Shown here one piece after another: positions 1 to 64,000 of a DNA stretch of 64,000 nucleotides. This DNA comes from Thermovibrio sp. (GTDB taxonomy: Bacteria > Aquificota > Aquificia > Desulfurobacteriales > Desulfurobacteriaceae). The notes under the pieces were generated by a model. The model saw nothing but the letters and a program-made list of their open reading frames with translations, had not been told where the DNA came from and ran no database searches. Every line of letters starts with the position of its first letter. The stretch's first letter is position 1. The translations under genes were made by a program, and so were the position numbers. The stretch covers positions 1-64,000 of the forward strand of contig WFNZ01000035.1 in the NCBI GenBank assembly GCA_015488335.1, in the 5' to 3' direction.

Positions 1-1489
1 CGTAATCCTTATCCTCTCCGGGCCTATTGAGGTAGTTATCAACTCTGTTGTAAGAAAGGCTAAAGTACAACCTTGAAGAGAAAACTTTCAGTGGAAAAAG
101 TTGTGCCAGATTAAGTTTTCTGTCAAGTTTTAACGTATAGGAATGGACTTTCTCTTCCGAAACGGCGTGGTAAACTCCGTGCCTCTGGTAGGAGTAAGAG
201 AGTTCTGCATTCCCAAAGTGGAAATCGTGCTCAAGGGAAAACCTGATCTCCTTTGAATCTCCCCCTAAAGCAGAGCCAATAACAAAACCGTGGTAGGTAA
301 ATCCAGCAGGGTAGTTGTGGTGTGTATACCAGTAAGCAACTGAGTCAGTTGTTTCAGTATACTGAACGTTGAAATCGGTGTAACCGGTTGTAAGAGAAAG
401 ACCGGCAATGTGGCCTGAGGCAAGGGGAAGAGGGAATCCACCGGGACCTCTGGGTTTAACGGCGTCGTCTCCGCCGTAAATAAAGTAAAACTTCCCACCT
501 TTAAAGGGCTGGAACTTATACCTGTTAAGCCAGTTCATATAGTAAACAATTTCGTAGCTCATAAGCTGGTTGTTGTCATACCTTGAACCGGGTTCGTTCT
601 CCTGCTTAGCGGTAAAAACGTTCCAGTAATCGTGGAGAGAGTGGTAGTTAGGCCTACCTGAACCGCCAAACTGGATCGCCCTTGAGGCTGAAAGCTCCAG
701 ATTATCAATCCCGAACGGACGCCAGGTAAACCTCATTCCAATTACGTGGGCGTAAGAGCGGGGTCTTTCTTTCTCAAGCTGGGAGACAAAAGTTGAAATT
801 TTCCAGTCACCCAGCGGTTTTAAAAACCAGGGAAACTTTTCAAATCGGGGATTTTCCACTTTGAACATGAGCCACGGTCTGATGTTGTCTGTAAAGAGGA
901 GACCGCCGTTTGGGGGAGCTCCCCAGACAACGCTTGACTTTCCAAAAGAGACTCTAACGTTTTTCTTCTCAAAGAGGAGATAACCTCTATTAAGCCTTAC
1001 AGTTGTATTTCTAACTTCTGGTTCTAAATAGAAAACAAACCCGTCCCACTTTGCAGATGAAGAAAATCGGAACCTTCCGTTTAATCCTTCATCAATCCTA
1101 AACCCTTCGGCATAAGGGAGTTTGTAGTGTTGAGCACCAGATAGACCATAAAACTCAAAGGAAAAGTCATTTAAAGGTTTGATGTAGTTGATATCTTCTG
1201 ATCGTAAAAGTGAATCAACAACAGGTTTAAACTCCGGATAGAGTTCATCAAATATCCTTTTCGCAAGTGAAGGATCTATTTGCCTGTTATTGTAAATTTC
1301 AACAATAGCCCTTGCGAAATCTTCTTCTGTCAAAGGTCTGTAAGTAAGATCCTGCTCCCTTACAAGTCCTACCTCTTTTGCCCTTTCTAAAAGCCTATAC
1401 TCCCTCTGATAGCGTTCAAGAGGAACATAGGGGGAAGCAGCAAAAGAGGATGTAGTAAAGAGAAAAAAGAGAGCCACAACTTTTTTCAT
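1..1489 (-). CDS. Capsule assembly Wzi family outer-membrane protein (3' end cut by window)
   Basis: The frame is open from an ATG at 1487-1489 to the window edge, giving the first 496 residues. It starts with a signal peptide (MKKVVALFFLFTTSSFA, cleaved before ASPY). A helical stretch follows with R/E-rich segments (residues about 20-90), then long alternating aromatic/polar strands typical of an outer-membrane beta-barrel, including repeated SFGKSSVVWGAPPNGG-like turns. Wzi proteins anchor or assemble surface polysaccharide at the outer membrane. The ATG follows the stop codon of the small membrane-protein gene with no gap, so the two are co-transcribed. Polysaccharide export genes lie 46 kb away (47.4-51.7 kb). 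I recognise the family from overall pattern and size; the substrate is unknown. Confidence 0.7.
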   Translation of the reverse strand, partial: MKKVVALFFLFTTSSFAASPYVPLERYQREYRLLERAKEVGLVREQDLTYRPLTEEDFARAIVEIYNNRQIDPSLAKRIFDELYPEFKPVVDSLLRSEDINYIKPLNDFSFEFYGLSGAQHYKLPYAEGFRIDEGLNGRFRFSSSAKWDGFVFYLEPEVRNTTVRLNRGYLLFEKKNVRVSFGKSSVVWGAPPNGGLLFTDNIRPWLMFKVENPRFEKFPWFLKPLGDWKISTFVSQLEKERPRSYAHVIGMRFTWRPFGIDNLELSASRAIQFGGSGRPNYHSLHDYWNVFTAKQENEPGSRYDNNQLMSYEIVYYMNWLNRYKFQPFKGGKFYFIYGGDDAVKPRGPGGFPLPLASGHIAGLSLTTGYTDFNVQYTETTDSVAYWYTHHNYPAGFTYHGFVIGSALGGDSKEIRFSLEHDFHFGNAELSYSYQRHGVYHAVSEEKVHSYTLKLDRKLNLAQLFPLKVFSSRLYFSLSYNRVDNYLNRPGEDKDY

Positions 1490-1741
1490 TTATTTTTCCT
1501 CTTTACAGTATCTTTCAAGGAGCGAAGGAACGCCTAACTTATGGATAAGGATTGATGAAGGACATATACCGGTAACTGCGTAAAACATCAACATAAAGCC
1601 AACAAAAAGGGTGAAGTAGAAGAAGTATTTGTTCCCCGTTATAAGTCCTAAGAGAACGCTTCCAAAGACGAAAAAGCCGGCAAGGAAAGAGGTTATCCTC
1701 TCAACGTACCAGCTATCGGTTTTCGCTCTGTAAATCGCCAT
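1490..1741 (-). CDS. Small two-helix membrane protein (DUF2892/YgaP-membrane-domain type)
   Basis: Encodes 83 residues beginning MAIYRAKTDSWYVERI, with two adjacent hydrophobic helices (about 17-34 and 38-57) and a short basic/acidic tail. The ATG at 1739-1741 has a strong ribosome site, GAGGAGGGG, a few bases upstream. A longer reading frame extends to 1897, but it lacks such a site and overlaps the upstream gene more deeply. The pattern (short N-terminus containing ER-I, then two helices with a G-hhh-G turn) matches the DUF2892 family, whose members are often attached to rhodanese domains. Here it stands alone. It overlaps the upstream gene by 29 bases and abuts the Wzi-like gene. Function unknown. 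Confidence 0.7.
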   Translation of the reverse strand: MAIYRAKTDSWYVERITSFLAGFFVFGSVLLGLITGNKYFFYFTLFVGFMLMFYAVTGICPSSILIHKLGVPSLLERYCKEEK

Positions 1742-2447
1742 TTTTCCCCTCCTCTTGAAAGATAATTTTACAGCTATTCGGAACGGAACTGTAAAGTTCC
1801 CTTGCTCCGTAAAAACTCCCTCCGAAACAGACTCCAGAGAAATCTCCCGCAAGGTTAAAGACAAAACCGTTGTTGTTACATCCCTTAGCTCTATCAAAAG
1901 GCTTTACGTAGAAAGTATTTCCTGCCCAAGTAACAAGAACTCCATACTGACCAATCTCTCCCTTCTCAACCTCTACAGGGAAAACCCCCTTAACACTATA
2001 ATCTAACAGAAGTAAACTCCCAGGGCACTGGTAGACTTTTTGGGGAGCTCCCAAACTCTCACCAGAGAGTGAAACTTTAACAAAAGGCCACTCCATAGGA
2101 TAGAAAGTTAACAGGTAAACTTCTAATCCATTCCCTTTGGAAACAATCTTAAAAACAAGTGAAGGATAAACTAAAGGTCCATTTTTCACCTTCACAAAAT
2201 AAGAGGTCACTACTGAAGAGAGACTCTCTACCTGAGAGAGAACTTCAGTCGGAATTTCTCCCTGTTTTTTCTCTTCAGAGTCTAAATTTGTACTATTTTC
2301 AGAACTTTCTTCAGCTACAGTAGTGTTTATTTTCCCCTTAAAAGAAGCCGATGGAACAAAAGTTAACCGGTAATAGATGATATAACCTAAAGAAAAGAGT
2401 GCAATCACTAAGAATAGAGCTATAAGAATATCAATTGCTCTCTTCAT
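1713..2447 (-). CDS. Single-pass membrane-anchored protein of unknown function
   Basis: 244 residues. One N-terminal transmembrane helix (residues about 6-26, preceded by MKRA) acts as a signal anchor. A Ser/Glu-rich linker follows (about 45-70), then a soluble, presumably periplasmic domain of beta-type composition with four cysteines in its second half. I recognise no family. The gene overlaps the end of the TPR lipoprotein gene by 17 bases and the next gene by 29 bases, so translational coupling is likely. The context (TPR lipoprotein, small membrane protein, Wzi-like porin) points to an envelope role, which is inference only. Confidence 0.6.
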   Translation of the reverse strand: MKRAIDILIALFLVIALFSLGYIIYYRLTFVPSASFKGKINTTVAEESSENSTNLDSEEKKQGEIPTEVLSQVESLSSVVTSYFVKVKNGPLVYPSLVFKIVSKGNGLEVYLLTFYPMEWPFVKVSLSGESLGAPQKVYQCPGSLLLLDYSVKGVFPVEVEKGEIGQYGVLVTWAGNTFYVKPFDRAKGCNNNGFVFNLAGDFSGVCFGGSFYGARELYSSVPNSCKIIFQEEGKNGDLQSENR

Positions 2448-3252
2448 TTATCTCATCAATCTCCATTCTGGCCTTTGCCGCAAGAGGAGAATTGGGCTTT
2501 ATTTCTATACACTTTCTTAATAGCTCAACTGCTTTATTTAAATTTCCCTCTTCTCTGTAAATTTTACCAAGTTCACAGTAAGGTTGTTGGAGATCCGGAT
2601 AGAGCTCTATCAATCTGTAGTAGATTTCTTTTGCTTTTTCCGTATAACCCTCTTTTTTCAAAAGTTTCGCAAGCTCTAAATAAGCAGGAACGTAGTCACT
2701 GTTATTTCTTATAGCTAAAATCAGCTCTTTCTTCGCCTTTTCAAGGTTTCCCTGTTTTTCGTCTAAAAGAGCTAATCTGTAATAAGCTGCCTCTGGAGTT
2801 AAATAAAGGGGATTTGAAAGGGCTTTATAGTAACACTCTCTTGCTTTCTTTATATTCCCCTTCTCCTCATAGAGTATTCCCATATTAAGCCAGGCTTCTG
2901 AAAAATTTGGCTTAAGGGAGAGAGCTCTCCTCAGGTATTTCTCGGCCCTGTTAAGGTCTCCTCTTCTTATAAATGCAAGGCCTATTGCGTTGTATATTTT
3001 CGGGTCGTCTGGAGAGAGTTTTTTAGCCTTAAAGAGGTAGTTGAGGGAGAGGGGAATTTCACCAAGCTCAAGGTATGCTATACCTAACTGATAGTAGCCT
3101 TCTACCTTCTCCTTCTTACTTACTTTTTGTTTAACGGGAGGTGGAGGAGGTTCAGGTCTCCGACTCTCTCTTTTACCACTTCCCCAAAATGATGCACAGG
3201 AAGACAACGAGAGAACTACCAAAGAGATAGAGATATATCTTAAACCTCTCAT
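2431..3252 (-). CDS. TPR-repeat lipoprotein (PilF/NlpI-like)
   Basis: 273 residues. A lipoprotein signal ends in LSLSSC, with Cys19 as the predicted lipidated residue. A Pro-rich linker follows ([13 protein letters not shown]), then about six tetratricopeptide repeats from residue 50 to the end, with the usual W-LG-Y/A-P spacing (for example [20 protein letters not shown], then [20 protein letters not shown]). Such outer-membrane TPR lipoproteins act as assembly scaffolds for pili or envelope enzymes. The ATG overlaps the folE stop codon (ATGA), showing coupling. No direct evidence links it to pili; gspG at 60 kb is the only pilin-like gene in the window. Confidence 0.8.
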
Positions 3253-3812
3253 GACCTTCCTTTTATGAGGAAGAGAGCTTCCATCCTTGTGGGCTCTCTT
3301 CTCATTACACCTTTAACAGAACTGGTAACAGTGTAGGAGCCGGGTTTTTTTACTCCTCTCATTATCATACAGAGGTGCTGAGCTTCTATAACAACCATAA
3401 CACCTTTGGCTCCCAGCTTCTCCATTATGGCATCGGCTATCTGTTCTGTCATCCTCTCCTGAAGTTGAAGCCTTTTAGCGTAGACGTCAACAATACGGGC
3501 AAGTTTTGAAAGACCTGTAACTTTATTGTCTCCCGGTATGTAGGCCACATGAGCTTTTCCAAAGAAGGGGAGCATGTGGTGTTCACACATTGAGTAGATA
3601 GGGATGTCTTTAACCAGTATCATCTCATCGTATTTCTCTGTAAAGAGAACGAGGTGGTTCTCTGGGGAATCGTTGTATCCCCCTAAAACCTCCTCATACA
3701 TCTTTGCAATTCTTTTTGGTGTGTCTCTTAATCCTTCTCTGTCTGGGTCTTCTCCGATGGCAATGAGAATTTCTCTAACAGCTTTTTCTATCCTTTCCCT
3801 GTCGAATGCCAA
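3249..3812 (-). CDS. folE: GTP cyclohydrolase I
   Basis: 187 residues, normal for the bacterial homodecameric enzyme that converts GTP to 7,8-dihydroneopterin triphosphate, the first step of folate (and pterin) synthesis. The family signature is present: [20 protein letters not shown] with the zinc ligands Cys and His, and [12 protein letters not shown] with the third zinc ligand Cys near the end. The start codon is TTG, with GGAGG 8 bases upstream inside the last codons of ftsH; the gap to the ftsH stop is 3 bases. The stop overlaps the ATG of the TPR gene. No other folate gene is nearby, so its place behind ftsH probably reflects operon packing. Confidence 0.95.
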
Positions 3813-3815
3813 CTC

Positions 3816-5720
3816 TTAAGCCTCCAGCTGGGGATTGAATCCAAAACCTTCTACAGAATCGGACTTTTTCTCTTTCTCCTCTTTTTTTGAATTTCCGCCG
3901 GTAGTTCCAGAACCTCCTCCCTCCGGCGGCTCTTTAAGGAGCTCCCCGTTTATAGCCTTATCTATCTCCTCTCCCGTAAGTGTCTCCTTCTCAAGTAGAG
4001 CCCTTGCGAGATTTTCAAGCTTGTCCATGTTCTCCGAGAGGAGCTCCTTTGTCCTTTTATACGTATCGGTAATTATCCTCTTTACCTCTTTGTCAATCAA
4101 CTTCCTCATCTCTTCGCTGACAAGTTCTACAGGTTCTCCAAACTGTTCCTTTACCTTAACGGCAATCGGCCCAATCTTTTCGCTCATTCCCCACTCTGCA
4201 ACCATCTTACGGGCAATCTCTGTTGCCCTCTCTATATCGTTTCCAGCCCCCGTTGAGATAGTTCCAAGGGCAAGCTCTTCGGCAACCCTACCACCAAAGA
4301 GAACAGCAAGCCTGTCAAGGAGATACTCTTTCGTGTAAGTGTATCTATCCTCTTCAGGAAGCTGCTGGGTAATTCCCAACGCCCTTCCCCGGGGGATTAT
4401 TGTAACCTTGTGGACCTTATCGGCATTTGGGAGGAGTTTGGCAACAAGGGCGTGGCCTGCCTCGTGGTATGCAGTTGTGAGCCTCTCCTGTTCAGAGAGG
4501 ACCATACTCTTCCTCTCAATACCCATCGTTACCTTATCTTTAGCCTCTTCAAAGTCCTCCATCGTTATCTTTCCGTGGTTCTTCCTTGCGGCTATAAGGG
4601 CAGCCTCGTTAACGATGTTTGCAAGGTCGGCACCTGAAAATCCGGGGGTTGAGCGGGCTATAACTTCAAGGTCAACGTCTTCAGCCAGCGGCTTGTTCCT
4701 CGTGTGGATTTTCAGTATCTCAAGCCTTCCCTTAACGTCTGGAAGGGGAACGTGTATCTGTCTGTCAAACCTTCCAGGCCTTAAGAGGGCAGGGTCTAAG
4801 ATGTCCGGCCTGTTTGTTGCGGCTATGACGATGATTCCGTCGGAGCTCTCAAAACCGTCCATCTCAACAAGGAGCTGGTTTAGCGTCTGCTCCCTCTCGT
4901 CGTGGCCGCCGCTGATTCCCGCTCCTCTTCTCCTTCCAACGGCGTCTATCTCATCTATAAAAACGATACAGGGAGCGTGTTTCTTGGCCTGTTCAAAGAG
5001 GTCTCTAACCCTTGAAGCACCAACACCCACAAACATCTCAACAAACTCTGAACCGCTGACAGAGAGGAACGGAACGTTTGCCTCACCTGCTATGGCCTTC
5101 GCAAGAAGAGTTTTACCGGTCCCCGGCGGCCCTGCAAGGAGAACGCCTTTAGGAATTCTTCCACCAAGCTGCTGGTATTTCTTTGGGTTTTTCAGAAAGT
5201 CAACGATTTCTGAAACTTCCTCCTTAACCTCGTCTATTCCGGCAACGTCTTTAAAAGTCACTTTCGGCTTGTTATCTATGAACACTTTAGCCCTACTCTT
5301 TGCAAAGGAAAGGGCTTTGTTGCTTCCAGCACTCATCTGCCTCATCATGCTGAGCCAGAGGAGAATGAGGAAAATCATAGGAAGCCATGAAACAAGGACT
5401 GTTATATACCAGGGGCTTCCCTCTTCCGGTTTAACCTGAATCTCAACTCCCTTCTCTGCCATCTTCTTTATGATGTCGTTGTAGCCGGGGGGAAGGTATG
5501 TCTCAAACGGAACTCCCTCTTTTGTGATTCCGACAACTTTCTGTCCCTGAATTACAACTTTTTTAACCTCTCCCTTCTCTACCTGCGAAATAAACGTTGA
5601 GAAGGGTTCCTGAGAGGACTTAAGCTGGCCGGAGTTAAAGAAGTTAAATGCCAGAATAATCATTAGAGCTATGGCCAGCCAGAGGACAACATTCTTACCA
5701 ATCTCCTTCATCTTATCCAT
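3816..5720 (-). CDS. ftsH: ATP-dependent zinc metalloprotease FtsH
   Basis: 634 residues. Two N-terminal transmembrane helices (about 7-25 and 100-122) flank a periplasmic domain. The AAA+ module carries Walker A GPPGTGKT, Walker B VFIDEIDA and the second region of homology RPGRFDRQI. The M41 protease domain has the zinc site HEAGH. The C-terminal tail is Gly/Ser/Glu-rich. FtsH degrades misfolded membrane proteins and regulators at the inner membrane. I chose the ATG at 5718-5720 because GAAGGAG lies 6 bases upstream; an earlier TTG at 5735 in the same frame has no such site. The gene overlaps hpt by 8 bases (ATGGATAA). The hpt-ftsH order is common in bacteria. Confidence 0.97.
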
Positions 5721-6261
5721 TCTCTGCTCCTTCAAAATATCCTATAAATGGTAAACCTCTAAATGTCTCATTTAAATCTAAGCCGTATCCAACAACAAAG
5801 CAGTTAGGAATTTTAAAGCCGATGAAATCGGGGCGAATCTCTACTCTTTTAGGGACTTCCTTATCTAAGAGGACACAGGTTTTCACCTTTGAAGCTCCCA
5901 TCTTTAAAACTTCTCTGTATGCAGCCTCCAAACTCTCTCCTGTATCAAAGATATCGTCAACTATGAGGACTTCTCTTCCCGTTAAGTCCACTTCCGGCCG
6001 GTAGGTTATCTCAACCTCTCCTTTCTCTTTCCCTCTGTAGCTTTTAAGCCTCATAAAGGCAACTTCCGTTTCAGCCTCCATCTCTCTGATGAGGTCTGCA
6101 GTAAAGACAAAGGCCCCTTTAAGAAGGGAGACAACAACTATACTGCCTGAAAAGTGTTTAGGTATCTCCTCTCCAAGCTCCTTAACTCTCTTCCTTATCT
6201 CTCTCTCTTCTATCAGGACTTTCAGCTTTTCTTTCAAGCTCAACTCCGACAAAATCTCCAT
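5713..6261 (-). CDS. hpt: Hypoxanthine phosphoribosyltransferase
   Basis: About 182 residues. The PRPP-binding loop VLIVDDIFDTGESL is diagnostic for type I phosphoribosyltransferases, and the flexible-loop region FMRLKSYRGKEKGEV plus the C-terminal GFKIPNCFVVGYGLDLNE and LPFIGYF match hypoxanthine/guanine transferases. It salvages hypoxanthine/guanine to IMP/GMP. The start is uncertain: the frame is open upstream to 6324, but homologous sequence begins only around KVLIEEREI, so I use the ATG at 6259-6261; nearby TTG codons are possible. Even so it overlaps tilS by 80 bases, which is large. The tilS-hpt-ftsH order is a classic bacterial arrangement. Confidence 0.9.
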   Translation of the reverse strand: MEILSELSLKEKLKVLIEEREIRKRVKELGEEIPKHFSGSIVVVSLLKGAFVFTADLIREMEAETEVAFMRLKSYRGKEKGEVEITYRPEVDLTGREVLIVDDIFDTGESLEAAYREVLKMGASKVKTCVLLDKEVPKRVEIRPDFIGFKIPNCFVVGYGLDLNETFRGLPFIGYFEGAENG

Positions 6262-7540
6262 CTGTTCCCGTTCTGCGGGTGTAGAGCTCCGGAATGAAAA
6301 CGACCTCTCCGTTGAACTCAACAACCGGAATGAGGTCTCTCAGGTGGGCAGGAAACCGCTTCTCTATGAGGAACTTCTTGAGGGGCTTTGAAAAGCCCTT
6401 AAACCTGAGCCTGTCTCCCGGCTTCCTGCTCCGAACAATTATACCGGCACTCCGAAACGAAGAGAGGGGAACAACGGGAGTGCCTGAGTTAGCGGAAAAT
6501 TTAAGGGTATAGAGCGGTGTTTCAACCGTTAAAGGGAGCTCCTTCACCTCGTAGTAAAAACCCCTTTTCTTTTCCTTTCTCTCCGGCTCAATGCAGAGAA
6601 CTTCCTGAGTTTTATAAACAGCAACTCCCCTGTGGAAGGAGAACCTCTTAAACCCGCTCTTTTTAACGGCCTCCTTCAGTTCCTCAACGCTTCTGTAGGA
6701 AAGGTCTTTACCGGAAACCCTTCTGTAAGCCTTCCTCAGAACTTCAGAGAGGAGAAAGGGGTGGAGCTCCCTCAAAACCTCTATAGGAATGCAGAAAGAA
6801 CCATCTTTAAGATACTCTGAAACAATTGGTTCCACCTGACTTTCCACAAAATCTTCAAGCTCTCTCAAAAGGGCCGTTTCCCTGAGAACTGCCTCCTCTA
6901 AAGAAGGGTTTATCCTCTTTAGAACGGGAACAACCTCAAGCCTTATAAGGTTCCTGTCGTAGTCGGTCTTAAGGTTTGAGCTGTCAACAACGAAGGGCAG
7001 ATTGTTCTCCTCAACGTAGGCCTCAACCTCTTTTCTTGTAACGAGGAAGAGGGGACGGACGAAAACTTCTCTCTTTGGAAGAAATCCCCTCAATCCTTTA
7101 ATTCCGGAACCTTTTGTAAGGTTTAGAAGAACTGTCTCTGTAAGGTCTGAAGCTGTATGGCCGAGGGCCACAAAGTCTCCATTCCACTCTTTCAGAGCTT
7201 CTCTAAAAAGCCTGTATCTCTCCCTTCTTGCAACGGCTTCTACGTTCTTACCTCCTGAAATCTCGGAAATATTAACCCTTTTAACGATGAGTGGAACGTT
7301 CCAGTTCCTGCAGAGCTCCCTTACAAAGGCCTCATCTCTATCAGACTCCTCTCCCCGAAGCATATGGTTAACGTGAACGGCCCCAACGGTAAGGTTCATC
7401 TCTTTTTTGAGGGAGAGGAGAATGTGAAGAAGGGTAATTGAGTCGGGGCCTCCTGAAAGGGCTACGAGGATTTTAGAGTTTTCGGGAAATAGGGAAAACC
7501 TGGCGATTGCCTCCCTGACTTTTAATTGAACGTTCTCCAT
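6182..7540 (-). CDS. tilS: tRNA(Ile)-lysidine synthetase
   Basis: 452 residues. The N-type ATP-pyrophosphatase motif ALSGGPDSITLLH lies near residue 30. It is followed by the conserved VNHMLRGEESDRDEAFV, VALGHTASDLTETVLLNLTKGSGIKGLRG and RPLF segments that define TilS, then the long C-terminal substrate-recognition region. The enzyme converts C34 of tRNA-Ile(CAU) to lysidine so that it reads AUA. I start at the ATG at 7538-7540 (MENVQLKV); the frame is open further upstream, but that would run into the tRNA-Met gene. The 3' end overlaps hpt. A CAU-anticodon tRNA gene lies 21 bases upstream, but its features fit elongator Met better than the lysidine substrate. Confidence 0.95.
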   Translation of the reverse strand: MENVQLKVREAIARFSLFPENSKILVALSGGPDSITLLHILLSLKKEMNLTVGAVHVNHMLRGEESDRDEAFVRELCRNWNVPLIVKRVNISEISGGKNVEAVARRERYRLFREALKEWNGDFVALGHTASDLTETVLLNLTKGSGIKGLRGFLPKREVFVRPLFLVTRKEVEAYVEENNLPFVVDSSNLKTDYDRNLIRLEVVPVLKRINPSLEEAVLRETALLRELEDFVESQVEPIVSEYLKDGSFCIPIEVLRELHPFLLSEVLRKAYRRVSGKDLSYRSVEELKEAVKKSGFKRFSFHRGVAVYKTQEVLCIEPERKEKKRGFYYEVKELPLTVETPLYTLKFSANSGTPVVPLSSFRSAGIIVRSRKPGDRLRFKGFSKPLKKFLIEKRFPAHLRDLIPVVEFNGEVVFIPELYTRRTGTDGDFVGVELERKAESPDRRERDKEES

Positions 7541-7561
7541 AGGCCGGGTAAAAAAGAAAAT

Positions 7562-7638
7562 TGGTGGCGACGGGTGGAGTCGAACCACCGACCTGGCGGG
7601 TATGAGCCGCCCGCTCTAACCACCTGAGCCACGTCGCC
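7562..7638 (-). tRNA. tRNA-Met (anticodon CAU), elongator type
   Basis: A full cloverleaf reads on the minus strand: acceptor GGCGACG pairs with CGTCGCC, the D arm is GCTCAGGTGGTTAGAGC, the anticodon stem GGCGG/CCGCC encloses the loop CTCATAC (anticodon CAT), and the T arm contains GGTTCGACTCC. CCA is encoded. Initiator tRNA is excluded because the acceptor has a paired 1-72 and the anticodon stem lacks three G-C pairs next to the loop. The acceptor and the ATACCCG context resemble bacterial elongator tRNA-Met rather than tRNA-Ile(CAU). It sits between the two-subunit oxidoreductase and tilS on the same strand. Confidence 0.92.
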
Positions 7639-7677
7639 ACTTGCAGGAAAGAAATATAGCCCAGCAGGTGTTAAGTG

Positions 7678-8475
7678 TCAAACCCTCTCTTCGTAGGTTG
7701 GTTTCTCTACCTGGTAGAAGATTCCTATGGGTATTCTGGCATCCTCAGTATCTGCCGAGTAATCCCACTCCCTTGCCCTCTCTACGGCGGCGTTAAAGTC
7801 TGTCGGATTGTGGCCGGCCTCTTCTAACTTATAGCAGTGTTTCCTGTAGTAGGCAAAGGTGTTGTAGAAGGTTACGCAGGGCTGAAGAACATCTATGAAA
7901 GAGAAGCCTTTATGCTTTATTGCCGCCTTTATGAGCTCCTTAAGGTGTGGAATGTCTCCGGCAAAGCCCCTTGCAACAAAGGTTGCCCCGGCAGAGAGCA
8001 TCAGGAGAACCGGGTTCATAGGGTCTTCCGGCGGCCCCTCAGGAGTTGACTTTCCCTTAAAGTGTGAAGGACTCGTTGGGGTAAACTGGCCGGTTGTTAG
8101 GCTGTATGATCGGTTGTCGTGAACAATTGCCGTTAGATTCGCGTTCCTCTTTGCAGCAAAGATGAGGTGTGAAATACCCTCTGCATAGATGTCTCCGTCT
8201 CCAACAAAACCGACGCAGACCAGTTTATCGTTTATGAGCCTCATACCTTCTAAGTTGTTTAAAGCCCTCCCGTGGATGGAGTAGAAGCTGTTGAGGTTGA
8301 TGTAGTCAACGATTTTCCCGTGGCAACCGATTCCAGAGGCTATAACGAAGTTCTCAATTGGAATTTCAGAGGAAAGCTCCTCAACGGCCATCTCAAAAGC
8401 CCTGAGTATTCCAAAGTTTCCACACCCGGGGCACCAGGTGTTCTCTGCGTAGGTTTTAAGGTTTACTCCGCTCAT
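7678..8475 (-). CDS. 2-oxoacid:ferredoxin oxidoreductase, beta subunit (two-subunit type)
   Basis: 265 residues. It carries thiamine-diphosphate binding features: WCPGCGNFGILRAF near the N-terminus (a cysteine pair that also ligates the Fe-S cluster), SGIGCHGKIVDY, and the ThDP motif GDGD followed by N about 27 residues later (VHDN). With the alpha chain it forms a heterodimer that interconverts a 2-oxoacid plus CoA with acyl-CoA, CO2 and reduced ferredoxin. The substrate cannot be read from the sequence; family members act on 2-oxoglutarate or pyruvate. The ATG overlaps the alpha-subunit stop (ATGA). It is a second, divergent copy beside the four-subunit enzymes elsewhere in the window. Confidence 0.9.
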   Translation of the reverse strand: MSGVNLKTYAENTWCPGCGNFGILRAFEMAVEELSSEIPIENFVIASGIGCHGKIVDYINLNSFYSIHGRALNNLEGMRLINDKLVCVGFVGDGDIYAEGISHLIFAAKRNANLTAIVHDNRSYSLTTGQFTPTSPSHFKGKSTPEGPPEDPMNPVLLMLSAGATFVARGFAGDIPHLKELIKAAIKHKGFSFIDVLQPCVTFYNTFAYYRKHCYKLEEAGHNPTDFNAAVERAREWDYSADTEDARIPIGIFYQVEKPTYEERV

Positions 8476-10106
8476 CTCTCCCTCCCTGAAAGGAACTCTA
8501 AAAGGTCTTCCTTAAAGATTGGACGGGTGTCATACTTCCTGAACCTACCTGTAGGCTTTATCCCGTAAAGGTTTAAGAGCTTTTCAAACTGCCCGGCGGG
8601 GGAGAGCTCCACAACAATAACCTCTTCTGCCCCCTCAATTTCTTTCTTTAACCTGTTTGCGGGGAAAGGTTCCATGTAGTTGGGCTTAACAGCCTTGTAG
8701 CCGAGCTCCTCTCCAATTTCACAGCAGACTCCCCAGTTCTCTCCCCAGGTGAGGAGAATCCGCTTAGAGTTTGTATCCCCTCCAACAGAAACCGTATCTT
8801 CCCTCTCCTCAAAGAACTTCCTTATGGTCTCCCTCTTCCTCTCTCTCTTGTTCTTCATTGCAACTATCTGCTCTGGCTCCTCTGTTGTTATTCCCATCTC
8901 GTCGTGCTCGTAGCTTGTGGCTTTAACAACTGCCCCTTTAGTTCCCGGAAAGGCTAAAGGAGAAATGCCGTCTTCAGTTATCCGGTATCTCTTATACTCA
9001 CCGTTTCCGTCCCAGAGTTTGGGCTCCTCAACAACTCGCTCCCTCTCTAAGGGCTGTGTAAAGAAGCTCTCTGCAACGTTCTTGCTTGAAAGGACTATTA
9101 CGGGAACCTGGAACTTCCAGGCAAGGTTCAAGGCCTCGCGGGTTAAGAGGTAACATTCCAGAGCGTTTGACGGGGCAACAACGATTCTGGGAAAGTCTCC
9201 GTGGCCGGCAAAGAGTGAAAAGAGCAGGTCTGCCTGCTCTGTGTAGGTGGGAACGCCTGTTGAGGGAGCTCCCCTCTGAGCAAGGTAGATAACGGACGGT
9301 GTCTCGCTCATTCCTGCAAGGCTAAGGGTCTCCGTCATAAGGGCAAATCCTCCGCCGGAAGTCCCGGTCATGGCTCTGCCTCCGGCGTATGCCGCTCCAA
9401 GAACCATGTTTATAACGCCAATTTCGTTCTCAGGCTGAACGACCTTTATCCCGAACTCCTCTTTGTGGGCCGCCAAATAGTGGAGAACCGGAGACGCAGG
9501 GGTCATGGGGTAAGCAATGTAGATATCCAAACCGCCGTCAACTGCCCCAAGGGCTACACCTTCACTGCCTGAAAAGTACTCTCCCTTAATTCCCTCAACC
9601 TCAACAATTTCTTCTACTTCCTGTGAAACATCGTAAAAGAACTCAAAAATCTCTCTGTTCTCCTCAAAGTTCTTAAGGTTCTGAAGAACAGACAGACCCT
9701 CCTCTTTTGGAATTCTGAATGCCTTTAAGAGGGCACCTAAAACAGCGGAGCTCCTCATAACCCCCTTAGCCCTCTCTCTGAAGGGAAGTCTGATTACTGT
9801 TCCCTCCACCTCCTCCTTAACCTTTTCATCTAAGAACCAGACTGTTCCTTCCTTTGCATCTTTTCTGTGGCGCCTAACGCTCCTGTCGTCTAAAGCAACA
9901 ATGTAGTCAGCCTTCCTGACGGGAGCGTAAACTTCCTCGTTTGAGAATCTGACAGACGAAAAGTTGTGGCCTCCCCTTATCAGCGACGGATAGTCGTGAT
10001 AAGTAAAGACCGAGTAGCCGATGCTGACGAGAACACGGGAGAGAAGGTTTCCCGCCTCCTTTACTCCCTCTCCCGCTTCTCCTCCGACGATGACTGAACG
10101 CTCCAT
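8472..10106 (-). CDS. 2-oxoacid:ferredoxin oxidoreductase, fused gamma-alpha subunit
   Basis: 544 residues. An N-terminal gamma domain (about 1-175) begins SVIVGGEAGEGVKEAG, followed by an alpha domain containing the YPMTPASPVLHYL loop (YPxTP, contacts CoA/ThDP) and the conserved TGTSGGGFALMTE and AQRGAPSTGVPTYTEQADL segments. Fusion of gamma and alpha is the hallmark of the two-subunit class known from archaea, mycobacteria and Hydrogenobacter-type Kor. The start ATG has AAGGAGGGG just upstream and overlaps the upstream synthetase gene by 46 bases. A close operon with an ADP-forming acyl-CoA synthetase suggests that acyl-CoA made or used here is exchanged with a free acid. Confidence 0.92.
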   Translation of the reverse strand: MERSVIVGGEAGEGVKEAGNLLSRVLVSIGYSVFTYHDYPSLIRGGHNFSSVRFSNEEVYAPVRKADYIVALDDRSVRRHRKDAKEGTVWFLDEKVKEEVEGTVIRLPFRERAKGVMRSSAVLGALLKAFRIPKEEGLSVLQNLKNFEENREIFEFFYDVSQEVEEIVEVEGIKGEYFSGSEGVALGAVDGGLDIYIAYPMTPASPVLHYLAAHKEEFGIKVVQPENEIGVINMVLGAAYAGGRAMTGTSGGGFALMTETLSLAGMSETPSVIYLAQRGAPSTGVPTYTEQADLLFSLFAGHGDFPRIVVAPSNALECYLLTREALNLAWKFQVPVIVLSSKNVAESFFTQPLERERVVEEPKLWDGNGEYKRYRITEDGISPLAFPGTKGAVVKATSYEHDEMGITTEEPEQIVAMKNKRERKRETIRKFFEEREDTVSVGGDTNSKRILLTWGENWGVCCEIGEELGYKAVKPNYMEPFPANRLKKEIEGAEEVIVVELSPAGQFEKLLNLYGIKPTGRFRKYDTRPIFKEDLLEFLSGRER

Positions 10107-12043
10107 ACTCCCCTCCTTATTGAGTTAACTGCCCTGTAAGGGTCTGGATAGACAGGAATTTTCTCTCTTTTCAGAATCTCAACTCCCTTTGAAACTGAGT
10201 GTCCTCCCATAAAGCAGCCAACAACCGCCCTTCTGCTCCTCTCGGCAAGCTTCACAACCTCGTGGGCAATTTCGGGAACGTCCGTCATAGACTGTGGAGT
10301 AACGATTACGAGGCAGACGTCCCAGTTCAGTTTCTCAAGTATCTCAAAGGCTGCCCTGTAGCGGTCCGAAGTGGCATCCCCTATCAGGTCAACGGGGTTT
10401 ATCCTACTCCAGTTTGGCGGAAGGACTCTTGAGAGCTCCTCAAGAACAGGCTTAACGGAAACAAGCTCAAGTCCGAAGGTGGTTCCGTAGTCTGCAGCCA
10501 GAGTCCCCGGCCCTCCGGCGTTTGTAACTATCAAAAGCTTATTTCCCCCAAGTCTTCCGTAAGCAGTTAGGAACTGGCAGGCGTCAAAGGCCTCCTCTAA
10601 GGAATCAACGACGATTCCCCCTCTACACTCAACGGCATCCTTAAAGACCTTATAGTTCCCGGCAAGTGAGCCTGTGTGGGATGCTGCAGCCCTCTTTCCA
10701 CCCTCAGACCTTCCGGCCTTTATAAAAACGGCAGGTTTTTCGCCCACAAAATCAAGGAGCTCCCACCCGAGCTCCAACCCCTCAACATAGGAAAGGATAA
10801 CTTTTGTATCAGAACTCCTAACGGCAAGTTCAAAACACTCAGTTAGCTCAATGTCTGACTGGTTCCCAAGGCTTATAACTTCAGAAAATCCGATACTCTC
10901 TTTAGATGCTGCGTCAACAACGGCTGTTATGAGAGCTCCGCTCTGTGAGAGGAAAGAGATTTCACCTTCCGGCGGAAGGGTTGTTGAAAAAGAGGCGTTC
11001 AAACCTAACGGCGGAACCATAAAGCCTAAAGTGTTGGGGCCCAAAACCCTGATTCCAAACTCCTTTGCAACTTCAACGACCTCCCTCTCAAGCTCCTCCC
11101 TTCCGGCCTCTCTAAAACCTGCAGAGATAACAACGGCAAGCTTTACTCCCTTCTCTCCGCACTCCTTCAAAACAGCGGGAACAACTTCTGCCGGAACGGC
11201 TATAAGGGCGCAGTCAACAGGTTCTGGAATCTCTTTAACAGAAGGGTAGCACTTAAAACCCAAAACTCTCTCATACTTCGGGTTAACGGGGAAGACCTTC
11301 CCTTTAAACCTCTCAAGGTTCCTGACAAGGGCGTAGCCAACCTTTTTCGGGTTTGTTGAAGCACCGATAACGGCAACGCTTTCAGGCCTGAACAGGTTAT
11401 CTGGAAGAGGTTTAAAATTTCTTCTTCTTTCAGGTTCCTTAAGGAGAGCTCTCCCGTCTGCCGGAATGACGTACTCTTCTGTAATGAAGGTTGGGTTCAG
11501 ATCAAGCTCGTAAATTTCAGGGTGTTCAGAAAGAAGCTTTTTAAGTTTTTCAATAAAATCAAGGAAGAGTTCAGTATTCCCTTTGAAGTTTCTAAACCCT
11601 TCAATCAGTTTATAGAGCTCTGTCTTTTTAATCTGCTCCAGAGTCTCTTCTCTATTGGCCTTTAGCGGAATAAAAACAACGTCTTTAAAGAGCTCCACGA
11701 AAATTCCGCCGGTTCCGGCTCCAACAACGTGAAGGAAAGACGGGTCTCTCTTTACACCTACAAAGGCCTCTATGCCGGAGAGCTTCTCTTCAACGATGAA
11801 CTCTTCTACCTCTGGGAACTTCCGTTCCAGCTCAGAGACTGCCCTTTTTAGTTCTTCCCGGCTGCTTACAAACAGAACACCACCTGCACTGCTTTTGTGA
11901 ATCACTTTTCCTGAAACCACTTTAACGACGGCGGGAAAGGTGTTCCAGGAAGGGAGCTCCCCTCTTTTAAAGAGAGAGTAATCAGGAACAGATATACCGT
12001 AAGAGACGAGGAGCCTATAAACGTCAGGTTCTGTCAGGAACAA
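10061..12043 (-). CDS. ADP-forming acyl-CoA synthetase (acetate-CoA ligase type), fused with ATP-grasp domain first
   Basis: 660 residues. The N-terminal ATP-grasp (beta-type) domain covers about 1-200 (VVSGKVIHKSSAGGV, EAFVGVKRDPSFLHVVGAG). A CoA-binding Rossmann domain starts at about 222 (VAVIGASTNPKKVG), and the succinyl-CoA-ligase-like domains follow with the phosphorylatable histidine in AASHTGSLAG (His456). It catalyses acid + CoA + ATP to acyl-CoA + ADP + Pi, reversibly. Many homologues have the alpha part first or as separate subunits; here the order is beta-alpha. The start is TTG with GGAGAG a few bases upstream. A perfect TATAAT lies about 30 bases upstream of the start. The substrate (acetate, succinate or a branched acid) is not determinable. 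Confidence 0.9.
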   Translation of the reverse strand: MFLTEPDVYRLLVSYGISVPDYSLFKRGELPSWNTFPAVVKVVSGKVIHKSSAGGVLFVSSREELKRAVSELERKFPEVEEFIVEEKLSGIEAFVGVKRDPSFLHVVGAGTGGIFVELFKDVVFIPLKANREETLEQIKKTELYKLIEGFRNFKGNTELFLDFIEKLKKLLSEHPEIYELDLNPTFITEEYVIPADGRALLKEPERRRNFKPLPDNLFRPESVAVIGASTNPKKVGYALVRNLERFKGKVFPVNPKYERVLGFKCYPSVKEIPEPVDCALIAVPAEVVPAVLKECGEKGVKLAVVISAGFREAGREELEREVVEVAKEFGIRVLGPNTLGFMVPPLGLNASFSTTLPPEGEISFLSQSGALITAVVDAASKESIGFSEVISLGNQSDIELTECFELAVRSSDTKVILSYVEGLELGWELLDFVGEKPAVFIKAGRSEGGKRAAASHTGSLAGNYKVFKDAVECRGGIVVDSLEEAFDACQFLTAYGRLGGNKLLIVTNAGGPGTLAADYGTTFGLELVSVKPVLEELSRVLPPNWSRINPVDLIGDATSDRYRAAFEILEKLNWDVCLVIVTPQSMTDVPEIAHEVVKLAERSRRAVVGCFMGGHSVSKGVEILKREKIPVYPDPYRAVNSIRRGVWSVQSSSEEKRERE

Positions 12044-12072
12044 AGTCTCTCCAAATATTCCGTTCTATTTAT

Positions 12073-12101
12073 ATTATATCTCCTATTGGGAAAATCTATC
12101 A
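12073..12101 (-). promoter_or_regulatory. Promoter of the acyl-CoA synthetase/oxidoreductase operon
   Basis: On the minus strand there is a perfect -10 hexamer TATAAT (12073-12078) and, 17 bases upstream, TGATAG as a weak -35. Transcription would begin about 25 bases before the TTG of the synthetase gene. No other clear promoter interrupts the following minus-strand genes, so it may feed much of the 12-kb run. Confidence 0.45.
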
Positions 12102-12137
12102 GCAAAATCTAGGAGTCTTTAAAATCCCAGTAAGTGG

Positions 12138-12167
12138 TAAAATAATAATGAATAGGTATTCATTATT
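12138..12167 (+). promoter_or_regulatory. -10 element plus perfect 24-bp palindromic operator
   Basis: A -10-like TAAAAT (12138-12143) is directly followed by a perfect inverted repeat at 12144-12167. Its arms are AATAATGAAT and ATTCATTATT and its spacer is AGGT. The palindrome covers the expected transcription start of the ferritin-like gene, a classic repressor position. Its A/T-rich dyad resembles Fur/PerR-family sites in general character but does not match the Fur 7-1-7 or PerR consensus exactly. The regulator is unknown. It could also affect the divergent synthetase promoter about 65 bases away. Confidence 0.6.
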
Positions 12168-12183
12168 CAGTTAAGGAGAAAAA

Positions 12184-12684
12184 GTGAAGAGGAGAGACTT
12201 CGTAAAGTTAGTTTTCGGGGCTCTATCACCCTTCGTAGTTCAGTTGAAGCCAAAAGAAGCATACAGTAGGTTTAGTCAACCGTTTATCTCTCTATGTAAC
12301 CTTGCAATATCCCACGAATACGGAGCCATCGTTCAGTATATAAACCACAGTGGACTTATCCCAGATAGCAACATAAAAAGCATATTAGAGAGAAACATGC
12401 AGGATGAGATAGTCCATGCAAGAAAGTTAACAGAGATACTTGTAAAGGAAGGGGCTTCTCCCACTGTGTCTATCTGGCCACCCCAAACAGGAAAGGGTTT
12501 GAAAAAACTTATAGAAGAAGATATTGAAGGAGAAAATGCGGCAATAAAGCTTTACTCACAGATACTTGACCTTCCAGAGTCTAAGAAGTACAGAGATGTT
12601 ATCTACTCTTTTATGAAGAGAGAAGAGGTCCACCGTTCAAGACTTGTGGAGATAATGAGTGCTGTTAGAAAGAGTAAAACCTAA
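12184..12684 (+). CDS. Tat-exported ferritin-like di-iron protein
   Basis: 166 residues from a GTG with AAGGAGA immediately upstream. The N-terminus MKRRDFVKLVFGALSPFVVQ is a twin-arginine signal (RRDFVK plus hydrophobic stretch), so the folded, metal-loaded protein is probably exported to the periplasm. The mature part shows four-helix ferritin-like spacing: Glu45 (SHEYGA), Glu75-x-x-His78 (EIVH), Glu115-117 (EDIEGE) and Glu147-x-x-His150 (EEVH). That is the E...ExxH...E...ExxH pattern of rubrerythrin/bacterioferritin-type di-iron sites. No rubredoxin domain is present. It overlaps the HD-GYP gene by 26 bases. Role probably iron storage or peroxide reduction (inference). Confidence 0.75.
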   Translation: MKRRDFVKLVFGALSPFVVQLKPKEAYSRFSQPFISLCNLAISHEYGAIVQYINHSGLIPDSNIKSILERNMQDEIVHARKLTEILVKEGASPTVSIWPPQTGKGLKKLIEEDIEGENAAIKLYSQILDLPESKKYRDVIYSFMKREEVHRSRLVEIMSAVRKSKT

Positions 12685-14221
12685 AACTATATTTGGAAAG
12701 CTGTTTCTCTATACTATAGCTATCTTTCTATTTTCTTTTTTTCTCACATACTATGGAACTTCTTACCTGTTAAAAGATAGCCTTGAAGACAACTTTAGAA
12801 AAAAAGCAGAAGCAGAGACAGAACTACTAACCTCTTACATTCAGTCTTTGATAAAAAACTATAACTATACGGAAATCTATTCACTGGTAAATCAAACTAT
12901 AAATAGGGATCCAGATGTAGTCGGAGTAGAGGTAAAAGAGCTTTCAAGCGACCTTATAAGTATAAAACTAATAGGAAACTTGAAACAGTGTAGAGATAAT
13001 TTTTTAGAACCGTGTTACTATACTGTAGAGAAAAACATCAAAACAAGTATCCCTATAAAAGTTATAGTATTTTTCTCAACGGAGAATCTGGTTGATTTGG
13101 TCCAATCTGTAAGAAAAACTCTAATTTCCCTTTTAGTATTCCTATTCCTTTTCTCAGAACTTGCAATATTTATCGTAATGAGAGACGCGGAAAACACGGT
13201 TTCTAAAGTGGTTGAAGCCATAGACAGGTGGAGAGAAGGTGGAATAGAGAAACTGAAAAATGAAAACTGGAGTTTTGAAATTAAGAAGATAGTATCAGAA
13301 GTAGTTGAAATGTACACAGAACTCCAGAGAGAAAGGGAAATAGACTATAAACTCCTTCTATTTACCGGAGAAATTCTTAATATGATTCCCCTCATTAATG
13401 ACGAAGAAGAATTTCTCAAGAAGACTACCTTACTAATCAAAACAGTTTTTAAGCTAAAAGAGGTAAAACTATGTAAAGAGAAACAGGATTGTAAAGGAGA
13501 ACGCATATTAACTACCTCTAACTTTAGTATCGTAATCCCAGGAAAAAGTATCCCCGACACAGTCTTAAAAACTCTGGGAAACATCATATTGGGAGCTCTA
13601 AAAGTTTTACAGGAGAAAAGAGAGAGGGAGGAACTTCTCTTTGGAACCGTTAAAGCCATAGCAAATGCAATTGACGCAACATCTCCATGGACAAAAGACC
13701 ACAGCGAAAAAGTGGCAGAGATATCTGTAGAAATTGCAAGAGCTCTGAATTTAGACGAAGAGACTGTTGAGAAGATAAGGTTAGGAGCTCTCCTCCACGA
13801 CATAGGAAAGTTAGGAATTCCACCTGACATACTCAACAAACCGGAAAGGTTAACCCCGGAAGAGTACGAAATCGTAAAGGAACATCCGGTATGGGGATAC
13901 AGAATACTGAAACCTATTAAAGCCTTTTCTGAGATTATTCCTATTGTTCTGTACCATCACGAAAGGTGCAACGGCAGTGGTTATCCTTACGGGCTTAAGT
14001 GCAACCAGATTCCACTTCCTGCAAAGATAGTGGCCGTAGCAGACGTTATAGAGGCCATGACTGCGAAAAGACCCTACAAAAAACCGTACCCATTAAAAGA
14101 GGTTTTTGAGTATCTGAAGAGTGAGGCTGGAAGACTATTCTCTCCTGAAGTTGTTGAGGCTGCACTGAAAAAAGCTGAGGAGATAGAGGAAATTATTAGT
14201 GGTCGGGGCGGGGGGATTTGA
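12659..14221 (+). CDS. Membrane HD-GYP domain protein (cyclic-di-GMP phosphodiesterase type)
   Basis: 520 residues starting at a GTG that overlaps the ferritin-like gene by 26 bases. Two transmembrane helices (about 12-34 and 148-170) enclose a periplasmic sensor of about 110 residues. A cytoplasmic linker with a Cys-x4-Cys pair (about 270-280) follows, then an HD-GYP domain (about 330-510) with HDIGKLGIPPDIL, HHERCNGSGYPYGL and the downstream DVIEAMTAKRPYK. The HD and GYP residues are intact, so hydrolysis of c-di-GMP is likely. The last seven codons (SGRGGGI, stop) are read from the antisense strand of the tRNA-Pro gene, so the C-terminus is dictated by tRNA sequence. Upstream base composition is A/T-richer than in neighbouring operons. 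Confidence 0.88.
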   Translation: MLLERVKPKTIFGKLFLYTIAIFLFSFFLTYYGTSYLLKDSLEDNFRKKAEAETELLTSYIQSLIKNYNYTEIYSLVNQTINRDPDVVGVEVKELSSDLISIKLIGNLKQCRDNFLEPCYYTVEKNIKTSIPIKVIVFFSTENLVDLVQSVRKTLISLLVFLFLFSELAIFIVMRDAENTVSKVVEAIDRWREGGIEKLKNENWSFEIKKIVSEVVEMYTELQREREIDYKLLLFTGEILNMIPLINDEEEFLKKTTLLIKTVFKLKEVKLCKEKQDCKGERILTTSNFSIVIPGKSIPDTVLKTLGNIILGALKVLQEKREREELLFGTVKAIANAIDATSPWTKDHSEKVAEISVEIARALNLDEETVEKIRLGALLHDIGKLGIPPDILNKPERLTPEEYEIVKEHPVWGYRILKPIKAFSEIIPIVLYHHERCNGSGYPYGLKCNQIPLPAKIVAVADVIEAMTAKRPYKKPYPLKEVFEYLKSEAGRLFSPEVVEAALKKAEEIEEIISGRGGGI

Positions 14222-14277
14222 ACCCCCGACCTCTTGGTCCCGAACCAAGCGCGCTGACCAGGCTGCGCCACGCCCCG
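14200..14277 (-). tRNA. tRNA-Pro (anticodon CGG)
   Basis: The minus strand folds as a cloverleaf: acceptor CGGGGCG with CGCCCCG, the D arm GCGCAGCCTGGTCAGCGC, the anticodon stem CTTGG/CCAAG with loop TTCGGGA (anticodon CGG, reading CCG), and the T arm GGGGGTTCAAATCCCCC. CCA is encoded at 14200-14202. It lies at the end of the bioB operon on the same strand. Its 3' half overlaps the end of the opposing HD-GYP reading frame by 22 bases. Confidence 0.93.
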
Positions 14278-14306
14278 ATTCTGCAGGGTTTAATATAGAA
14301 CAAAAA

Positions 14307-15245
14307 TTAACCATCAGGAAGTTTTAGGTTTGATTCAAAGCCAAGGTCTTTTATCATCTGGTAGTCGTCTCTCAGGCTTCTGCCCTTTGTCGTAAGGTAG
14401 TTCCCAACCATTAGGGCGTTTGCAGGAAAGAGGGAAAGGGGCTGGAGCTCCCTCAAGTTCCTCTCCCTTCCACCACAGACCCTTATTTCAGCTTCGGGAA
14501 TTGAAAGCCTTATGGCAGTTAATATTCTCAGGCATTTTAAAGGAGTAAGGTAGTCTGCCCCCTCCAAAGGTGTTCCCTTAATGGGATGGAGGAAATTGAC
14601 GGGAATTGAGTCTACAGAGAGCTCCCTCAAACTCTCTATAAAAGAGACAACATCTTCTTCAGACTCTCCAAGGCCAAAAATTCCACCGCAGCATGTTGAT
14701 AGGCCTACCTCTTTTGCAGTAAGAACCGTTCTGTAGCGGTCTTCCCAACTCTGAACGGTAGAAATTTTCGGGTAGAACTCTCGGGATGTCTCAAGGTTGT
14801 GGTGGTACCTGTCAAGGCCGCAGGACTTTAAAAAGGAGAGTTCCTCCTTTCCCATCTGCCCTAAAGAGGCGCAGACTTTACAGTCCGGCTTTTCAGCTTT
14901 CAACTTTTCAATCACTTTTCCTATAACCTTTAAATCCTCCCTAGTAGGTGAAACTCCGCTTGTTACAAAGCTGAAACGGTCTATTCCAAGGTCAAAGGCA
15001 GAGAGAGCTCTCTCAAGGAGCTCCTTTTCAGGAAAGAGAGGGTAAACCCTAATCCTCAAGTTAAAGTGTGAAGACTGGGCACAGAATTTACAGTCTGACG
15101 GACAGCTGCCGCTTTTAGCGTTTAAAATGGCACAGGTCTCTATGAAATTACCGAAATGACGGAACTTCAACCTGTTGGCTTCAGAAAGGAATTCGTAGAA
15201 TTTCTCAACTGGGGAGTTCAGAACTTCTAAGATTTGCTCTTTCAC
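14307..15245 (-). CDS. bioB: Biotin synthase
   Basis: 312 residues. Radical-SAM signature SGSCPSDCKFCAQS (CxxxCxxC binding the 4Fe-4S cluster) lies near residue 48. The later conserved segments HNLETSREFYPKI, CCGGIFGLGES, PVNFLHPIKGTPLE and a terminal RVCGGRERNLRELQP-like region hold the ligands of the second, sulfur-donating cluster. It inserts sulfur into dethiobiotin. The start is GTG overlapping the mglA stop (GTGA). bioA is 24 kb away on the other strand, so the pathway is scattered. It is the last protein gene of the ybaB-to-bioB operon, with tRNA-Pro following. Confidence 0.97.
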   Translation of the reverse strand: MKEQILEVLNSPVEKFYEFLSEANRLKFRHFGNFIETCAILNAKSGSCPSDCKFCAQSSHFNLRIRVYPLFPEKELLERALSAFDLGIDRFSFVTSGVSPTREDLKVIGKVIEKLKAEKPDCKVCASLGQMGKEELSFLKSCGLDRYHHNLETSREFYPKISTVQSWEDRYRTVLTAKEVGLSTCCGGIFGLGESEEDVVSFIESLRELSVDSIPVNFLHPIKGTPLEGADYLTPLKCLRILTAIRLSIPEAEIRVCGGRERNLRELQPLSLFPANALMVGNYLTTKGRSLRDDYQMIKDLGFESNLKLPDG

Positions 15246-15823
15246 TTCTTCAGCTTCTTCAGAACCTGGCGGGTTATCTCTTTAAAGGTTTCAAGGACTC
15301 CTATACCTTTTGTGGCAACCGCTTCAAAGTCTGGTCTGTTCCATCTGTTCAGGTCTTTCCTCAAAACCTCAACAGGAAGGATGTTGGGAAGGTCTCTCTT
15401 GTTGTACTGGAAGACTAAGGGGAGCTCCTCCATGTTTATATCGTATTCTTTCAAGTTTTCAAGCATATCGTCCAAAGTATCAAGGTTCGCGTCGTGCCTC
15501 TCCTCTTGAGAGTCGGCAACGAAAACAACTCCATCAACGCCCTTTAAAATCAGCTTACGGCTTGCCTGGTAGATTATTTGACCGGGAGTTGTGTAAAGGT
15601 GGAAGCGGACCTTAAAGCCTTTAACGTTTGAAACCTCAATGGGAACGAAGTCAAAGAAGAGAGTTCTCTCTGTTTCTGTAGCAAGTGTAATCATTTCACC
15701 CTTGTTTTCAGGCTTTATATGGTCGTAAATCCATTTAATGTTAGTGGTCTTCCCGGAAAGTCCGGGGCCGTAGTACACTATTTTGCAGTTTATCTCTTTA
15801 GTAGCAAAGTTGATAAATGGCAT
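15242..15823 (-). CDS. mglA: MglA-type small Ras-like GTPase
   Basis: 193 residues. G1 is GPGLSGKTTN, G3 TTPGQ (the MglA form lacking the usual DxxG aspartate), and G4 NKRD within QYNKRDLPN. The N-terminus MPFINFATKEINCKIVYYG is a hallmark of MglA-group bacterial GTPases, which set cell polarity and control motility or pili in Myxococcus and Thermus. It is paired with a Roadblock-domain partner directly upstream, the normal GAP. Location inside an operon with pyruvate:ferredoxin oxidoreductase and bioB is unexpected. Gap to the upstream gene is 8 bases; downstream bioB overlaps. Confidence 0.93.
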   Translation of the reverse strand: MPFINFATKEINCKIVYYGPGLSGKTTNIKWIYDHIKPENKGEMITLATETERTLFFDFVPIEVSNVKGFKVRFHLYTTPGQIIYQASRKLILKGVDGVVFVADSQEERHDANLDTLDDMLENLKEYDINMEELPLVFQYNKRDLPNILPVEVLRKDLNRWNRPDFEAVATKGIGVLETFKEITRQVLKKLKK

Positions 15824-15831
15824 TCAATCCC

Positions 15832-16305
15832 CTACTCAAAAAGGGTATCAAGGTCTATATCTTCAACGTCTATATGCTCTGCAACAGAAGATTCCCTCTT
15901 TATTCTGTCTTCTATCTGGCTTAAAAGCTCAACCAATTTTTTATAGTACTTCTTAATCTTAACTCTAACGATACCTAAGTTTGATAAATTTTTATCAAAG
16001 ATAGAAACTAAGATGTACTTTCCATCAATCAGAATCATATAAATACCTTCTTCTTCCGTTTCAGTAAACATATGATTTAAAGTTTTATCTCCCAAAAGTT
16101 TTGAGAGAGCCTCAGAAGCAGCTACATTTCCAGCTGTAAGGGAAGCAAAGGTTATGTCATCAGAAGAGAAAGCCGGAGACTCGCTCCGGCTGATTAGCTG
16201 ACCAGCTTTGTCTATCAAGAGAACAATTTTTGACTTGCTTTCTCTGTTGAGCTCTGTGAGGAGCTCCCTTAACTTTCTATCCTCTTCTGGCCTTAAACTA
16301 AGCAT
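15832..16305 (-). CDS. mglB: Roadblock/LC7-domain protein (MglB, GTPase-activating partner of MglA)
   Basis: 157 residues starting at the ATG that overlaps the porB stop (TGATG); a GTG one codon upstream is also possible. The Roadblock fold pattern is clear: an N-terminal helix (EDRKLRELLTELNRES), then KIVLLIDKAGQLISRS, a helix starting ASLTAGNVAASEALSKLLG, EEGIYMILIDGKYILVSIFDKNLSNLG and a final helix. The C-terminal tail is acidic (HIDVEDIDLDTLFE). Such proteins stimulate GTP hydrolysis by MglA and help place it at a pole. The adjacent mglA makes the pairing secure. Confidence 0.9.
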   Translation of the reverse strand: MLSLRPEEDRKLRELLTELNRESKSKIVLLIDKAGQLISRSESPAFSSDDITFASLTAGNVAASEALSKLLGDKTLNHMFTETEEEGIYMILIDGKYILVSIFDKNLSNLGIVRVKIKKYYKKLVELLSQIEDRIKRESSVAEHIDVEDIDLDTLFE

Positions 16306-17285
16306 CACTCTTCCCTGTTAGAGATTTCCTCCATCTTGTTGAGCCACTCCCAGCGCCTGTTAACCTCTTCCTGCAGCTCCTTGATTTTATCCTCATTTCC
16401 TGGCTTAAACAAGTGTTTAAACCTTCCCTGAAGTTTAAGGTATTCCTCAATGGGTTTAGGATTCTTAGGCCTGTGAGTTATTCTCCACTTCCCGTTTTCA
16501 ACTTCAAAGAGGGGCCAGTAGTTGGTTTCCACAGCCATTTTAGTGACCAAAATACCCTCTTCCTCTTTTGATCTCCAGCCCCTCGGGCAAACTGCAAAGG
16601 CATTTATGTAGGAAGGCCCTTCCGTTAAAAGGGCTTTCTTGAACTTCTCCATAAAGTCCTTCCAGTGGGAAGGTGCAACCTGAGCAACATAAGGGATGCC
16701 GTGGGCTGCAGCAACTTCTGGCATCCACTTCTTGTGCTGTGGCTTACCCAAGCTCTCAGAACCTACCGGCTGGGTAGTTGTGTTGGCGTATTTTGGAGTT
16801 GCAGAGGAACGCTGAATACCTGTGTTCATGTAGGCTTCGTTGTCGTAGCAGACGTAGATGAAGTCGTGTCCCCTCTCAAGGGCTCCGGAAAGAGACTGGA
16901 AACCGATGTCGTAGGTTCCACCGTCTCCACCAAAGGCTACAAACTTAACTTTCTTATCTGTTGGAAGTTTACCCTTCCTTTTTAAGGCTTTGTATGCCGC
17001 CTCAACGCCGGAAATTGTGGCAGCAGCGTTTTCAAAGGCGTTGTGAATCCACGGAGAGCGCCAAGAGGTGTAGGGGTAGATAGACGTGCAGACCTCAACG
17101 CAACCGGTTGCGTTGGCAATTATGAGCTCGTAGCCAAGGGCGTTTGCAACCATGAACATCTGCCTGATGATGATTGAAGCTCCACAGCCTGCACAGAGCC
17201 TGTGGCCAGGAGCTAACTTCTCAGGGTAGTTCGTGAGCTTCTTAAGAGGCGGAACTTTTATCTCAGCCGTCTTTATCTCAGCCAT
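16305..17285 (-). CDS. porB: Pyruvate:ferredoxin oxidoreductase, beta subunit
   Basis: 326 residues from the ATG at 17283-17285, which has GGAGG 5 bases upstream; an ATG four codons earlier overlaps the porA stop but lacks a site. It has the thiamine-diphosphate and Fe-S features of PorB: HRLCAGCGASIIIRQ, NATGCVEVCTSIYPY, and GDGGTYDIGFQSLSGALE with the following DNEAYMNTGIQRS. Together the four subunits make pyruvate from acetyl-CoA and CO2 with reduced ferredoxin, or run in reverse. The Y-MNTG segment is characteristic of pyruvate-type rather than 2-oxoglutarate-type beta chains. Confidence 0.95.
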   Translation of the reverse strand: MAEIKTAEIKVPPLKKLTNYPEKLAPGHRLCAGCGASIIIRQMFMVANALGYELIIANATGCVEVCTSIYPYTSWRSPWIHNAFENAAATISGVEAAYKALKRKGKLPTDKKVKFVAFGGDGGTYDIGFQSLSGALERGHDFIYVCYDNEAYMNTGIQRSSATPKYANTTTQPVGSESLGKPQHKKWMPEVAAAHGIPYVAQVAPSHWKDFMEKFKKALLTEGPSYINAFAVCPRGWRSKEEEGILVTKMAVETNYWPLFEVENGKWRITHRPKNPKPIEEYLKLQGRFKHLFKPGNEDKIKELQEEVNRRWEWLNKMEEISNREE

Positions 17286-17296
17286 TACTTCCTCCA

Positions 17297-18505
17297 TTAC
17301 TCTTTAAGGTTAAGGTAGTTGATGAATGGAACCTCTTTCCCTGCAGCAGCCTGCATTACCTTGTCTATGGCCTCCTCAATGTGGTGGACGTTTGTATCCC
17401 TTCCACCTAAACCGTAGATGAAGCTGACAATGGGGTAGTGTTTGTTCCTCAAGTACATTGCAGTGGCAACGTCGCTGTAGAGGGGTCCTCCAACTGCTCC
17501 AAAGGTTTCAGCTCTGTCAAATACACCAACGGCCTTGCAGTTTGAGGCCTCTATTGCGTCCATAACGTCGTAGTACGGGAAAGGCCTGTAAGTTCTAATT
17601 TTGATGAGACCTACTTTAATGCCTTTCTCATCCCTCAGTTTATCTATTACGTACTTGGCAGTTCCGGCAGTTGAGCCGATAACTATGAGGATGTAGTCGG
17701 CATCTTCGGTTTTGTAGGTCTCTATGTGTTCGTACTTTTTGCCGAAGGCTTCTTCAAAGGCCTCACCTACCTCTCTTATTACCTTGTAGGCGTTCATCAT
17801 GGCCTCCCTCTGCTGCCTCTTAAACTCCATGTAGGAGTCTGTCATGGCAACGGGGCCGTGGGTTACGGGGTTGTCAACGTCTAAGAGGGGGTACATAACC
17901 TTTGTCTCCCCAACAAACTCCTCAACGGCTTTGTCTGGAAGGAGCCTGACTCTCTCAATTGAGTGGGAGATTACAAAGCCGTCCATTCCAACCATTACGG
18001 GAAGCCTTGTTCTCTCATCTTCAGCTATCTTTATAGCCTGAATCAGGTTGTCGTACTGCTCCTCAGCGTTCTCAGAGAAGATCTGAATCCAGCCCTGGTC
18101 TCTGGCTCCCATCATGTCAGACTGGTCGCCGTGGATGTTGATGGGGGCTGAAAGTGCCCTGTTTACAACCGTCATAACGATCGGAAGCCTCATTCCGGAA
18201 GCGATGCCGAGGACTTCCCACATGTAGGCAAGACCGGGACCTGCCGTTGCTGTCATTGCCCTGCTCCCGGCAGCTGCGGCACCAACGCAGGCAGACATTG
18301 CGGAGTGCTCACTCTCAACGGGAATGTACTCTGTATCAACCAAACCGTTGGCGACGAAGTCTGCAAAGAACTGCATAAGCTCCGTTTGGGGAGTGATCGG
18401 GTATGCCGCAACAACGTCTGGGTTTATCTGTCTCATGGCCTCGGCGGCTGCCATGTTTCCCGAGTAGGGAACGTACTTAACCTCTTTTATGAGCTCAGGC
18501 CTCAT
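17297..18505 (-). CDS. porA: Pyruvate:ferredoxin oxidoreductase, alpha subunit
   Basis: 402 residues. The alpha-chain loop YPITPQTELMQFF lies near residue 35, followed by the conserved VESEHSAMSACVGAAAAGSRAMTATAGPGLAYMWE and the NIHGDQSDMMGARDQGWIQIF segment typical of pyruvate-type enzymes. The C-terminal domain has VIGSTAGTAKYVID and KIRTYRPFPYYDV. It sits one base after porD and 11 bases before the porB start, so the porC-porD-porA-porB order is a tight block. In an autotroph with a reductive TCA cycle this enzyme is the pyruvate synthase. Confidence 0.96.
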   Translation of the reverse strand: MRPELIKEVKYVPYSGNMAAAEAMRQINPDVVAAYPITPQTELMQFFADFVANGLVDTEYIPVESEHSAMSACVGAAAAGSRAMTATAGPGLAYMWEVLGIASGMRLPIVMTVVNRALSAPINIHGDQSDMMGARDQGWIQIFSENAEEQYDNLIQAIKIAEDERTRLPVMVGMDGFVISHSIERVRLLPDKAVEEFVGETKVMYPLLDVDNPVTHGPVAMTDSYMEFKRQQREAMMNAYKVIREVGEAFEEAFGKKYEHIETYKTEDADYILIVIGSTAGTAKYVIDKLRDEKGIKVGLIKIRTYRPFPYYDVMDAIEASNCKAVGVFDRAETFGAVGGPLYSDVATAMYLRNKHYPIVSFIYGLGGRDTNVHHIEEAIDKVMQAAAGKEVPFINYLNLKE

Positions 18506-18506
18506 T

Positions 18507-18797
18507 TCAGTCCTCCTCCCGGAACAGGTATTCGGGTTTCATCTCAAGGGCGTTGGTTGGACACTCGTGGGCACAGATTCCGCAGCCTTTACAGTGGTCG
18601 TAATCAACGCCAACCATCTTCTCTTCCTTAACTAAAATGCAGGAGTCTGGGCAGAAGACCCAGCAGAGCATACAGTTGACGCACTTGTCAGACTCAAATA
18701 CAGGTCTCCAGGCCCTCCACTCTCCGGTGTGGTACTTCTCACTTGAACCGGGTTCAGGTATAACTGCTCCTATGGGTAACTCTCTCCAGCTCTTCAT
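18507..18797 (-). CDS. porD: Pyruvate:ferredoxin oxidoreductase, delta (2x 4Fe-4S ferredoxin) subunit
   Basis: 96 residues with two 4Fe-4S motifs in the C-terminal half: CVNCMLCWVFCPDSC and CKGCGICAHECPTNA. The N-terminal 40 residues (SWRELPIGAVIPEPGSSEKY-type sequence) match the extended PorD chain. It transfers electrons between ferredoxin and the catalytic dimer. The ATG overlaps the porC stop (ATGA). Its neighbours on both sides are the other subunits of the same complex. Confidence 0.95.
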   Translation of the reverse strand: MKSWRELPIGAVIPEPGSSEKYHTGEWRAWRPVFESDKCVNCMLCWVFCPDSCILVKEEKMVGVDYDHCKGCGICAHECPTNALEMKPEYLFREED

Positions 18798-19360
18798 TCT
18801 GACCTTACCTCCTTATAAGCTCTGTGTAGTGCCCTTATGTTTGCGTTGAGGGCGTTCTCTGAGATCTTCTTGCCGAAGGCTCTTTTGATGTCTTCTTCAA
18901 CGGTTTTGATGTCTACAAGGCCGTTCAGGACTTTTACGAGAGCTCCAAGCATCGGAACGTTCATGAGGGGTCTTTTCAGCTCCTCCATTGCAATCTTCGT
19001 TGCATCTACGGTGTAGATTTTTCTCCCCTTGATGCCGTATTTCTCTCTTATTTCCTGAGGAGATTTGTCTGTGTTGATGATGAGGATTGCGTTTTCGTCT
19101 GTTCCCTCTAAGAAGGGAACGGTTTTAAGGAGCGTCGGGTCAACAACTATAACGATGTCGGGGTTTATGACCATACAGTGGAGAGTGATGGGTTTTTCGG
19201 AAACCCTGTTGTAGGCCCTTAGGGGAGCTCCCGACCTCTCAGCTCCGTAGTCGGGGTTGCTCTGAGCGTACTTACCCTCCTCAATAACGGCAGAGGCCAG
19301 AATCTTTGATGCCGTAACGGCACCCTGACCACCCCGGGCGTGCCACCTAATCTCAATCAT
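18794..19360 (-). CDS. porC: Pyruvate:ferredoxin oxidoreductase, gamma subunit
   Basis: 188 residues. It begins MIEIRWHARGGQGAVTASKILASA, the gamma-chain signature, and continues with YAQSNPDYGAERSGAPLRAYNRVS and PLMNVPMLGALVKV. A GGAGGAAG site precedes the ATG, and the start overlaps the recR stop by 8 bases. The gamma chain packs on alpha and helps bind CoA. It heads the por block inside the ybaB-to-bioB operon. Confidence 0.96.
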   Translation of the reverse strand: MIEIRWHARGGQGAVTASKILASAVIEEGKYAQSNPDYGAERSGAPLRAYNRVSEKPITLHCMVINPDIVIVVDPTLLKTVPFLEGTDENAILIINTDKSPQEIREKYGIKGRKIYTVDATKIAMEELKRPLMNVPMLGALVKVLNGLVDIKTVEEDIKRAFGKKISENALNANIRALHRAYKEVRSE

Positions 19361-19964
19361 TTCTTCCTCCAGCTATGAGTTTCTTATCTTCAAAGGCTTT
19401 CCTGAGAGTTAGCTCGTCTGATGCATCAATCGTTCCACCGTAGGGGATTCCGTAGCTTATCCTGTAAACCTTAACTCCTAAATTCTCAAGCCTGTCTATC
19501 AGGAATTTGGCCGTTGCCTCACCTTCCACTGTTGGGTTGAGGGCGATTATTACTTCTTTAACACCGCCTCTCTTTATCCTTTTAAAAAGGTCCTCAATGT
19601 TGAGGTCTTCAGGTGAAATATCCTCTAACGGTGAAATAACTCCTCCTAAAACGTGGTAGAGCCCTTTATACTCGCCTAACTTCTCTATTGAAACGGCGTC
19701 TCTGGGCTGTTCAACAACGCAGATGGTAGTTCTGTCCCTCTCCTCGTCTGAACAGATGGCACAGAGCTCCCCCGTTGCAGGAAGACCACACTCTTTGCAG
19801 GGGTGAACGGCCTCAAGCTCCCTTAAGGCATTGGAAATTATCTGTTTCCTGTCTTCAGGAAGCCTTGAAAGGGCAAGGACAGCCCTCTCTGCAGCCCTCT
19901 CGCTTATGCCGGGAACTTCTGAGAGGAACTCAATGAGGAGCTCCAAGTTCTCAGGATATATCAA
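19353..19964 (-). CDS. recR: Recombination protein RecR
   Basis: 203 residues, the usual length. The helix-hairpin-helix region (VPGISERAAERAVLAL) is followed by a four-cysteine zinc finger (CKECGLPATGELCAIC), a Toprim domain beginning TICVVEQPRDAVSIEK, and the C-terminal RISYGIPYGGTIDASDELTL motif. RecR with RecFO loads RecA at single-strand gaps. The gene overlaps ybaB by 4 bases (ATGA), the standard ybaB-recR pairing. Its fusion into the por operon is a local feature. Confidence 0.97.
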   Translation of the reverse strand: MIYPENLELLIEFLSEVPGISERAAERAVLALSRLPEDRKQIISNALRELEAVHPCKECGLPATGELCAICSDEERDRTTICVVEQPRDAVSIEKLGEYKGLYHVLGGVISPLEDISPEDLNIEDLFKRIKRGGVKEVIIALNPTVEGEATAKFLIDRLENLGVKVYRISYGIPYGGTIDASDELTLRKAFEDKKLIAGGRND

Positions 19965-20287
19965 AACAGACCTCCAAGGTCTATTCCAAGCCCCCCTGTA
20001 ATCTTCTCCATCTCCTTAGCTATTGTATCCCTCGCCTCCTTAAGGGCGGCGTTGGCGGCAGTGAGAACTAAGTCCTCTATCATCTCCTTATCACCAGACT
20101 CTATAAGCTCCTGTGATATCTCAACGGAGACGAGCTCTCCGGAGCCTTTCGCGACAACCTTTACAGCTCCACCGCCGGCTGTTCCTGTAAACTCCTTCTC
20201 CTCAAGCTCTTCCTTCATCTTCGCAGCCTGCTGTTGAAGCTGCTTTGCCATACGCATCAGCTGGTTTATATTTCCGCCTCTGAACAT
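19961..20287 (-). CDS. ybaB: YbaB/EbfC family nucleoid-associated protein
   Basis: 108 residues. The pattern is MRMAKQLQQQAAKMKEELEEKEF at the N-terminus (long helix), then the beta-sheet region GGGAVKVVAKGSGELVSVEIS and a C-terminal helix with AANAALKEARDTIAKEMEKI and Gly-rich tail. It is a small dimeric DNA-binding protein. GGAGG lies just upstream of the ATG. It is the first gene of the operon leading through recR and porCDAB to bioB; the promoter must lie in the 75-base divergent gap shared with hflX. Confidence 0.95.
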   Translation of the reverse strand: MFRGGNINQLMRMAKQLQQQAAKMKEELEEKEFTGTAGGGAVKVVAKGSGELVSVEISQELIESGDKEMIEDLVLTAANAALKEARDTIAKEMEKITGGLGIDLGGLF

Positions 20288-20362
20288 AGAACCTCCACAG
20301 TTTAAAGTGTGTTTTAATTGTAAACAAACTGTAAAAAGTTCACAACTGAAAGAAGGGGTGAG
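20288..20362. promoter_or_regulatory. Divergent promoter region between ybaB and hflX
   Basis: This 75-base A/T-rich gap is the only place from which both the nine-gene minus-strand operon and hflX can be driven. It holds CAGTTT and AAACTG half-sites in inverted orientation around TTTTAATTGTAAACA. I see no consensus -35/-10 pair good enough to assign exactly. Confidence 0.4.
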
Positions 20363-21460
20363 ATGGAGCTTGACAAGGAGAGGGTAGCCGTAATTGCCGT
20401 TAAGAGGCCAAAAGAGGAGATTGACCTTGAGGAGCTCCGTGGACTAATAGAAGCCTTAGGTGGTGAGGTTATTCAGGAAATTGTCCAGAAGAGGAAGAAC
20501 TTTTCACCATCTACGTACATCGGAAAGGGAAAGCTCTCAGAGATTGATACGGAAAATGCAACGCTGATAGTTGCCTACCACCCCCTCACCTACTCACAGA
20601 AGAGGAACATTGAGGAGATTACAGGACTTCCCGTTATAGATAGGACAGAAGTAATCCTTGAGATATTTGCAAGGAGGGCAAGGACTAAGGAGGCGAAACT
20701 TCAGGTTGAGCTTGCAAAGGCCTACTACCAGCTCTCCCACACAAGGGGAATGGGTAAGGAGCTCTCAAGGTTAGGTGGTGGAGTTGGAACGAGGGGACCC
20801 GGTGAAACAAAGACCGAAGTTGAAGCAAGGGCAATACGGAGGAAGATTCACAAGCTAAAGAGGGAGCTCCAGGAAGTTCTGAAGAGGCAGGAGCTCGTTA
20901 GAGAAGGTAGGAAGAAGAAGGGGTTTAAGACTGTTGCCGTTGTTGGGTACACAAACGTTGGAAAGTCAACTCTCGTTAAAGCCCTCACTAAGAAAGACGT
21001 TTTTGTAAAGGACATGCCCTTTGCAACATTAGACGTTAAAACGGGAGCTCTCTACCTGAGCGGCGAGAAGGTTCTCATCTCAGACACGGTAGGTTTCATA
21101 AGGAACCTTCCCCACGAGCTTGTAGCCTCCTTCAGGGCAACTCTCAGCGAGGTTAAGGAAGCAGACCTCTTATTGATTGTCTTTGACGTTTCATCTAAAA
21201 AGCTTGAGGAGGAGCTCCACTCTGTAAAGTCCGTTCTCAAAAGGCTTAAAAGCTGGGAAAAGCCCAAAATTTTTGTTGCCAACAAGGTTGATAGGGTGGT
21301 AAAGAGCCAGGAAGGGATGGAGGAACTCCACCACCTGATTGCAGGGAAGATCCCTGAAGAGAACCCGGAAGTTGTTTTCGTCTCAGCAAAGAAAGGGTGG
21401 GGACTTGATGAGCTAAAGGAAAAGATTGAAGAGAAGCTAAAGTCTGTCAGCTCCTCTTAA
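20363..21460 (+). CDS. hflX: Ribosome-associated GTPase HflX
   Basis: 365 residues. The N-terminal HflX domain contains RTEVILEIFARRARTKEAKLQVELA and the Gly-rich GGGVGTRGPGETKTE segment. The G domain has G1 GYTNVGKSTL, G3 DTVGFIRNLP and G4 NKVD. HflX splits stalled or hibernating 70S ribosomes under heat stress. The ATG follows AAGGGGTGAG. The 3' end overlaps the opposing TPR gene by 14 bases, so the two are convergent. Confidence 0.96.
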   Translation: MELDKERVAVIAVKRPKEEIDLEELRGLIEALGGEVIQEIVQKRKNFSPSTYIGKGKLSEIDTENATLIVAYHPLTYSQKRNIEEITGLPVIDRTEVILEIFARRARTKEAKLQVELAKAYYQLSHTRGMGKELSRLGGGVGTRGPGETKTEVEARAIRRKIHKLKRELQEVLKRQELVREGRKKKGFKTVAVVGYTNVGKSTLVKALTKKDVFVKDMPFATLDVKTGALYLSGEKVLISDTVGFIRNLPHELVASFRATLSEVKEADLLLIVFDVSSKKLEEELHSVKSVLKRLKSWEKPKIFVANKVDRVVKSQEGMEELHHLIAGKIPEENPEVVFVSAKKGWGLDELKEKIEEKLKSVSSS

Positions 21461-22700
21461 TCATATCCTCCAAAGAGTCAACCTCTTCAGCCTCTTTGAG
21501 CTTTGAGTAGGCTCTCTTAATCATCTTCTCGTCGTCTGCCGTTTCAACTATTTTCTGATAGAACTCCTTTGCTTCACTGAACTTTCCAGACTCAAAGAGG
21601 GCATCTCCTACAACCTCTGCAACCTCGCAGAACTCCTCTTCAGAGAGCTCCGGATTCTGAAGGACGAACTTCCCCACCTCAACGATATCTGAGAGCCTCT
21701 CCTGTTCCAACAGAATTATGGAGAGCTCTGAGAAGACGTCTAAAAGAACCCAGACGTTGTCTGTCGTGTAGAGTATCTCCCTCAAAATCTCCTCAGCCTG
21801 GTCGTATCTTCCCTTTTCTGCAAGGAACTCTGCAAGCATTTTAAGGGCGTCGTCCCTTATGAACCCCTCAGAGACGGAGACGGCCTTTCTGTAGTAGTGC
21901 TCGGCAATCTCCTCTTTTCCTAAGAGGTCGTAGAGAGCTCCCGCACTCTGGAGAAGGTAAACGGCGTCGGGGTAGAGCTCTAAAGTGTTGTGGACAACCT
22001 CAAGGGCTCCCCTGTAGTCCTCATCGTTTACAAGAACCTCTATGAGCTTCTGCCTGTAGTCGGCGTTTCTATAGTCTAAACGGCAGGCCTCACGGAGCTC
22101 CTCTTTGGCCTCCTCTAACTTCCCCCAATCGGCGTAGACTTTTCCAAGCTCGTAGTGGAGCTCCGCAGAATCCATAAGCTCCAATCCCCTCTTTAAAACG
22201 GCCTCTGCTTTTCTAAAGTTCCGCCTTAAAGCGTAGTAGCGGGAGAGCTCCACGTAAGGGAACTTGGAGTAGGGGTCTAAAGTCATCAGGTTTTCTAAAG
22301 TCTTAACCATCTTCTTGTGGGCGCTGGTCTCCCTGTAGAGGCGGTAGAGTTCTAAGTAGGCCTCTTTTTCAAAGGGGTTGAGCTTTATTGACTCAAGGAG
22401 TTCCCTTTCGGCGGCCTTAAAGTTCCTCATAGAGGCAAGGGTGATTCCACGCTGGAGGAGCTCCCTTGAGCGGAGTTCAGTATCCAAAAACCTTGCCTCT
22501 TCAAGGTAGACCTCGGCCTTTTCGCTGTTTCCAAGCCCCTCGTAGGCCTCGGCCAGAAGGAGGTAGTAGTCAACGTCTCTAACCTTGTTCTTCTCAAGCT
22601 CCTCAACGGCTTTCCTGAAGTTTTTTGACTTTATGAGGTTCTGGGCTCTCTCAAGGATGGATTTAAGGTTGGGCTTCTTCTCCTCGTAACTGTTCCTCAC
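21447..22700 (-). CDS. Cytoplasmic TPR-repeat protein of unknown function
   Basis: 417 residues from a GTG at 22698-22700 with AGGAG 7 bases upstream; the frame is open to 22805, but that would overlap the divergent chaperone gene and has no ribosome site. No signal peptide is seen. Almost the whole chain is tetratricopeptide repeats (about ten), for example EELEKNKVRDVDYYLLLAEAYEGLGNSEKAE and AELHYELGKVYADWGKLEEAKEELREA. TPR arrays are protein-binding scaffolds; the partner is not evident. It lies between and opposite to hflX and the PpiD-like gene, with 82 bases to the latter. Confidence 0.75.
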   Translation of the reverse strand: MRNSYEEKKPNLKSILERAQNLIKSKNFRKAVEELEKNKVRDVDYYLLLAEAYEGLGNSEKAEVYLEEARFLDTELRSRELLQRGITLASMRNFKAAERELLESIKLNPFEKEAYLELYRLYRETSAHKKMVKTLENLMTLDPYSKFPYVELSRYYALRRNFRKAEAVLKRGLELMDSAELHYELGKVYADWGKLEEAKEELREACRLDYRNADYRQKLIEVLVNDEDYRGALEVVHNTLELYPDAVYLLQSAGALYDLLGKEEIAEHYYRKAVSVSEGFIRDDALKMLAEFLAEKGRYDQAEEILREILYTTDNVWVLLDVFSELSIILLEQERLSDIVEVGKFVLQNPELSEEEFCEVAEVVGDALFESGKFSEAKEFYQKIVETADDEKMIKRAYSKLKEAEEVDSLEDMIKRS

Positions 22701-22782
22701 TAAAGGTCTCCTGAAATCACAGTTGAGATAGGTTCTGATTTTAAGTATAAATCTGGTCAACCGATTTTCAACCGGAGGGAAA

Positions 22783-24093
22783 ATGCTCTCTAAAATAAGG
22801 AACAATCTAAGGGCCTTCAGTCTTCCCTTATGGATAGTTGCAGCTTCCTTTGTTGGAACGATTTTCCTTGTGTGGGGAAAAGGCTCCGTTTCAGGACCAT
22901 CTGGAAACGAGATTGCAACAGTTAACGGCGAAGGGATAAAGCTTCCGGAGTTCAGCAGGGAGTACTCAACCGTTGTAAACCAGCTGAAGGCACAGTTTGG
23001 TGAGAACTACAGGAAGATAGTAAGCGATGAGGACATTAAAAGGCTTGCACTCCAGAGGCTAATAACCAGAAAGCTCCTACTTCAGGAGGCAAAAGAGGAA
23101 GGTTTAAAGGTCAGCGACTGGGCTGTTGCAAAGGCGATTGAGGAAATTCCTGCCTTTCAGAAGAACGGAAAATTCTCTGTGGAACTATACAAGGAGTTCT
23201 TAAGAGCAAGGCGCTTAACTCCATCGGCCTTTGAGAAGACGGTAAGGGAAGATTTACTGATCCAAAAGCTCCTCTCTGTTGTTAACAACGCCCCATCTTT
23301 AACAAAACCTGAAATAGACATCTTCTACAGGAAGTTCTTTGGAAGCAGGAAGTTCAGCTACAGGCTCTTTCCGTTCAGCCAGTTTAAACCTGAAGTTTCT
23401 GAAAAGGAGGCAAGGGAATACTACGAAAAGCACAGAGAGGAGTTTGCTGAAAAGGGAGAGACGGGAGAGTTCCTCCTGAAGTTCCCAAAAACGGCCGAAG
23501 GTGAGAAGGAAGCCCAGAAGGCCTTTAAACTCGCAAAGGATGGAAGGTTAGAGGAGCTCCTCAAGATGAACCCGGCTAAACTGAAGGACAAGGAGCTCCA
23601 GAAGGAGCTTGAGAAGAAGAACTTTGTCTTCAGAAGTCAGGGAAATCAGCTTCTTCTCGCCTTTAAGGTTCAGACAAAGAGGTATAAGCCCTTTGAAGAG
23701 GTGAAGGAGCAGATAGTTAAAACGATTTCTCTTCAGAAGGCGGTTAAAGAGGCAGAAAAGGCAGCTGAAGGGTATAAAGGGGAGCTCCCCAACCAGACAG
23801 AACCACTTGACAGAGCCCAGTTCACAGAGAAGTTCAGGCCTGTTGAGAGCCCCGAGAAGCTATTTACCGCAAAGGTTGGAGAGAGAGTTGTTCTAAGGCT
23901 TTCAAACGGCTACGGCGTTTTCTCCCCTCAAACAGACCTTACCGTAGAAAAGGTTGACCCCAAAAAGGTTGAAAAGCTGAAACAGTTTCTCTTAGCCCAG
24001 AAACAGCAGAGCGACTACACAGACTTTATAAACCTTTTAAGGCAGAAGGCAGATATAAAGGTAAATATGGAACTTTTCAGGAGTCTGAAGTGA
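22783..24093 (+). CDS. SurA/PpiD-type periplasmic chaperone, without a recognisable parvulin domain
   Basis: 436 residues. A short cytoplasmic N-terminus (MLSKIRNNLRAFSL) is followed by one transmembrane helix (about 15-32) and a SurA_N-like chaperone domain (about 40-180: IATVNGEGIKLPEFSREYSTVV, ALQRLITRKLLLQEAKEEGL, AFEKTVREDLL). The C-terminal half has the length for a parvulin domain, but I do not see its catalytic His/Cys/Gly motifs, so isomerase activity is doubtful. PpiD-type proteins assist folding at the Sec exit. GGAGGGAAA precedes the ATG. yicC overlaps its stop. Confidence 0.75.
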   Translation: MLSKIRNNLRAFSLPLWIVAASFVGTIFLVWGKGSVSGPSGNEIATVNGEGIKLPEFSREYSTVVNQLKAQFGENYRKIVSDEDIKRLALQRLITRKLLLQEAKEEGLKVSDWAVAKAIEEIPAFQKNGKFSVELYKEFLRARRLTPSAFEKTVREDLLIQKLLSVVNNAPSLTKPEIDIFYRKFFGSRKFSYRLFPFSQFKPEVSEKEAREYYEKHREEFAEKGETGEFLLKFPKTAEGEKEAQKAFKLAKDGRLEELLKMNPAKLKDKELQKELEKKNFVFRSQGNQLLLAFKVQTKRYKPFEEVKEQIVKTISLQKAVKEAEKAAEGYKGELPNQTEPLDRAQFTEKFRPVESPEKLFTAKVGERVVLRLSNGYGVFSPQTDLTVEKVDPKKVEKLKQFLLAQKQQSDYTDFINLLRQKADIKVNMELFRSLK

Positions 24094-24971
24094 AAAGTAT
24101 GACGGGATACGGAAAAGGAATAACAGCCAACGAACTTGTGGAGATAACGGCAGAAGTCAGGAGTCTAAACAGCAAAGCCCTAAAGGTCAGGTTCTCCATT
24201 CCAAGGCTCTTCAACCCCCTCATAAACCAGCTCAACAGCCTTATCTCTACCTACGTTAAGAGGGGAGACTTGGAGCTCCACGTTAAGTATAGAACCTCTC
24301 CAGACTTTCAGGTTCCTGTAAGCGTAAACTACTCAGAGGGCCTGGCATACATAAGGGCAGCTGAGAGATTGGGAGCTCTCTCCGGGAAAGAAATAACAGT
24401 TTCACTGAAAGATCTCCTATCAATTCCAGAGGTTTTTCAGAAAGAGGAGATTGACGTTGAACCCTTTAAAGAACCGCTCCTTGAGGCTGTAGAAAAGGCA
24501 CTATTAGAGCTTGACAGTGCAAGGAAATCTGAGGGAGAGAAGCTGAAAGCCTTTTTTGAAGAGCACCTCTCTGTAATAGAAGAAACAGTTGGAGAGCTTG
24601 AGAAATCGGTTTCTGAGATTGAGAGAAAACTCTTTGAGAAGCTGAAGGAGAAGGTGAAAAAGCTCCTTGAAGGAGAGGAGATTCCTGAGGAGTTTGAGAA
24701 GAGGGTAGAGCTTGAGGTGGCACTCCTTGCCGAAAAGCAGGACGTTTCAGAGGAGATCTCCCGCCTCAAAGCCCACGTAAAGCGGTTCAGAGAGATAATG
24801 GAAATTGAAAACGAACCCATAGGAAAAACCTTAGACTTCCTGTGTCAGGAGATGCACAGAGAGATAAACACCCTAGGGAACAAGGTAAAGGAGATAGACA
24901 TCACAGAGCCGGTTCTAAGGGTAAAGACCGAAATCGCAAGGATTAAGGAGCAGGTTCAAAATGTTGAGTAA
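24090..24971 (+). CDS. yicC: YicC family protein (endoribonuclease-like)
   Basis: 293 residues from a GTG with AGGAG 6 bases upstream, overlapping the previous stop codon. It begins MKSMTGYGKG, the family hallmark (MxxSMTGFG), and ends with CQEMHREINTLGNKVKEIDI and RIKEQVQNVE, the conserved C-terminal DUF1732 motif with the acidic/His cluster. E. coli YicC has been linked to RNA decay. It overlaps gmk, the standard yicC-gmk arrangement. The middle is strongly coiled-coil in character (Glu/Lys-rich). Confidence 0.93.
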   Translation: MKSMTGYGKGITANELVEITAEVRSLNSKALKVRFSIPRLFNPLINQLNSLISTYVKRGDLELHVKYRTSPDFQVPVSVNYSEGLAYIRAAERLGALSGKEITVSLKDLLSIPEVFQKEEIDVEPFKEPLLEAVEKALLELDSARKSEGEKLKAFFEEHLSVIEETVGELEKSVSEIERKLFEKLKEKVKKLLEGEEIPEEFEKRVELEVALLAEKQDVSEEISRLKAHVKRFREIMEIENEPIGKTLDFLCQEMHREINTLGNKVKEIDITEPVLRVKTEIARIKEQVQNVE

Positions 24972-25620
24972 TAAGCTGAAGGGTCTTTTAATCGTCATCT
25001 CCGCCCCGTCTGGAACGGGAAAGACAACGCTGACCCACATGCTCCTTAAAGAGTTTCCAGATATGGAGTTCTCGGTCTCATACACAACCAGAAAGCCAAG
25101 GCCTGGAGAGGTTAACGGAAAAGACTACTTCTTCGTTGACAAGGAAACCTTTGAGAGGATGATTGAAGAGGGGGATTTTTTAGAGTGGGCAGAGGTCTAC
25201 GGGAACCTCTACGGAACCTCTAAAAGCCAGGTTCTTAAAGCCCTTAACGAAGGAAAGGACATTCTACTTGACATAGACACCCAGGGAGCTCTCCAGGTAA
25301 AGAAGAACTTTCCCGAGGCCGTCCTCATATTCATTCTCCCTCCGTCGTTTAAAGAGCTTGAGAGGAGGCTCAGAAGCAGAGGAACCGACGACGAGGAGAC
25401 AATAGAGAAAAGGCTGAAGATAGCAAGGGTAGAGGTAGAGAGAGCTCCCCTCTACGATTACATAGTTGTAAACGATGTTTTGGAGAAGGCCTACGAAAAG
25501 CTCAGGTCAATTGTGATAGCAGAAAAGTGCAGAACCGAAAGGCTTAAAGGCCAGTTTGAGAAGATAGTGAAAGATCCGGAGATGGTGGAGCTCCTTGAAA
25601 AGGGAGCAGAACTAAATTGA
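24961..25620 (+). CDS. gmk: Guanylate kinase
   Basis: 219 residues. The P-loop is SAPSGTGKTTL, followed by SYTTRKPRPGEVNGKDYFFV (GMP-binding) and EWAEVYGNLYGTS, with the lid and adenine regions at RRLRSRGTDDEETIEKRL. It phosphorylates GMP to GDP. It overlaps yicC by 11 bases. The normal next gene is rpoZ, but here a Uma2-family gene sits between them. Confidence 0.97.
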   Translation: MLSNKLKGLLIVISAPSGTGKTTLTHMLLKEFPDMEFSVSYTTRKPRPGEVNGKDYFFVDKETFERMIEEGDFLEWAEVYGNLYGTSKSQVLKALNEGKDILLDIDTQGALQVKKNFPEAVLIFILPPSFKELERRLRSRGTDDEETIEKRLKIARVEVERAPLYDYIVVNDVLEKAYEKLRSIVIAEKCRTERLKGQFEKIVKDPEMVELLEKGAELN

Positions 25621-25646
25621 GAATCAGAACCCCATAAGAGGAAGAG

Positions 25647-26270
25647 ATGGCAACGGCTCAAAAAGAGAAGAAAGAGGTCAAGACGGCAAAGAAGAGGAAG
25701 CGGATACCGAAAGAGCTCATCTACGAGATGCGCCACGGAAGCCCCATCTACTACAGGGACTACGACCTTGTCCTTTCCGGTGAGAGGAGTCTGGAGGAGG
25801 TAATGGGAAGCAGCGGATTACAGTCTTATTTAGTTACTCTGTTACTCTCAATACTTTACCCAAAACTCAAAAAACTGGGCTACACAGTTTTGGGAAATGA
25901 AGTGGGATACAAGTTCGCCCCAAAGAGCTGGTATAACCTTGACATAGCAGTCTGGGAAAAGGAGAAGGCTAAGCCCTACCTGAAAAAGGACACCTACGTT
26001 GAAGTTCCGCCGAAGGTTGTCATAGAGGTTGACACAAAGGCAGATCTGAGGAAGTTCACAACCCCCATGGACTACTTCCACAGGAAGACAAAAGACCTGT
26101 TAGAGGCCGGAACAGAGAGGGTTATCTGGATATTTACGAAAGAGAAAAAGGTCTGGGTTGCAGAGAAGGGAAAGCCGTGGCTCATAGTTGACTGGGACTA
26201 CAAAATACCTATCCTTGAAGGCATCACAATTACACTAAAAGACCTTGTAGAGGAGGAAGAGAATGGCTAA
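25647..26270 (+). CDS. Uma2 family (DUF820) nuclease-fold protein, copy 1
   Basis: 207 residues. A very basic N-terminus (KKEVKTAKKRKRIPKEL) precedes a PD-(D/E)xK-type core: NLDIAVWE supplies the first Asp, and PPKVVIEVDTKAD the E-x-D-x-K motif. Uma2 proteins are widespread, often multicopy, and their cellular role is not established; nuclease activity is assumed from the fold. The gene is wedged between gmk and rpoZ, 26 bases after gmk and overlapping rpoZ by 8 bases. A second, quite different copy is at 43.8 kb. Confidence 0.85.
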   Translation: MATAQKEKKEVKTAKKRKRIPKELIYEMRHGSPIYYRDYDLVLSGERSLEEVMGSSGLQSYLVTLLLSILYPKLKKLGYTVLGNEVGYKFAPKSWYNLDIAVWEKEKAKPYLKKDTYVEVPPKVVIEVDTKADLRKFTTPMDYFHRKTKDLLEAGTERVIWIFTKEKKVWVAEKGKPWLIVDWDYKIPILEGITITLKDLVEEEENG

Positions 26271-26472
26271 GAGGATACCCTTAGAGCCTGTAGTTGAGAA
26301 AGTTGGGAACTTCTACGAAACAGTCCACGTTGCAGCCAAAAGGGCAAGGCACCTCTACACAGTAGACCCCTACACTTTTGGAAAGGACGAGAAAGGAGAG
26401 GAACATAAAAAGACCGTAATCGCACTCTTTGAAATCCTTGAAGGAAAGGTCTACCCCAAGAGAGAGGAGTAA
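26263..26472 (+). CDS. rpoZ: RNA polymerase omega subunit
   Basis: 69 residues. The family core is visible: PVVEKVGNFYETVHVAAKRARHLYT, then HKKTVIALFEILEGKV. Omega helps assemble and stabilise beta-prime in RNA polymerase. GAGGAGG precedes the ATG. The stop codon overlaps the pyrK start (TAATG). Position downstream of gmk supports the call despite the inserted Uma2 gene. Confidence 0.88.
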   Translation: MAKRIPLEPVVEKVGNFYETVHVAAKRARHLYTVDPYTFGKDEKGEEHKKTVIALFEILEGKVYPKREE

Positions 26473-27218
26473 TGGGGTTTAAGGTAGTTGAGAACTACAG
26501 AGTCTGCGGAAGAGACTACCTCTTAACTGTTGAGGCAGACAGAGAAACTGTTGAAAAGATAAGGGCAGGCCAGTTTGGAATGGTTCAGGTGCGGAGCTCC
26601 ATCCAGTTTGACCCGCTACTCCGCCGCCCTTTAGGAATTTTCAACGTTGAGGGAAATCGGGTCTCTTTCCTCTACAGGGTTTACGGAAGGGGAACGGAGC
26701 TCCTCACAAAAACAGAAGCCGGAGAAGAGGTTGAAGTCCTAATGCCCCTTGGGAACTCAATACCCGAAGACAGAGAGAAATACCTCTTCATTGCCGGAGG
26801 GATAGGAATAGGAGGCCTTTTCCTGGCTGCAAGGTGGTTTGAAGAGGCTGGAAAAGATGTTGTTGTCCTTTACGGAGAGCGGAGCTCCGAGAACCTCTCA
26901 GGGCTTCCCTTTTTAGAAAAGTATGGAATAGAAACTGTTGTCTACACGGAAGACGGCTCTTACGGGAAAAGAGGGCTTGTAACGAAGGAGCTCCCAGAAT
27001 TCAAAGACTACACCTGGGTGGCCTGCGGGCCAACGCCGATGCTTAAAGCTGTTAAGGAGATTGCAGAAGAGGAAAAGGCAGAGTGCTTCCTCTCTTTAGA
27101 CAGGAGAATGGCCTGCGGTGTAGGTGCCTGTCTGGGGTGCACGGTTAAGACGACAGAAGGCTACAAACGGTGCTGCGTTGAAGGGCCAATCTTCAGAGCT
27201 GACGAGGTTATCTTCTAA
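26472..27218 (+). CDS. pyrK: Dihydroorotate dehydrogenase electron-transfer subunit
   Basis: 248 residues. The FAD domain (about 1-95) has RRPLGIF and RVYGRGTELL, the NAD-binding part has FIAGGIGIGGLFLAARWF and VACGPTPMLKAV, and the C-terminus carries the 2Fe-2S cluster motif CGVGACLGCTVKT with a last Cys in RCCVEGP. PyrK passes electrons from PyrD-B to NAD. No pyrD lies in the window, so its partner is elsewhere. It is translationally linked to rpoZ. Confidence 0.92.
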   Translation: MGFKVVENYRVCGRDYLLTVEADRETVEKIRAGQFGMVQVRSSIQFDPLLRRPLGIFNVEGNRVSFLYRVYGRGTELLTKTEAGEEVEVLMPLGNSIPEDREKYLFIAGGIGIGGLFLAARWFEEAGKDVVVLYGERSSENLSGLPFLEKYGIETVVYTEDGSYGKRGLVTKELPEFKDYTWVACGPTPMLKAVKEIAEEEKAECFLSLDRRMACGVGACLGCTVKTTEGYKRCCVEGPIFRADEVIF

Positions 27219-27234
27219 AGGAAACCTCTTTTCA

Positions 27235-27253
27235 AATGAGAATCATTCCCATT
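27235..27253. promoter_or_regulatory. Candidate Fur box
   Basis: The 19-mer AATGAGAATCATTCCCATT matches the E. coli-style Fur box AATGATAATCATTATCATT at 16 of 19 positions. It lies in the 86-base gap before the Fe-S oxidoreductase gene, about 50 bases upstream of its ATG, so iron-dependent repression is plausible. No Fur gene is in the window. Confidence 0.5.
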
Positions 27254-27304
27254 TAGGAATCACAGGACTAAATTAAGGAGAAACTTTCCTGTTTGGTGGT
27301 TTAA

Positions 27305-28537
27305 ATGGCAGAGGAGAAAAAGATACTTGGAATAACTGACGAGCTCGTAGAGAAGTGCGTTCGGTGCGGCTCCTGCCGGCAGGTCTGCCCCGTCTTTAAC
27401 GTAACACATGAGGAGCCTTCCGTTGCAAGGGGAAAGATTTTCTTAGCAGACCTAATTAACAAAGGAAAAGCTGAGCTTGACAGGGAAGCTGCCCACTTTT
27501 TCAACCTCTGCACAACATGTTTAAGGTGTGCCGAAATATGCCCGGTAATGGTTGACTATGAGAAGATAATCATCTCTGCCAGGACCAAAGCCGTTGAGAA
27601 GTTTGGACTTCCGCCGGAAAAAGCAGCAGCCGTTAAGCTCTTCTCAAACAGGAATCTCCTTGAAACTGTTGGGAAACTCACATCTCCTCTAACAAAGCTC
27701 TTTACGAAAAAGTCAAACAGCCCCCAGAACAGGCTATTGCCGATAAAGGTTCCTAAACTTGGAAAAGTCCTACTTCCTCAGCCAAGCTCAAAACCTTTCA
27801 ACGACAGGGATAAAGTTTTCCCGGCAAATGGGAAGGAAAAGGGCAAAGTGATTTTCTTTACAGGGTGTATGTTCAACAACTTCTACACAGAAACGGCAGA
27901 GAACGTCGTTAAGGTTTTAAACGCCCTCGGCTATACAGTCTTTGTTCCGAGGGAGCAGTTCTGCTGCGGAGCTCCCACCTTCTTCTCTGGCGACCTCAAA
28001 TCCTTTGAGAAAATGAAAAAGAAGAACCTGAAAGGCTGGGGAGGTGAAAAGGCAGACTTCGTAGTCTCCGCCTGTGCAACCTGCGGCCACGTTTTAAAGG
28101 GAGAGTATAAAGAGCTGAGAGTCCCTGTGAAAGAACTCATTGAAGTCCTCTACGAGAACATTGAGGAGATTGGAAAGTGGAAACTTCCCAAGAAGGTAAA
28201 GGTTACCTGGCACCACCCCTGCCACATAGTAAGAGGCCAAAAGATCCCCCGCCACTACCCGTTGGACGTTCTAAAGGTTCTTCAGAACGTAGAGTTTGTT
28301 GACATGCCCGAGTCCGACAACTGCTGCGGAATGGGGGGATCCTTTAAACTCTCTCACCCCGAAATCTCTAAAGAAATTCAGCTCAAAAAGGCAAGGAATG
28401 CCGAATCAACCGGAGCAGACGCCGTTCTAACAGAGTGCCCCGGCTGTGTCATGAACATTGCTGAAGGTCTTGAGAGAATAGACTCCGAAAAGCAATCTCT
28501 CCATATTGCAGACCTGCTTGCCGAATGCTTAGAATAG
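27305..28537 (+). CDS. Fe-S oxidoreductase with CCG domains (GlcF/GlpC/HdrD-like)
   Basis: 410 residues. Two 4Fe-4S motifs at the N-terminus (CVRCGSCRQVCPVFN and CTTCLRCAEICP) are followed by two CCG domains: FTGCMFNNFYTE with EQFCCGAPTFFSGD and CATCGH, then HHPCHIVRG with SDNCCGMGGSFKLS and CPGC. This is the layout of glycolate oxidase subunit GlcF, GlpC, the lactate utilisation protein and heterodisulfide reductase HdrD. No flavin dehydrogenase partner is adjacent, so the substrate cannot be assigned. A Fur-like site upstream suggests iron control. Confidence 0.85.
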   Translation: MAEEKKILGITDELVEKCVRCGSCRQVCPVFNVTHEEPSVARGKIFLADLINKGKAELDREAAHFFNLCTTCLRCAEICPVMVDYEKIIISARTKAVEKFGLPPEKAAAVKLFSNRNLLETVGKLTSPLTKLFTKKSNSPQNRLLPIKVPKLGKVLLPQPSSKPFNDRDKVFPANGKEKGKVIFFTGCMFNNFYTETAENVVKVLNALGYTVFVPREQFCCGAPTFFSGDLKSFEKMKKKNLKGWGGEKADFVVSACATCGHVLKGEYKELRVPVKELIEVLYENIEEIGKWKLPKKVKVTWHHPCHIVRGQKIPRHYPLDVLKVLQNVEFVDMPESDNCCGMGGSFKLSHPEISKEIQLKKARNAESTGADAVLTECPGCVMNIAEGLERIDSEKQSLHIADLLAECLE

Positions 28538-28550
28538 ATTTAAAGATTGA

Positions 28551-28556
28551 TATAAT
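28551..28556 (+). promoter_or_regulatory. -10 element immediately before a start codon (possible leaderless mRNA)
   Basis: A perfect TATAAT ends 8 bases before the ATG at 28565. If used, transcription would begin within a base or two of the start codon, with no room for a ribosome site, and none is visible. The -35 position (CTTAGA, 17 bases upstream) is weak. Confidence 0.4.
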
Positions 28557-28564
28557 CGTGAATT

Positions 28565-29071
28565 ATGAAACAGCTTACCTGGCTAATTTTTATTCTTTAC
28601 CTTTTCATAACTGGATGCAGTACTGAAAGACCTATCTACGTTATTTCTTCATCCCCTCACCTACAGTTACCATTCAAAGCGAGTAAATTTTTTGGATTTT
28701 TTGATAAAAACGGAATAAACCTCCAGCTAGACTCGGTTGAGAACAGTGACTCACTCTTAAGATTTCTTAACTTTAGTAAATATTCTGTCGTTTTAACAGA
28801 TTTAAAAACAGCTCGGAAATTGGAAAAACTATCGTCAAAATGGCAGCAAATCTGCACTATAGCCCTCAAAAGAAACAAAGAAAAACCGATAATCGGGGAA
28901 AAGGAGAAATTTGTTCTTCTAATGAGAGATTCTTTACTAAAGAGACATAAAGATGCAGTAAAACTTGTAGAGGGGTGGAACTACGGAGTAGACCTCCTTA
29001 AAGATCCGGCCGTCGTAAAGCTACTTTCGGCAAAAGAAGTTCCATACAGGTTTTTCCACTGCGGAAAGTGA
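28565..29071 (+). CDS. Periplasmic-binding-like lipoprotein
   Basis: 168 residues. The lipoprotein signal ends ITGC (Cys18). The mature part resembles the N-terminal lobe of SsuA/TauA/NMT1-type substrate-binding proteins: PFKASKFFGFFDKNGINLQLDSVENSDSLLRFLNFSKYSVVLTDL. It is half the normal length, so it is a single lobe or a reduced version. Seven bases separate it from an HD-GYP/GGDEF sensor gene, which suggests it delivers a signal to that protein. A/T-rich and without any GAGCTC, unlike most neighbours. Confidence 0.6.
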   Translation: MKQLTWLIFILYLFITGCSTERPIYVISSSPHLQLPFKASKFFGFFDKNGINLQLDSVENSDSLLRFLNFSKYSVVLTDLKTARKLEKLSSKWQQICTIALKRNKEKPIIGEKEKFVLLMRDSLLKRHKDAVKLVEGWNYGVDLLKDPAVVKLLSAKEVPYRFFHCGK

Positions 29072-29078
29072 GGAAGGG

Positions 29079-31187
29079 GTGAGAATTGACAAGTACTGGC
29101 TCCTATCGGCAATAACACTTGTGGTATCCGTTCTTATAGGAGTAGGAACATACCTTATCAGCTACCAGTTTTTCAAAGACGAACTTTTAAGAAACAGTGT
29201 AAAAAATGCAGAAAACTACATTGAAGTAACAGCTGTTTCCGTAGGATCAAAGAAGAAGTCCCGACAATTGATTGAAATATTAGAGAGAGCTCCTTACATA
29301 GAAAAGGTTTACATGACCGCCCCTAAAGAGAGATCAAAATTTCTCATAGAGAAGGAACTACTCTTCCCCGACGGAAAGGAGAAAGTTTTCGTCCTTCTTA
29401 ACAAGAACCTGATAGTAGAAAGGTCAAGCGAATCCGCCCAGAAAGTTTCACTTATCATATTTGTAGTCACATTAATTCTAACAGGATTTATCTTAATAGC
29501 CGTAAGAAATTTCTACCTGAAACCTCTCTGGAAGATAAGGAGAGAGATCGGGAAAATTTCAAAAGGGGAGCTCTCCAAACTACCAGAAGGCAGAACTGAC
29601 GATGAGTTCAACAGAATAAGATCAAGTATTAATCAAATGATTGATACTATAAGAAGGAAAACAGAGAGAGAAGATGTAATTTCTCAGTTTATCTACTTAT
29701 TAACTATTGGAAAGGGCTTCAATGGAGAATTTGTAAGCCTTATGAGGAAAGTTTTAAACATTACAGACTGTGATGGTGTAATAATTGGCGTAAAAGAACC
29801 AAAAAGTAAAAACATTCAAATCAGATTAATACCAAAAAACGAGAACGAAGAGCCACTTATTTTAAATAAAGCTATAGAAAAACTCCAGGGAATAGAGCCA
29901 TACCTTTTAGAACTACAGAGAGAAGTAGAAACAACAAAAGTTTCTATACTCTCAACCTTAGAAAAGAATTTAGGTATTAAATATATTTTCGGAATTCCTT
30001 TAACTGTGATGTCAGAAACTGTAGGTTTCATAATCTTTTTCAAAAAAGAAACAGAACCTGTAAAGGAAGAGGTTAAACACTTTATAAGGAACATAGCCAG
30101 GTCAATAGCAATTTCCGTAGAAATTAAAAACCTTATAAACAGCCTTGAAGAAAAACTTAAGAGGGAAAAAGAACTTACAGAGAAAATCGTAAAAAGTTTA
30201 GTAAGGGGTATAGAGATAAGGGACTCTTACACGAAAGGCCATTCTGAAAGGGTGGCATTCTTCTCAAAGAGAATTGCAGAAGCAATGGGACTGAAAGAGA
30301 ACGAGGTTAAAGCAATATACATAGCTGGACTGCTTCACGACATAGGAAAGATAGGCATCCCCGACAGTATTCTCCTAAAACCGGGAAAACTATCTGACGA
30401 TGAATACGAGATAATAAAATTCCATCCCTTACTCAGCTATGAACTTCTTAAACACATAGATATTCTAAAAGACTCTCTACCCGGAATAAAGTATCACCAC
30501 GAAAGGTGGGATGGAAGCGGCTATCCTGAAGGACTTAAAGGGCAGGAAATCCCCCTTCAGGCAAGGATACTTGCAGTAGCAGACTCTTTTGACGCTATGA
30601 CGAGCGATAGGATATACAGAGCAGGTATACCTAAAACCCAGGCAATTGCGGAGCTCCGCAAACTGGCCGGAAAGCACTACGACCCTGAAGTTGTAGAAAA
30701 CGCTCTTTACATTCTCCTCAACGAAGAACCTCCACCACCTGAAGACTTTATCTCATCGGAGTTTCTTAACGTTGTAGAAGAAAGAAGACTTGACTACTAC
30801 CTGAGAGACTCTTTAACAGGTGTATTCAACAGAAACGCCTTAGAACTGGCTTACAAGATAGCAAGAGAACGCTTTAAAGAACCAATGGCCTTTACGGTAG
30901 ATATAAAGGAGCTCCGCAACATAAACGTTAAAGAGGGATGGGAAAAGGGTGACCAGATACTGAAGAAGATGGTGGAGCTCCTTCAGACAAAACTGAAAGA
31001 CGCCATCATCGTAAGGTACTCTGGAGACAACTTCCTGATATTCTTCCCTCAAAGAGAGGCTGTAGAAACAGCAGTAAGAGAGATAGAAAAGGAACTCGGA
31101 ATAAAACTCACCTTCCACCAAATAGAGAACTTCAAAGACATAGAAGCTCTCAAAGTAGAACTTACCACCCTTGAGTTTGAGTCGTAG
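29079..31187 (+). CDS. Membrane sensor with HAMP, GAF-like, HD-GYP and degenerate GGDEF domains
   Basis: 702 residues from a GTG. Transmembrane helices at about 8-28 and 124-144 flank a periplasmic sensor of about 95 residues. A HAMP-like linker (LSKLPEGRTDDEFNRIRSSI), a GAF-like region (about 215-345) and an intact HD-GYP domain (about 370-540: HDIGKIGIPDSILL, HHERWDGSGYPEGL) follow. A C-terminal GGDEF-fold domain ends the chain, in which the active-site motif reads SGDNF. That change should abolish cyclase activity, so hydrolysis of c-di-GMP is the likely output. The upstream lipoprotein may be its ligand-binding partner. Confidence 0.88.
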   Translation: MRIDKYWLLSAITLVVSVLIGVGTYLISYQFFKDELLRNSVKNAENYIEVTAVSVGSKKKSRQLIEILERAPYIEKVYMTAPKERSKFLIEKELLFPDGKEKVFVLLNKNLIVERSSESAQKVSLIIFVVTLILTGFILIAVRNFYLKPLWKIRREIGKISKGELSKLPEGRTDDEFNRIRSSINQMIDTIRRKTEREDVISQFIYLLTIGKGFNGEFVSLMRKVLNITDCDGVIIGVKEPKSKNIQIRLIPKNENEEPLILNKAIEKLQGIEPYLLELQREVETTKVSILSTLEKNLGIKYIFGIPLTVMSETVGFIIFFKKETEPVKEEVKHFIRNIARSIAISVEIKNLINSLEEKLKREKELTEKIVKSLVRGIEIRDSYTKGHSERVAFFSKRIAEAMGLKENEVKAIYIAGLLHDIGKIGIPDSILLKPGKLSDDEYEIIKFHPLLSYELLKHIDILKDSLPGIKYHHERWDGSGYPEGLKGQEIPLQARILAVADSFDAMTSDRIYRAGIPKTQAIAELRKLAGKHYDPEVVENALYILLNEEPPPPEDFISSEFLNVVEERRLDYYLRDSLTGVFNRNALELAYKIARERFKEPMAFTVDIKELRNINVKEGWEKGDQILKKMVELLQTKLKDAIIVRYSGDNFLIFFPQREAVETAVREIEKELGIKLTFHQIENFKDIEALKVELTTLEFES

Positions 31188-31195
31188 CTTCTTCC

Positions 31196-31227
31196 TTGTA
31201 AAAGTTCTGTAAAAATTTTGTTAAAAT
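31196..31227 (+). promoter_or_regulatory. Promoter of the sucCD-korDABC operon
   Basis: An extended -10, TG-T-TAAAAT (TAAAAT at 31222-31227), lies 30 bases before the sucC ATG, with TTGTAA at 31196-31201 as a poorly spaced (20 bp) -35. The 70-base gap after the HD-GYP gene contains no hairpin terminator. Confidence 0.4.
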
Positions 31228-31257
31228 GATTACCAATTTCAGTGGCGGGAGGAAAGA

Positions 31258-32427
31258 ATGAAAATCCACGAGTATCAGGCTAAAGAGATATTTAAGAAGT
31301 ACGGCCTGCCCGTTCCGAGGGGAATAGTTGCCCACGACGCCAAAGAGGCAGAGTGCGCAGCAAAAGAGCTTGGAACACCAGTAGTTGTAGTTAAGGCCCA
31401 AGTTCACGCCGGTGGAAGGGGTAAGGCAGGTGGAGTCAAGCTTGCAAAGTCCCCGGAAGAGGCCGGCAAAATAGCTGCCGAAATGATAGGCAGCAGGCTC
31501 AAAACCTATCAGAACCCTGAAGGCCTGCCCATAAACTGCGTCCTCATTGAAGAAGGGGTAAACATAGATAAGGAGTTCTACGTAGGCCTCACTTTGGACA
31601 GGGAAGTTTCAAGGCCTGTATTTATGGTCTCTGCAGCAGGCGGAATGGAGATTGAGGAAATTGCAAAGACAAACCCCGAGCTGATAATAAAGGAGCACGT
31701 TGACCCTGCAATCGGTCTTTTACCTTACCAGGCAAGGAAGATAGCCTACAAGATAGGACTTACAGATAGAAAACTGGTCAGCCAGTTTGTGAAAATCCTT
31801 ATGACCCTATCAAAGATGTACTTTGACCTTGACGCTTCACTCATTGAGATAAACCCGCTGGTCAAAACGAAAGAGGACAACTTCATCTGCTTAGACGCAA
31901 AGATTGACTTTGACGACAACGCCCTCTACAGACACCCAGACATTCAGGAGCTTGAAGACACAACTCAGATTGACCCGTTAGAGCTTGAGGCCAAGAAGTG
32001 GGACCTCAACTACGTGAGGCTTGATGGAAACATCGGCTGTATGGTTAACGGTGCCGGCCTTGCAATGGCAACTATGGACACGATCAAGTTCTACGGCGGA
32101 GAGCCTGCAAACTTCTTAGACGTTGGTGGAACAGCTACTGTTGAGAGGGTAGCTGCAGCGTTCAGGCTTCTCCTCTCAGACCCTAAAGTGAAGGCAATCT
32201 TTGTAAACATTTTCGGCGGAATCGTAAGGTGCGACAGGATTGCCGGAGGAATTATAGAGGCCGCAAAACAGGTTGATCTTGACAGGCCTCTAATCGTTCG
32301 CCTTGAGGGAACGAACGTTGAGCTTGGAAGGAAGATGCTTGAGGAGAGTGGCCTCAACATAATCCCTGCCAAAGACATGGCAGACGGTGCACAGAAGGCT
32401 GTAAAAGCAGCAAAAGGTGAACTATAA
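31258..32427 (+). CDS. sucC: Succinyl-CoA synthetase (ADP-forming), beta subunit
   Basis: 389 residues, normal length. It begins [22 protein letters not shown], with the ATP-grasp region [30 protein letters not shown] (metal-binding loop), [11 protein letters not shown] and [13 protein letters not shown], and [17 protein letters not shown]. It makes succinyl-CoA from succinate, CoA and ATP, feeding the adjacent 2-oxoglutarate:ferredoxin oxidoreductase in the reductive direction. GGGAGGAAAG precedes the ATG. sucD follows after 10 bases. Confidence 0.97.
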
Positions 32428-32437
32428 GGAGGGGAAA

Positions 32438-33340
32438 ATGAGCGTTTTAGTAAATAAAAACACGAAAGTAGTTGTTCAGGGGCTTACAGGTAAGGAGGGC
32501 TCTTTCCACGCGAAGCAGTGTTTAGACTACGGGACTCAGATAGTTGCAGGTGTAACTCCCGGTAAGGGTGGGCTCATCTGGAAGGACGATGAAGGAAAGT
32601 ATGAGGTTCCCGTTTTCAATACGGTTGAGGAAGCTGTAAAGGAAACAGGAGCAGACGCCTCCCTCATCTTCGTTCCACCTGCCTTTGCGGCAGACGCAAT
32701 AATGGAGGCAGCAGACGCAGGAATTAAGCTGATCGTCTGCATCACAGAGGGAATTCCCGTTAATGACATGGTTAAGGTTAAGAGAGCTCTGGAAGGAACT
32801 GGCGTTCGTTACATCGGTCCCAACTGCCCAGGGATCATCACTCCAGAAGAGTGTAAGATGGGAATTATGCCCGGCCACATCTTCAAGAAGGGAAGGGTTG
32901 GAATCGTATCCCGTTCAGGGACCCTTACTTACGAAGCTGCCTACCAGCTGACAACGAGGGGAATCGGCCAGTCAACTGTTATTGGAATCGGTGGAGACCC
33001 TGTTCCAGGAACAACCCACAGGGAAGCCGTTGAGATGTTCAACAACGACCCCGATACAGATGCAATTGTCCTCATAGGGGAGATTGGCGGAACTATGGAA
33101 GAGGAAGCCGCAGAATACATTAAGGAGAACGTTGAGAAGCCTGTTGTTGCATACATAGCCGGAGTTACAGCTCCTCCGGGAAGGAGGATGGGACACGCTG
33201 GAGCAATTATCTCTGGCGGTAAGGGAGACGCTAAGAGCAAGATGGAAGCATTAAGAGCCGCCGGAGCTTACGTCTGCAACACTCCCGCCGAAATTGGCGA
33301 GATGATGGAAAAAGCCTTAAAGGAAAGAGGACTTCTCTAA
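32438..33340 (+). CDS. sucD: Succinyl-CoA synthetase (ADP-forming), alpha subunit
   Basis: 300 residues from the ATG preceded by AAGGAGGGGAAA; the frame is open 21 bases further upstream, but that would overlap sucC. The CoA-binding domain has [16 protein letters not shown] and GVTPGKGG. The catalytic domain has [23 protein letters not shown] and the phospho-histidine motif [10 protein letters not shown]. It completes the heterodimer with SucC. The kor genes follow after 11 bases, all with strong GGAGG sites, so this is a single operon for succinate to 2-oxoglutarate. Confidence 0.97.
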
Positions 33341-33351
33341 AGGAGGAAAGT

Positions 33352-33579
33352 ATGGCTGTAAAGGGAATTGTTGAAGTTAGAGAGGACTGGTGCAAGGGGT
33401 GCAACATCTGCGCATCAGTCTGCCCCACAAAGGTTCTTGAGCTTGACAAAGTTAGGGCAGTCATGACCGTTGCACATCCTGAGAAGTGTATTGGATGTAA
33501 GCAGTGTGAAATGATATGCCCCGACTTCTGCATCTACGTTTTCACTCCAGAGGAGTACAAAGAAATAGCAAGCGCTTAA
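33352..33579 (+). CDS. korD: 2-oxoglutarate:ferredoxin oxidoreductase, delta (ferredoxin) subunit
   Basis: 75 residues with two 4Fe-4S motifs, CKGCNICASVCPTKVL and CIGCKQCEMICPDFC. It is shorter than PorD because it lacks the N-terminal extension, as usual for 2-oxoglutarate-type delta chains. It donates electrons to the alpha-beta catalytic unit. It opens the korDABC block directly behind sucCD, and an AAAGGAGG site precedes the ATG. Confidence 0.93.
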   Translation: MAVKGIVEVREDWCKGCNICASVCPTKVLELDKVRAVMTVAHPEKCIGCKQCEMICPDFCIYVFTPEEYKEIASA

Positions 33580-33590
33580 GGGAGGAAAGT

Positions 33591-34742
33591 ATGGCAAAGC
33601 TTGAGATTAAGTATGGAAACCACGCCTGTGCAGAGGCTGCAATCCTTGCAGGCTGCAGGTTTTATGCAGGTTACCCGATTACACCATCTTCTGAGATCGC
33701 TGAGAGGATGGCGGAGCTCCTACCCCGCCACGGAGGAGCGTTCATCCAGATGGAGGACGAGATAGCCTCTATGGCTGCAGTTGTTGGAGCTTCTTTTGCC
33801 GGCGCAAAGGCTATGACAGCAACCTCTGGCCCCGGTTTCTCACTGAAACAGGAAAACCTCGGCTATGCGTTTATGGTTGAAGCTCCCTGTGTTGTAGTAA
33901 ACGTTCAGAGGGGCGGCCCGTCAACAGGTCTTCCAACCCAGATCGGCCAGCAGGAGATTATGCAGTCCCTCTGGGGAACCCACGGAGACAAGCTTATTCC
34001 CGTCTTCTACCCGGGAAACGTTCAGGAGATAATGGAAGAGACGATTAGGGCGTTCAACTGGGCAGAGAGACTGAGAACTCCCGTTGTTCTCCTCTTAGAC
34101 GAAGTCCTCGGCCACATGAGGGAAACCGTTGACATGGAGCAGTTCACACCTGATAAGGTTGAGATCTGGAACAGGAAGATGCCCGACGTTCCACCTGAAG
34201 AGTATCTTCCATACAAGCCCGGAGAGGACGACGTCCCTGCAATAGCTCCCTACGGGACACCGGGATACAGGGGACACGCAACAGGTCTTCACCACGACTA
34301 CACAGGCTTCCCAACAACAAACCCTGAGATGTGCGAAGAGCTGATTGAGAGGCTCATCAGGAAGGTTAAGAGAAATCAGCCTGAGATGGAGAAGAACGAG
34401 GAGTATAAGTTAGACGATGCCGAAGTGGCAATTGTGGCCTTTGGAACAACTGCAAGGGCTGCAAAGACTGCCGTTGACATGGCAAGGGAGAAGGGAATCA
34501 AGGCAGGCCTTTTAAGGGTTGTAACCATCTGGCCATCTCCGGAAGAGACACTCAACAAGCTGGCAAAACACGTTAACGCAATCTTAGTTCCAGAGCTCAA
34601 CATGGGTCAGTACGTCCTTGAGGTTGAGAGGTGCGCCAGGGGAGAAGCTCCCGTTTACAGGCTCAACAGGGCAAACGGTAAGGTTATCTACCCGTCTGAG
34701 ATCCTCTCAAAACTTGAGGAGATTGCAAAAGCAAGAGTTTAA
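33591..34742 (+). CDS. korA: 2-oxoglutarate:ferredoxin oxidoreductase, alpha subunit
   Basis: 383 residues from the ATG with GGGAGGAAAGT just upstream; a longer frame (from 33516) overlaps korD and is rejected. The loop YPITPSSEIAERM, the MEDEIASMAAVVGASFAGAKAMTATSGPGFSLKQEN region and NVQRGGPSTGLPTQIGQQE are the 2-oxoglutarate/2-oxoacid alpha-chain signatures. Adjacent sucCD makes 2-oxoglutarate the likely product in CO2 fixation (succinyl-CoA + CO2 + reduced ferredoxin). Confidence 0.94.
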   Translation: MAKLEIKYGNHACAEAAILAGCRFYAGYPITPSSEIAERMAELLPRHGGAFIQMEDEIASMAAVVGASFAGAKAMTATSGPGFSLKQENLGYAFMVEAPCVVVNVQRGGPSTGLPTQIGQQEIMQSLWGTHGDKLIPVFYPGNVQEIMEETIRAFNWAERLRTPVVLLLDEVLGHMRETVDMEQFTPDKVEIWNRKMPDVPPEEYLPYKPGEDDVPAIAPYGTPGYRGHATGLHHDYTGFPTTNPEMCEELIERLIRKVKRNQPEMEKNEEYKLDDAEVAIVAFGTTARAAKTAVDMAREKGIKAGLLRVVTIWPSPEETLNKLAKHVNAILVPELNMGQYVLEVERCARGEAPVYRLNRANGKVIYPSEILSKLEEIAKARV

Positions 34743-34753
34743 GGAGGTAAGTA

Positions 34754-35605
34754 ATGAACGTTCCCTTTGAGAAAGTTCTTGAGAAAAAGGAGTCTTACTT
34801 TAAATACTTAAGGCTTGACAAGCTCCCAACCATCTGGTGCCCTGGGTGTGGAATCGGTCAGGCACTTAAGGCAACCTGCATGGCCCTCTACGACCTTGGA
34901 ATTGATAATGACCAGGTTGCAATGGTTTCAGGTATCGGATGTTCTTCAAGGACTCCCGGTTACTTTGACGGATTTACTCTACACACAACCCACGGAAGGG
35001 CTTTAGCCTTTGCAACAGGCCTGAAACTATTTAAGCCTGAGCTCACAACGATTGTCTTCACAGGAGACGGAGACTGCTTTGCAATCGGCGGAAACCACTT
35101 CATCCACGCAGCCCGCAGGAACATTGACGTAACAGTTGTTATGATCAATAACTGGATATACGGAATGACCCACGGACAGGTTTCGCCGACAACTCCCCTT
35201 GGCTCACAGACAACAACAACTCCTGGCGGAAACTACGAGCCCAACTTTGACGTTGCAGAGCTTGCAAAGGCCGCTGGAGCAACCTACGTTGCAAGGGGAA
35301 CCGCCTACCACGTTACAGAGCTCAAGAAACTAATTCAAGACGGTATAAAGCACAAAGGGTTTTCATTCATTGAAGTTCTCTCTCCATGTACAATCATCTA
35401 CGGAAGGAAGAACAGGATGACCTTTGAAGAGATGTACATGTGGCTCAAGGAGAACACGATTCCCGTTAAAGCGTGGGAGAAACTTCCAGAGGAGAAAAGG
35501 GCTGGAAAGCTCCCAAGGGGTGTTCTCTACCACGACGACTCAAGGCCTGAGTATACAGAGGTTTACTGGAACAGGGTTAAGCAGCTTTCCGGAGGTGAAA
35601 AATGA
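34754..35605 (+). CDS. korB: 2-oxoglutarate:ferredoxin oxidoreductase, beta subunit
   Basis: 283 residues. WCPGCGIGQALKA near the N-terminus, SGIGCSSRTPGYF, and the ThDP motif GDGDCFAIGGNHFIHAARRN with the following MINNWIYGMTHGQVSPTTP identify the beta chain. The latter segment separates 2-oxoglutarate-type from pyruvate-type chains. AAGGAGGTAAGT precedes the ATG. The 3' end overlaps korC by 4 bases (ATGA). Confidence 0.95.
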   Translation: MNVPFEKVLEKKESYFKYLRLDKLPTIWCPGCGIGQALKATCMALYDLGIDNDQVAMVSGIGCSSRTPGYFDGFTLHTTHGRALAFATGLKLFKPELTTIVFTGDGDCFAIGGNHFIHAARRNIDVTVVMINNWIYGMTHGQVSPTTPLGSQTTTTPGGNYEPNFDVAELAKAAGATYVARGTAYHVTELKKLIQDGIKHKGFSFIEVLSPCTIIYGRKNRMTFEEMYMWLKENTIPVKAWEKLPEEKRAGKLPRGVLYHDDSRPEYTEVYWNRVKQLSGGEK

Positions 35606-36228
35606 GGTATGAGGTTAGGGTTATAGGTTCGGCCGGCCAGGGTTCAATTCTGGCCGCTGTTGTTCTTGCTACTGCTGCCGCCGAGGAAGGACTCTGGGCT
35701 ACCCAGACGGCAACTTACGGCGCTGCAATGAGGAGCGGAACATCACTTGGAGATGTAGTAATCTCTGATCAGCAGATAGACTTCCCTCAGGTAACTGAGC
35801 TTGACGCAGTAATCATCCAGTCTCAGGAAGCTTACGATGAGATGGTTAAGGGTAAGCCTGTAAGGTTAGACCCTGAGTGTGGAGAGAACACGGCAGACGT
35901 TCTTGTTAACGTTAAGCCGGGAGCTCTCGTAATAGTTGACGAAGACCTCGTTCAGTGCGACCTTGACTGCAACATGTACAGAGTTGTCTCCGCTCCCATT
36001 GCAAGAACTGCAGCTGAAGGCCTTGGAAGAAGGCAGGTTATGAACATAGTTGCCCTTGGAGTCTTCCAGGTTGCAACATCACTCCAGTTTGACGGAAAGC
36101 CCCTCATTTCTGAGGAGTCTTTCCTGAAGGCTATTGAGAAGAGCGTTCCAAAGCGCTTCATTGACCTCAACAAAACAGCTTTCCAGGAAGGCGTAAAGAT
36201 AGGAAAGGCTGCCCTCCAGAAGGCTTAA
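35602..36228 (+). CDS. korC: 2-oxoglutarate:ferredoxin oxidoreductase, gamma subunit
   Basis: 208 residues, slightly longer than usual. It begins EVRVIGSAGQGSILAAVVLATAAAEEG and has TATYGAAMRSGTSLGDVVIS, GALVIVDEDLV and the C-terminal RRQVMNIVALGVFQVATSL. Last gene of the sucCD-korDABC operon; a strong rho-independent terminator begins 6 bases after its stop codon. Confidence 0.94.
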   Translation: MRYEVRVIGSAGQGSILAAVVLATAAAEEGLWATQTATYGAAMRSGTSLGDVVISDQQIDFPQVTELDAVIIQSQEAYDEMVKGKPVRLDPECGENTADVLVNVKPGALVIVDEDLVQCDLDCNMYRVVSAPIARTAAEGLGRRQVMNIVALGVFQVATSLQFDGKPLISEESFLKAIEKSVPKRFIDLNKTAFQEGVKIGKAALQKA

Positions 36229-36234
36229 GTTCTT

Positions 36235-36260
36235 AAAGGGGGAGCTCCCTCCCCCTTTTC
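36235..36260 (+). terminator. Rho-independent terminator of the sucCD-korDABC operon
   Basis: A perfect 10-bp stem, AAAGGGGGAG with CTCCCCCTTT, closes a CTCC loop and runs into TTTT-C. The loop-side sequence embeds a GGAGCTCC palindrome, one of the few non-coding copies of the iterated motif. Confidence 0.85.
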
Positions 36261-36302
36261 AATTTCCCCTCTATCAAAATCAGAACTTTCCAACAACCAT
36301 TC

Positions 36303-36308
36303 TATAAT
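36303..36308 (+). promoter_or_regulatory. -10 element of the thioesterase gene
   Basis: A perfect TATAAT lies 28 bases before the TTG start, leaving room for the AGGAG site at 36323-36328. The sequence 17 bases upstream (TCAGAA) is not a convincing -35. It restarts transcription after the preceding terminator. Confidence 0.45.
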
Positions 36309-36336
36309 TCTTTAAAACCCAACAGGAGAAAAAGCC

Positions 36337-36750
36337 TTGAAACCGGAAGATATTGCAAGGTTTATGGAGGAAAACGACCGAGTTGCAAAAACTTTCGGAA
36401 TGAAAGTTAAAGAGGTAAGAGAAGGGTATGCTCTTGTGGAGCTCTCCGTAAACGACTCAATGCTCAACGCAGCTGGAGTGTGCCAGGGTGGAGTAATTTT
36501 TTCACTCGCCGATTTTGCCTTTGCAGTTGCCTCTAACAGCTACGGAAACGTAGCCCTTGCAACATCAGCAAACATCAACTTCACAAAACCAGCTCTAAAA
36601 GGGGAAAAGCTCACAGCAGAAGCAAGAGAGGTTAACAGAAGCAGGAGGATCGGCGTTTACGAGGTTCAAGTAAAGAAAGGGGATGGAACAACAGTAGCCC
36701 TCTTTGTTGGCCAGGCTTACTTCACAGATAAGCCCATTTGTAATTCCTAA
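36337..36750 (+). CDS. Hotdog-fold thioesterase (PaaI/DUF4442 type)
   Basis: 137 residues from a TTG with CAGGAG 9 bases upstream. The PaaI-type pattern is visible: VAKTFGMKVKEVREGYALVELSV, then NAAGVCQGGVIFSLADFAFAVASNS (the HGG-type helix, here Gln-Gly-Gly in place of His-Gly-Gly) and NINFTKPALKGEKLTAEAREV. Such enzymes hydrolyse acyl- or aryl-CoA thioesters. Replacement of the usual His is unusual, though related enzymes tolerate it. It stands between the kor terminator and the OmpA-family gene. Confidence 0.82.
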   Translation: MKPEDIARFMEENDRVAKTFGMKVKEVREGYALVELSVNDSMLNAAGVCQGGVIFSLADFAFAVASNSYGNVALATSANINFTKPALKGEKLTAEAREVNRSRRIGVYEVQVKKGDGTTVALFVGQAYFTDKPICNS

Positions 36751-36795
36751 GAAGAACCAATAAGCTAAAAATTGAACCGCATGGAGGGGGAAACT

Positions 36796-39228
36796 GTGTT
36801 TTCAAAACTTTTAATCCCGATTATAGCCGTTTTAGTTCCCTGTTCTGCTTTCAGCTTCAGTATTGGAGACTTTGGAGAGGCAGTAAAACAGATCAAAAAG
36901 GTTCAGGAGCAGGCAAAAGAGATTGAGAGGGCTGTAAAGGAGAGGCCAATCTCTGGTGAAATTGTTATTGATGATGTTTCAAAGCCGTGGTTTTTCAAGA
37001 TGGAGTGGTTTGACGCTGCGGCCTGCTCAAGGATCTACTACCAGGTAAACGGTGGAAAACCGATATTCTTAGTTGAGTTTGTAGGGCCAAGGCCGCCTGT
37101 GGGAGCTCCCATTCCCATTGAAGGATTAAAGAAGGGAGACAGAGTTCGGTTCCTCGTCAAAACCCACTGGGACGGCAGATGGATGGGACCGGTTTCTTCT
37201 CAGGATCCCCGCTTCTTCAAAGCTTTTAAAAAAGGAAAACATCTCTACTACTTCCAGTTTGAGGACGCAGCAGCAGCCGACAGGGCCTACAACGACGGAG
37301 CCTTTACTTTCTACCAGGAAGGAGAAGGCCCAACTCCTAACAAAAACTTAAGAATTCTGAGCTACGAGGCTTTCAGACAGGGTAGCGGGTTTCTCCTTAC
37401 CGGAAAGGTGAAGGTAAATACTCCCGGATACGTTAAATCGGAGATAGAGATAAGGGACAACCACTGGAATGTTGAAAGGTTAATAGAGAACGGCTTTAAG
37501 GCCGAAAAACCAGGAACATATGCATTTAAAAGACTCGTTCAGCTCTCACCCGCTCCTTTCCATACCTCTTTCTGGAGAGTCTCTCTGAACGGAGAGGCAG
37601 ACTCAAGGATTAGAGGACTGGGAGACTGCACTCCCCTTGCCAGAGAAGGAGAAATCCCTCAGGCTGAAAGGAAGCTCCTCATCTACTACCCCTTTGACGA
37701 CTGCACGGCTAAAGACGCCTCCGGAAACGGATACGACGGAACGGTTGTGGGAGCTCCCCCCTGCGTAGGCGGAGTCAAGGGAAAAGCCCTCTACTTTAAC
37801 GCTTCTGACAGAGACAACGGCTGCGGTAAGGCAGGTGGAGACTACATAGCAGTTCCCAAAATCGGAAGGGTCTGGAGCAGAGGAATTACAATCTGTAGCT
37901 GGGTAAAGTTTGAAGACAACCGCTGGTATGAAAAGATAGTAGACCTTGGAAAAACAATTGGAGAAAAAGGCGGATACAACATTGTTTTCGGGCGGCTGGA
38001 AAACTCAAACAGAATAGACCTTGAAAGCTGGGTAAACAGCAACGGGGAACATAACAGAACTGCCGGAAGGCTCACATACCCCGGAATCGTCAACGGAAAG
38101 TGGCAGTTTTACTGTGCAACTATAGACAACCGAACAGGGAAGATGAGAATCTACATAAACGGCCAGCTTAAAGCAGAAAAGATCGGCAATTCTGTAGCAA
38201 ATGTAGAAAGGGAAAGCAACTTTATAGGTCACTCCAACTGGTGTTTCAACGACCCCGACTTTAAGGGAGCCATTGATGAACTGAGGATCTACAACTACTC
38301 CTTACCGCCTGAAAAGATAAAAGAGATTTACAGGAAAGAGGCTCCAGGGAATACTCCTGAAGGGAGCTCCTTTGGCTCGGCGAAGGAAAACCCGTTTGTA
38401 TTTGAGGGAACCATATACGCCATACCGCCGGGAACAGATAGGCTTCCAAACTTCTCAAAACTTAAGCCCATAGGAAGGATATACTCAGCCGTTCTGAACA
38501 TCACTCCGAGAGACTTCAGCACCGGGTTCCCCGGGGTTTCAAACCGGTTTGAGTGGTTCGCAATAGACTACAGGGGCAAAATCTTTATCCCCGAAACCAG
38601 AACCTACACGTTCTCTCTCCTCAGCGACGACGGGGCAAAGCTGATAATTGACGGGAAAACTGTTATAGACAACGACGGAATCCACCCGCCAACAAAGAAA
38701 ACCGGAAGCGTAAAGCTTACAAAAGGCTTTCATACAGTTGAAGTTCAATACTTCCAGGGGCCAAGGTATCAGGTAGCTCTGGTTCTCTCACTTGTAAAGA
38801 ACGGAAGGGAAGTTCCCTTTGACATAAGGGAGTTTGCCCCTGCAAAGATAGAAGAATCTCAGTATGAAACGAAGATAACGATGGGCTCAGGAATTCTCTT
38901 TGACTTCAACAGCTACCAGCTGAAGCCTGAGGCTATGAAGCTCCTTGACACTGTATATGGCTTGCTGTCTGGTATGGAATACAGGAAAGTGGTTGTAGAA
39001 GGACACACAGACAACGTGGGTTCTGAAAAGTACAACCTGAAGCTCTCTAAAGAGAGGGCACAGTCTGTTGCAAACTACCTGATAGCCAAAGGGATACCGA
39101 AGGAAAAGATAACGGTCATCGGATACGGTGAGACGAAACCCCTCTACCCTAACGACACGCCGGAACACAGGGCTAAAAACAGGCGGGTTGAGATTAAGGT
39201 TTTGAAGAAGTGCGATAGGGAAAAGTAG
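36796..39228 (+). CDS. Exported LamG-PA14-OmpA multidomain envelope protein
   Basis: 810 residues from a GTG with GGAGGGGG 5 bases upstream. The order is: signal peptide (FSKLLIPIIAVLVPCSAFS); a predicted helix (about 30-52); an unrecognised beta domain (about 53-275, containing two similar halves around DDVSKPWFFKMEWFD); a LamG/concanavalin-like domain (about 285-500, LIYYPFDDCTAKDASGNGYDG); a PA14-like domain (about 520-680, FSLLSDDGAKLIIDGKTVIDN); and a C-terminal OmpA peptidoglycan-binding domain (about 700-805, VEGHTDNVGSEKYNLKLSKERAQ). LamG and PA14 usually bind carbohydrate, so it may link surface glycans to the cell wall (inference). Confidence 0.85.
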   Translation: MFSKLLIPIIAVLVPCSAFSFSIGDFGEAVKQIKKVQEQAKEIERAVKERPISGEIVIDDVSKPWFFKMEWFDAAACSRIYYQVNGGKPIFLVEFVGPRPPVGAPIPIEGLKKGDRVRFLVKTHWDGRWMGPVSSQDPRFFKAFKKGKHLYYFQFEDAAAADRAYNDGAFTFYQEGEGPTPNKNLRILSYEAFRQGSGFLLTGKVKVNTPGYVKSEIEIRDNHWNVERLIENGFKAEKPGTYAFKRLVQLSPAPFHTSFWRVSLNGEADSRIRGLGDCTPLAREGEIPQAERKLLIYYPFDDCTAKDASGNGYDGTVVGAPPCVGGVKGKALYFNASDRDNGCGKAGGDYIAVPKIGRVWSRGITICSWVKFEDNRWYEKIVDLGKTIGEKGGYNIVFGRLENSNRIDLESWVNSNGEHNRTAGRLTYPGIVNGKWQFYCATIDNRTGKMRIYINGQLKAEKIGNSVANVERESNFIGHSNWCFNDPDFKGAIDELRIYNYSLPPEKIKEIYRKEAPGNTPEGSSFGSAKENPFVFEGTIYAIPPGTDRLPNFSKLKPIGRIYSAVLNITPRDFSTGFPGVSNRFEWFAIDYRGKIFIPETRTYTFSLLSDDGAKLIIDGKTVIDNDGIHPPTKKTGSVKLTKGFHTVEVQYFQGPRYQVALVLSLVKNGREVPFDIREFAPAKIEESQYETKITMGSGILFDFNSYQLKPEAMKLLDTVYGLLSGMEYRKVVVEGHTDNVGSEKYNLKLSKERAQSVANYLIAKGIPKEKITVIGYGETKPLYPNDTPEHRAKNRRVEIKVLKKCDREK

Positions 39229-39464
39229 TGGAGCTCCGGGGCGTAGTTGAGATTACCCCCGGAGCCGTTTACTTGGTTATTAACCCGGAGTGCAAGTGCC
39301 GAAGGAGCTACAGGGTTTTTCCTGAAAGCGTCGCCAGAGAACTTCTGAAGGAGGCAGGCAGGAGGAGGGGAGCTCTCCTCAAAATCAAAGTTCTGGGCTG
39401 GCTCAAGAGAACTTCCCCCTGGAGCGGTTATATTTACGTTAAACAGTGGCAGGAGGAAAAGTGA
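39228..39464 (+). CDS. Small protein of unknown function
   Basis: 78 residues, highly basic, starting at a GTG that overlaps the previous stop by one base. It contains a single CKCRRSYRV cluster and a Trp-rich C-terminal end (SPWSGYIYVKQW). I recognise no family. Its coding character (codon choice like the neighbours) and its tight packing between the OmpA-family gene and bioA support it as real. Its own stop overlaps the bioA ATG. Confidence 0.55.
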   Translation: MELRGVVEITPGAVYLVINPECKCRRSYRVFPESVARELLKEAGRRRGALLKIKVLGWLKRTSPWSGYIYVKQWQEEK

Positions 39465-40816
39465 TGGTCAGCCCAAAGCAGCTGAAAGAGTGGGACAAAG
39501 AGTTTGTCTGGCACCCCTTTACCCAGATGGCCGAGTACGTAAAGCACGAGCCTATTGTTATTGAAAGGGGTGAGGGGTGCTGGCTTATTGATACAGAAGG
39601 GAGAAGGTACTTAGACGCCGTCGGCTCAATCTGGTGCAACGTCCACGGCCACAACGTTAAGGAGCTTAACGAGGCACTCTGTGAGCAGGCGGGAAAGATT
39701 GCCCACTCAACACTCTTAGGCCTTGCAAACGTTCCGTCAATTCTCCTTGCAAAGAAGTTAGTTGAGACAACCCCCGAAGGTCTAAACCACGTCTTCTACT
39801 CAGACGACGGCTCAACGGCAATGGAAGTTGCCCTGAAGATGGCCTACCAGTATTGGCAGCTAAAGGGAGAGAAGAAGAGGACGAAGTTTATAAAGCTTGA
39901 GGAGGCCTACCACGGAGACACGATAGGTTCTGTAAGCATCGGCGGAATAGACCTCTTCCACTCAATGTTCAGGGAGCTCATGTTCCAGACCTACAAAATC
40001 CCTGCTCCACACCCCTACAGGTTCCCCGGAACCCCTGAGGAATGCAAAAACTACTCATTAAAAAAATTAGAAGAAGTTTTAAGAGAGCACGGGGACGAGA
40101 TTGCAGCAGTTGTTATGGAGCCACTGGTTCAGGCTGCCGCAGGAATTATCGTCCACCCTGAAGGTTTTTTGAAGGGAGTGAGGGAGCTCTGCGACAGGTA
40201 TGGCGTTCTCCTCATCTTAGACGAGGTTGCAACAGGATTTGGAAAAACCGGAAAGATGTTCGCCTGTGAGTGGGAAGGTGTTGTCCCAGATATTATGGCA
40301 ATCTCCAAGGGGTTAACCGCAGGCTACATGCCCTTAGCAGTTACAATGGCAACAGATGAGGTTTACAGAGCTTTCTGGGGAGGAGACTACGGAAGCGGAA
40401 AGACCTTCTTCCACGGCCACACGTTTACAGGAAATCAGCTTGGCTGTGCAGTAGCCCTCAGGAACATTGAGCTCTTTGAGAAAAAGGGGTGGCCTGAAGG
40501 ACTAAAGGAGAAGATTGACTATCTCCACAGGAAGTTAAAGGAGGAACTCTCCCCCCTCAAACACGTTGGAGATATAAGAGGAAAAGGATTTATGGTTGGA
40601 GTTGAGCTGGTTAAAGATAAAGAGACGAAAGAGGGGTTCAGCTGGAAGGACGACGTTGGTAGGAGGGTTTCAAGGAGAATAATTGAGAAGGGGGTCTTCA
40701 CAAGGCCTTTAGGACCGGTTCTTGTCATAATGCCGCCCCTTGCGATAAGCGAAGAGGAGATTGACTTTATGGTTGAAACTTACAGAGATGCTATAGTTGA
40801 GGTTTTAGGAAATTGA
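39464..40816 (+). CDS. bioA: Adenosylmethionine-8-amino-7-oxononanoate aminotransferase
   Basis: 450 residues. It begins FVWHPFTQMAEY, the BioA hallmark, with the PLP-site segments YSDDGSTAMEVALKMA, EAYHGDTIGSVSIGG, LILDEVATGFGKTGKMFA and SKGLTAGYMPLAVT (Schiff-base Lys in the last). It transfers an amino group from S-adenosylmethionine in biotin synthesis. GGAGGAAAAG precedes the ATG, and a GTG one codon upstream is possible. bioB is at 14-15 kb; bioF and bioD are not in the window. Confidence 0.96.
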   Translation: MVSPKQLKEWDKEFVWHPFTQMAEYVKHEPIVIERGEGCWLIDTEGRRYLDAVGSIWCNVHGHNVKELNEALCEQAGKIAHSTLLGLANVPSILLAKKLVETTPEGLNHVFYSDDGSTAMEVALKMAYQYWQLKGEKKRTKFIKLEEAYHGDTIGSVSIGGIDLFHSMFRELMFQTYKIPAPHPYRFPGTPEECKNYSLKKLEEVLREHGDEIAAVVMEPLVQAAAGIIVHPEGFLKGVRELCDRYGVLLILDEVATGFGKTGKMFACEWEGVVPDIMAISKGLTAGYMPLAVTMATDEVYRAFWGGDYGSGKTFFHGHTFTGNQLGCAVALRNIELFEKKGWPEGLKEKIDYLHRKLKEELSPLKHVGDIRGKGFMVGVELVKDKETKEGFSWKDDVGRRVSRRIIEKGVFTRPLGPVLVIMPPLAISEEEIDFMVETYRDAIVEVLGN

Positions 40817-41169
40817 GCCCCGACATCTTCCTGTCGAAGCTCTGGGGGTGGCTCCTTACACTTGTCTGTGGAGCTTACATTTTAAGGCCATCAATCTGCA
40901 AGAAGGTTCTTAAAATGATGGAGGATGAGAAGTTTGTCATAGTAACGGCCTGGTTCTCTCTGATTTTAGGGGTTGGAACGGCGGTGGGGAGCTCCACCGC
41001 CCCACTTAAAGCTTTAGGCATTACTTTTACGCTGAACGGCCTTTTAAGGCTCTCTTTCCCCGATAAACTGGCTCCTGTAAGTCAACTCTTTAGGGAGAAA
41101 ACGTTTATTCCACTGGGAATATCACTGTTAGGATTTATCACGGGGATTTACTTCATTCTAAACCCTTAG
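40813..41169 (+). CDS. Four-helix small membrane protein of unknown function
   Basis: 118 residues from a TTG that overlaps the bioA stop. Four hydrophobic segments (about 10-25, 40-58, 63-75 and 96-115) are joined by short basic loops, so it is an inner-membrane protein. I recognise no family. Its end overlaps the opposing Usp gene by 17 bases. Its packing behind bioA suggests co-transcription but gives no functional hint. Confidence 0.55.
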   Translation: MSPDIFLSKLWGWLLTLVCGAYILRPSICKKVLKMMEDEKFVIVTAWFSLILGVGTAVGSSTAPLKALGITFTLNGLLRLSFPDKLAPVSQLFREKTFIPLGISLLGFITGIYFILNP

Positions 41170-41647
41170 CCCCATCTTCTTCAGGAGACTTAACTATCAG
41201 TATTGGAGAGTTAACGGCTTTAATTATGTCAAGAACCTTCCCAACCCGGAAAAAGGAGAGGGATTCCTCAGTTATACCAAGGGCAACAAGCTTAATTCCA
41301 TACTCTTTAGCGTAGTAGGATATGGTCTCATCAAGCTCTCCAGGAATGAGAACAACACGGGTCTTAATTCCATTCTCTTCAAACTCCTCTGCAATTTTCT
41401 TCATCTTCCTAAATATCCTTATAAGGCCATCAACGTAGCCGTCGTCAATTGCCCCCCTTAAAGCCTCTATCTTGTCCTCCGAGTCGTACTCCTCTTTTGC
41501 AACAAACCCCCACTCAGAGGGAAGAAGAACGTAGAGCATGTGAACTTCTTTGCACTCCGCCTCTTTTAGCTTCAGTATATAAGGCTTAACTCCAAGACTC
41601 GCCTTTCTCATATCAAAGGGGTAGAGAACTTTCTCAAAGAGCATCAC
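41153..41647 (-). CDS. Universal stress protein (UspA family), copy 2
   Basis: 164 residues. It begins MMLFEKVLYPFDMRKASLGVKPYILKL, has IKLVALGITEE in place of the usual G-x-x-G nucleotide-binding motif, and ends SPILIVKSPEED. The missing G-(2x)-G-(9x)-G-S/T motif suggests it does not bind ATP. It overlaps its upstream paralogue by 4 bases (ATGA), so the pair came from a tandem duplication that has diverged. Confidence 0.82.
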   Translation of the reverse strand: MMLFEKVLYPFDMRKASLGVKPYILKLKEAECKEVHMLYVLLPSEWGFVAKEEYDSEDKIEALRGAIDDGYVDGLIRIFRKMKKIAEEFEENGIKTRVVLIPGELDETISYYAKEYGIKLVALGITEESLSFFRVGKVLDIIKAVNSPILIVKSPEEDGAKGLE

Positions 41648-42117
41648 TCCTCCTCCCTTTTCTTAACTATTAGAACAGGACACTCTGCATTCCTTATCAC
41701 ATCCGTTGAAACGCTACCCAAAAGAATTTCTGTTAACAGACCTTTTCCATGAGCTCCCATAACGATAAGTTTTACCTTCTCCTGCTTTGCTACTTCAACG
41801 ATCTGTTTGGGAATATTCCCGTATTTTAGGTAGAGTTTTACGCTTAATCCCCCGCCTTCAAGTATTTTCTTGACAGCCTCAAGCCTCTCAATCAGCGAAG
41901 TTACATACTCCTGGTCTACTTCTGGAAGTATTTTGTAGAGCTCCTTTTCGTTTAAAAGGTCTGCTCCCTCGGGGAGCTCTATTGAGAGGTCATCAACAAC
42001 GTGAACTACAACAACCTCCTTCTCTCCCGCTTCCTTCAGTTTCTTTACGTAGTCTAAAGCAACCTCTGCAAGGGGTGAGAAATCTGTTGAGTAAAGGGTC
42101 TTCTCAAAAAGGGGCAT
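41644..42117 (-). CDS. Universal stress protein (UspA family), copy 1
   Basis: 157 residues. It begins MPLFEKTLYSTDFSPLAEVALDYVKKL and contains the intact ATP-binding motif VMGAHGKGLLTEILLGSVSTDVIRNAECPVLIVK. It belongs to the Usp fold that responds to starvation and stress. It lies 10 bases after the PP-loop enzyme gene and is coupled to the second Usp. Confidence 0.93.
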   Translation of the reverse strand: MPLFEKTLYSTDFSPLAEVALDYVKKLKEAGEKEVVVVHVVDDLSIELPEGADLLNEKELYKILPEVDQEYVTSLIERLEAVKKILEGGGLSVKLYLKYGNIPKQIVEVAKQEKVKLIVMGAHGKGLLTEILLGSVSTDVIRNAECPVLIVKKREEE

Positions 42118-42127
42118 CTCTCCCTCC

Positions 42128-43117
42128 TTATCCCGTTATAGAAAACTCCTTTAAGTCAAATATCGGCTGAACTGTAAGTTCTGTTAATAGTTTACCACCT
42201 CTGAAAACGGCAACTTTCACTTCCTTTTCGTTCTTAGCGTCTGAATAGCGGGCAACTATTCCCCCTGTTTTTCTCAAAACACCCTCTGATGGTTCCTCTT
42301 TACACCTCAAAAGGGCCGTTGGAGAAGGAATCCCTGGAACTGTTATCAGGTAGTCGTTTTCTTTTGCAACTTCTCTGATTCTTCTATTCTCTTCCCTATT
42401 CCTTCCAACTATCAGCTTGCAGCCGTTAACCCTGAAGTGGCGGCCGATTTTGAGGAGTTTTACGTTCTCCCAGCTGAGCTCGTCATACTCCATCAAATCT
42501 TTAACCTTTCTGGCAAATGAAGGCTCTGTTAAAAGGCACCCACCGGCAGGGGTGGGGAGCTCCCCCTCATTAAATTCCAGCTCCTTTAAGATTTCAGGGT
42601 ACCTCTTCCTTGAGCGCCCTTTAAGGTCTAAGAGTTTTTCCCTATCTACAATTCCCCTCTCCTCGTAAACCGTTGGGGGGAGAAGTTTTCCAGAAAGGGG
42701 CCTCAAAACCTGCCTCTTTAAACCAGCAAGCTTCTCTATTGCGTTAAAGGCGTCCTTCCTCTGAGACATAGGCCTCTGACCTAATACCTCACCGGTTGCA
42801 ATGAGAGCTCCCTTCTCTGCCACCTCCTTTAGTTTTTTCAGCATATAGGCCTTACAGTCTATACAGGGGTTTAAATTCTTCCCGTAGCCGTAAACGGGGT
42901 TTTTCAGCATCTCTAAGTAGTCCTCTCCAGCTTCAACAACTTTTAGCTTAATTCCTACCCTATCTGCAAGTTCTTTTACCTTTTCAACGTCTTTTTCAAA
43001 GAGTGGAGAAGTGATGTGAACTCCAACAACATCAAAACCTAAACGTTTCAGGAGCTCTGCAGCTATAAGGCTGTCAAGCCCTCCAGAAAAGAGAAGGTAA
43101 GCTCTCTTCCTCTCCAT
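42128..43117 (-). CDS. PP-loop ATP pyrophosphatase, MnmA/ThiI-related
   Basis: 329 residues from an ATG with GGAGA 7 bases upstream. The PP-loop is LLFSGGLDSLIAAELL (SGGxDS). Family features continue with NPCIDCKAYMLKKLKEVAEK and ATGEVLGQRPMSQRKDA, and with TPAGGCLLT. The Cys pair in NPCIDC and the later GGC are placed like the catalytic cysteines of tRNA thiolation enzymes, so it is probably a tRNA-sulfurtransferase of a separate subgroup. The C-terminal 110 residues look like a small RNA-binding domain. Gene name not assigned. Divergent from hpf. Confidence 0.75.
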   Translation of the reverse strand: MERKRAYLLFSGGLDSLIAAELLKRLGFDVVGVHITSPLFEKDVEKVKELADRVGIKLKVVEAGEDYLEMLKNPVYGYGKNLNPCIDCKAYMLKKLKEVAEKGALIATGEVLGQRPMSQRKDAFNAIEKLAGLKRQVLRPLSGKLLPPTVYEERGIVDREKLLDLKGRSRKRYPEILKELEFNEGELPTPAGGCLLTEPSFARKVKDLMEYDELSWENVKLLKIGRHFRVNGCKLIVGRNREENRRIREVAKENDYLITVPGIPSPTALLRCKEEPSEGVLRKTGGIVARYSDAKNEKEVKVAVFRGGKLLTELTVQPIFDLKEFSITG

Positions 43118-43177
43118 AGACACTCTCCGCTGTTGGCTTTAATTTAAAGTTAAGAGATAAAAGAAAAGGAGGAAGGG
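43118..43177. promoter_or_regulatory. Divergent promoter region (PP-loop gene / hpf)
   Basis: A 60-base A/T-rich gap separates the two outward-facing starts and must hold both promoters. The stretch TTTAATTTAAAGTTAAGAGATAA offers several -10-like words, none clearly best. Confidence 0.35.
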
Positions 43178-43741
43178 ATGGCACAGCTAAAGCTCAACCT
43201 CATCGGCCACGGCATTGACCTCACAGGGGCAATTAAAAACACCCTTGAGGAGAAGTTTAAGAGGCTTGAGAAGTACCTGGGGGATGACGACAGAAGGGAG
43301 GTGTTTGCAGACGTAATTGTCAACAAGGAAAAGTACAGGTCATCTGTAGAAATCATCATCTACAACGTCTTTGACCACACTTTAAGGATCAAGAAGGAGA
43401 CTAACGACCTTTACACTGCCGTTGACTACGTTGTTGACGCTGCAGAGAAACAGCTGAGGAGATTGAAGGATAAGGTAAAAACGGCAGGAAAGAAGGAAGC
43501 TCAGAAGTCTAAGAGGATGATGACCGTTGTTGAGGAAGAAGTAGTTGAGAAGCCAATAGAGATTATTGAAGTTGAGCCGGAGCTCTACAAACCCATCTCT
43601 GTTGAGGACGCAGTTGTTAAGCTCCTTGGTTCAAACAGGGAGTTTGTCGTGTTCTGCAACGTTGAAACAGGAAACGCTGCAGTTGTTTACAAGAGGAAGG
43701 ACGGAAACGTTGGCCTGATAGAGATGCCGGCCTGCAAGTGA
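43178..43741 (+). CDS. hpf: Ribosome hibernation promoting factor, long form
   Basis: 187 residues. The N-terminal HPF/RaiA domain (about 1-105: NLIGHGIDLTGAIKNTLEEKFKRLEKYLG, ETNDLYTAVDYVVDAAEKQLRRLKDKV) is joined by an acidic linker to the C-terminal dimerisation domain (about 135-187: YKPISVEDAVVKLLGSNREFVVFCNVETGNAAVVYKRKDG). The long form pairs 70S ribosomes into inactive 100S dimers. AAGGAGGAAGGG precedes the ATG. A Uma2 gene follows 18 bases after its stop. Confidence 0.96.
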   Translation: MAQLKLNLIGHGIDLTGAIKNTLEEKFKRLEKYLGDDDRREVFADVIVNKEKYRSSVEIIIYNVFDHTLRIKKETNDLYTAVDYVVDAAEKQLRRLKDKVKTAGKKEAQKSKRMMTVVEEEVVEKPIEIIEVEPELYKPISVEDAVVKLLGSNREFVVFCNVETGNAAVVYKRKDGNVGLIEMPACK

Positions 43742-43759
43742 ACCTAAAGGAGAAGAATA

Positions 43760-44299
43760 ATGAGCCTGGCAGAGAAATACTTACCAAATTACACTGTTGA
43801 AGATTACCTGCAGTGGGAAGGAGATTGGGAGTTGATAGAGGGAGTTCCATACGCAATGGCTCCCTCTCCTGTCTGGAAACACCAAAGGATTGTAAGTCTT
43901 CTGGTAAGAACAATTGACGAACAGCTTGAGAACTGCTCTGCAGACTGCCAGGTTTCTCAGGAAGTTGACTGGATAGTTAACGAAAATACTGTTGTAAGGC
44001 CAGACGTTGTAGTAGTCTGCGGAAAAGTTGAAGACTTCATTAAAACCACTCCAGAAGTTATCTTTGAAGTTGTTTCAAAGTCCACCGCAATAAGAGACGA
44101 GCAGCTGAAGTTTGAGCTCTACGAGAGGGAGAAGGTCAAATACTACGCTCTGGTCTACCCAAACTTAAAGAAGATGAGGGTGTTCAAGCTCACCAATAAC
44201 AGGTATGAGAAGATCTTTGACTCAGACAGAGGTAGCTTCAGATTTGATTTGGAATGTCCATTTACCGTTAACCTTGAGCAACTGTGGAGAAGAATTTAA
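43760..44299 (+). CDS. Uma2 family (DUF820) nuclease-fold protein, copy 2
   Basis: 179 residues. The classic Uma2 start YTVEDYLQWEGDWELIEGVPYAM is followed by VVRPDVVVVC (first Asp) and PEVIFEVVSKSTAIRDEQLKFELYE (E-x-x-x-K region), then VKYYALVYP. This copy fits the canonical family better than the one at 25.6 kb. It lies behind hpf and ends convergently with lepA. A mild GGAG site precedes the ATG. Function unknown. Confidence 0.9.
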   Translation: MSLAEKYLPNYTVEDYLQWEGDWELIEGVPYAMAPSPVWKHQRIVSLLVRTIDEQLENCSADCQVSQEVDWIVNENTVVRPDVVVVCGKVEDFIKTTPEVIFEVVSKSTAIRDEQLKFELYEREKVKYYALVYPNLKKMRVFKLTNNRYEKIFDSDRGSFRFDLECPFTVNLEQLWRRI

Positions 44300-44322
44300 A
44301 GGGAGGAAGTTTCCCTCCTCGT
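44300..44322. terminator. Possible bidirectional terminator between Uma2 and lepA
   Basis: A GGAGG/CCTCC hairpin with a seven-base loop fills the 23-base convergent gap. On the minus strand it is followed by CTTTAAATT, which could serve lepA; the plus-strand tail is less T-rich. The stem is short. Confidence 0.4.
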
Positions 44323-46119
44323 TTAATCAACCTTTAGAACCGCTAAAAACGCCTCCTGTGGAACCTCCACTTTCCCCAGCATCTTCATTCTCTTCTTACC
44401 CTCTTTCTGCTTCTCAAGGAGTTTCTTCTTTCTCGTAACGTCTCCGCCGTAGCACTTTGCAAGAACGTCTTTCCTGAAAGCCTTAACGTTTGAACGGGCA
44501 ATAATCTTGTTCCCTATTGCAGCCTGAATTGCAACCTCAAAGAGCTGCCTTGGGATTATCTCCTTCAGCTTGTCAACAAGCTGCCTTCCCCTTTGGTAGG
44601 CCTTATCCCTGTGAACAATTACAGAGAGGGCATCTACAGGCTTCCCGTTTATCAGTATGTCAAGTTTCACAAGGTCTGAAGGTTTGTAGCCTGCAAACTC
44701 GTAGTCAAAGGAGGCATAGCCCCGGGAGACGGACTTGAGCTTGTCAAAGAAGTCAAAGAGAATCTCAGAGAGGGGCATGTCGTAGCGGAGCTCCACCCTC
44801 TGCTGGTCTAAGTAGGTAAACCCGGTCTGTATTCCCCTCCTATCCTGACAGAGCTGCATTATGGGGCCAACGTAGTCTGCCGGAGTGATGATTGAAGCTG
44901 AGATGTAAGGCTCTTCAATTCTCTCAATCTTCTCAGGAGGTGGCATCTCAGCAGGGTTCTGAACCTCCTTAACTGAACCGTCTTTCATGTAAACTTTATA
45001 GACAACGCTTGGAGCCGTAGCTATAAGGTTTAGCCCAAACTCCCTCTCAAGCCTCTCCTTTATAACTTCCATATGGAGAAGCCCTAAAAATCCGCACCTG
45101 AAACCAAACCCTAAAGCTGCAGAGGTTTCAGGCTCAAAGAAGAGGGCTGCGTCGTTGAGCTTCAACTTTTCCAGTGCCTCTTTCAGGTTCTCATAGTCAT
45201 CTGAGTCAACGGGGTATAAACCCGCAAATACCATAGGCTTGGCAGGTCTGAATCCGGGGCAGGGCTCATCTGTCGGGTTCTCTGCATCGGTTATCGTATC
45301 TCCAACCTGAGTATCCTCAATGTTCTTAATGTTCGCAGCTATCCAGCCAACCTCTCCTGCAGAGAGCTCTCCAGTCTTAACTATGTTTGGAGACTGTGTT
45401 CCAACTTCAACAACTTCAAACTCCTTGTCGTTTGACATAAGCTTTATTCTCATTCCGGGCTTTATCTTCCCATCAAAAACCCTGATAAAAGGAATAACTC
45501 CCTTGTAGTTGTCGTAGAAAGAGTCAAAGATGAGGGCTTTTAGCGGTTTGTTTGGGTCTCCTGAAGGTGGAGGAACTCTTTTAACTATCGCTTCTAAAAT
45601 CTCCTTTATTCCAATTCCCTCTTTTGCAGAGGATAAAATGGCCTCGTCTGGGTCTAAGCCTAAAACGTCTGCAATCTGCTCCTTAACCCACTCCGGGTTT
45701 GCACTGGGAAGGTCTATCTTGTTTATAACAGGAATAATCTCAAGGCCGGCGTCTAAGGCTAAGAAGAAGTTGGCAATCGTCTGTGCCTCTATTCCCTGGG
45801 TTGCGTCAATAACAAGGAGAGCTCCCTCACAGGCAGACAGACTCCTTGAAACCTCGTATGTAAAGTCAACGTGGCCGGGAGTGTCAATAAGGTGCATCGT
45901 GTAGGTTTTACCGTCGTCTGCCCTATACTTCATCCGGACGGCGTTGAGCTTGATTGTGATACCTCTTTCTCTTTCAAGCTCTAAAGTGTCAAGCATTTGC
46001 TCTTTTAACTCTCTCTTAGAAACGGTTCCCGTATACTCCAACAACCTATCTGCAAGTGTGGATTTTCCGTGGTCTATGTGGGCAATTATGCAGAAGTTCC
46101 TTATAAGCTCCTGGTTCAT
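44323..46119 (-). CDS. lepA: Elongation factor 4 (LepA)
   Basis: 598 residues, full length. G1 is [14 protein letters not shown]3 DTPGHVDF, G4 [10 protein letters not shown]. The LepA-specific C-terminal domain ([39 protein letters not shown]) is complete. LepA back-translocates or rescues ribosomes under ionic stress. GGAGAGGTTAG precedes the ATG. thiD lies 35 bases upstream on the same strand. Confidence 0.98.
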
Positions 46120-46154
46120 CTAACCTCTCCAGAAGGTTTTTAAGAAATATAGGC

Positions 46155-46865
46155 CTAAAGTGAAGGGTAGAGCTGGGGAGCTCCCCCTATCTCAAAAGCA
46201 CTTCTCCTGTATTCTGTTATAAAATCAACGGTTTCTCTGAATGCTTCTTTCAAATTTAAACCTTTGGCAAGTAAAGCCGTAAGAGCAGAAGAGAAGGCAC
46301 ACCCCGTTCCCCTTACAACTCTACCGTCCCTCTCATGGCAAACTCTGTCAACTTTACTGCCGTCAACAAAGAGAACATCGCAGACCTTATCTCTGTAAGG
46401 CCACCCTTTAACAATAAACGTTTTTCCCTGAAGGAACTCCCTTAGCTTCAGAAATTCAGAGTAGTTGGGAGTTAGAACCGTTGAAACTTCAATCAACGGA
46501 CTGAGAACTTCCAAATTTTCAACAAATCCCCTTCCAAAAGTTGGAGAAAGAACGGGATCAAAGACAACAGGAACAGAGAGGGAATAGAGAATTTCTGAAA
46601 CCTTCCTGTTTACCTCTTTCTCCCTGTGAGGTATTCCAACCTTCACCCCTTCCGGTGAAATTTCCTCAAGAAGAGTCTTCAACTGAGAAATCAGAAAAGA
46701 ACCATCAACAAAGCGAAGCTTCTTTACTCCCTTAGCGTTCTGAACTGTATTAACAGTAATAACTGCCCCACCTAAAAAACCAAAATAGCCAAAAGTCTTA
46801 ACATCCCGCAGAACTCCAGCTCCTCCGGTAGGATCAAACCCGGCAACACTCAGAAGAAACCTCAT
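46155..46865 (-). CDS. thiD: Hydroxymethylpyrimidine/phosphomethylpyrimidine kinase
   Basis: 236 residues, a little shorter than typical ThiD. It begins SVAGFDPTGGAGVLRDVKTF (the ribokinase-like GxDxxGGAG motif) and has VFDPVLSPTFG, LTPNYSEF, FIVKGWPYRD and the catalytic GTGCAFSSALTALLAKG motif. It phosphorylates HMP/HMP-P for thiamine synthesis. I see no TPP riboswitch in the 58-base upstream gap. It is followed by lepA. Confidence 0.9.
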   Translation of the reverse strand: MRFLLSVAGFDPTGGAGVLRDVKTFGYFGFLGGAVITVNTVQNAKGVKKLRFVDGSFLISQLKTLLEEISPEGVKVGIPHREKEVNRKVSEILYSLSVPVVFDPVLSPTFGRGFVENLEVLSPLIEVSTVLTPNYSEFLKLREFLQGKTFIVKGWPYRDKVCDVLFVDGSKVDRVCHERDGRVVRGTGCAFSSALTALLAKGLNLKEAFRETVDFITEYRRSAFEIGGAPQLYPSL

Positions 46866-46923
46866 ATCTCTCCCTACAGGTCAACTTATTGTAAGATACG
46901 ATTAACAGATAAACGGAGCAGGG
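46866..46923. promoter_or_regulatory. Divergent gap between thiD and the PilZ-like gene
   Basis: 58 bases separate the two starts. The plus strand has TTATTG followed by TAAGATACGATT as a possible promoter for the PilZ-like gene; GGGAGAGAT is the thiD ribosome site on the other strand. Confidence 0.3.
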
Positions 46924-47370
46924 ATGAAGGAAAAAAATATTCCTCTGGTAGCTTTTCTTGAAGTAGATGGAAAGAGATTTCCCGTTAAAAGCTGGTCGGA
47001 AAACGGCTGTACTTTAAAAGTGGCTTCAGAAGAACTGAAAGAAAAACCATGGAACATAGGAAACCTAATAGTTCCCTTTGAAGGGTTTGACTTAGTAATT
47101 AAGGATATACGTCTTGAAATTGAAGAGGATTCAGAGTTAAAGTGCCACTTTAGACACCTACCTGTAGAACAGGAAAATGCCCTTAAATCCATAATAAACC
47201 TGTATCGTTTAGGTGAAATTTTCTCAATAGAAAACCTATTCAACGCATTGAGAAGTGAAAGAGTAAAGGCTAAAAAAGGAGAGGATAAAAGGGGAAGTTT
47301 TTTTCTTCCCCTTATTGTGGGCATTATGTTAGGAATCCTAACCACATACTTTATTCTTAAAGTTTTGTAA
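46924..47370 (+). CDS. PilZ-like protein with C-terminal membrane anchor
   Basis: 148 residues. The N-terminal 100 residues follow a PilZ-type pattern: DGKRFPVKSWSENGCTLKV resembles the R...DxSxxG c-di-GMP-binding region, but the Asp position is Ser, so binding is uncertain. A beta-barrel-like sequence follows. A single transmembrane helix at about 127-146 ends the chain (SFFLPLIVGIMLGILTTYFIL). This resembles the PilZ-plus-helix layout of Alg44-type regulators of polysaccharide secretion, and the gene converges on the export gene. The call is tentative. A/T-rich. Confidence 0.5.
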   Translation: MKEKNIPLVAFLEVDGKRFPVKSWSENGCTLKVASEELKEKPWNIGNLIVPFEGFDLVIKDIRLEIEEDSELKCHFRHLPVEQENALKSIINLYRLGEIFSIENLFNALRSERVKAKKGEDKRGSFFLPLIVGIMLGILTTYFILKVL

Positions 47371-50300
47371 TTGTGTAAATCGTTACTGCACCCTGATAGA
47401 TAATTTGCATAACATCTTTAATTAAAGGTCTCCACATTACAGGAACGTGAACCTTTGTAGGAACGATTACAGAATCTCCAGGTTCTAGCCTGTAATTCAT
47501 AATGTCGTTCTTACCCAGAACAATACGGTTCGTTTCACTGTTCCAGTCAAACCGTTTTTTTCCTACGTTCTCTGAGCTTATAACGGAACCGTTAGCCTTT
47601 ATAACAAAGATGTTTTCTTTATCTGCATCCTTTGTCAGCCCGCCGGCCTCGTCTATGTAATCCTTGACAGTCATGCCATTCACATAAACAAGGGCAGACG
47701 GATTGTAAACCTCTCCGAAAACTAAGACACTACCGGGCACTTTCGGAACGAATATCTGATCTCCATCTTCAAGAACGATGTTGTAGGGAGAATTTTTGAG
47801 CTTCTCAAGGTCTTTAGGAACGCTGATACCGGAAATTCGCCCAGTTACCTGAGACTTCTGGAGCTCCTCTAAAAGTCTCCTTTTGGCCTCAAAGGCAGCC
47901 TGACGGGCGCGGAGCTCCTCAGCGGTAAGGTCAGACTGCATTACTCCAGCTTCTTCCTTCTCAAGCTGCTGCCTCATAAGAGCTATAGCTTTCTGAAGGC
48001 GCTGCTTCTGAAGTTCTGCAACCGACTTCCTCAGAATAATAATTCCTTTTGGATATGCGTTGGGCAAAAATCCACCGGCCTCTTTAAGAATATCGTAGAG
48101 AGTTGTCCTCTCTCCTATGCTGTAAACTCCCGGATGTTTCACATAACCACTAACCCTAACTTTTTCAACAGCCTCCTCAGGTTTAACTCTTACAATTACC
48201 AGCTTATCTCCAGGTAAAAGTTCAAACTCTGACTCTTTTTGTTTAACTAACACATCATAAAGGAAAAATGAAGCAACATTTACATATTTCTCTCTTTTAA
48301 AAAGAGAGACATTACCATTGTCATTACCTTCATATTCATTATTACTTCCACTTGAATCATTATTAACAAAACCAGGATAAGTAGATTCAATTAATTCTCC
48401 TTTATTATAAAGAGTAAAACTATTTTTACTCTCAACATTATTGGGATAGTTAGAGTTGGAGTTATTAAAGATTCCTCCTTGATTTTTCTCCTCTTGATAC
48501 AAACCAATACCTGCATTTTCTTTTGTCCTTTGTCTAAAGGAATAATTCTCTGTAAACTTCCTAAAAACCAGAACCTTCAATTTTCTTATATCTGTTTTAA
48601 ATTTAGCATAAGATAAAGCTTCTGAAAGTTTTATCCCTGGATGATAAGGCACCTTATACGGAATCTCTATATCTCCCGAAACTCTGATAGGTTTATAAGC
48701 ATACCTCGGGAAGAAGCGAATCGTGTCAAGCCTATGGATTTCTAAATCGGTCTTGTGTTTCAAAACAGCTTCCGGGCTGAACTGAAGAATCTTTACAATC
48801 TCCAGAGTATCCGGATCCCTTCGGTCTATTTCAGCATACTCAAGGTTGGTATTCTCTGTTATTAAATCTGGAGTAAGAATGTCAGATAACTTCATTCCCT
48901 TTTTGTATGCATAAACCCCTGGGTATTTAATCTTACCCTCAACTATGAAAGCATCTTTAACTTTGTTAAAATCAACTCCTTCAACGGTTCCGAACCTATA
49001 AAGAACTATCCTATCCTGAGGTTTCAGCTCCAGGTCTTCCTCTCCAGAAAGGACTGCTTCAGGTGAGAATGTGATGTATTTAGGGAGAGCTCCCGGCGGG
49101 TAGTGTCTCTCTATAAGGCCAAACTTCATGTTTGAGTCGGAGAAGAAGAAATCGGGAGCTAAGAGCTGAGAAAGTTTCATTCCCGGCTTATACTCGTAAA
49201 GACCGGGATAAGGAGTGTAACCTTCAACGGCAACGGCGTTTTGAGGTATGGAAATTACCTGCTTGATAACGAGTATATCTCCATCGTGAACTTTCTGAGA
49301 CATAAACTTTTTATCGTCTAAAGAACCCTGCTTAACTTCCAAAAGCTGGTTGTTAACGTAACGCTGAAGTATGACTTTATACTTATAGCTTGAGGGCAAA
49401 AGGCCACCGGCCATTTTAATCAGGTCTTTTAACGTTTCTTTACCGGTAATTTCATAAATGGCCGGCCTCTTTACCATTCCCCCTACACCTGCAACCTTTC
49501 CGATAGGCTTAACAAAGATAACGTCTCCGTCTTTTAAGCGCATATCAACAGGTTTTCCGTCTAAAAGGAGCTTGTAGAAGTCTATGTGAATCTGTTTTAT
49601 ACCTTTCGGGGTTTTCCTTGTTACAATAACATCTCTTAAAGTTCCCGATTTTTTAATTCCACCTGCCAACATAATGGCATCAATTACCGTATTGACACCG
49701 GTAACCACAACCGCTCCAGGTCTTCTAACCTCTCCTGAAACGTAAACGGGAAAAGTTCTCAGTCTTCCAACAGTAAGCTTTATATTAGCCCCAAGAGCCT
49801 GCGATATCATTCGCTCAGCTTCTCCAAGGGTCATACCCCAAACGTAGAAAACTCCAAGCCCCGGTACGTAAATTTTTCCCTGCCTGTCAACAACTAAACG
49901 GGTAACTTTTGTAAGGTCAATACCGGGAGGGGCTCCTATAACGTAGAGAAACAGTTCATCTCCCGGCCCAAGAACGTAAGAACTATCAACAGGTATGGAG
50001 AGAGAAAGTTTCGGCCTACCAACAAAAAAGTTGTATCCGAACTGTTTAAGCTTAATGTTCAAAAACTTAGTCCTTGCATAGAAACCACTCTCTATAGAGG
50101 AAAATTCAGCCGTTGTAGACATAAGCTGAGAAATCTTCCCCTCTTCCCTGTTAACTTTCTGAGACTTAGATAAACTCTCTTCCAGTTCCTGAACTGACTT
50201 ACCGTTAAGCTCCTGTTGAGCACCTATCCCCTGCCCATTTTGAATGCCAGCTCCAGAATTAGTTGTTGAACCTGAGGAACCTGCTCCTGTTCCGGGAGCT

Positions 50301-50521
50301 CCCGTTAAACCCGACGCTCCTGATCCGGTTCCTGAACCGACACTACCACCAACAGCTGTTCCCTGGAGACCGGAAAGCCCGGTAGAATTAGAAATTCCCC
50401 CCATCCCTCCAGCAGCTCCGCTTTGAGCAAACTGCTCCAGCTGTGAAATTCCGGTAGCCAAAGCTGTATTAAAAACAGTTCCTGTCAGAAACAGAGTTAC
50501 AGTTAAAATAGCTCTACGCAT
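47357..50521 (-). CDS. Polysaccharide export protein with multiple SLBB domains (Wza/GumB-like)
   Basis: 1054 residues. A signal peptide (AILTVTLFLTGTVFNTALA) is followed by a Gly/Ser/Thr-rich low-complexity segment (about 25-115), a poly-export domain (from about 175, YVLGPGDELFLYVIG) and a series of about seven SLBB repeats (V-G-V--PG-Y---G--L-D-L-- pattern). One stretch (about 670-760) is Asn/Ser/Glu-rich, contains NNSNSNYPNNVES-type sequence and is A/T-rich in DNA. The C-terminus is hydrophobic. Wza-type proteins form the outer-membrane channel for capsule or exopolysaccharide. The gene is coupled to the wzz-like gene (8-base overlap) and converges with the PilZ-like gene. Confidence 0.88.
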   Translation of the reverse strand: MRRAILTVTLFLTGTVFNTALATGISQLEQFAQSGAAGGMGGISNSTGLSGLQGTAVGGSVGSGTGSGASGLTGAPGTGAGSSGSTTNSGAGIQNGQGIGAQQELNGKSVQELEESLSKSQKVNREEGKISQLMSTTAEFSSIESGFYARTKFLNIKLKQFGYNFFVGRPKLSLSIPVDSSYVLGPGDELFLYVIGAPPGIDLTKVTRLVVDRQGKIYVPGLGVFYVWGMTLGEAERMISQALGANIKLTVGRLRTFPVYVSGEVRRPGAVVVTGVNTVIDAIMLAGGIKKSGTLRDVIVTRKTPKGIKQIHIDFYKLLLDGKPVDMRLKDGDVIFVKPIGKVAGVGGMVKRPAIYEITGKETLKDLIKMAGGLLPSSYKYKVILQRYVNNQLLEVKQGSLDDKKFMSQKVHDGDILVIKQVISIPQNAVAVEGYTPYPGLYEYKPGMKLSQLLAPDFFFSDSNMKFGLIERHYPPGALPKYITFSPEAVLSGEEDLELKPQDRIVLYRFGTVEGVDFNKVKDAFIVEGKIKYPGVYAYKKGMKLSDILTPDLITENTNLEYAEIDRRDPDTLEIVKILQFSPEAVLKHKTDLEIHRLDTIRFFPRYAYKPIRVSGDIEIPYKVPYHPGIKLSEALSYAKFKTDIRKLKVLVFRKFTENYSFRQRTKENAGIGLYQEEKNQGGIFNNSNSNYPNNVESKNSFTLYNKGELIESTYPGFVNNDSSGSNNEYEGNDNGNVSLFKREKYVNVASFFLYDVLVKQKESEFELLPGDKLVIVRVKPEEAVEKVRVSGYVKHPGVYSIGERTTLYDILKEAGGFLPNAYPKGIIILRKSVAELQKQRLQKAIALMRQQLEKEEAGVMQSDLTAEELRARQAAFEAKRRLLEELQKSQVTGRISGISVPKDLEKLKNSPYNIVLEDGDQIFVPKVPGSVLVFGEVYNPSALVYVNGMTVKDYIDEAGGLTKDADKENIFVIKANGSVISSENVGKKRFDWNSETNRIVLGKNDIMNYRLEPGDSVIVPTKVHVPVMWRPLIKDVMQIIYQGAVTIYTITKL

Positions 50522-51707
50522 TATCCATTTCCCCCTTGTGGCGCTTTCTTACGTTGTCAAGCCACTCCTTAAAGAAAGCAGCAAAAATGCCTAAAAAGAG
50601 ACCCGAAACGAACCCAACAGCAATAATTAGAGCTTTCTTCGGTTTGTAGGGCTTATCTCTATCTGGAACATAGGGTGGATCTATTACCTGAAACGATATC
50701 TGCTCCTTCATCTCCTGGGCCTTTGCCATCTCATACTCTTTAACGAGAGTCTCAAACAAGGCCTCAGCTATATCCATCTGGGCCTGAATTTTCTGAAGGT
50801 TGAGCTGGTAATCGGGAAGGGACACATAGGTGGGTTTTGAATCCCTCAACCTGTTTAAACGTTCTTTTATCTTCTCAACTTCACTTTCCAGCTTTGCCAC
50901 TTCCTCAGGGTTAATTTTTGACTCTTTGAGGAGCTCCAATCTCTTTTTCTTAACCATCAACTCCCCGTAGAGCTTACCGTAATCCTTACTATCCGTTCCA
51001 AAAACTAAAGGAACTTCTCTTATCTTTCCACTAACAAAATCCCTGTATATCCTCTCAACCTGCTTGAGTTTCTCCTCAGCGATTTTAAGCTGTTTTCCAA
51101 CGTATATCCTATATCTTTTAGCAAGAGAAAAGGATTTTTCGTTCAGGATTTTCCTCGCTTCTACCAGGGCAGTTTGGGCTATCTTATAGGCCATCTCCGG
51201 ATCGTTTTTAAAATCTACTGTTAAAGTCAGAATACCTGTCTTCTTATCTGTTGAAACAGACATCAATTTATCAAGCTCTTTAACTCCATCAAGCATTGTA
51301 GGTTCTTTATCCTTCTCTACTTTCCATCTATGGTTAATGCTATCCCATTTGTCTGGAAAGAGTTTGGGAAGAAGGTTCAAATCCTTTATCACTCTTTCTT
51401 TTAAAGTTCTACTCTCTAAAACAGCCTCAACAGTAAGGCCGGTTTTCCCTCCAATCGGTAGAGATATGGGAAGTGAAGAGAGTAGAGAGGAGAGACCGCC
51501 AGTTTTGTTCTCCCCCAAGGGGTAAATAGAGGTTTTTGTCCTGTAAACAGGAGAAGCCAAAAAGCAGTAAAGAACGGCAAAAAAAGTTAGAATGAAAGTT
51601 ATAGATAGAACGACCTTTTTTCTCCTCTTCAGAACAAGCCAGAGTTCATAGAGATCTATCTCGTCATTATCGTAATAAGGAGACTGGTTAAAATTCCTCT
51701 CTTCCAA
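50514..51707 (-). CDS. Polysaccharide co-polymerase / chain-length determinant (Wzz/GumC-like)
   Basis: 397 residues from a TTG (51705-51707) with GGAGG 4 bases upstream; a TTG 36 bases earlier is in frame but has no ribosome site. Two transmembrane helices (about 32-52 and 365-385) flank a long coiled-coil periplasmic domain. The Pro-rich QVIDPPYVPDRDKPYKPKKALI motif before the second helix is typical of Wzz. No tyrosine-kinase domain is attached. It sets chain length and works with the SLBB exporter encoded next. No glycosyltransferase or Wzx/Wzy is in the window. Confidence 0.88.
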   Translation of the reverse strand: MEERNFNQSPYYDNDEIDLYELWLVLKRRKKVVLSITFILTFFAVLYCFLASPVYRTKTSIYPLGENKTGGLSSLLSSLPISLPIGGKTGLTVEAVLESRTLKERVIKDLNLLPKLFPDKWDSINHRWKVEKDKEPTMLDGVKELDKLMSVSTDKKTGILTLTVDFKNDPEMAYKIAQTALVEARKILNEKSFSLAKRYRIYVGKQLKIAEEKLKQVERIYRDFVSGKIREVPLVFGTDSKDYGKLYGELMVKKKRLELLKESKINPEEVAKLESEVEKIKERLNRLRDSKPTYVSLPDYQLNLQKIQAQMDIAEALFETLVKEYEMAKAQEMKEQISFQVIDPPYVPDRDKPYKPKKALIIAVGFVSGLFLGIFAAFFKEWLDNVRKRHKGEMDNA

Positions 51708-51790
51708 ACTTCCTCCGGTGTTATTCTTATTAACCGTTAGCAAAACATAGGTGAATTTTAACAGCAGAAACCTCTGAGTGCAACTTTAGA

Positions 51791-53239
51791 TTAGTCTTTC
51801 CAGAAGGCAGGAAGAAGAACCGTCAGTATCGGGAAAACTTCCAGTCTACCGAGAAGCATCTCTACCGACAGAAGGAATTTATCAAAACTGGAAAAGAAGG
51901 CAAAGTTGCCGGCCGGACCGACCTTACCAAGTCCGGGGCCTAAACTGGTTATACAGGCTATAGATGCTGAAAACGAAGTGATTAAATCGTATCCAGAAAT
52001 GGACAATATAAAGCCGAAAAGAAATGTTAAAGAAAAGTAAACAGAAATAAAAGCCCATATAGCATTTAACGTATCTACCTCAAGAACCTTTCCACTTAAA
52101 TCTATTCTGTAAACAAGCCTTGGGTGGGCAGTTTTTTTCACCTCTCTTGCCATAGTCTTCAACATAACTAAAAACCTAAACTGCTTTATTCCACCGCCAG
52201 TTGAACCGGAAGTAGCTCCAATAAGGGAGAGTATCATTAGAAGCGCGAGAATAGCTGGAGGCCAGTTAGAGTAGTCAGTTGAAGCAAATCCTGTAGTAGA
52301 AGCTGCTGTAGATACCTGAAAAAAGGCATAGCGGAAGGCTTGAAGTAGCGAACTATAAACACCATTGTTGTAGAGAAGTAGAGTAGCAAAGAGGGTAGAA
52401 AGCACAACAATAACCAAAAGAGATTTAACTTCATAGTAGGAAAAGAAGAGTTTGATGCTCTTCTTTTTGAAAGCTCTATAGTAAAGTGAAAGGTTGGTGG
52501 CTCCTAAGAGCATAAAAACGGCAATAACCATCTCTGCAGCCGGGGAGTTAAACGCTGCAACACCATCGTTTTTATCTGAAAATCCACCTGTAGCTATTGT
52601 TCCAAAGGTATGAATAACCGAATCATAGAGGCTCATTCCACAGAGCTTTAGCAAAACTATTTGCAAAACTGTTAAAGCAAGGTAAACGTAGAGGATAGCC
52701 TTTGCTATCTCTTTAACTTTAGGAAGAACCCTCTCTTCAACTGCCTTAGACGACTCAAATCTTATGAGTTGTGCACCGCCGGCTCCAAGGGCAGGAAGGA
52801 TTGAAAGAGAAAAGACAACAAAACCTATTCCACCTATCCAATGGGTAGTTGAACGCCAGAGGAGAACACTCTTTGGAAGGGCCTCTATATTGGTAAGGAT
52901 TGAAGCACCAGTTGTTGTAAAGCCGGAAACAGACTCAAAATAAGCATCGGCAAAATGGGGAATGGAATCTGTTTCCATATAGACAAGGGCAGAGAGGGCA
53001 GGGAAGAGAAACCAAACCAGAACAACAACTAATATGGCCTCTTTTACCGTTATGTCAGATACGTTTTCCTTTATCTGAAGGGCTATTAGGAAGAGAGCTC
53101 CCATCAGTATAGGAGGAAACAGGAAATCTTCGGTTAAACTGTCGTGAACAAGGTAAGAGTAACCTGCTGGTATCAGAAAAGAGAGGGATAGGAAGAAAAG
53201 AAGTATTACAACGTACTTAAATATGAGCTGATACCTCAA
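51791..53239 (-). CDS. trkH: Trk potassium uptake protein, membrane subunit
   Basis: 482 residues with about ten transmembrane helices. The four pore-loop filter segments are visible (for example FTTTGASIL, IATGGFSDKN, STTGFASTDYSNWP, and ITSLGPGLGKVGPAGNF). It forms the ion path of the K+ uptake system. The ATG overlaps the trkA stop (ATGA), so trkA and trkH are one operon. A/T-rich, with few copies of the iterated palindrome. Confidence 0.95.
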   Translation of the reverse strand: MRYQLIFKYVVILLFFLSLSFLIPAGYSYLVHDSLTEDFLFPPILMGALFLIALQIKENVSDITVKEAILVVVLVWFLFPALSALVYMETDSIPHFADAYFESVSGFTTTGASILTNIEALPKSVLLWRSTTHWIGGIGFVVFSLSILPALGAGGAQLIRFESSKAVEERVLPKVKEIAKAILYVYLALTVLQIVLLKLCGMSLYDSVIHTFGTIATGGFSDKNDGVAAFNSPAAEMVIAVFMLLGATNLSLYYRAFKKKSIKLFFSYYEVKSLLVIVVLSTLFATLLLYNNGVYSSLLQAFRYAFFQVSTAASTTGFASTDYSNWPPAILALLMILSLIGATSGSTGGGIKQFRFLVMLKTMAREVKKTAHPRLVYRIDLSGKVLEVDTLNAIWAFISVYFSLTFLFGFILSISGYDLITSFSASIACITSLGPGLGKVGPAGNFAFFSSFDKFLLSVEMLLGRLEVFPILTVLLPAFWKD

Positions 53240-54522
53240 CTCTCCCTCTTCTTAATACAGATAAGTTTGTCTCCTTTCTCAAGGAACGTGTTACCCCTTG
53301 CAAGCTCAACTTCTCCGTTCTTCCTTACCGCAACAATTAACCCACAAAAGCCCGAATCTTTTACCTTTTTATTAGTGCTCTTTTCAGGAACTTCCATCTC
53401 AACAATCTCAAGGTCTTCAGAGAGTTCAAAAATATCAATAAATTTTTTCCTACTGAGCTGACGGTAAACCTTTGAGGCCAGGAGTTTCCGCGGAATCAGT
53501 GGAACGTCTATTCCTATAGACGTAACTATTCCTTCGTACTCTGGATGCATAATAAGTGCAAGGGTTCTCTTTGCTCCCAACTTCTTGCAGAGAACGGCAG
53601 AGAGTATATTCTGCTCCTCATCTTCTGTTACTGATACAGTAAGATCTGCCTTCTCAATACCTTCTTCCTTTAGAAACTCTATATCGGAAAACTCTCCGTG
53701 GAAAACGTCTACCTTCGGGAACTTTCCAGAAATCTCCTCACACTTTTCCATATTAGAACAGACAAATTTCACCTTAACGGGAAGGTTTGAAAGCTGAGTA
53801 AGGAGCTCCTCCGTAAACCGTGAATAGCCAAAGACAAAGATGAGCTTTACAGGGGAATACTCTATACCCAAAACTTCAGCCAGTCGTTCGGCGTCTTCCT
53901 CTCTTACGGCAATGTAGAGTATATCGTTAGGGTACATAAAGTTTGTTCCAGATGGAATTATCGTTTTCCCTTCCCTCTCTATCGCAACAATGGTGAAGGG
54001 GAGCTTTTCTCTAACTTCTGAGAGCTCCATAATCTGCTTACCTGCCAGGGGATTCTCTGTAGTAAGTTTAAGTTTAAGAATTACAATCCCTTCACCCTCA
54101 AGCCTCACAACATCTAAGGCAAAAGGATATTTAACTTGGTTGAGAACCGCCTGAACGGTCTCTGAAAGGATATTCACAACGTCAACCCCAAGGAACTCTT
54201 TAACAGGAGGGGAAGAAAACGCCTTATTACTAACTCTTATAATTACTTTCTCTTTGTTGAGGAGAGACCTTAAAAGAATGGCTACAGATAGGTTTTTTTC
54301 ATCACTCTCTGTGACAACAACAAACAGATCAAATTCTTGAACGTTTTTCAAACAATTGACATCAAGAGCGTTGCAGTTAACCGTCATAACATCGTAACTG
54401 TAGGAGAGGTTTTCAAGCTTTGAAGAATCCACATCTATTACAGCAACTTCAAATCCCTCTCTGCTAAGTCTCTTTGCGAGGTAACTCCCAACTACTCCGG
54501 CACCAACTATACAGACTTTCAA
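53236..54522 (-). CDS. trkA: Trk potassium uptake protein, NAD-binding regulatory subunit
   Basis: 428 residues from a TTG. Two RCK (TrkA-N/TrkA-C) units are present: MKVCIVGAGVVGSYLAKRL with VIDVDSSKLENL, and LIFVFGYSRFTEELLTQL with the second Rossmann motif, each followed by a TrkA-C domain. It gates TrkH by binding nucleotides. The start is only 16 bases from the divergent murJ ATG. Confidence 0.95.
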   Translation of the reverse strand: MKVCIVGAGVVGSYLAKRLSREGFEVAVIDVDSSKLENLSYSYDVMTVNCNALDVNCLKNVQEFDLFVVVTESDEKNLSVAILLRSLLNKEKVIIRVSNKAFSSPPVKEFLGVDVVNILSETVQAVLNQVKYPFALDVVRLEGEGIVILKLKLTTENPLAGKQIMELSEVREKLPFTIVAIEREGKTIIPSGTNFMYPNDILYIAVREEDAERLAEVLGIEYSPVKLIFVFGYSRFTEELLTQLSNLPVKVKFVCSNMEKCEEISGKFPKVDVFHGEFSDIEFLKEEGIEKADLTVSVTEDEEQNILSAVLCKKLGAKRTLALIMHPEYEGIVTSIGIDVPLIPRKLLASKVYRQLSRKKFIDIFELSEDLEIVEMEVPEKSTNKKVKDSGFCGLIVAVRKNGEVELARGNTFLEKGDKLICIKKRES

Positions 54523-54538
54523 CTATAATTCCCCCGCT
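54523..54538. promoter_or_regulatory. Extremely short divergent control region between trkA and murJ
   Basis: Only 16 bases separate the TTG of trkA from the ATG of murJ. They contain a perfect TATAAT on the plus strand (54524-54529) ending 9 bases before murJ, and TATAGT on the minus strand overlapping the trkA start. No ribosome site fits before murJ, so a leaderless or near-leaderless transcript is possible. Confidence 0.45.
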
Positions 54539-56050
54539 ATGAAAAGTTCACTGCTAAAATCGGTAGGTATTGTATCACTGTCAATTTTCGGAAGCAGAGT
54601 TTTGGGACTTTTAAGAGATATTGTTATTGCCTCAACGTTCGGAGCAGGAGCTCTCACAGACGTCTTCTTCGTTGCATTCAGAATTCCAAACCTGCTGAGG
54701 AGGATTTTCGCAGAAGGTTCTTTTAACGCAGCTTTCGTTCCTGCGTTTACAAAAAAGCTAAAAGAATCAAAAGGGAAAGCGGAAGTTTTAGCAGGTCAGG
54801 TTTTCGGAGCTCTCTTAGTTCTTTTAACGCTAACCGTTGTTTTGGGGGAAATTCTTGCTCCTCTTATCGTAAAGGTTGTGGCTCCCGGGTTCAGCGGTGA
54901 GAAGTTCGCCTACGGAGTGAAGCTCCTGAGGGAGATGTTTCCATACATAATGCTCGTGAGTTTGACAGCCTTTCTCGGGGGAATCCTTAACAGCTTCAAC
55001 CGTTTCTTCGCTCCGGCTTTCTCAACAGCCCTCTTCAACCTCTCTCTCATCTTTTCGGCACTTTTTCTCTCCGGGGAGCTCTCTGTAGAGTCCCTCTCAA
55101 TCGGCGTTCTAATCGGTGGAGTCCTTCAGGTTCTTCTTCAGGTTCCGTTTTTAAAGAGCATCAGCTTTAACCTCAGGCCAATCTTCAGGCTATCTGAGGA
55201 GGCAAAAAAGGTTCTAATAAACACCGTTCCGGGAATTTTCGGGTTTGCCGTCCGCCAGCTCTCTATGTTGCTCGATACGGTAATAGCCTCTTTCCTCTCC
55301 TCAGGAGCAATCTCTTACCTCTACTACGCCAACAGGTTCGTTCAGCTTCCCTTAGGTATGTTTGCAATAGGCCTCTCTCAGGTTCTACTCCCGAGGCTCT
55401 CAAGGAAATTAGGAGAGAAGGACTACCACAGCGAGCTTGAGGCTGGAATTCTCCTCTGCTCTGCAGTCGTTATCCCGTCGGCAGTCGGCCTTATCCTTTT
55501 TGGAAAACCCATAGTTGACCTTGTTTTTAACCACGGAGCCTTTACGGAAAGGGACTTAATAGGAACTTACTCAGTCCTTGTCTGCTACTCTTTAGGGCTC
55601 TTCTTCTTCTCTATGGAGAAAATAGTCTCTAACGTTTACTACTCTTTAGAGGAGTTTAAGATACCGGTAAAGGTTGCAGCCTACACGCTGGTTTTTAACC
55701 TTATCGTCAACCTTATCCTCTGTTTTGGATTGGGAATGGGAGCTCCCGGCTTAGCCCTCGGAACCAGCTTAACCTCTCTCCTTAACCTTTTCGTCCTGCT
55801 GGCAATTTTAAGGAGGAAATTTGAAATTGACGTTGTCAGAATGGTTCTGGAGAAGGGAATCAGATACTCCTTCCTTTCCATTCCCGTGGGAGCTCTCTCT
55901 TTTCTTGGAAGTTCAGTTTACTCAGAAAACTGGAACATTTTAGAGAAAACTTTTGCTGTTTCATTGATAATTGGGGGAGCGGTTGTTGTTTACGGAGCTC
56001 TCCTCTTCTTTATAAAAGACCCAGTTATCCAGAAGCTCAAGGAGGTTTAA
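54539..56050 (+). CDS. murJ: Lipid II flippase MurJ (MviN)
   Basis: 503 residues with about 14 transmembrane helices. The N-terminal signature SLSIFGSRVLGLLRDIVIASTFGAGALTDVFFVAFRIPNLLRRIFAEGSFNAAFVP is a textbook MurJ start, which fixes the ATG despite the lack of a ribosome site. It flips lipid II for peptidoglycan synthesis. lgt follows with no gap between stop and ATG, and ilvE follows lgt in the same way. Confidence 0.96.
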   Translation: MKSSLLKSVGIVSLSIFGSRVLGLLRDIVIASTFGAGALTDVFFVAFRIPNLLRRIFAEGSFNAAFVPAFTKKLKESKGKAEVLAGQVFGALLVLLTLTVVLGEILAPLIVKVVAPGFSGEKFAYGVKLLREMFPYIMLVSLTAFLGGILNSFNRFFAPAFSTALFNLSLIFSALFLSGELSVESLSIGVLIGGVLQVLLQVPFLKSISFNLRPIFRLSEEAKKVLINTVPGIFGFAVRQLSMLLDTVIASFLSSGAISYLYYANRFVQLPLGMFAIGLSQVLLPRLSRKLGEKDYHSELEAGILLCSAVVIPSAVGLILFGKPIVDLVFNHGAFTERDLIGTYSVLVCYSLGLFFFSMEKIVSNVYYSLEEFKIPVKVAAYTLVFNLIVNLILCFGLGMGAPGLALGTSLTSLLNLFVLLAILRRKFEIDVVRMVLEKGIRYSFLSIPVGALSFLGSSVYSENWNILEKTFAVSLIIGGAVVVYGALLFFIKDPVIQKLKEV

Positions 56051-56809
56051 ATGCACCCGATACTCTTTAAAATCGGCCCCATTACCATCTACACTTACGG
56101 AGTGATGGTTGCTTTAGGGATTTTCTTCGGCTCCCTCGTCTTAGTTAAGCTCTCAGAGAGGGAGGGAATCAGGAGGGAAGACGTTGTTGACATAGCATTC
56201 TGGAGCATCGTTGCAGGCTTCATTGGTGCAAGGCTCTTCTTTTTCCTCTACAACCCAGAGTATCTAAAACCCTGGTATAGAATCTTCTTCGTCTGGGAAG
56301 GGGGACTTGTCTGGTACGGTGGGGTGGTATTTGGAGCTCTCACCGCCATCTACTTCATCGTAAAGAGGAAAATCCCCGTCTGGAGGTTTGCAGACGCAAT
56401 AGCAATTGCCCTCTCAGTTGGCCTCGGTTTTGGAAGGATAGGCTGCACCATGGCCGGATGCTGCTACGGAAAGGTGTGCCACGCCCCCTTTGCCATCGTC
56501 TTCACAAATCCCCACTCTGCAGCCCCTTTAAACGTTCCCCTCTGGCCAACAGAACCAATTTCCTCAGCCGCCAACTTCCTCATAGCATTTATCCTCTATC
56601 TCCTTTATAAAAGGAGAAAAACTCCGGGGGAAATTTTCGGTTTCTATTTGATTTTCTACGGAATTTTCCGGTTCTTGATAGAGTTTGTGAGGGCAACCCC
56701 AAAAGAGATACTTGGAACCTTCAGCAACAACCAGGTAATAAGTATTATAATGGTCGCCGCAGGAATAGTTATCGTTATCTACAGGAGAAAAAGAACGGAG
56801 GAAGTATAA
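56051..56809 (+). CDS. lgt: Prolipoprotein diacylglyceryl transferase
   Basis: 252 residues with seven or so transmembrane segments. Family motifs are FKIGPITIYTYGVMVALGIFFG, FIGARLFFFLYNPEY, WEGGLVWYGGVVFG, LGFGRIGCTMAGCCYGKVC and PTEPISSAANFLIAF with the final RFLIEFVRA. It attaches diacylglycerol to the lipobox cysteine of lipoproteins such as those at 2.4 kb and 28.6 kb. The short NGE-lacking variant GCTMAGCCYG replaces the HGNF-type motif of enterobacteria, as in several other phyla. Confidence 0.94.
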   Translation: MHPILFKIGPITIYTYGVMVALGIFFGSLVLVKLSEREGIRREDVVDIAFWSIVAGFIGARLFFFLYNPEYLKPWYRIFFVWEGGLVWYGGVVFGALTAIYFIVKRKIPVWRFADAIAIALSVGLGFGRIGCTMAGCCYGKVCHAPFAIVFTNPHSAAPLNVPLWPTEPISSAANFLIAFILYLLYKRRKTPGEIFGFYLIFYGIFRFLIEFVRATPKEILGTFSNNQVISIIMVAAGIVIVIYRRKRTEEV

Positions 56810-57724
56810 ATGGGAAGGTTTGCCTACTTTGAGGGAAGGTTTGTCCCCATTGAAGAGGCCAACATAAACATACAGACAAACTCTTTCCACTACGGAACGG
56901 CAGTTTTTGAGGGGATAAGGGCCTACTGGAACGAGGAGAAGAAACAGCTCTTCGGCCTCTTCGTTAAGGAGCACTACGAAAGGATGCTTGCAAACTGCAA
57001 AATCCTGAACCTGAAGGTTGAAAAGAGCGCAGAGGAGCTCACAGAAATCACAGTTGAGCTCTTAAGGAAGTGTGGCCACAAGGAGGATACATACATAAGG
57101 CCCATAGCCTACTTTGCAGATCTTAAAATCTCTCCAAAGCTCGTAGGCTACAGAACGGAAATCGCCATTTACACGGTTCCCCTGGGAGACTACTTAGACC
57201 TCTCAAGGGGGCTAAAGGCAAAAACCTCAAGCTGGCACAGGATAAACGACACGATGATTCCTGCAAGGTGTAAGGTTGCAGGAGCATACGTAAACAGCGC
57301 CTTTGCAAAAACCGAAGCACTCTTGAACGGATACGACGAAGCCATAATGCTCAACCCCGACGGAACTGTGGCAGAGGGAAGCGGAGAGAACGTATTTATA
57401 GTGAGGAACGGAAAACTGATAACTACTCCATCGGCCTCAAACATCTTAGAAGGAATCACGAGGAATGCAGTAATTGAACTTGCAAGGAATGAATTAGGAA
57501 TAGAGGTTGAAGAGAGACCCATCTTAAGGAGCGAACTCTACGTTGCAGACGAAGTCTTCTATACGGGAACGGCAGCACAGGTTGCTCCGGTTGTTCAGGT
57601 TGACCACGTTGTTATAGGAAACGGAGAGATAGGTCCCATTACAAAAAGGCTTCAGGAGGTTTACTTCTCAATAGTTAAGGGAGAGAACGAAAAATACTCC
57701 CACTGGCTAACTCCCGTTTACTGA
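56810..57724 (+). CDS. ilvE: Branched-chain amino acid aminotransferase
   Basis: 304 residues, normal length. It has NSFHYGTAVFEGIRAYW, RPIAYFAD, the PLP-lysine region IPARCKVAGAYVNSAFAKTEALLNGYDEAIMLN, EGSGENVFIV and TGTAAQVAPV, all fold-type IV family marks. It makes or degrades valine, leucine and isoleucine. GGAGGAAGTATAA precedes the ATG. A toxin-antitoxin-like pair follows 6 bases after its stop. Confidence 0.96.
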   Translation: MGRFAYFEGRFVPIEEANINIQTNSFHYGTAVFEGIRAYWNEEKKQLFGLFVKEHYERMLANCKILNLKVEKSAEELTEITVELLRKCGHKEDTYIRPIAYFADLKISPKLVGYRTEIAIYTVPLGDYLDLSRGLKAKTSSWHRINDTMIPARCKVAGAYVNSAFAKTEALLNGYDEAIMLNPDGTVAEGSGENVFIVRNGKLITTPSASNILEGITRNAVIELARNELGIEVEERPILRSELYVADEVFYTGTAAQVAPVVQVDHVVIGNGEIGPITKRLQEVYFSIVKGENEKYSHWLTPVY

Positions 57725-57730
57725 TTCAAG

Positions 57731-58030
57731 ATGAAAGTAAGGCTTTCCGATGCAGAGTTAAGGGCAATAAAGGAAACTGTAAGGGAAGTTTTTGGAGAAA
57801 GGGCAAGGGTCTGGCTCTTTGGCTCAAGGGTTAGAAAGGAACTTAAAGGTGGAGACATTGACCTGTTTATTGAAGTTCCCAAAGGGGAGAGGAACCCTGA
57901 GAAGAAGGTTAAGTTCCTTGTAAAGCTTAAGGAGAGGATAGGGGAACAGAAAATTGACCTGATTGTGAAAGAGGAGGGGGAGAGCGATTTTATATCTTTA
58001 GAAGCAAAGAGGACAGGAGTTGAACTTTGA
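57731..58030 (+). CDS. mntA: MntA-type nucleotidyltransferase antitoxin
   Basis: 99 residues. The minimal nucleotidyltransferase motif is intact: WLFGSRVRKELKGGDIDLFIE, with Gly31-Ser32 and Asp42-x-Asp44 (GSx9DxD), and a third acidic residue in KIDLIVKE. In characterised pairs MntA adds AMP groups to the HEPN toxin's tyrosine and silences it. The next gene, coupled by a TTGA overlap, encodes that HEPN protein. The pair is inserted between ilvE and the RACo-like gene, reading in the same direction with no separate promoter visible. Confidence 0.88.
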   Translation: MKVRLSDAELRAIKETVREVFGERARVWLFGSRVRKELKGGDIDLFIEVPKGERNPEKKVKFLVKLKERIGEQKIDLIVKEEGESDFISLEAKRTGVEL

Positions 58031-58485
58031 AAGACTTGCGAAGGGTTTTAAGGGAGATAGAAAAACATAAGGAACGGCTCTTATACGCAAAAAATAAGAT
58101 AGAGAAATGGGGAGAACTCTCTCCTCAAACCCTTGAAGACCCGGAAAAAGTTGAAACGATAGACTCTTTCATTTTCAGGTTCTCAAAACTTCAAGACTCA
58201 ATAGGACAGAAACTCTTTCCTCTAACCCTTGAGTTTTTAGGAGAAGAGGTAAGAAGTAAACCGTTTATCGACATACTGAACCGCCTTGAACAGCTTGAGC
58301 TGATAGAGTCGGCAGAGAAGTGGAAAGAGCTGAGGGAGCTCCGCAACCCCTTAACCCATACATACCCCTGGGAAAAAGAGGAGCTCATTGAAAACCTTAA
58401 GCTTGCCCTTAAAAGGTCGGAAGAGCTCGTGTCAACCCTTGAAAGATTCAAAGAGTTCCTGCGAAAGAGAGGTTTGAAAGCTTGA
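58027..58485 (+). CDS. hepT: HepT-type HEPN toxin
   Basis: 152 residues, a bit longer than typical HepT. The HEPN ribonuclease motif Rx4HxY is complete: Arg106-NPLT-His111-Thr-Tyr113, inside RELRNPLTHTYPWEKEEL. Mostly helical. HepT cleaves RNA; the tyrosine is the site modified by MntA. The start is TTG overlapping the mntA stop, and its stop overlaps the next gene's TTG. The N-terminal extension (about 1-45, Lys/Glu-rich) is outside the usual core. It is otherwise an ordinary member of the family. Confidence 0.85.
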   Translation: MKDLRRVLREIEKHKERLLYAKNKIEKWGELSPQTLEDPEKVETIDSFIFRFSKLQDSIGQKLFPLTLEFLGEEVRSKPFIDILNRLEQLELIESAEKWKELRELRNPLTHTYPWEKEELIENLKLALKRSEELVSTLERFKEFLRKRGLKA

Positions 58486-59915
58486 AATTAAAAGTCTCCG
58501 TTCCTGAAGGGAAAACTCTTTATCAGGTTCTCAGGGAAAAGGGATTTATGCGCTCCGCCTACTGCGGAGGCAGGGGAATATGCGGAAAGTGTATCGTTAA
58601 GGTAGGCGAGAAAGAGGAACTTGCCTGTCTGCTCTTCGGCCCCTTTGAGGGGGAGGTGGAAATCCCTGAGGAGAACCTGATTTCAAAGGGAGAAGCTCTC
58701 CCCGACATCCCCGTTGAAAGCAGAGAAGGGTTTGGAGTTGCCGTTGACCTTGGAACAACAGGCGTTGAGGCGGCACTCTTTGACCTCTCAAACGGTAAGT
58801 TCATAAAAAGCCTGAAAACCCTCAACTTCCAGTCTGCGTTTGGAGCAGACGTTGTAACGAGGGTTGAGCTTGCAAGGGAGAACTACGGCAAGGAGAGGGA
58901 GCTCCTCTTAAAAACTCTCTCGTTCCTGTTTAAGGAGCTGGGAACTCCTGTAAAAGAAGTAGTGGTCGTCTCAAACTCCGTCATCCACCACTTCCTCTTA
59001 GGGCTTCCCGTTTCAGGGTTTGAGAGGTTTCCCTTTAAACTTGAACTTGAAGAGGAGGTCTATACAACGGGAAGAGAGCTGGGGTTAGAAGGGTTTGAGG
59101 AGATCGTTTTTTACGTTCCACCGCCGTTAAAGAGCTTCATAGGTTCAGACTTCCTCTCAAACCTCTTAGTTCTAACGAAGGAGAGCTCCAACTTTGGAGT
59201 TGCAGACCTTGGAACAAATGCTGAGATGGGCATCTGGAAAGAGGGCGAAGGGGTTGCAGCTTCAGTCCCTGCAGGACCTGCCTTTGAAGGGGTTGGCCTC
59301 TTCTCCGGAATGAGGGCCGTTGAAGGAGCCATATACAAGGTCTTCTTTGACGGAAGGGACTTTAGGTTTCTGACGATTGGGAACAGAGAACCGTTAGGGA
59401 TATGCGCAAGCGGCTACTTTGACCTGATTTACCTCTTAAAGAGCTTCAGAGTCCTGACAGAGGAAGGAACGATAAGAGCAGAGAACATCCCGCCACTGAT
59501 AGCCCAGAGGATAAAGGAAATAAACGGGGAAAGGGCCTTTGTCCTATATGAAACCGAAGATGTCCTGATTGCCTTGACTCAAAGCGACATCAGGAAGTTC
59601 CTCCTGGCAAAGGGAGCCGTTTACGGAGCTTTCAAAACCCTCTCAGAGGAGGCGGGAGCTCCAGAAGAACTCTTCTTCTCCGGAGCCTTTGGAAGCCACA
59701 TAGACAGAAGGAGCGTTAAGGGGCTGAAACTGATTCCGGGGAACTTCCCCGAGCCCGTCGCAGCCGGAAACTTAGCCCTTAAAGGAGCCTCACTGCTCCT
59801 TGGAAGGAGAGAGGAGAGGGAAAAAATTAAGGAGATAAAGAGGGCTGTTCAGCCCGTTGAGCTTGCAACGAACAAAACCTTTGAAAAGGCCTACATTGAA
59901 GGGATGGAGCTGTGA
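58482..59915 (+). CDS. 2Fe-2S ferredoxin-ASKHA protein (RACo-like corrinoid-activation type)
   Basis: 477 residues. An N-terminal plant-type 2Fe-2S domain has Cys28, Cys34, Cys37 and Cys49 (YCGGRGICGKC, LACL). A DUF4445/ASKHA ATPase follows, with the phosphate motifs VAVDLGTTGVEAALFDL, FGVADLGTNAEMGIW and FSGAFGSHIDRRSVKGLKLIP. RACo-type proteins reactivate oxidised corrinoid enzymes (corrinoid Fe-S protein or methyltransferases) using ATP and electrons. The target is not in the window. The start is TTG, overlapping the hepT stop. Confidence 0.85.
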   Translation: MKLKVSVPEGKTLYQVLREKGFMRSAYCGGRGICGKCIVKVGEKEELACLLFGPFEGEVEIPEENLISKGEALPDIPVESREGFGVAVDLGTTGVEAALFDLSNGKFIKSLKTLNFQSAFGADVVTRVELARENYGKERELLLKTLSFLFKELGTPVKEVVVVSNSVIHHFLLGLPVSGFERFPFKLELEEEVYTTGRELGLEGFEEIVFYVPPPLKSFIGSDFLSNLLVLTKESSNFGVADLGTNAEMGIWKEGEGVAASVPAGPAFEGVGLFSGMRAVEGAIYKVFFDGRDFRFLTIGNREPLGICASGYFDLIYLLKSFRVLTEEGTIRAENIPPLIAQRIKEINGERAFVLYETEDVLIALTQSDIRKFLLAKGAVYGAFKTLSEEAGAPEELFFSGAFGSHIDRRSVKGLKLIPGNFPEPVAAGNLALKGASLLLGRREEREKIKEIKRAVQPVELATNKTFEKAYIEGMEL

Positions 59916-60166
59916 GACCCCTAATAAAAGGAAGAAATTTGGTTTACAGAGTTAACCCCAAAGACATAGCTTTTATAAACGCCGTTTTTGAGTGGTTCCA
60001 CGAAGTTGCAACGGTCAGAACCAGAGACCCGAAAGAGGGACTGATAGAGCTCTGGATAGCCCCCGACTTCTTTGACGATGCGATGAAGGCAGTTGAACAC
60101 CTTAAGAACTTCGTTGATAAAATGGAGTTCGTAGAAGAGGTGGGAGATAACTGGTGGAGAGAATAG
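59912..60166 (+). CDS. DUF4911-type small protein
   Basis: 84 residues from a GTG overlapping the RACo-like gene's stop. The pattern LVYRVNPKDIAFINAVFEWFHEVATVRTRDPKEGLIELWIAPDF is an alpha-beta fold of the DUF4911 family, as far as I recall. This family is found in anaerobes and has no known function. Immediate neighbours are the RACo-like protein and gspG. Confidence 0.6.
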   Translation: MRPLIKGRNLVYRVNPKDIAFINAVFEWFHEVATVRTRDPKEGLIELWIAPDFFDDAMKAVEHLKNFVDKMEFVEEVGDNWWRE

Positions 60167-60177
60167 AGGAGGTCAAG

Positions 60178-60585
60178 TTGGAGAGGAGAAAGAGAAAAGG
60201 TTTTACGCTCCTTGAGCTGATGATTGTAATCATCATTTTAGGAATGCTTGCAGGTCTCATAGGACTCAAGCTCATAAAGAGGGGGGAAGAGGCAAAGGTT
60301 ACCCTCACCCAGGTTCAGATGAAGAATTTAGAGGAAGCCCTGAACCTCTACAAGCTCCACAACTCACTCTACCCTACAACTGAACAGGGGCTTAAAGCCC
60401 TGGTTGAGAAACCGAAAATTGAACCGATACCTAAAAACTGGAAAGGGCCCTACATAGAGAAAGTTCCAAAAGACGCCTGGGGGAACGACTTTATCTACAT
60501 CTCAGACGGTAAACACTTTACACTCATCTCCCCCGGCCCCGACGGAGAAGAGGGGACAGACGACGACCTGAAGGTGAGCCAGTAA
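60178..60585 (+). CDS. gspG: Type II secretion major pseudopilin GspG
   Basis: 135 residues from a TTG with GAGGAGG 5 bases upstream; a GTG at 60154 is in frame but has no site. A short basic leader (MERRKRKG) ends at the prepilin cleavage site before FTLLELMIVIIILGMLAGL. The C-terminal domain has the GspG features YPTTEQGLKALVEKP and PKDAWGNDFIYISDG with the Ca-binding end SPGPDGEEGTDDDL. It builds the pseudopilus for protein export. It is isolated here: no other gsp genes are in the window. Confidence 0.93.
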   Translation: MERRKRKGFTLLELMIVIIILGMLAGLIGLKLIKRGEEAKVTLTQVQMKNLEEALNLYKLHNSLYPTTEQGLKALVEKPKIEPIPKNWKGPYIEKVPKDAWGNDFIYISDGKHFTLISPGPDGEEGTDDDLKVSQ

Positions 60586-61307
60586 TGGTCGTCTACGGCG
60601 TAAACCCCGTTGCAGAGGCGATAAGGGCCGGGTATCCGATACTGAAGATTTACGTTGACGAGCACTTCAGGGACAGGGAAAAGGTCTTAAAACTTGCTAA
60701 AGAGAACGGAATAAAGGTAGTTAAGGCCTCTAAGAAGAAGCTGAAGGAAATTTCTAAAACGGAAAAACACCAGGGGATTGTTGCCATCGTCTCCCCCGTT
60801 GAGCCCGTTGATTACGGGGAGCTTGTTGAAAAAACGATTTCTGAAAACGGTTATCTCCTCTTTTTAGACCGGATAGAAGACCCCCACAACCTTGGAGCTC
60901 TCTTCCGTTCGGCAGATGCGTTCAGAGTAACAGGAATAGTTCTTCCTAAAGACAGGAGCGCAACGATAACAGAAACGGTTGTTAAAGCATCAACAGGAGC
61001 GGTTTTCTACGTTCCTTTTTCTGTTGTAAACAGCTTTTCAACAGCCCTCAAAGAGTTTAAGGAATCGGGTGGCTGGCTTGTCGGCCTTGAGGCAGGGGGA
61101 AAACCGCTCAGTAAGTTCAGCTTTCCCTTTCCTTTAGGACTTGTTGCAGGTTCAGAAGGGAGGGGAATTTCAAGGAGCACGATGAAGCTCCTTGACGAAG
61201 TTGTTGAGATAGAGATGGGAGGACACGTTAACTCTCTCAACGTCTCAAACGCCGTAGCAATTGGACTGTATAGAGTTTTCACAGAAAGGTTCATTTTAAA
61301 CGGCTGA
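60585..61307 (+). CDS. rlmB: 23S rRNA (guanosine-2'-O-)-methyltransferase RlmB (SpoU family)
   Basis: 240 residues. The N-terminal substrate domain begins VVYGVNPVAEAIRAG. The SPOUT methyltransferase domain has FLDRIEDPHNLGALFRSADAF, LVAGSEGRGISRSTMKLLDEVVEI and MGGHVNSLNVSNAVAIGLYRV, the three SpoU motifs. It methylates G2251-type ribose in 23S rRNA. The ATG overlaps the gspG stop (TAATG). Confidence 0.93.
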   Translation: MVVYGVNPVAEAIRAGYPILKIYVDEHFRDREKVLKLAKENGIKVVKASKKKLKEISKTEKHQGIVAIVSPVEPVDYGELVEKTISENGYLLFLDRIEDPHNLGALFRSADAFRVTGIVLPKDRSATITETVVKASTGAVFYVPFSVVNSFSTALKEFKESGGWLVGLEAGGKPLSKFSFPFPLGLVAGSEGRGISRSTMKLLDEVVEIEMGGHVNSLNVSNAVAIGLYRVFTERFILNG

Positions 61308-61353
61308 AAAACTAAATTATTCTGGGAATAAAATCGGAACTTCAGGAGGAGAG

Positions 61354-61755
61354 ATGGAAGAGCTCAAGGGTAAGCTTGTCTTTGTTCAGACCTCAGGAGG
61401 AGAAGGCGCAGTTCCAACCTCTGGAATTTTAGGAGTGGTTGAAGAGATTACCCCCGAGTTTGTAAAGCTCAAGGAAGCCGGAGTTTTTGCACTTCTTCCC
61501 ACAACAAAGGGAGCTCAGGCAACAATCATGCCCCTTGACCCAACGGCAAACGAGCCTGTAGAGGCCTACCTGGTTAAGTCTCAAATCGTTGCAATCGTTC
61601 CCGTTGGAGACAGGTCAAGGCTCAAGGAGTTCCACCAGCAGTTTAAGGCCGCCGCTGCCGGAATAGAGCTCCCCAGCGCCGGAGCAATAGATATGTCTAA
61701 ACTGAAAGAATTTCCAAAAGGCGGAGGAAACAAGGGAGGGCTCTCCATAACTTAG
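61354..61755 (+). CDS. Conserved-looking protein of unknown function
   Basis: 133 residues with no signal peptide or transmembrane helix. An N-terminal small beta domain (ELKGKLVFVQTSGG, GVVEEITPEFVKLKEAGVFALL) resembles an Sm- or SH3-like barrel. A helix-like segment follows (RLKEFHQQFKAAAAG), then a Gly-rich end. I recognise no family. AGGAGGAGAG precedes the ATG. It is bounded by a hairpin after its stop and a TAAAAT -10 in the 46-base gap before it, so it may be a monocistronic, well-expressed gene. Confidence 0.6.
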   Translation: MEELKGKLVFVQTSGGEGAVPTSGILGVVEEITPEFVKLKEAGVFALLPTTKGAQATIMPLDPTANEPVEAYLVKSQIVAIVPVGDRSRLKEFHQQFKAAAAGIELPSAGAIDMSKLKEFPKGGGNKGGLSIT

Positions 61756-61779
61756 TGGGGAGTCCCTTTCCCCACTTTC
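61754..61779 (+). terminator. Hairpin after the 61.4-kb unknown gene
   Basis: AGTGGGG pairs with CCCCACT around a nine-base loop and is followed by TTC-A. The stem starts within the stop codon. The T-tract is short, so it may be a weak terminator or attenuator before the histidine kinase gene. Confidence 0.55.
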
Positions 61780-61789
61780 AGGAAAAGAG

Positions 61790-62770
61790 ATGAACGTTGA
61801 GTTTGAAGATCTGCTCTTCTCACTACCCTTTCCAGCGGTAATAACCGACGAGCTTGGGAAAATCCAGAAGGTTAACCAGAAGTTTGAGTCCCTATCAAAC
61901 AGGTCGTTCAAGTTCCTGAAAGGGAGAAACATTTCTGAGGTTTTAAGGATTGAGGAGCTCCCCTCCCTCATAGAGAAATCCTACAGGGAGACGATAGAGA
62001 TAAGGGGCTTCAGGAAAGGAGAGCTCATCTTCCACATCTCTCCTCTCTTCACGCCGTCAAAAAAGGTCGGAGTTGTAGTTCTCATAGAGCCGTGCAGCCT
62101 CTCACCCTTTGAGGAGGACATAACGCTGTTCCTTAAAGGCCTCTCCCACGAGATAAAGAACCCTTTAAGCGGGATAAAGGGAGCTGCAAAACTCTTCAAA
62201 GAACTGAAGAGCTACGATGAGGAGCTTGCACAGGTTATAGTTGACGAGGTTGAAAGGATAGAGAGGCTCTTAAAGGACATCACAAGGAGCTTTGACTTCT
62301 CAAAGCTCTCTTTCAGAAACGAGAACATCCACAAAATAATCCAGCAGGTCTTCAACCTCTTTGCACATCAGATTAGTGAAAAGGGTATTAAGGTAAACTT
62401 CCTCTTTGACCCGTCCCTGCCGGAAGTTCCCGTTGACGTTGATAAGATGACTCAGGCAGTCTTAAACGTTGTTAAAAACGCCATAGAGGCCGTTGAGGAG
62501 TCTGAGGTTAAAGAGATAACAGTTGAAACGGGATACGCCATAAGGCCGTCGGGGTTTATCTTCATAAAGGTTAAAGACACCGGAAGAGGGATGGACGGGG
62601 AGGAGATTAAGAAGTTCGGCCTCCCCTTTTTCACGACGAAGGAAAAGGGCTCGGGGCTGGGAAGTTTTATAGTTAAAGAGGTCATAAAGGGCCACGGTGG
62701 GGAGGTTAAGGTGGAGAGCTCCCCCGGAAAAGGCACGTCGGTTAAACTTCTAATCCCGATGAAGAGGTAG
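61790..62770 (+). CDS. NtrB-type sensor histidine kinase
   Basis: 326 residues, soluble. A PAS domain (about 10-105: PFPAVITDELGKIQKVNQKFESLS) is followed by the HisKA phosphorylation site GLSHEIKNPLSGIKGAAKLF, then an HATPase domain with the N box NVVKNAIEAV, G1 DTGRGM and G2 GSGLGSF. It phosphorylates the adjacent NtrC-family regulator. The architecture matches NtrB (GlnL) of nitrogen control, but no glnA or glnB is in view. Confidence 0.92.
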   Translation: MNVEFEDLLFSLPFPAVITDELGKIQKVNQKFESLSNRSFKFLKGRNISEVLRIEELPSLIEKSYRETIEIRGFRKGELIFHISPLFTPSKKVGVVVLIEPCSLSPFEEDITLFLKGLSHEIKNPLSGIKGAAKLFKELKSYDEELAQVIVDEVERIERLLKDITRSFDFSKLSFRNENIHKIIQQVFNLFAHQISEKGIKVNFLFDPSLPEVPVDVDKMTQAVLNVVKNAIEAVEESEVKEITVETGYAIRPSGFIFIKVKDTGRGMDGEEIKKFGLPFFTTKEKGSGLGSFIVKEVIKGHGGEVKVESSPGKGTSVKLLIPMKR

Positions 62771-62772
62771 TC

Positions 62773-64000
62773 TTGGCAAGGATACTGATTGCAGACGACG
62801 AGAAGAGCATAAGAATAGTCCTTAAGAAGTTCCTCACTTCCCGGGGACACGAGGTTTTAGAGGCTGAAAACGGGAAAGAAGTCCTTGAAATCCTGAAAGA
62901 GGAACCGGTTGACCTTGTCTTCTTAGACCTTAAGATGCCCAAACTCGGCGGCCTTGAAGTCCTTGAGAAGGTAAAAGGAGTTCCCGTTGTTGTTCTAACG
63001 GCCTACGGAACTATGGACTACACCGTAAAGGCTATAGAGCTTGGGGCTGCAGACTACATAACAAAACCTTTTTCATTTGAGGAGATAAGCGAAGTCCTGA
63101 AGAAACTCTTAACAAAGAGGGAGGAAAAGGGAAAGGAGAAAGAGCCGGAGTCGGGAATTGTCGGAAGCAGCAAGGTTATGCAGGAGGTCTTTAAGACCGT
63201 TGCAAAGGTTGCAAGGAGCTCCATAACCGTTCTGATAACGGGGGAGAGCGGAACGGGGAAAGAAGTTATAGCAAGGGCCATCCACAACTACTCAGACAGG
63301 AGAAACAAGCCCTTTGTTGCCGTCAACTGTGCAGCCCTCCCTGCAAATCTCTTAGAGGCCGAGCTTTTTGGATACGAAAAGGGGGCATTTACGGGGGCAG
63401 TCTCCTCAAAGAAGGGCCTTTTTGAGCAGGCAAACGGCGGAACCATATTCCTTGATGAGATAGGGGAGCTCCCCCTGCCACTTCAGGCAAAACTCTTAAG
63501 GGTTCTTCAGGAAAAAGAGATAAGGCCAATTGGAAGCGAAAGGAGCAGAAAAATAGACGTAAGGGTGATAGCGGCAACAAACAGGAATTTAGAAGAGGAG
63601 GTTAAAAAGGGAACGTTCAGGGAAGACCTCTACTTCAGGCTCAACATAGTTAAGATAGAGCTCCCCCCTCTAAGGGAGAGGAAGGAGGACATCGTTCCAC
63701 TTGCCCACCACTTCATAAGGCGCTTTTCAAAGGAGTTCAAGCTACCCCCGAAAGAGCTGTCGGCAGACGCCGTTGAGTTCCTCCTCTCCTACCACTTCCC
63801 GGGAAACGTGAGAGAGCTTGAGAACATGGTTCTGAGGGCAATGGTTCTCTCCCCCTCAAACCTCATAACGGCAGAGGATTTAAAGAGGCAGGCCTACCAG
63901 GAAGCTCCAACCCTTGAGAGTTTGATAAGAGAGTTTGTTCTAAAGGTCTTCTCCGTTGAACAGAAGGAGAAGAACAACCTTTACGACATTGTTGTAAAGG
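62773..64000 (+). CDS. NtrC-family sigma-54-dependent response regulator (cut by window end)
   Basis: About 409 residues are present, open at the window edge. The start is TTG, 2 bases after the kinase stop, with GAAGAGG 5 bases upstream inside the kinase gene. The receiver domain (about 1-118) has DDEKS, the phospho-acceptor in VFLDLKMP and KPFSFEE. The AAA+ domain (about 135-365) has [21 protein letters not shown] (the GAFTGA loop contacts sigma-54), [14 protein letters not shown] and a final [17 protein letters not shown]. The C-terminal DNA-binding helix-turn-helix lies beyond the window. With the kinase it forms a two-component pair acting on sigma-54 promoters. Confidence 0.94.

Follow-up and report, generated by a model that had tools for sequence, protein, structure and literature searches.

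The octamer GGAGCTCC is iterated about once per kilobase through the genome of a thermophilic vent bacterium of the Desulfurobacteriaceae, a family within the Aquificota. We interpret it as a palindrome of the highly iterated (HIP) class occurring outside the cyanobacteria, each copy of which is acted on individually by a putative symmetric factor, most likely through biased repair or conversion; we would put this reading at slightly better than even, with a probability of roughly 0.55. The consensus of the element is RGAGCTCY, with GGAGCTCC as its strongest form.

Abundance of GGAGCTCC beyond codon usage

The element was noticed in the window, the whole 64,000-nucleotide stretch of DNA analysed here, in which a first-pass annotation had counted 138 GAGCTC hexamers and 57 octamers. 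Our recount gives 139 (dinucleotide-shuffle mean 25.2, largest 40) and 57 (mean 1.79, largest 6), and the features concerned are placed as follows.

915..63472, no strand: 57 octamers GGAGCTCC among 139 GAGCTC, window-wide; a subset of the 1,451 octamers found genome-wide
915..922, no strand: first GGAGCTCC of the window, within a truncated ORF (complement of 2..1489)
36238..36258, + strand: terminator-like hairpin GGGGGAGCTCCCTCCCCC followed by CTTTT (fold z -3.86)
63465..63472, no strand: last GGAGCTCC of the window, from the list of octamer positions

The tip of the hairpin carries the octamer at 36241-36248, which by the ORF limits is the only intergenic GGAGCTCC of the window and bears out the earlier report of the motif in a terminator stem-loop (z = -3.9). 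The assembly that holds the window comprises 1,645,081 bases (1.645 Mb) and is 99.3% complete; its 1,451 octamers amount to one per 1,134 bp, and the densities are about 881-882 per Mb for GGAGCTCC and 2,030 per Mb for GAGCTC. The reversed control CCTCGAGG has 0 copies across the whole assembly.

Codon nulls were computed on 350 kb of the genome, comprising 290 ORFs from simple ORF calls. Within these ORFs, GGAGCTCC was observed 275 times, against 25.5 expected when synonymous codons are shuffled within genes, and 46.7 +/- 5.4 (maximum 55) under a junction-dinucleotide-preserving shuffle in which swaps are limited to positions that agree in residue and in adjacent bases. Codon preference is thus not the whole cause, as had been proposed from the window. 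The proposed excesses of around ten-fold and eighty-fold do follow from simple composition (10.8x for the hexamer and 85x for the octamer), but these folds are inflated, since some of the excess comes from codon usage; over the junction-preserving null, the excess is 2.1x and 5.9x, respectively. All three reading phases are used, as the first-pass annotation had also held, and each exceeds the same null: GGA GCT CCx occurs 37 times vs 8.7, xGG AGC TCC 22 times vs 1.5, and xxG GAG CTC Cxx 216 times vs 36.5. Neither outcome that the first-pass annotation had named as refuting, a codon shuffle with similar counts or enrichment in a single phase, was obtained. The enrichment also extends beyond genes, with 12 copies in 15.8 kb of strictly non-coding DNA vs 0.3-0.6 expected; a looser non-coding figure of 34 copies in 42.7 kb takes in some truncated or short ORFs. 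When all 8-mers are ranked by over-representation against the junction-preserving codon null, GGAGCTCC comes first (275 vs an expected 44-47; z 34). Among its one-off variants, AGAGCTCC is clearly elevated (2.4x) and GGAACTCC slightly so (1.2x), and all others are equal to or under expectation.

Recognition over at least eight bases

To separate the motif from the peptides that it encodes, codon choice was compared at fixed dipeptides. Across the window's genome, GAG CTC encodes Glu-Leu in 218 of 245 cases (89%) when the neighbouring bases are G and C, in 136 of 226 cases with other R..Y neighbours, and in only 81 of 605 (13%) when the neighbours are not R..Y, a flank effect with an odds ratio of 52 (P 1e-100). 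The same effect is seen in four further genomes of the family (G002, G004, G017 and G021; odds ratios 19-31) and within the window alone (37/42 vs 23/122). Similarly, Gly-Ala is written GGA GCT in 90% of cases ahead of CC and 82% ahead of CT, falling to 0-33% ahead of other base pairs, and Ser-Ser is written AGC TCC in 59% of cases after GG, 35% after AG and 0-14% elsewhere. Codon choice therefore follows the flanks in all three dipeptides, so that at least eight bases, RGAGCTCY, must be read. In a logistic fit, the directly adjacent bases account for almost the whole signal (AUC 0.873, vs 0.881 with five bases per side). A weak symmetric preference at the third base out is also visible at the second base beyond the octamer, which is C in 53% of cases vs 30%. 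These data show that recognition of RGAGCTCY is symmetric over at least 8 bp. An origin as a repeat element was considered and rejected, as the flanks past about 3 bp are near background.

One account of such a word is that it is a by-product of purine-rich coding sequence combined with preferred GAG and CTC codons, and codon usage does raise the expectation for the window from <1 to about 5-7 octamers. This account is refuted by the junction-preserving shuffles, by the enrichment in every phase and in non-coding DNA, and by the dependence on flanks at fixed dipeptides; we assign it next to no probability.

Saturation, conservation and spacing of sites

We define a reachable site as one at which the encoded residues allow the octamer by synonymous change. 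By phase, 37 of 41 (90%), 215 of 322 (67%) and 22 of 62 (35%) reachable sites are filled, compared with null occupancies of 0.23, 0.10 and 0.02, so that synonymously reachable sites are mostly filled in two of the three phases. The effect also extends to the residues themselves. In the motif genome, 26% of Gly-Ala dipeptides precede Pro or Leu, vs 12% in relatives lacking the motif (P 1.6e-5), and 34% vs 23% of Glu-Leu dipeptides precede residues for which C-starting codons are possible (P 1e-4); six control dipeptides show no significant difference from the motif-free relatives. A genome-wide word that shifts amino-acid choice matters for codon-usage and molecular-evolution studies of these genomes. 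Moreover, where congeneric species retain the same residue, codons are better kept inside the octamer than elsewhere: CTC in 122/140 vs 1155/1811 (P 3e-9), GAG in 118/135 vs 2497/3419 (P 9e-5) and GCT in 22/23 vs 572/1040 (P 5e-5), in a comparison that pools three species pairs that are not fully independent.

Occupancy is uncorrelated (rho 0.003, P 0.94) with how many motifs lie within 1 kb, and is lower only when the next motif lies <100 bp away (0.47 vs about 0.6). Motif counts per gene are Poisson (dispersion 1.0), and the gaps between motifs depart little from random, on the even side (CV 0.91, vs 0.99 for random placement; one-sided P 0.06). Independence from neighbours, Poisson counts and near-random gaps are together better explained by a process that acts at each site alone than by selection for regularly spaced copies. 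The slight evenness of the gaps would suit a spacing function, and counts against our preferred explanation. A polarised count of gains and losses gave few events, too few to part drive from selection.

These properties suggest that a symmetric, probably dimeric, DNA-recognising factor would act on each RGAGCTCY site separately. It would most likely act through repair or conversion biased so as to generate or preserve RGAGCTCY; a close alternative would be a small benefit at each site from the bound factor, in chromosome structure or maintenance. We slightly favour biased repair or conversion over selection on the bound site because such a process is local by nature, would not distinguish genes from intergenic DNA, and would alter residues in addition to codons; the step from site autonomy to repair or conversion is itself inferential. 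If sites are at equilibrium, the log-odds of about 4 given by the flank comparison would imply a scaled bias, or scaled selection, of near 4. The corresponding form of selection, in which every copy is weakly selected because a nucleoid or chromosome-maintenance protein would bind it, is consistent with a symmetric 8-bp core whose weak outward extension resembles that of a dimer site, with the conservation of codons inside the motif and with the slightly even spacing. However, near-saturation whatever the neighbours suggests that further copies do not lose value as local density rises, and a candidate protein was not found; we consider this form of selection rather unlikely.

Distribution among the Desulfurobacteriaceae

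LepA of the window's organism is 99% identical to that of the 'Thermovibrio sp.' MAG S141_83 and 94% identical to that of another Desulfurobacteriaceae MAG. Against the window, the flanking DNA in S141_83 shows 73-92% identity, which marks this MAG as a relative of a different species. We counted GGAGCTCC in 22 Desulfurobacteriaceae genomes from seven genera (g1-g7, with the window in g1), extending the census to the whole genome and relatives as the first-pass annotation had proposed. Counts per genome are 683-1,451 in g1, 457-787 in g6 (where one genome is 62% complete) and 327-1,257 in g7, fall to 44-169 in g2, and are just 4-17 in g3, g4 and g5. The motif is thus strong in three of the seven genera, weaker in one, and absent or depleted in three. 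Under the codon null, GAGCTC is below expectation in the sampled g3 and g4 DNA (3 vs 12.4 and 9 vs 16.4), whereas the hexamer effect is present in a g2 genome, G008 (49 vs 17.8). In other Aquificota families GGAGCTCC stays at <180 per genome, with the sole exception of G065 (407), a sample of which holds 145 GAGCTC vs 75 expected; among 78 loci of other phyla (1.4 Mb), the octamer occurs at 7.7 per Mb.

Within the family, G018 includes a 76,561-bp contig matching the Thermovibrio ammonificans HB-1 plasmid (NC_014917.1). We also considered CCTCGAGG, of which two other families of the Aquificota have many copies, as a second HIP and rejected it, as codon usage mostly explains the stretches tested (5 vs 2.4, 5 vs 3.9 and 18 vs 9.5 under the codon null).

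Search for a matching methyltransferase

The first-pass annotation had listed methylation among possible roles and suggested looking for an orphan methylase recognising GAGCTC. The corresponding hypothesis is that a methyltransferase reads GAGCTC or AGCT, and that methyl-directed mismatch repair creates and preserves the sites. In its favour, GGAGCTCC matches HIP1 in kind of palindrome, density and saturation, and the HIP1 carriers examined all had a matching methyltransferase (PMC4390886). We scanned the 22 family genomes with four Pfam models, PF00145 (C5), PF01555 (beta class), PF02086 (D12 class) and PF02384 (N6_Mtase class), so the results apply to these four families as represented in the draft assemblies. 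Across these genomes, C5 enzymes (PF00145) are absent from g1 and g6 and occur in g7 only in G019, and PF02086 is absent from g1 except for one weak, short fragment in G005. Three PF01555 enzymes are present in G000: an orphan CcrM-like enzyme, which might be cited in support of methylation, and two that adjoin MjaI-type and TaqI-type endonucleases. The sites expected of those two families are nearly missing, with CTAG at 26 vs 1691 expected (first-order Markov) and TCGA at 20 vs 1114 expected. Neither the CcrM-like nor the TaqI-type methyltransferase was retained as a partner of the motif: the presence of the former does not track the motif across genomes, and close matches to the latter are found in G000 and G020 only.

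The most telling genome is G002, which is 99% complete, carries 1,309 copies of the motif, and has no PF01555, PF02086 or PF00145 enzyme. Its PF02384 matches comprise a 493-aa HsdM and two weak fragments in ORFs of 250 aa and 295 aa, of a kind that occurs across the family and whose size suggests methyltransferases acting on RNA or protein, for example PrmC. Type I HsdM enzymes typically recognise bipartite, asymmetric targets. In G000 the only PF02384 match is a weak one of 54 positions inside a 1,289-aa ORF. Overall, no methyltransferase common to the high-motif genomes was found with the four Pfam models in the 22 draft assemblies, so the methylation role first proposed is not supported, and the suggested search returned one orphan that does not follow the motif and one high-motif genome with HsdM only. 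We therefore regard a methylation-linked origin as improbable, although an enzyme of another family, or one lying in a draft-assembly gap, may exist; HIP1-style sequence-specific methylation is not needed by any of the observations.

Comparison with HIP1 and other known elements

HIP1 was first described in 1995 and is not known to have an agreed function. As a yardstick, we ran the same tests on 200 kb of the HIP1-carrying plasmid A of Trichormus variabilis (NC_007410). On this plasmid HIP1, GCGATCGC, occurs at 640 per Mb, with 105 copies in ORFs vs 2.7 expected; its reachable sites are filled at 0.79, 0.63 and 0.31, compared with 0.90, 0.67 and 0.35 for GGAGCTCC, and most of its one-off variants lie at about the expected level or lower, the exceptions being those at the outermost base and one further variant. 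The likeness to HIP1 first drawn from the window thus extends to density, occupancy by phase, scarcity of enriched variants and presence outside genes. Both are perfect 8-bp palindromes of at least 75% GC, found about once per kb in all frames and also outside genes, with saturated reachable sites and mostly unenriched one-off variants. The HIP class, as described by Elhai in 2015, ranges over roughly 1000-2000 per Mb at >=75% GC (PMC4390886). GGAGCTCC has 6/8 G or C and is the dominant over-represented palindrome of its genome; at 882 per Mb it falls just under this range and GAGCTC reaches 2,030, and its one copy per 1,134 bp compares with one HIP1 per 1,131 bp in Synechocystis 6803 (PMC6604393).

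The element is nevertheless not HIP1 proper, having GGAGCTCC rather than GCGATCGC and belonging to the Desulfurobacteriaceae rather than to a cyanobacterium. HIP1 carriers own methyltransferases for its core (PMC4390886), whereas GGAGCTCC carriers share none that the four Pfam models detect in the 22 genomes. As a methyltransferase recognising part of the palindrome was not found, we term the element HIP-like and keep it apart from methyltransferase-linked HIPs. The alternate HIPs of single cyanobacteria (GGGATCCC, GGCGCC, GCSGC and RCCGGY; Elhai 2015) are likewise GC-rich palindromes, gained and lost between relatives and replacing HIP1 in certain lineages; unlike GGAGCTCC, all are cyanobacterial, and the cases of replacement gained or had matching methyltransferases. 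Among open-licence papers, we found none describing GGAGCTCC as an iterated element. An apparent match from Azotobacter, GGAGCTCCW, is printed there as the 3'-5' complement of CCTCGAGGA and is a different motif (PMC4465626).

The uptake sequences of Pasteurellaceae and Neisseriaceae (USS/DUS) are also short words that recur at roughly one per kb, lie in part within terminator hairpins and vary between relatives. GGAGCTCC might accordingly be an uptake signal that natural transformation has spread through molecular drive, as its density, its several copies within terminator-like hairpins and its patchiness among relatives would allow. However, USS/DUS are not palindromes and their non-coding frequency is above expectation (PMC1939737), whereas GGAGCTCC is palindromic and its non-coding density of 758 per Mb does not exceed the 881 per Mb of the sampled DNA overall; this explanation is very improbable. 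The SacI-type site shares the hexamer core, yet palindromic restriction sites are usually avoided, and GAGCTC is enriched here (710 vs 192 expected, second-order Markov), as the first-pass annotation had remarked, in a genome with no C5 methyltransferase by PF00145. Chi and other oriented recombination or segregation sites are asymmetric and orientation-biased; GGAGCTCC is its own reverse complement, and therefore its orientation cannot be read.

Elhai proposed methyl-directed mismatch repair as the source of HIPs, having found a matching methyltransferase in every carrier examined (PMC4390886). The HIPs of that survey were all cyanobacterial and all accompanied by methyltransferases, so cause and correlate were inseparable there. 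For the present element, the part of the model that defines the HIP class fits, and the part that invokes a methyltransferase and methyl-directed repair does not. A HIP-like element with HIP1-like numbers in another phylum, whose carriers share no methyltransferase of the scanned families and which some sister genera have and others lack, constitutes a natural experiment: comparison of gene content between carriers and non-carriers can point to the factor. It is possible, if doubtful, that this thermophile family harbours a methylation-independent, site-autonomous drive toward RGAGCTCY strong enough to alter proteins, and that HIP1 is perhaps a second instance of such a drive, with methylation incidental.

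Hairpins, methyltransferases and restriction-modification systems

Several intergenic octamers form the tips of GC-rich terminator-like hairpins (GGGGGAGCTCCC...CCCC-TTTT), found both in the window and in the sampled stretches L046, L058 and L059. The hairpin of the window and the candidate DNA-modification loci of the window's genome (G000) are as follows:

Window 36238-36258: GC-rich terminator-like hairpin with an intergenic octamer at its tip
Contig C26 (stretch L005, 1405-2250): orphan CcrM-like adenine methyltransferase gene
Contig C20, 3177-3392: weak N6_Mtase match within a 1,289-aa ORF
Contig C70 (L006): MjaI-type restriction-modification pair
Contig C43 (L007): TaqI-type restriction-modification pair

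The orphan CcrM-like gene, which is also present in G004, G005, G007 and G008, is adjoined in C26 by a histidyl-tRNA-synthetase-like gene that we judge, from its sequence, to be of the hisZ type. The 1,289-aa ORF has counterparts of comparable length in G001 and G007, and might encode a type IIG or BREX-like enzyme. The sites expected, by family, of the MjaI-type and TaqI-type pairs are CTAG and TCGA, respectively; both tetramers are nearly missing from the G000 sample, with 26 and 20 occurrences in 350 kb. GATC is also strongly under-represented in every sampled genus of the family (e.g. 369 observed against 1112 expected in G000, and 5 against 224 in G013).

Word counts in the family and in other Aquificota

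Word counts for Thermovibrio ammonificans HB-1 were made on plasmid NC_014917.1 alone (76,561 bp, L150-L153). Within the ORFs of this plasmid GGAGCTCC shows no enrichment (14 against 12.2 expected), but two other words do: GAAGCTCC, at 71 against 15.8, and GAGCTTCC, which is complementary to GGAAGCTC, at 59 against 14.8. The 9-mer GGAAGCTCC occurs there in 32 copies and CTGCCCGCAG in 29. These words possibly represent a related motif one base longer, or one particular to the plasmid.

In the sister-genus genomes G013 and G009, GAGCTC is depleted (9 against 16.4 and 3 against 12.4, respectively; sample L073-L080), the reverse of the trend in the window's genus. Further afield, some other Aquificota (G027, several g10 genomes, G130, G132 and G133) carry many copies of CCTCGAGG, between 160 and 374 in each genome, an abundance mostly accounted for by codon usage in the tested stretches of G044, G045 and G130. 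A moderate RGAGCTCY excess was found in G065, from another Aquificota family, whose genome holds 407 octamers in total; in its sample (L165-L168) GAGCTC occurs 145 times against 75 expected, and AGAGCTCT 27 times against 6.6. This excess is possibly a case of its own, or a shared one.

Follow-up and report, generated by a model that had tools for sequence, protein, structure and literature searches.

Background

In the fermentation of peptides and sugars by Pyrococcus and Thermococcus, a 2-oxoacid:ferredoxin oxidoreductase (OFOR) and an ADP-forming acyl-CoA synthetase (ACD) catalyse reactions in series, as they would at the locus described here. There the enzymes are built of separate subunits and serve heterotrophs, whereas here they are encoded by overlapping genes in an autotroph of H2 and CO2. 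The OFORs of Sulfolobus tokodaii (StOFOR1/2; PDB 5B46-5B48) consist of a gamma-alpha fusion and a beta subunit with one [4Fe-4S] cluster and no ferredoxin domain, which is also the architecture at this locus, and the KorAB 2-oxoglutarate enzyme (OGOR) of Magnetococcus and Aquificaceae (PDB 6N2N) has an identical fused layout. In the Sulfolobus enzyme the substitutions D468A and K49I abolish 2-oxoglutarate activity and keep pyruvate activity, of which D468A retains only about 1% (PMC5020499). ACDs work through phospho-histidines (PMC11494057), and the single-chain ACDs of archaea and Thaumarchaeota (NF045494; 3-hydroxypropionate--CoA ligase, PDB 9Y43) share their domains, domain order and both phospho-histidines with the synthetase here, although the latter scores far under their equivalog cut-offs. 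As regards sets of OFORs, Methanothermobacter has four anabolic ones (POR, KGOR, VOR and IOR; cited in PMC13285125); the genome studied here is similar in having four, and POR, KGOR and IOR each have a counterpart among them, while the fourth, unlike in the Methanothermobacter set, is not a VOR family member.

We analysed a window of 64,000 nucleotides (the whole stretch considered, from contig WFNZ01000035.1) belonging to a metagenome-assembled genome of the Desulfurobacteriaceae (1.65 Mb, 99% complete), whose source is a hot-vent bacterium, an H2-driven, CO2-fixing autotroph. A three-gene operon in this window joins an ACD to a two-subunit OFOR. The same operon is present in Thermovibrio ammonificans HB-1, at 1,345,984 to about 1,350,350 of the chromosome. 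The accessible text of the published metabolic reconstructions of that species does not mention it, and our literature search found no published report of it.

Results

The operon and its overlapping genes

The operon lies on the minus strand at 7678-12043 of the window, in the order synthetase, OFOR gamma-alpha, OFOR beta. The fused ACD gene (10061..12043, TTG start, 660 aa) shares its last 46 bases (10061..10106) with the start of the OFOR gamma-alpha gene (8472..10106, ATG start, 544 aa), and the latter overlaps the OFOR beta gene (7678..8475, ATG start, 265 aa) by the four bases ATGA (8472..8475); the reading frames and both overlaps given by an earlier sequence-only reading proved exact on checking. 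A ribosome-binding site, AGGAGG, stands upstream of the OFOR alpha ATG inside the 46-base overlap, which recurs, at loci L150-L153, in three genomes of the same genus (G115, G116, G118) and in T. ammonificans. A promoter-like site upstream of the synthetase (12073..12102, minus strand) agrees with the consensus at 10 of 12 positions and is weak evidence, seven such sites being seen in the region against 3.3 +/- 1.6 expected. The operon is followed by a tRNA-Met (cat) at 7562-7638, which together with a tRNA-Pro (cgg) at 14200-14277, both on the minus strand, flanks the region.

Compared with their nearest relatives, the three genes are under purifying selection, with dN/dS of about 0.03-0.12 overall: about 0.035 for the OFOR genes, which is like porA, and 0.11 for the synthetase, so that by this comparison the synthetase changes more quickly than its partner enzyme. 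The arrangement is not due to chance, as it is kept in related genomes and dN/dS is low. In the closest pair (the synthetase at 10061-12043 and its counterpart at 8377-10359 of locus L151), the ATP-grasp part, the first third of the gene, is 76% identical with a dS of 1.7, while the rest is 97% identical with a dS of 0.27; this sharp change in divergence suggests a recombination boundary within the gene, between relatives.

Subunits and catalytic residues of the oxidoreductase

The alpha subunit carries the Pfam domains POR and POR_N and scores 520 bits with TIGR03710 (cut-off 483), and the beta subunit carries TPP_enzyme_C and PFO_beta_C and scores 287 bits with TIGR02177 (cut-off 262). On these curated cut-offs and its conserved residues, the enzyme belongs to the two-subunit OFOR superfamily. 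In the alignment with 6N2N, 5B48 and 5B46, alpha S41, T202 (in YPMTP), R278, T283 and Y399 correspond to StOFOR1 S41, T256, R344, T349 and D468, and beta K54, L126 and T128 to K49, L123 and K125; beta Cys15, Cys18, Cys51 and Cys200 align as ligands for one [4Fe-4S] cluster, and GDGD...N121 as the TPP/Mg motif. The carboxylate-binding Thr and Arg, the TPP motif and the four cluster cysteines are therefore all kept, as are the equivalents of StOFOR Ser41, Thr349, Lys49 and Leu123. The enzyme differs from StOFOR in having Tyr for Asp468 and Thr for the CoA-site Lys125, in reading YPMTP, PENE and TSGGG instead of YPITP, xEDE and TSGPG, and in falling into a separate clade. In MmOGOR, whose group is likewise apart, the Asp468 position is taken by Leu and the Lys49 position by Arg, in contrast to the Tyr and Lys found here. 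Judged from these alignments and from that of the synthetase given below, both enzymes retain intact catalytic residues.

A separate OFOR clade marked by a tyrosine

The OFOR phylogeny called for by the sequence-only reading was built by maximum likelihood with a short search and SH-aLRT support only, and it puts the OFOR outside the characterised OGOR group (MmOGOR and Aquificaceae Kor). The OFOR groups with homologues of the Aquificaceae, which share 50-60% identity with it, next with a single Thermoproteota group (at most 48%) and with Asgard archaea (at most 45%), in a clade with a support of 100; StOFOR1 sits on a long branch, hence its own placement is unsure. This clade, common to Aquificaceae, Thermoproteota and Asgard archaea, is apparently uncharacterised. 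Tyr occupies the position of Sulfolobus Asp468 in 41 of 41 clade members and in none of the 22 scorable sequences among 32 other rows. Since the Lys49 equivalent is kept and that of Asp468 is not, 2-oxoglutarate becomes a less likely, though possible, substrate. Moreover, the separate clade and its clade-wide exchange of Asp468 for Tyr favour the earlier suggestion that this third OFOR of the window would differ in role from the four-subunit ones.

Three other family models place the enzyme below their cut-offs: the archaeal broad 2-oxoacid equivalogs NF041170 and NF041171 give 356 bits (cut-off 800) and 262 bits (cut-off 423), respectively, and the 2-ketoisovalerate model VorB (PRK07119) gives 149 bits against 399, which leaves the OFOR outside the known VOR family.

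The fused synthetase

The synthetase has the complete ACD domain set (Pfam ATP-grasp_5, CoA_binding_2, Succ_CoA_lig and Ligase_CoA_2) in beta-alpha order, with ATP-grasp at residues 3-198, CoA-binding at 222-342, Succ_CoA_lig at 359-492 and ligase-CoA at 504-633. All 6 of the Desulfurobacteriaceae sequences fetched show this order, against none of 53 other fused relatives; it is already known, two curated families aligning likewise. The candidate phospho-histidines H49 (IHKS) and H456 (SHTG) are invariant in the family alignment and align with the phosphate-carrying histidines of solved ACDs, the PDB matches being 2csu, 4xyl, 8wzu and 9y43. An AlphaFold2 model built from seven family sequences was poor (mean pLDDT 57).

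Acetate--CoA ligase models give the alpha part its highest scores. For the synthetase all scores of this family are below curated cut-offs: 484 bits for the ADP-forming acetate--CoA ligase TIGR02717 (cut-off 567) and 436 for the Archaeoglobus acetate--CoA ligase NF045494 (cut-off 1200). The 3-hydroxypropionate--CoA ligase equivalog gives 339 bits (cut-off 1300) and, for the alpha part, sucCoAalpha TIGR01019 (sucD) only 39 (cut-off 353). With no substrate-specific model above its cut-off, the sequence does not tell the substrate.

Distribution in the family and beyond

Among 22 family genomes, 12 have both OFOR and ACD, two have ACD only, eight have neither (two of these being incomplete assemblies, 62-83%) and none has OFOR only, a co-occurrence with Fisher p = 1.4e-4 when kinship is ignored. 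The two genomes with ACD alone (G124, G125) carry ACDs of 48-51% identity. Where both are present the genes are adjacent in most genomes; in G133 they are separated by an insert with, by sequence reading, FIST- and GGDEF-like genes, and in G134 they lie on different contigs. An ADP-forming acetyl-CoA synthetase was reported absent from D. thermolithotrophum HR11 (PMC12724263), which fits the patchy distribution of the module in the family.

Next to the archaeal relatives no ACD was found, either in flanks of 1.5 kb or at 16 wider loci, and none lies beside the Aquificaceae homologues at the loci examined; accordingly the OFOR can do without this partner. Among the fetched loci outside the family, an OFOR stands beside an ACD only at L035 (korA/korB-like) and L070 (iorA-like), both of other OFOR types.

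Other OFORs and acyl-CoA ligases of the genome

Both four-subunit enzymes that the sequence-only reading had placed in the window were recovered with NCBIfam and Pfam. The pyruvate-type OFOR (16305..19360, minus strand) comprises gamma (18794-19360), delta ferredoxin (18507-18797), alpha (17297-18505) and beta (16305-17297). On the plus strand, sucC (31258-32427) and sucD (32417-33340), identified by NCBIfam, Pfam and the ORF list, are followed directly by a four-subunit OGOR (33352-36228) with delta (33352-33579), alpha (33516-34742), beta (34754-35605) and gamma (35602-36228). Behind the pyruvate-type beta gene, on the same strand, lie genes for a Roadblock/LC7 protein and for a small GTPase of the Ras-like type (15242-16308), in an arrangement kept in relatives.

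The whole genome has four POR_N proteins, namely POR, OGOR, the indolepyruvate enzyme IOR (608 bits with TIGR03336, slightly below the cut-off of 651) and the OFOR of the operon. It also encodes AMP-forming AcsA, two PaaK-like ligases (below the PaaK cut-offs), LeuA and CimA; acetate kinase was not found in the genome.

Discussion

The operon is a conserved and functionally plausible pair; both enzyme families are known, and their combination is a variant and not a new kind of system. Our best reading, for which the chances seem about even, is a reversible module between acid, acyl-CoA and 2-oxoacid for small neutral acids, running mainly in assimilation. Its two enzymes would convert a carboxylic acid into the 2-oxoacid with one more carbon, or back: the synthetase would form the acyl-CoA via its two phospho-histidines at the cost of one ATP, and the OFOR would then add CO2 by means of TPP and one [4Fe-4S] cluster, drawing on two reduced ferredoxins, the assimilating direction being the one that would prevail in an H2-driven autotroph. 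The substrate would presumably be a small neutral acid (C2-C5, perhaps C3-C5), the single best guess being propionate or branched-chain acids, and the products, 2-oxobutyrate or branched 2-oxoacids, could then serve amino acids, in a role that may be likened to the 2-ketoisovalerate-type enzyme supplying amino-acid precursors in methanogens.

This explanation draws support from the overlaps, the kept gene order, the co-occurrence (12 of 12 genomes with the OFOR), the intact catalytic residues and the Tyr-marked clade apart from the OGORs. That the enzymes act together, as proposed from the sequence alone, agrees with the overlaps, the gene order and the lack of any OFOR without ACD among the 22 genomes, and we infer functional coupling. 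The choice of small or branched acids comes by elimination: the other three of the four POR_N proteins are POR, OGOR and IOR, AcsA would serve acetate, the two PaaK-like ligases and IOR would serve aryl acids, and no acetate kinase was found, which would leave this as the uncovered job. Against the explanation counts that the module is dispensable, since Leu and Ile synthesis is covered de novo (LeuA, CimA) and eight family genomes do without it. Against it also count the position of the OFOR outside the VOR family, the lack of an adjacent ACD in its Aquificaceae and archaeal relatives, the faster evolution of the ACD, and the inhibition of T. ammonificans growth by acetate and yeast extract in an earlier description (PMC3570795).

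A tenable though somewhat unlikely alternative is an acetate/pyruvate module, in which an ADP-forming acetyl-CoA synthetase and a second, two-subunit pyruvate synthase would either assimilate acetate at a lower cost, spending one ATP in place of two equivalents, or form acetate and gain ATP in the manner of hyperthermophilic archaea. It is favoured by the affinity of the synthetase alpha part to acetate--CoA ligase models and to solved acetate-type ACDs, by the missing acetate kinase, by archaeal clade OFORs near sugar-use genes (one genome) and Fwd-like genes (Asgard), which suggests central carbon, and by the uptake of acetate carbon in T. ammonificans, which assimilates it with no effect on growth (PMC12743299). 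However, POR and AcsA would make acetate assimilable without the operon pair, and every acetate--CoA ligase family score falls below its curated cut-off. Both enzyme types are reversible, hence assimilation and an ATP-gaining reverse path are both possible; a catabolic module, turning 2-oxoacids from amino acids or overflow into acyl-CoA and acid with a yield of ATP and reduced ferredoxin, would follow the use of OFOR and ACD established in Pyrococcus and other archaea (PMC3942289), but it is distinctly improbable, as T. ammonificans, which carries this operon too, does not grow heterotrophically on peptone, tryptone or Casamino acids (PMC3570795).

The sequence-only reading had also considered a second 2-oxoglutarate synthase that would have a succinyl-CoA source of its own. 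The kept Lys49 equivalent, needed for 2-oxoglutarate in Sulfolobus (PMC5020499), and an operon lying convergent to the sucCD-OGOR cluster in G129 would speak for it, but the presence of a canonical sucCD-OGOR cluster in the window, the OFOR clade separate from the OGORs with Tyr replacing Asp468, and the weak sucD match of the synthetase alpha part (39 bits, against 484 with the acetate--CoA ligase model) render it very improbable. Still harder to credit are neighbours with no common function, that is, a promiscuous OFOR translationally linked to an unrelated acyl-CoA synthetase: G124 and G125 have ACD alone, Aquificaceae and archaea have the OFOR without ACD, and the genes are unlinked in G134 and separated in G133, but within the family the OFOR always comes with ACD, even when unlinked, and the tight overlap is kept in two genera.

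If the preferred module assimilates acids, part of the Desulfurobacteriaceae (the pair being in 12 of the 22 genomes sampled) would fix CO2 at a step that does not belong to the reductive TCA cycle. A bolder proposal, which we regard as unlikely but conceivable, is that the clade, archaeal-like in character, has a substrate of its own, other than pyruvate, 2-oxoglutarate, 2-ketoisovalerate and indolepyruvate, and that in the Desulfurobacteriaceae the OFOR and the synthetase together give an autotroph a dedicated route by which an external organic acid enters with fixation of CO2. The Tyr-marked clade, in Aquificota, Thermoproteota and Asgard archaea and defined by one pocket residue, is a clear target for assigning orphan OFOR specificity.

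The archaeal neighbours of clade OFORs (amylases, Fwd-like genes and disulphide reductases) point to no consistent substrate. At five Asgard loci (L231, L234, L235, L237, L238) the OFORs are divergent to or near conserved FwdB-like (molybdopterin), FwdC-like (GXGXG) and polyferredoxin genes, a set which is likely formylmethanofuran dehydrogenase. In Aquificaceae (L161-L163, from G016, G009 and G061) the homologue adjoins a HydB/AsrA-like 4Fe-4S protein, followed in G016 and G009 by a NAD-binding HydG/AsrB-like protein, and convergent [NiFe]-hydrogenase genes come next at L161; the OFOR there might be linked to NAD(P)H or H2. At L165-L167, in the Aquificaceae genus g12, a gamma-alpha gene without adjacent beta has a membrane-transporter-like gene in its place.
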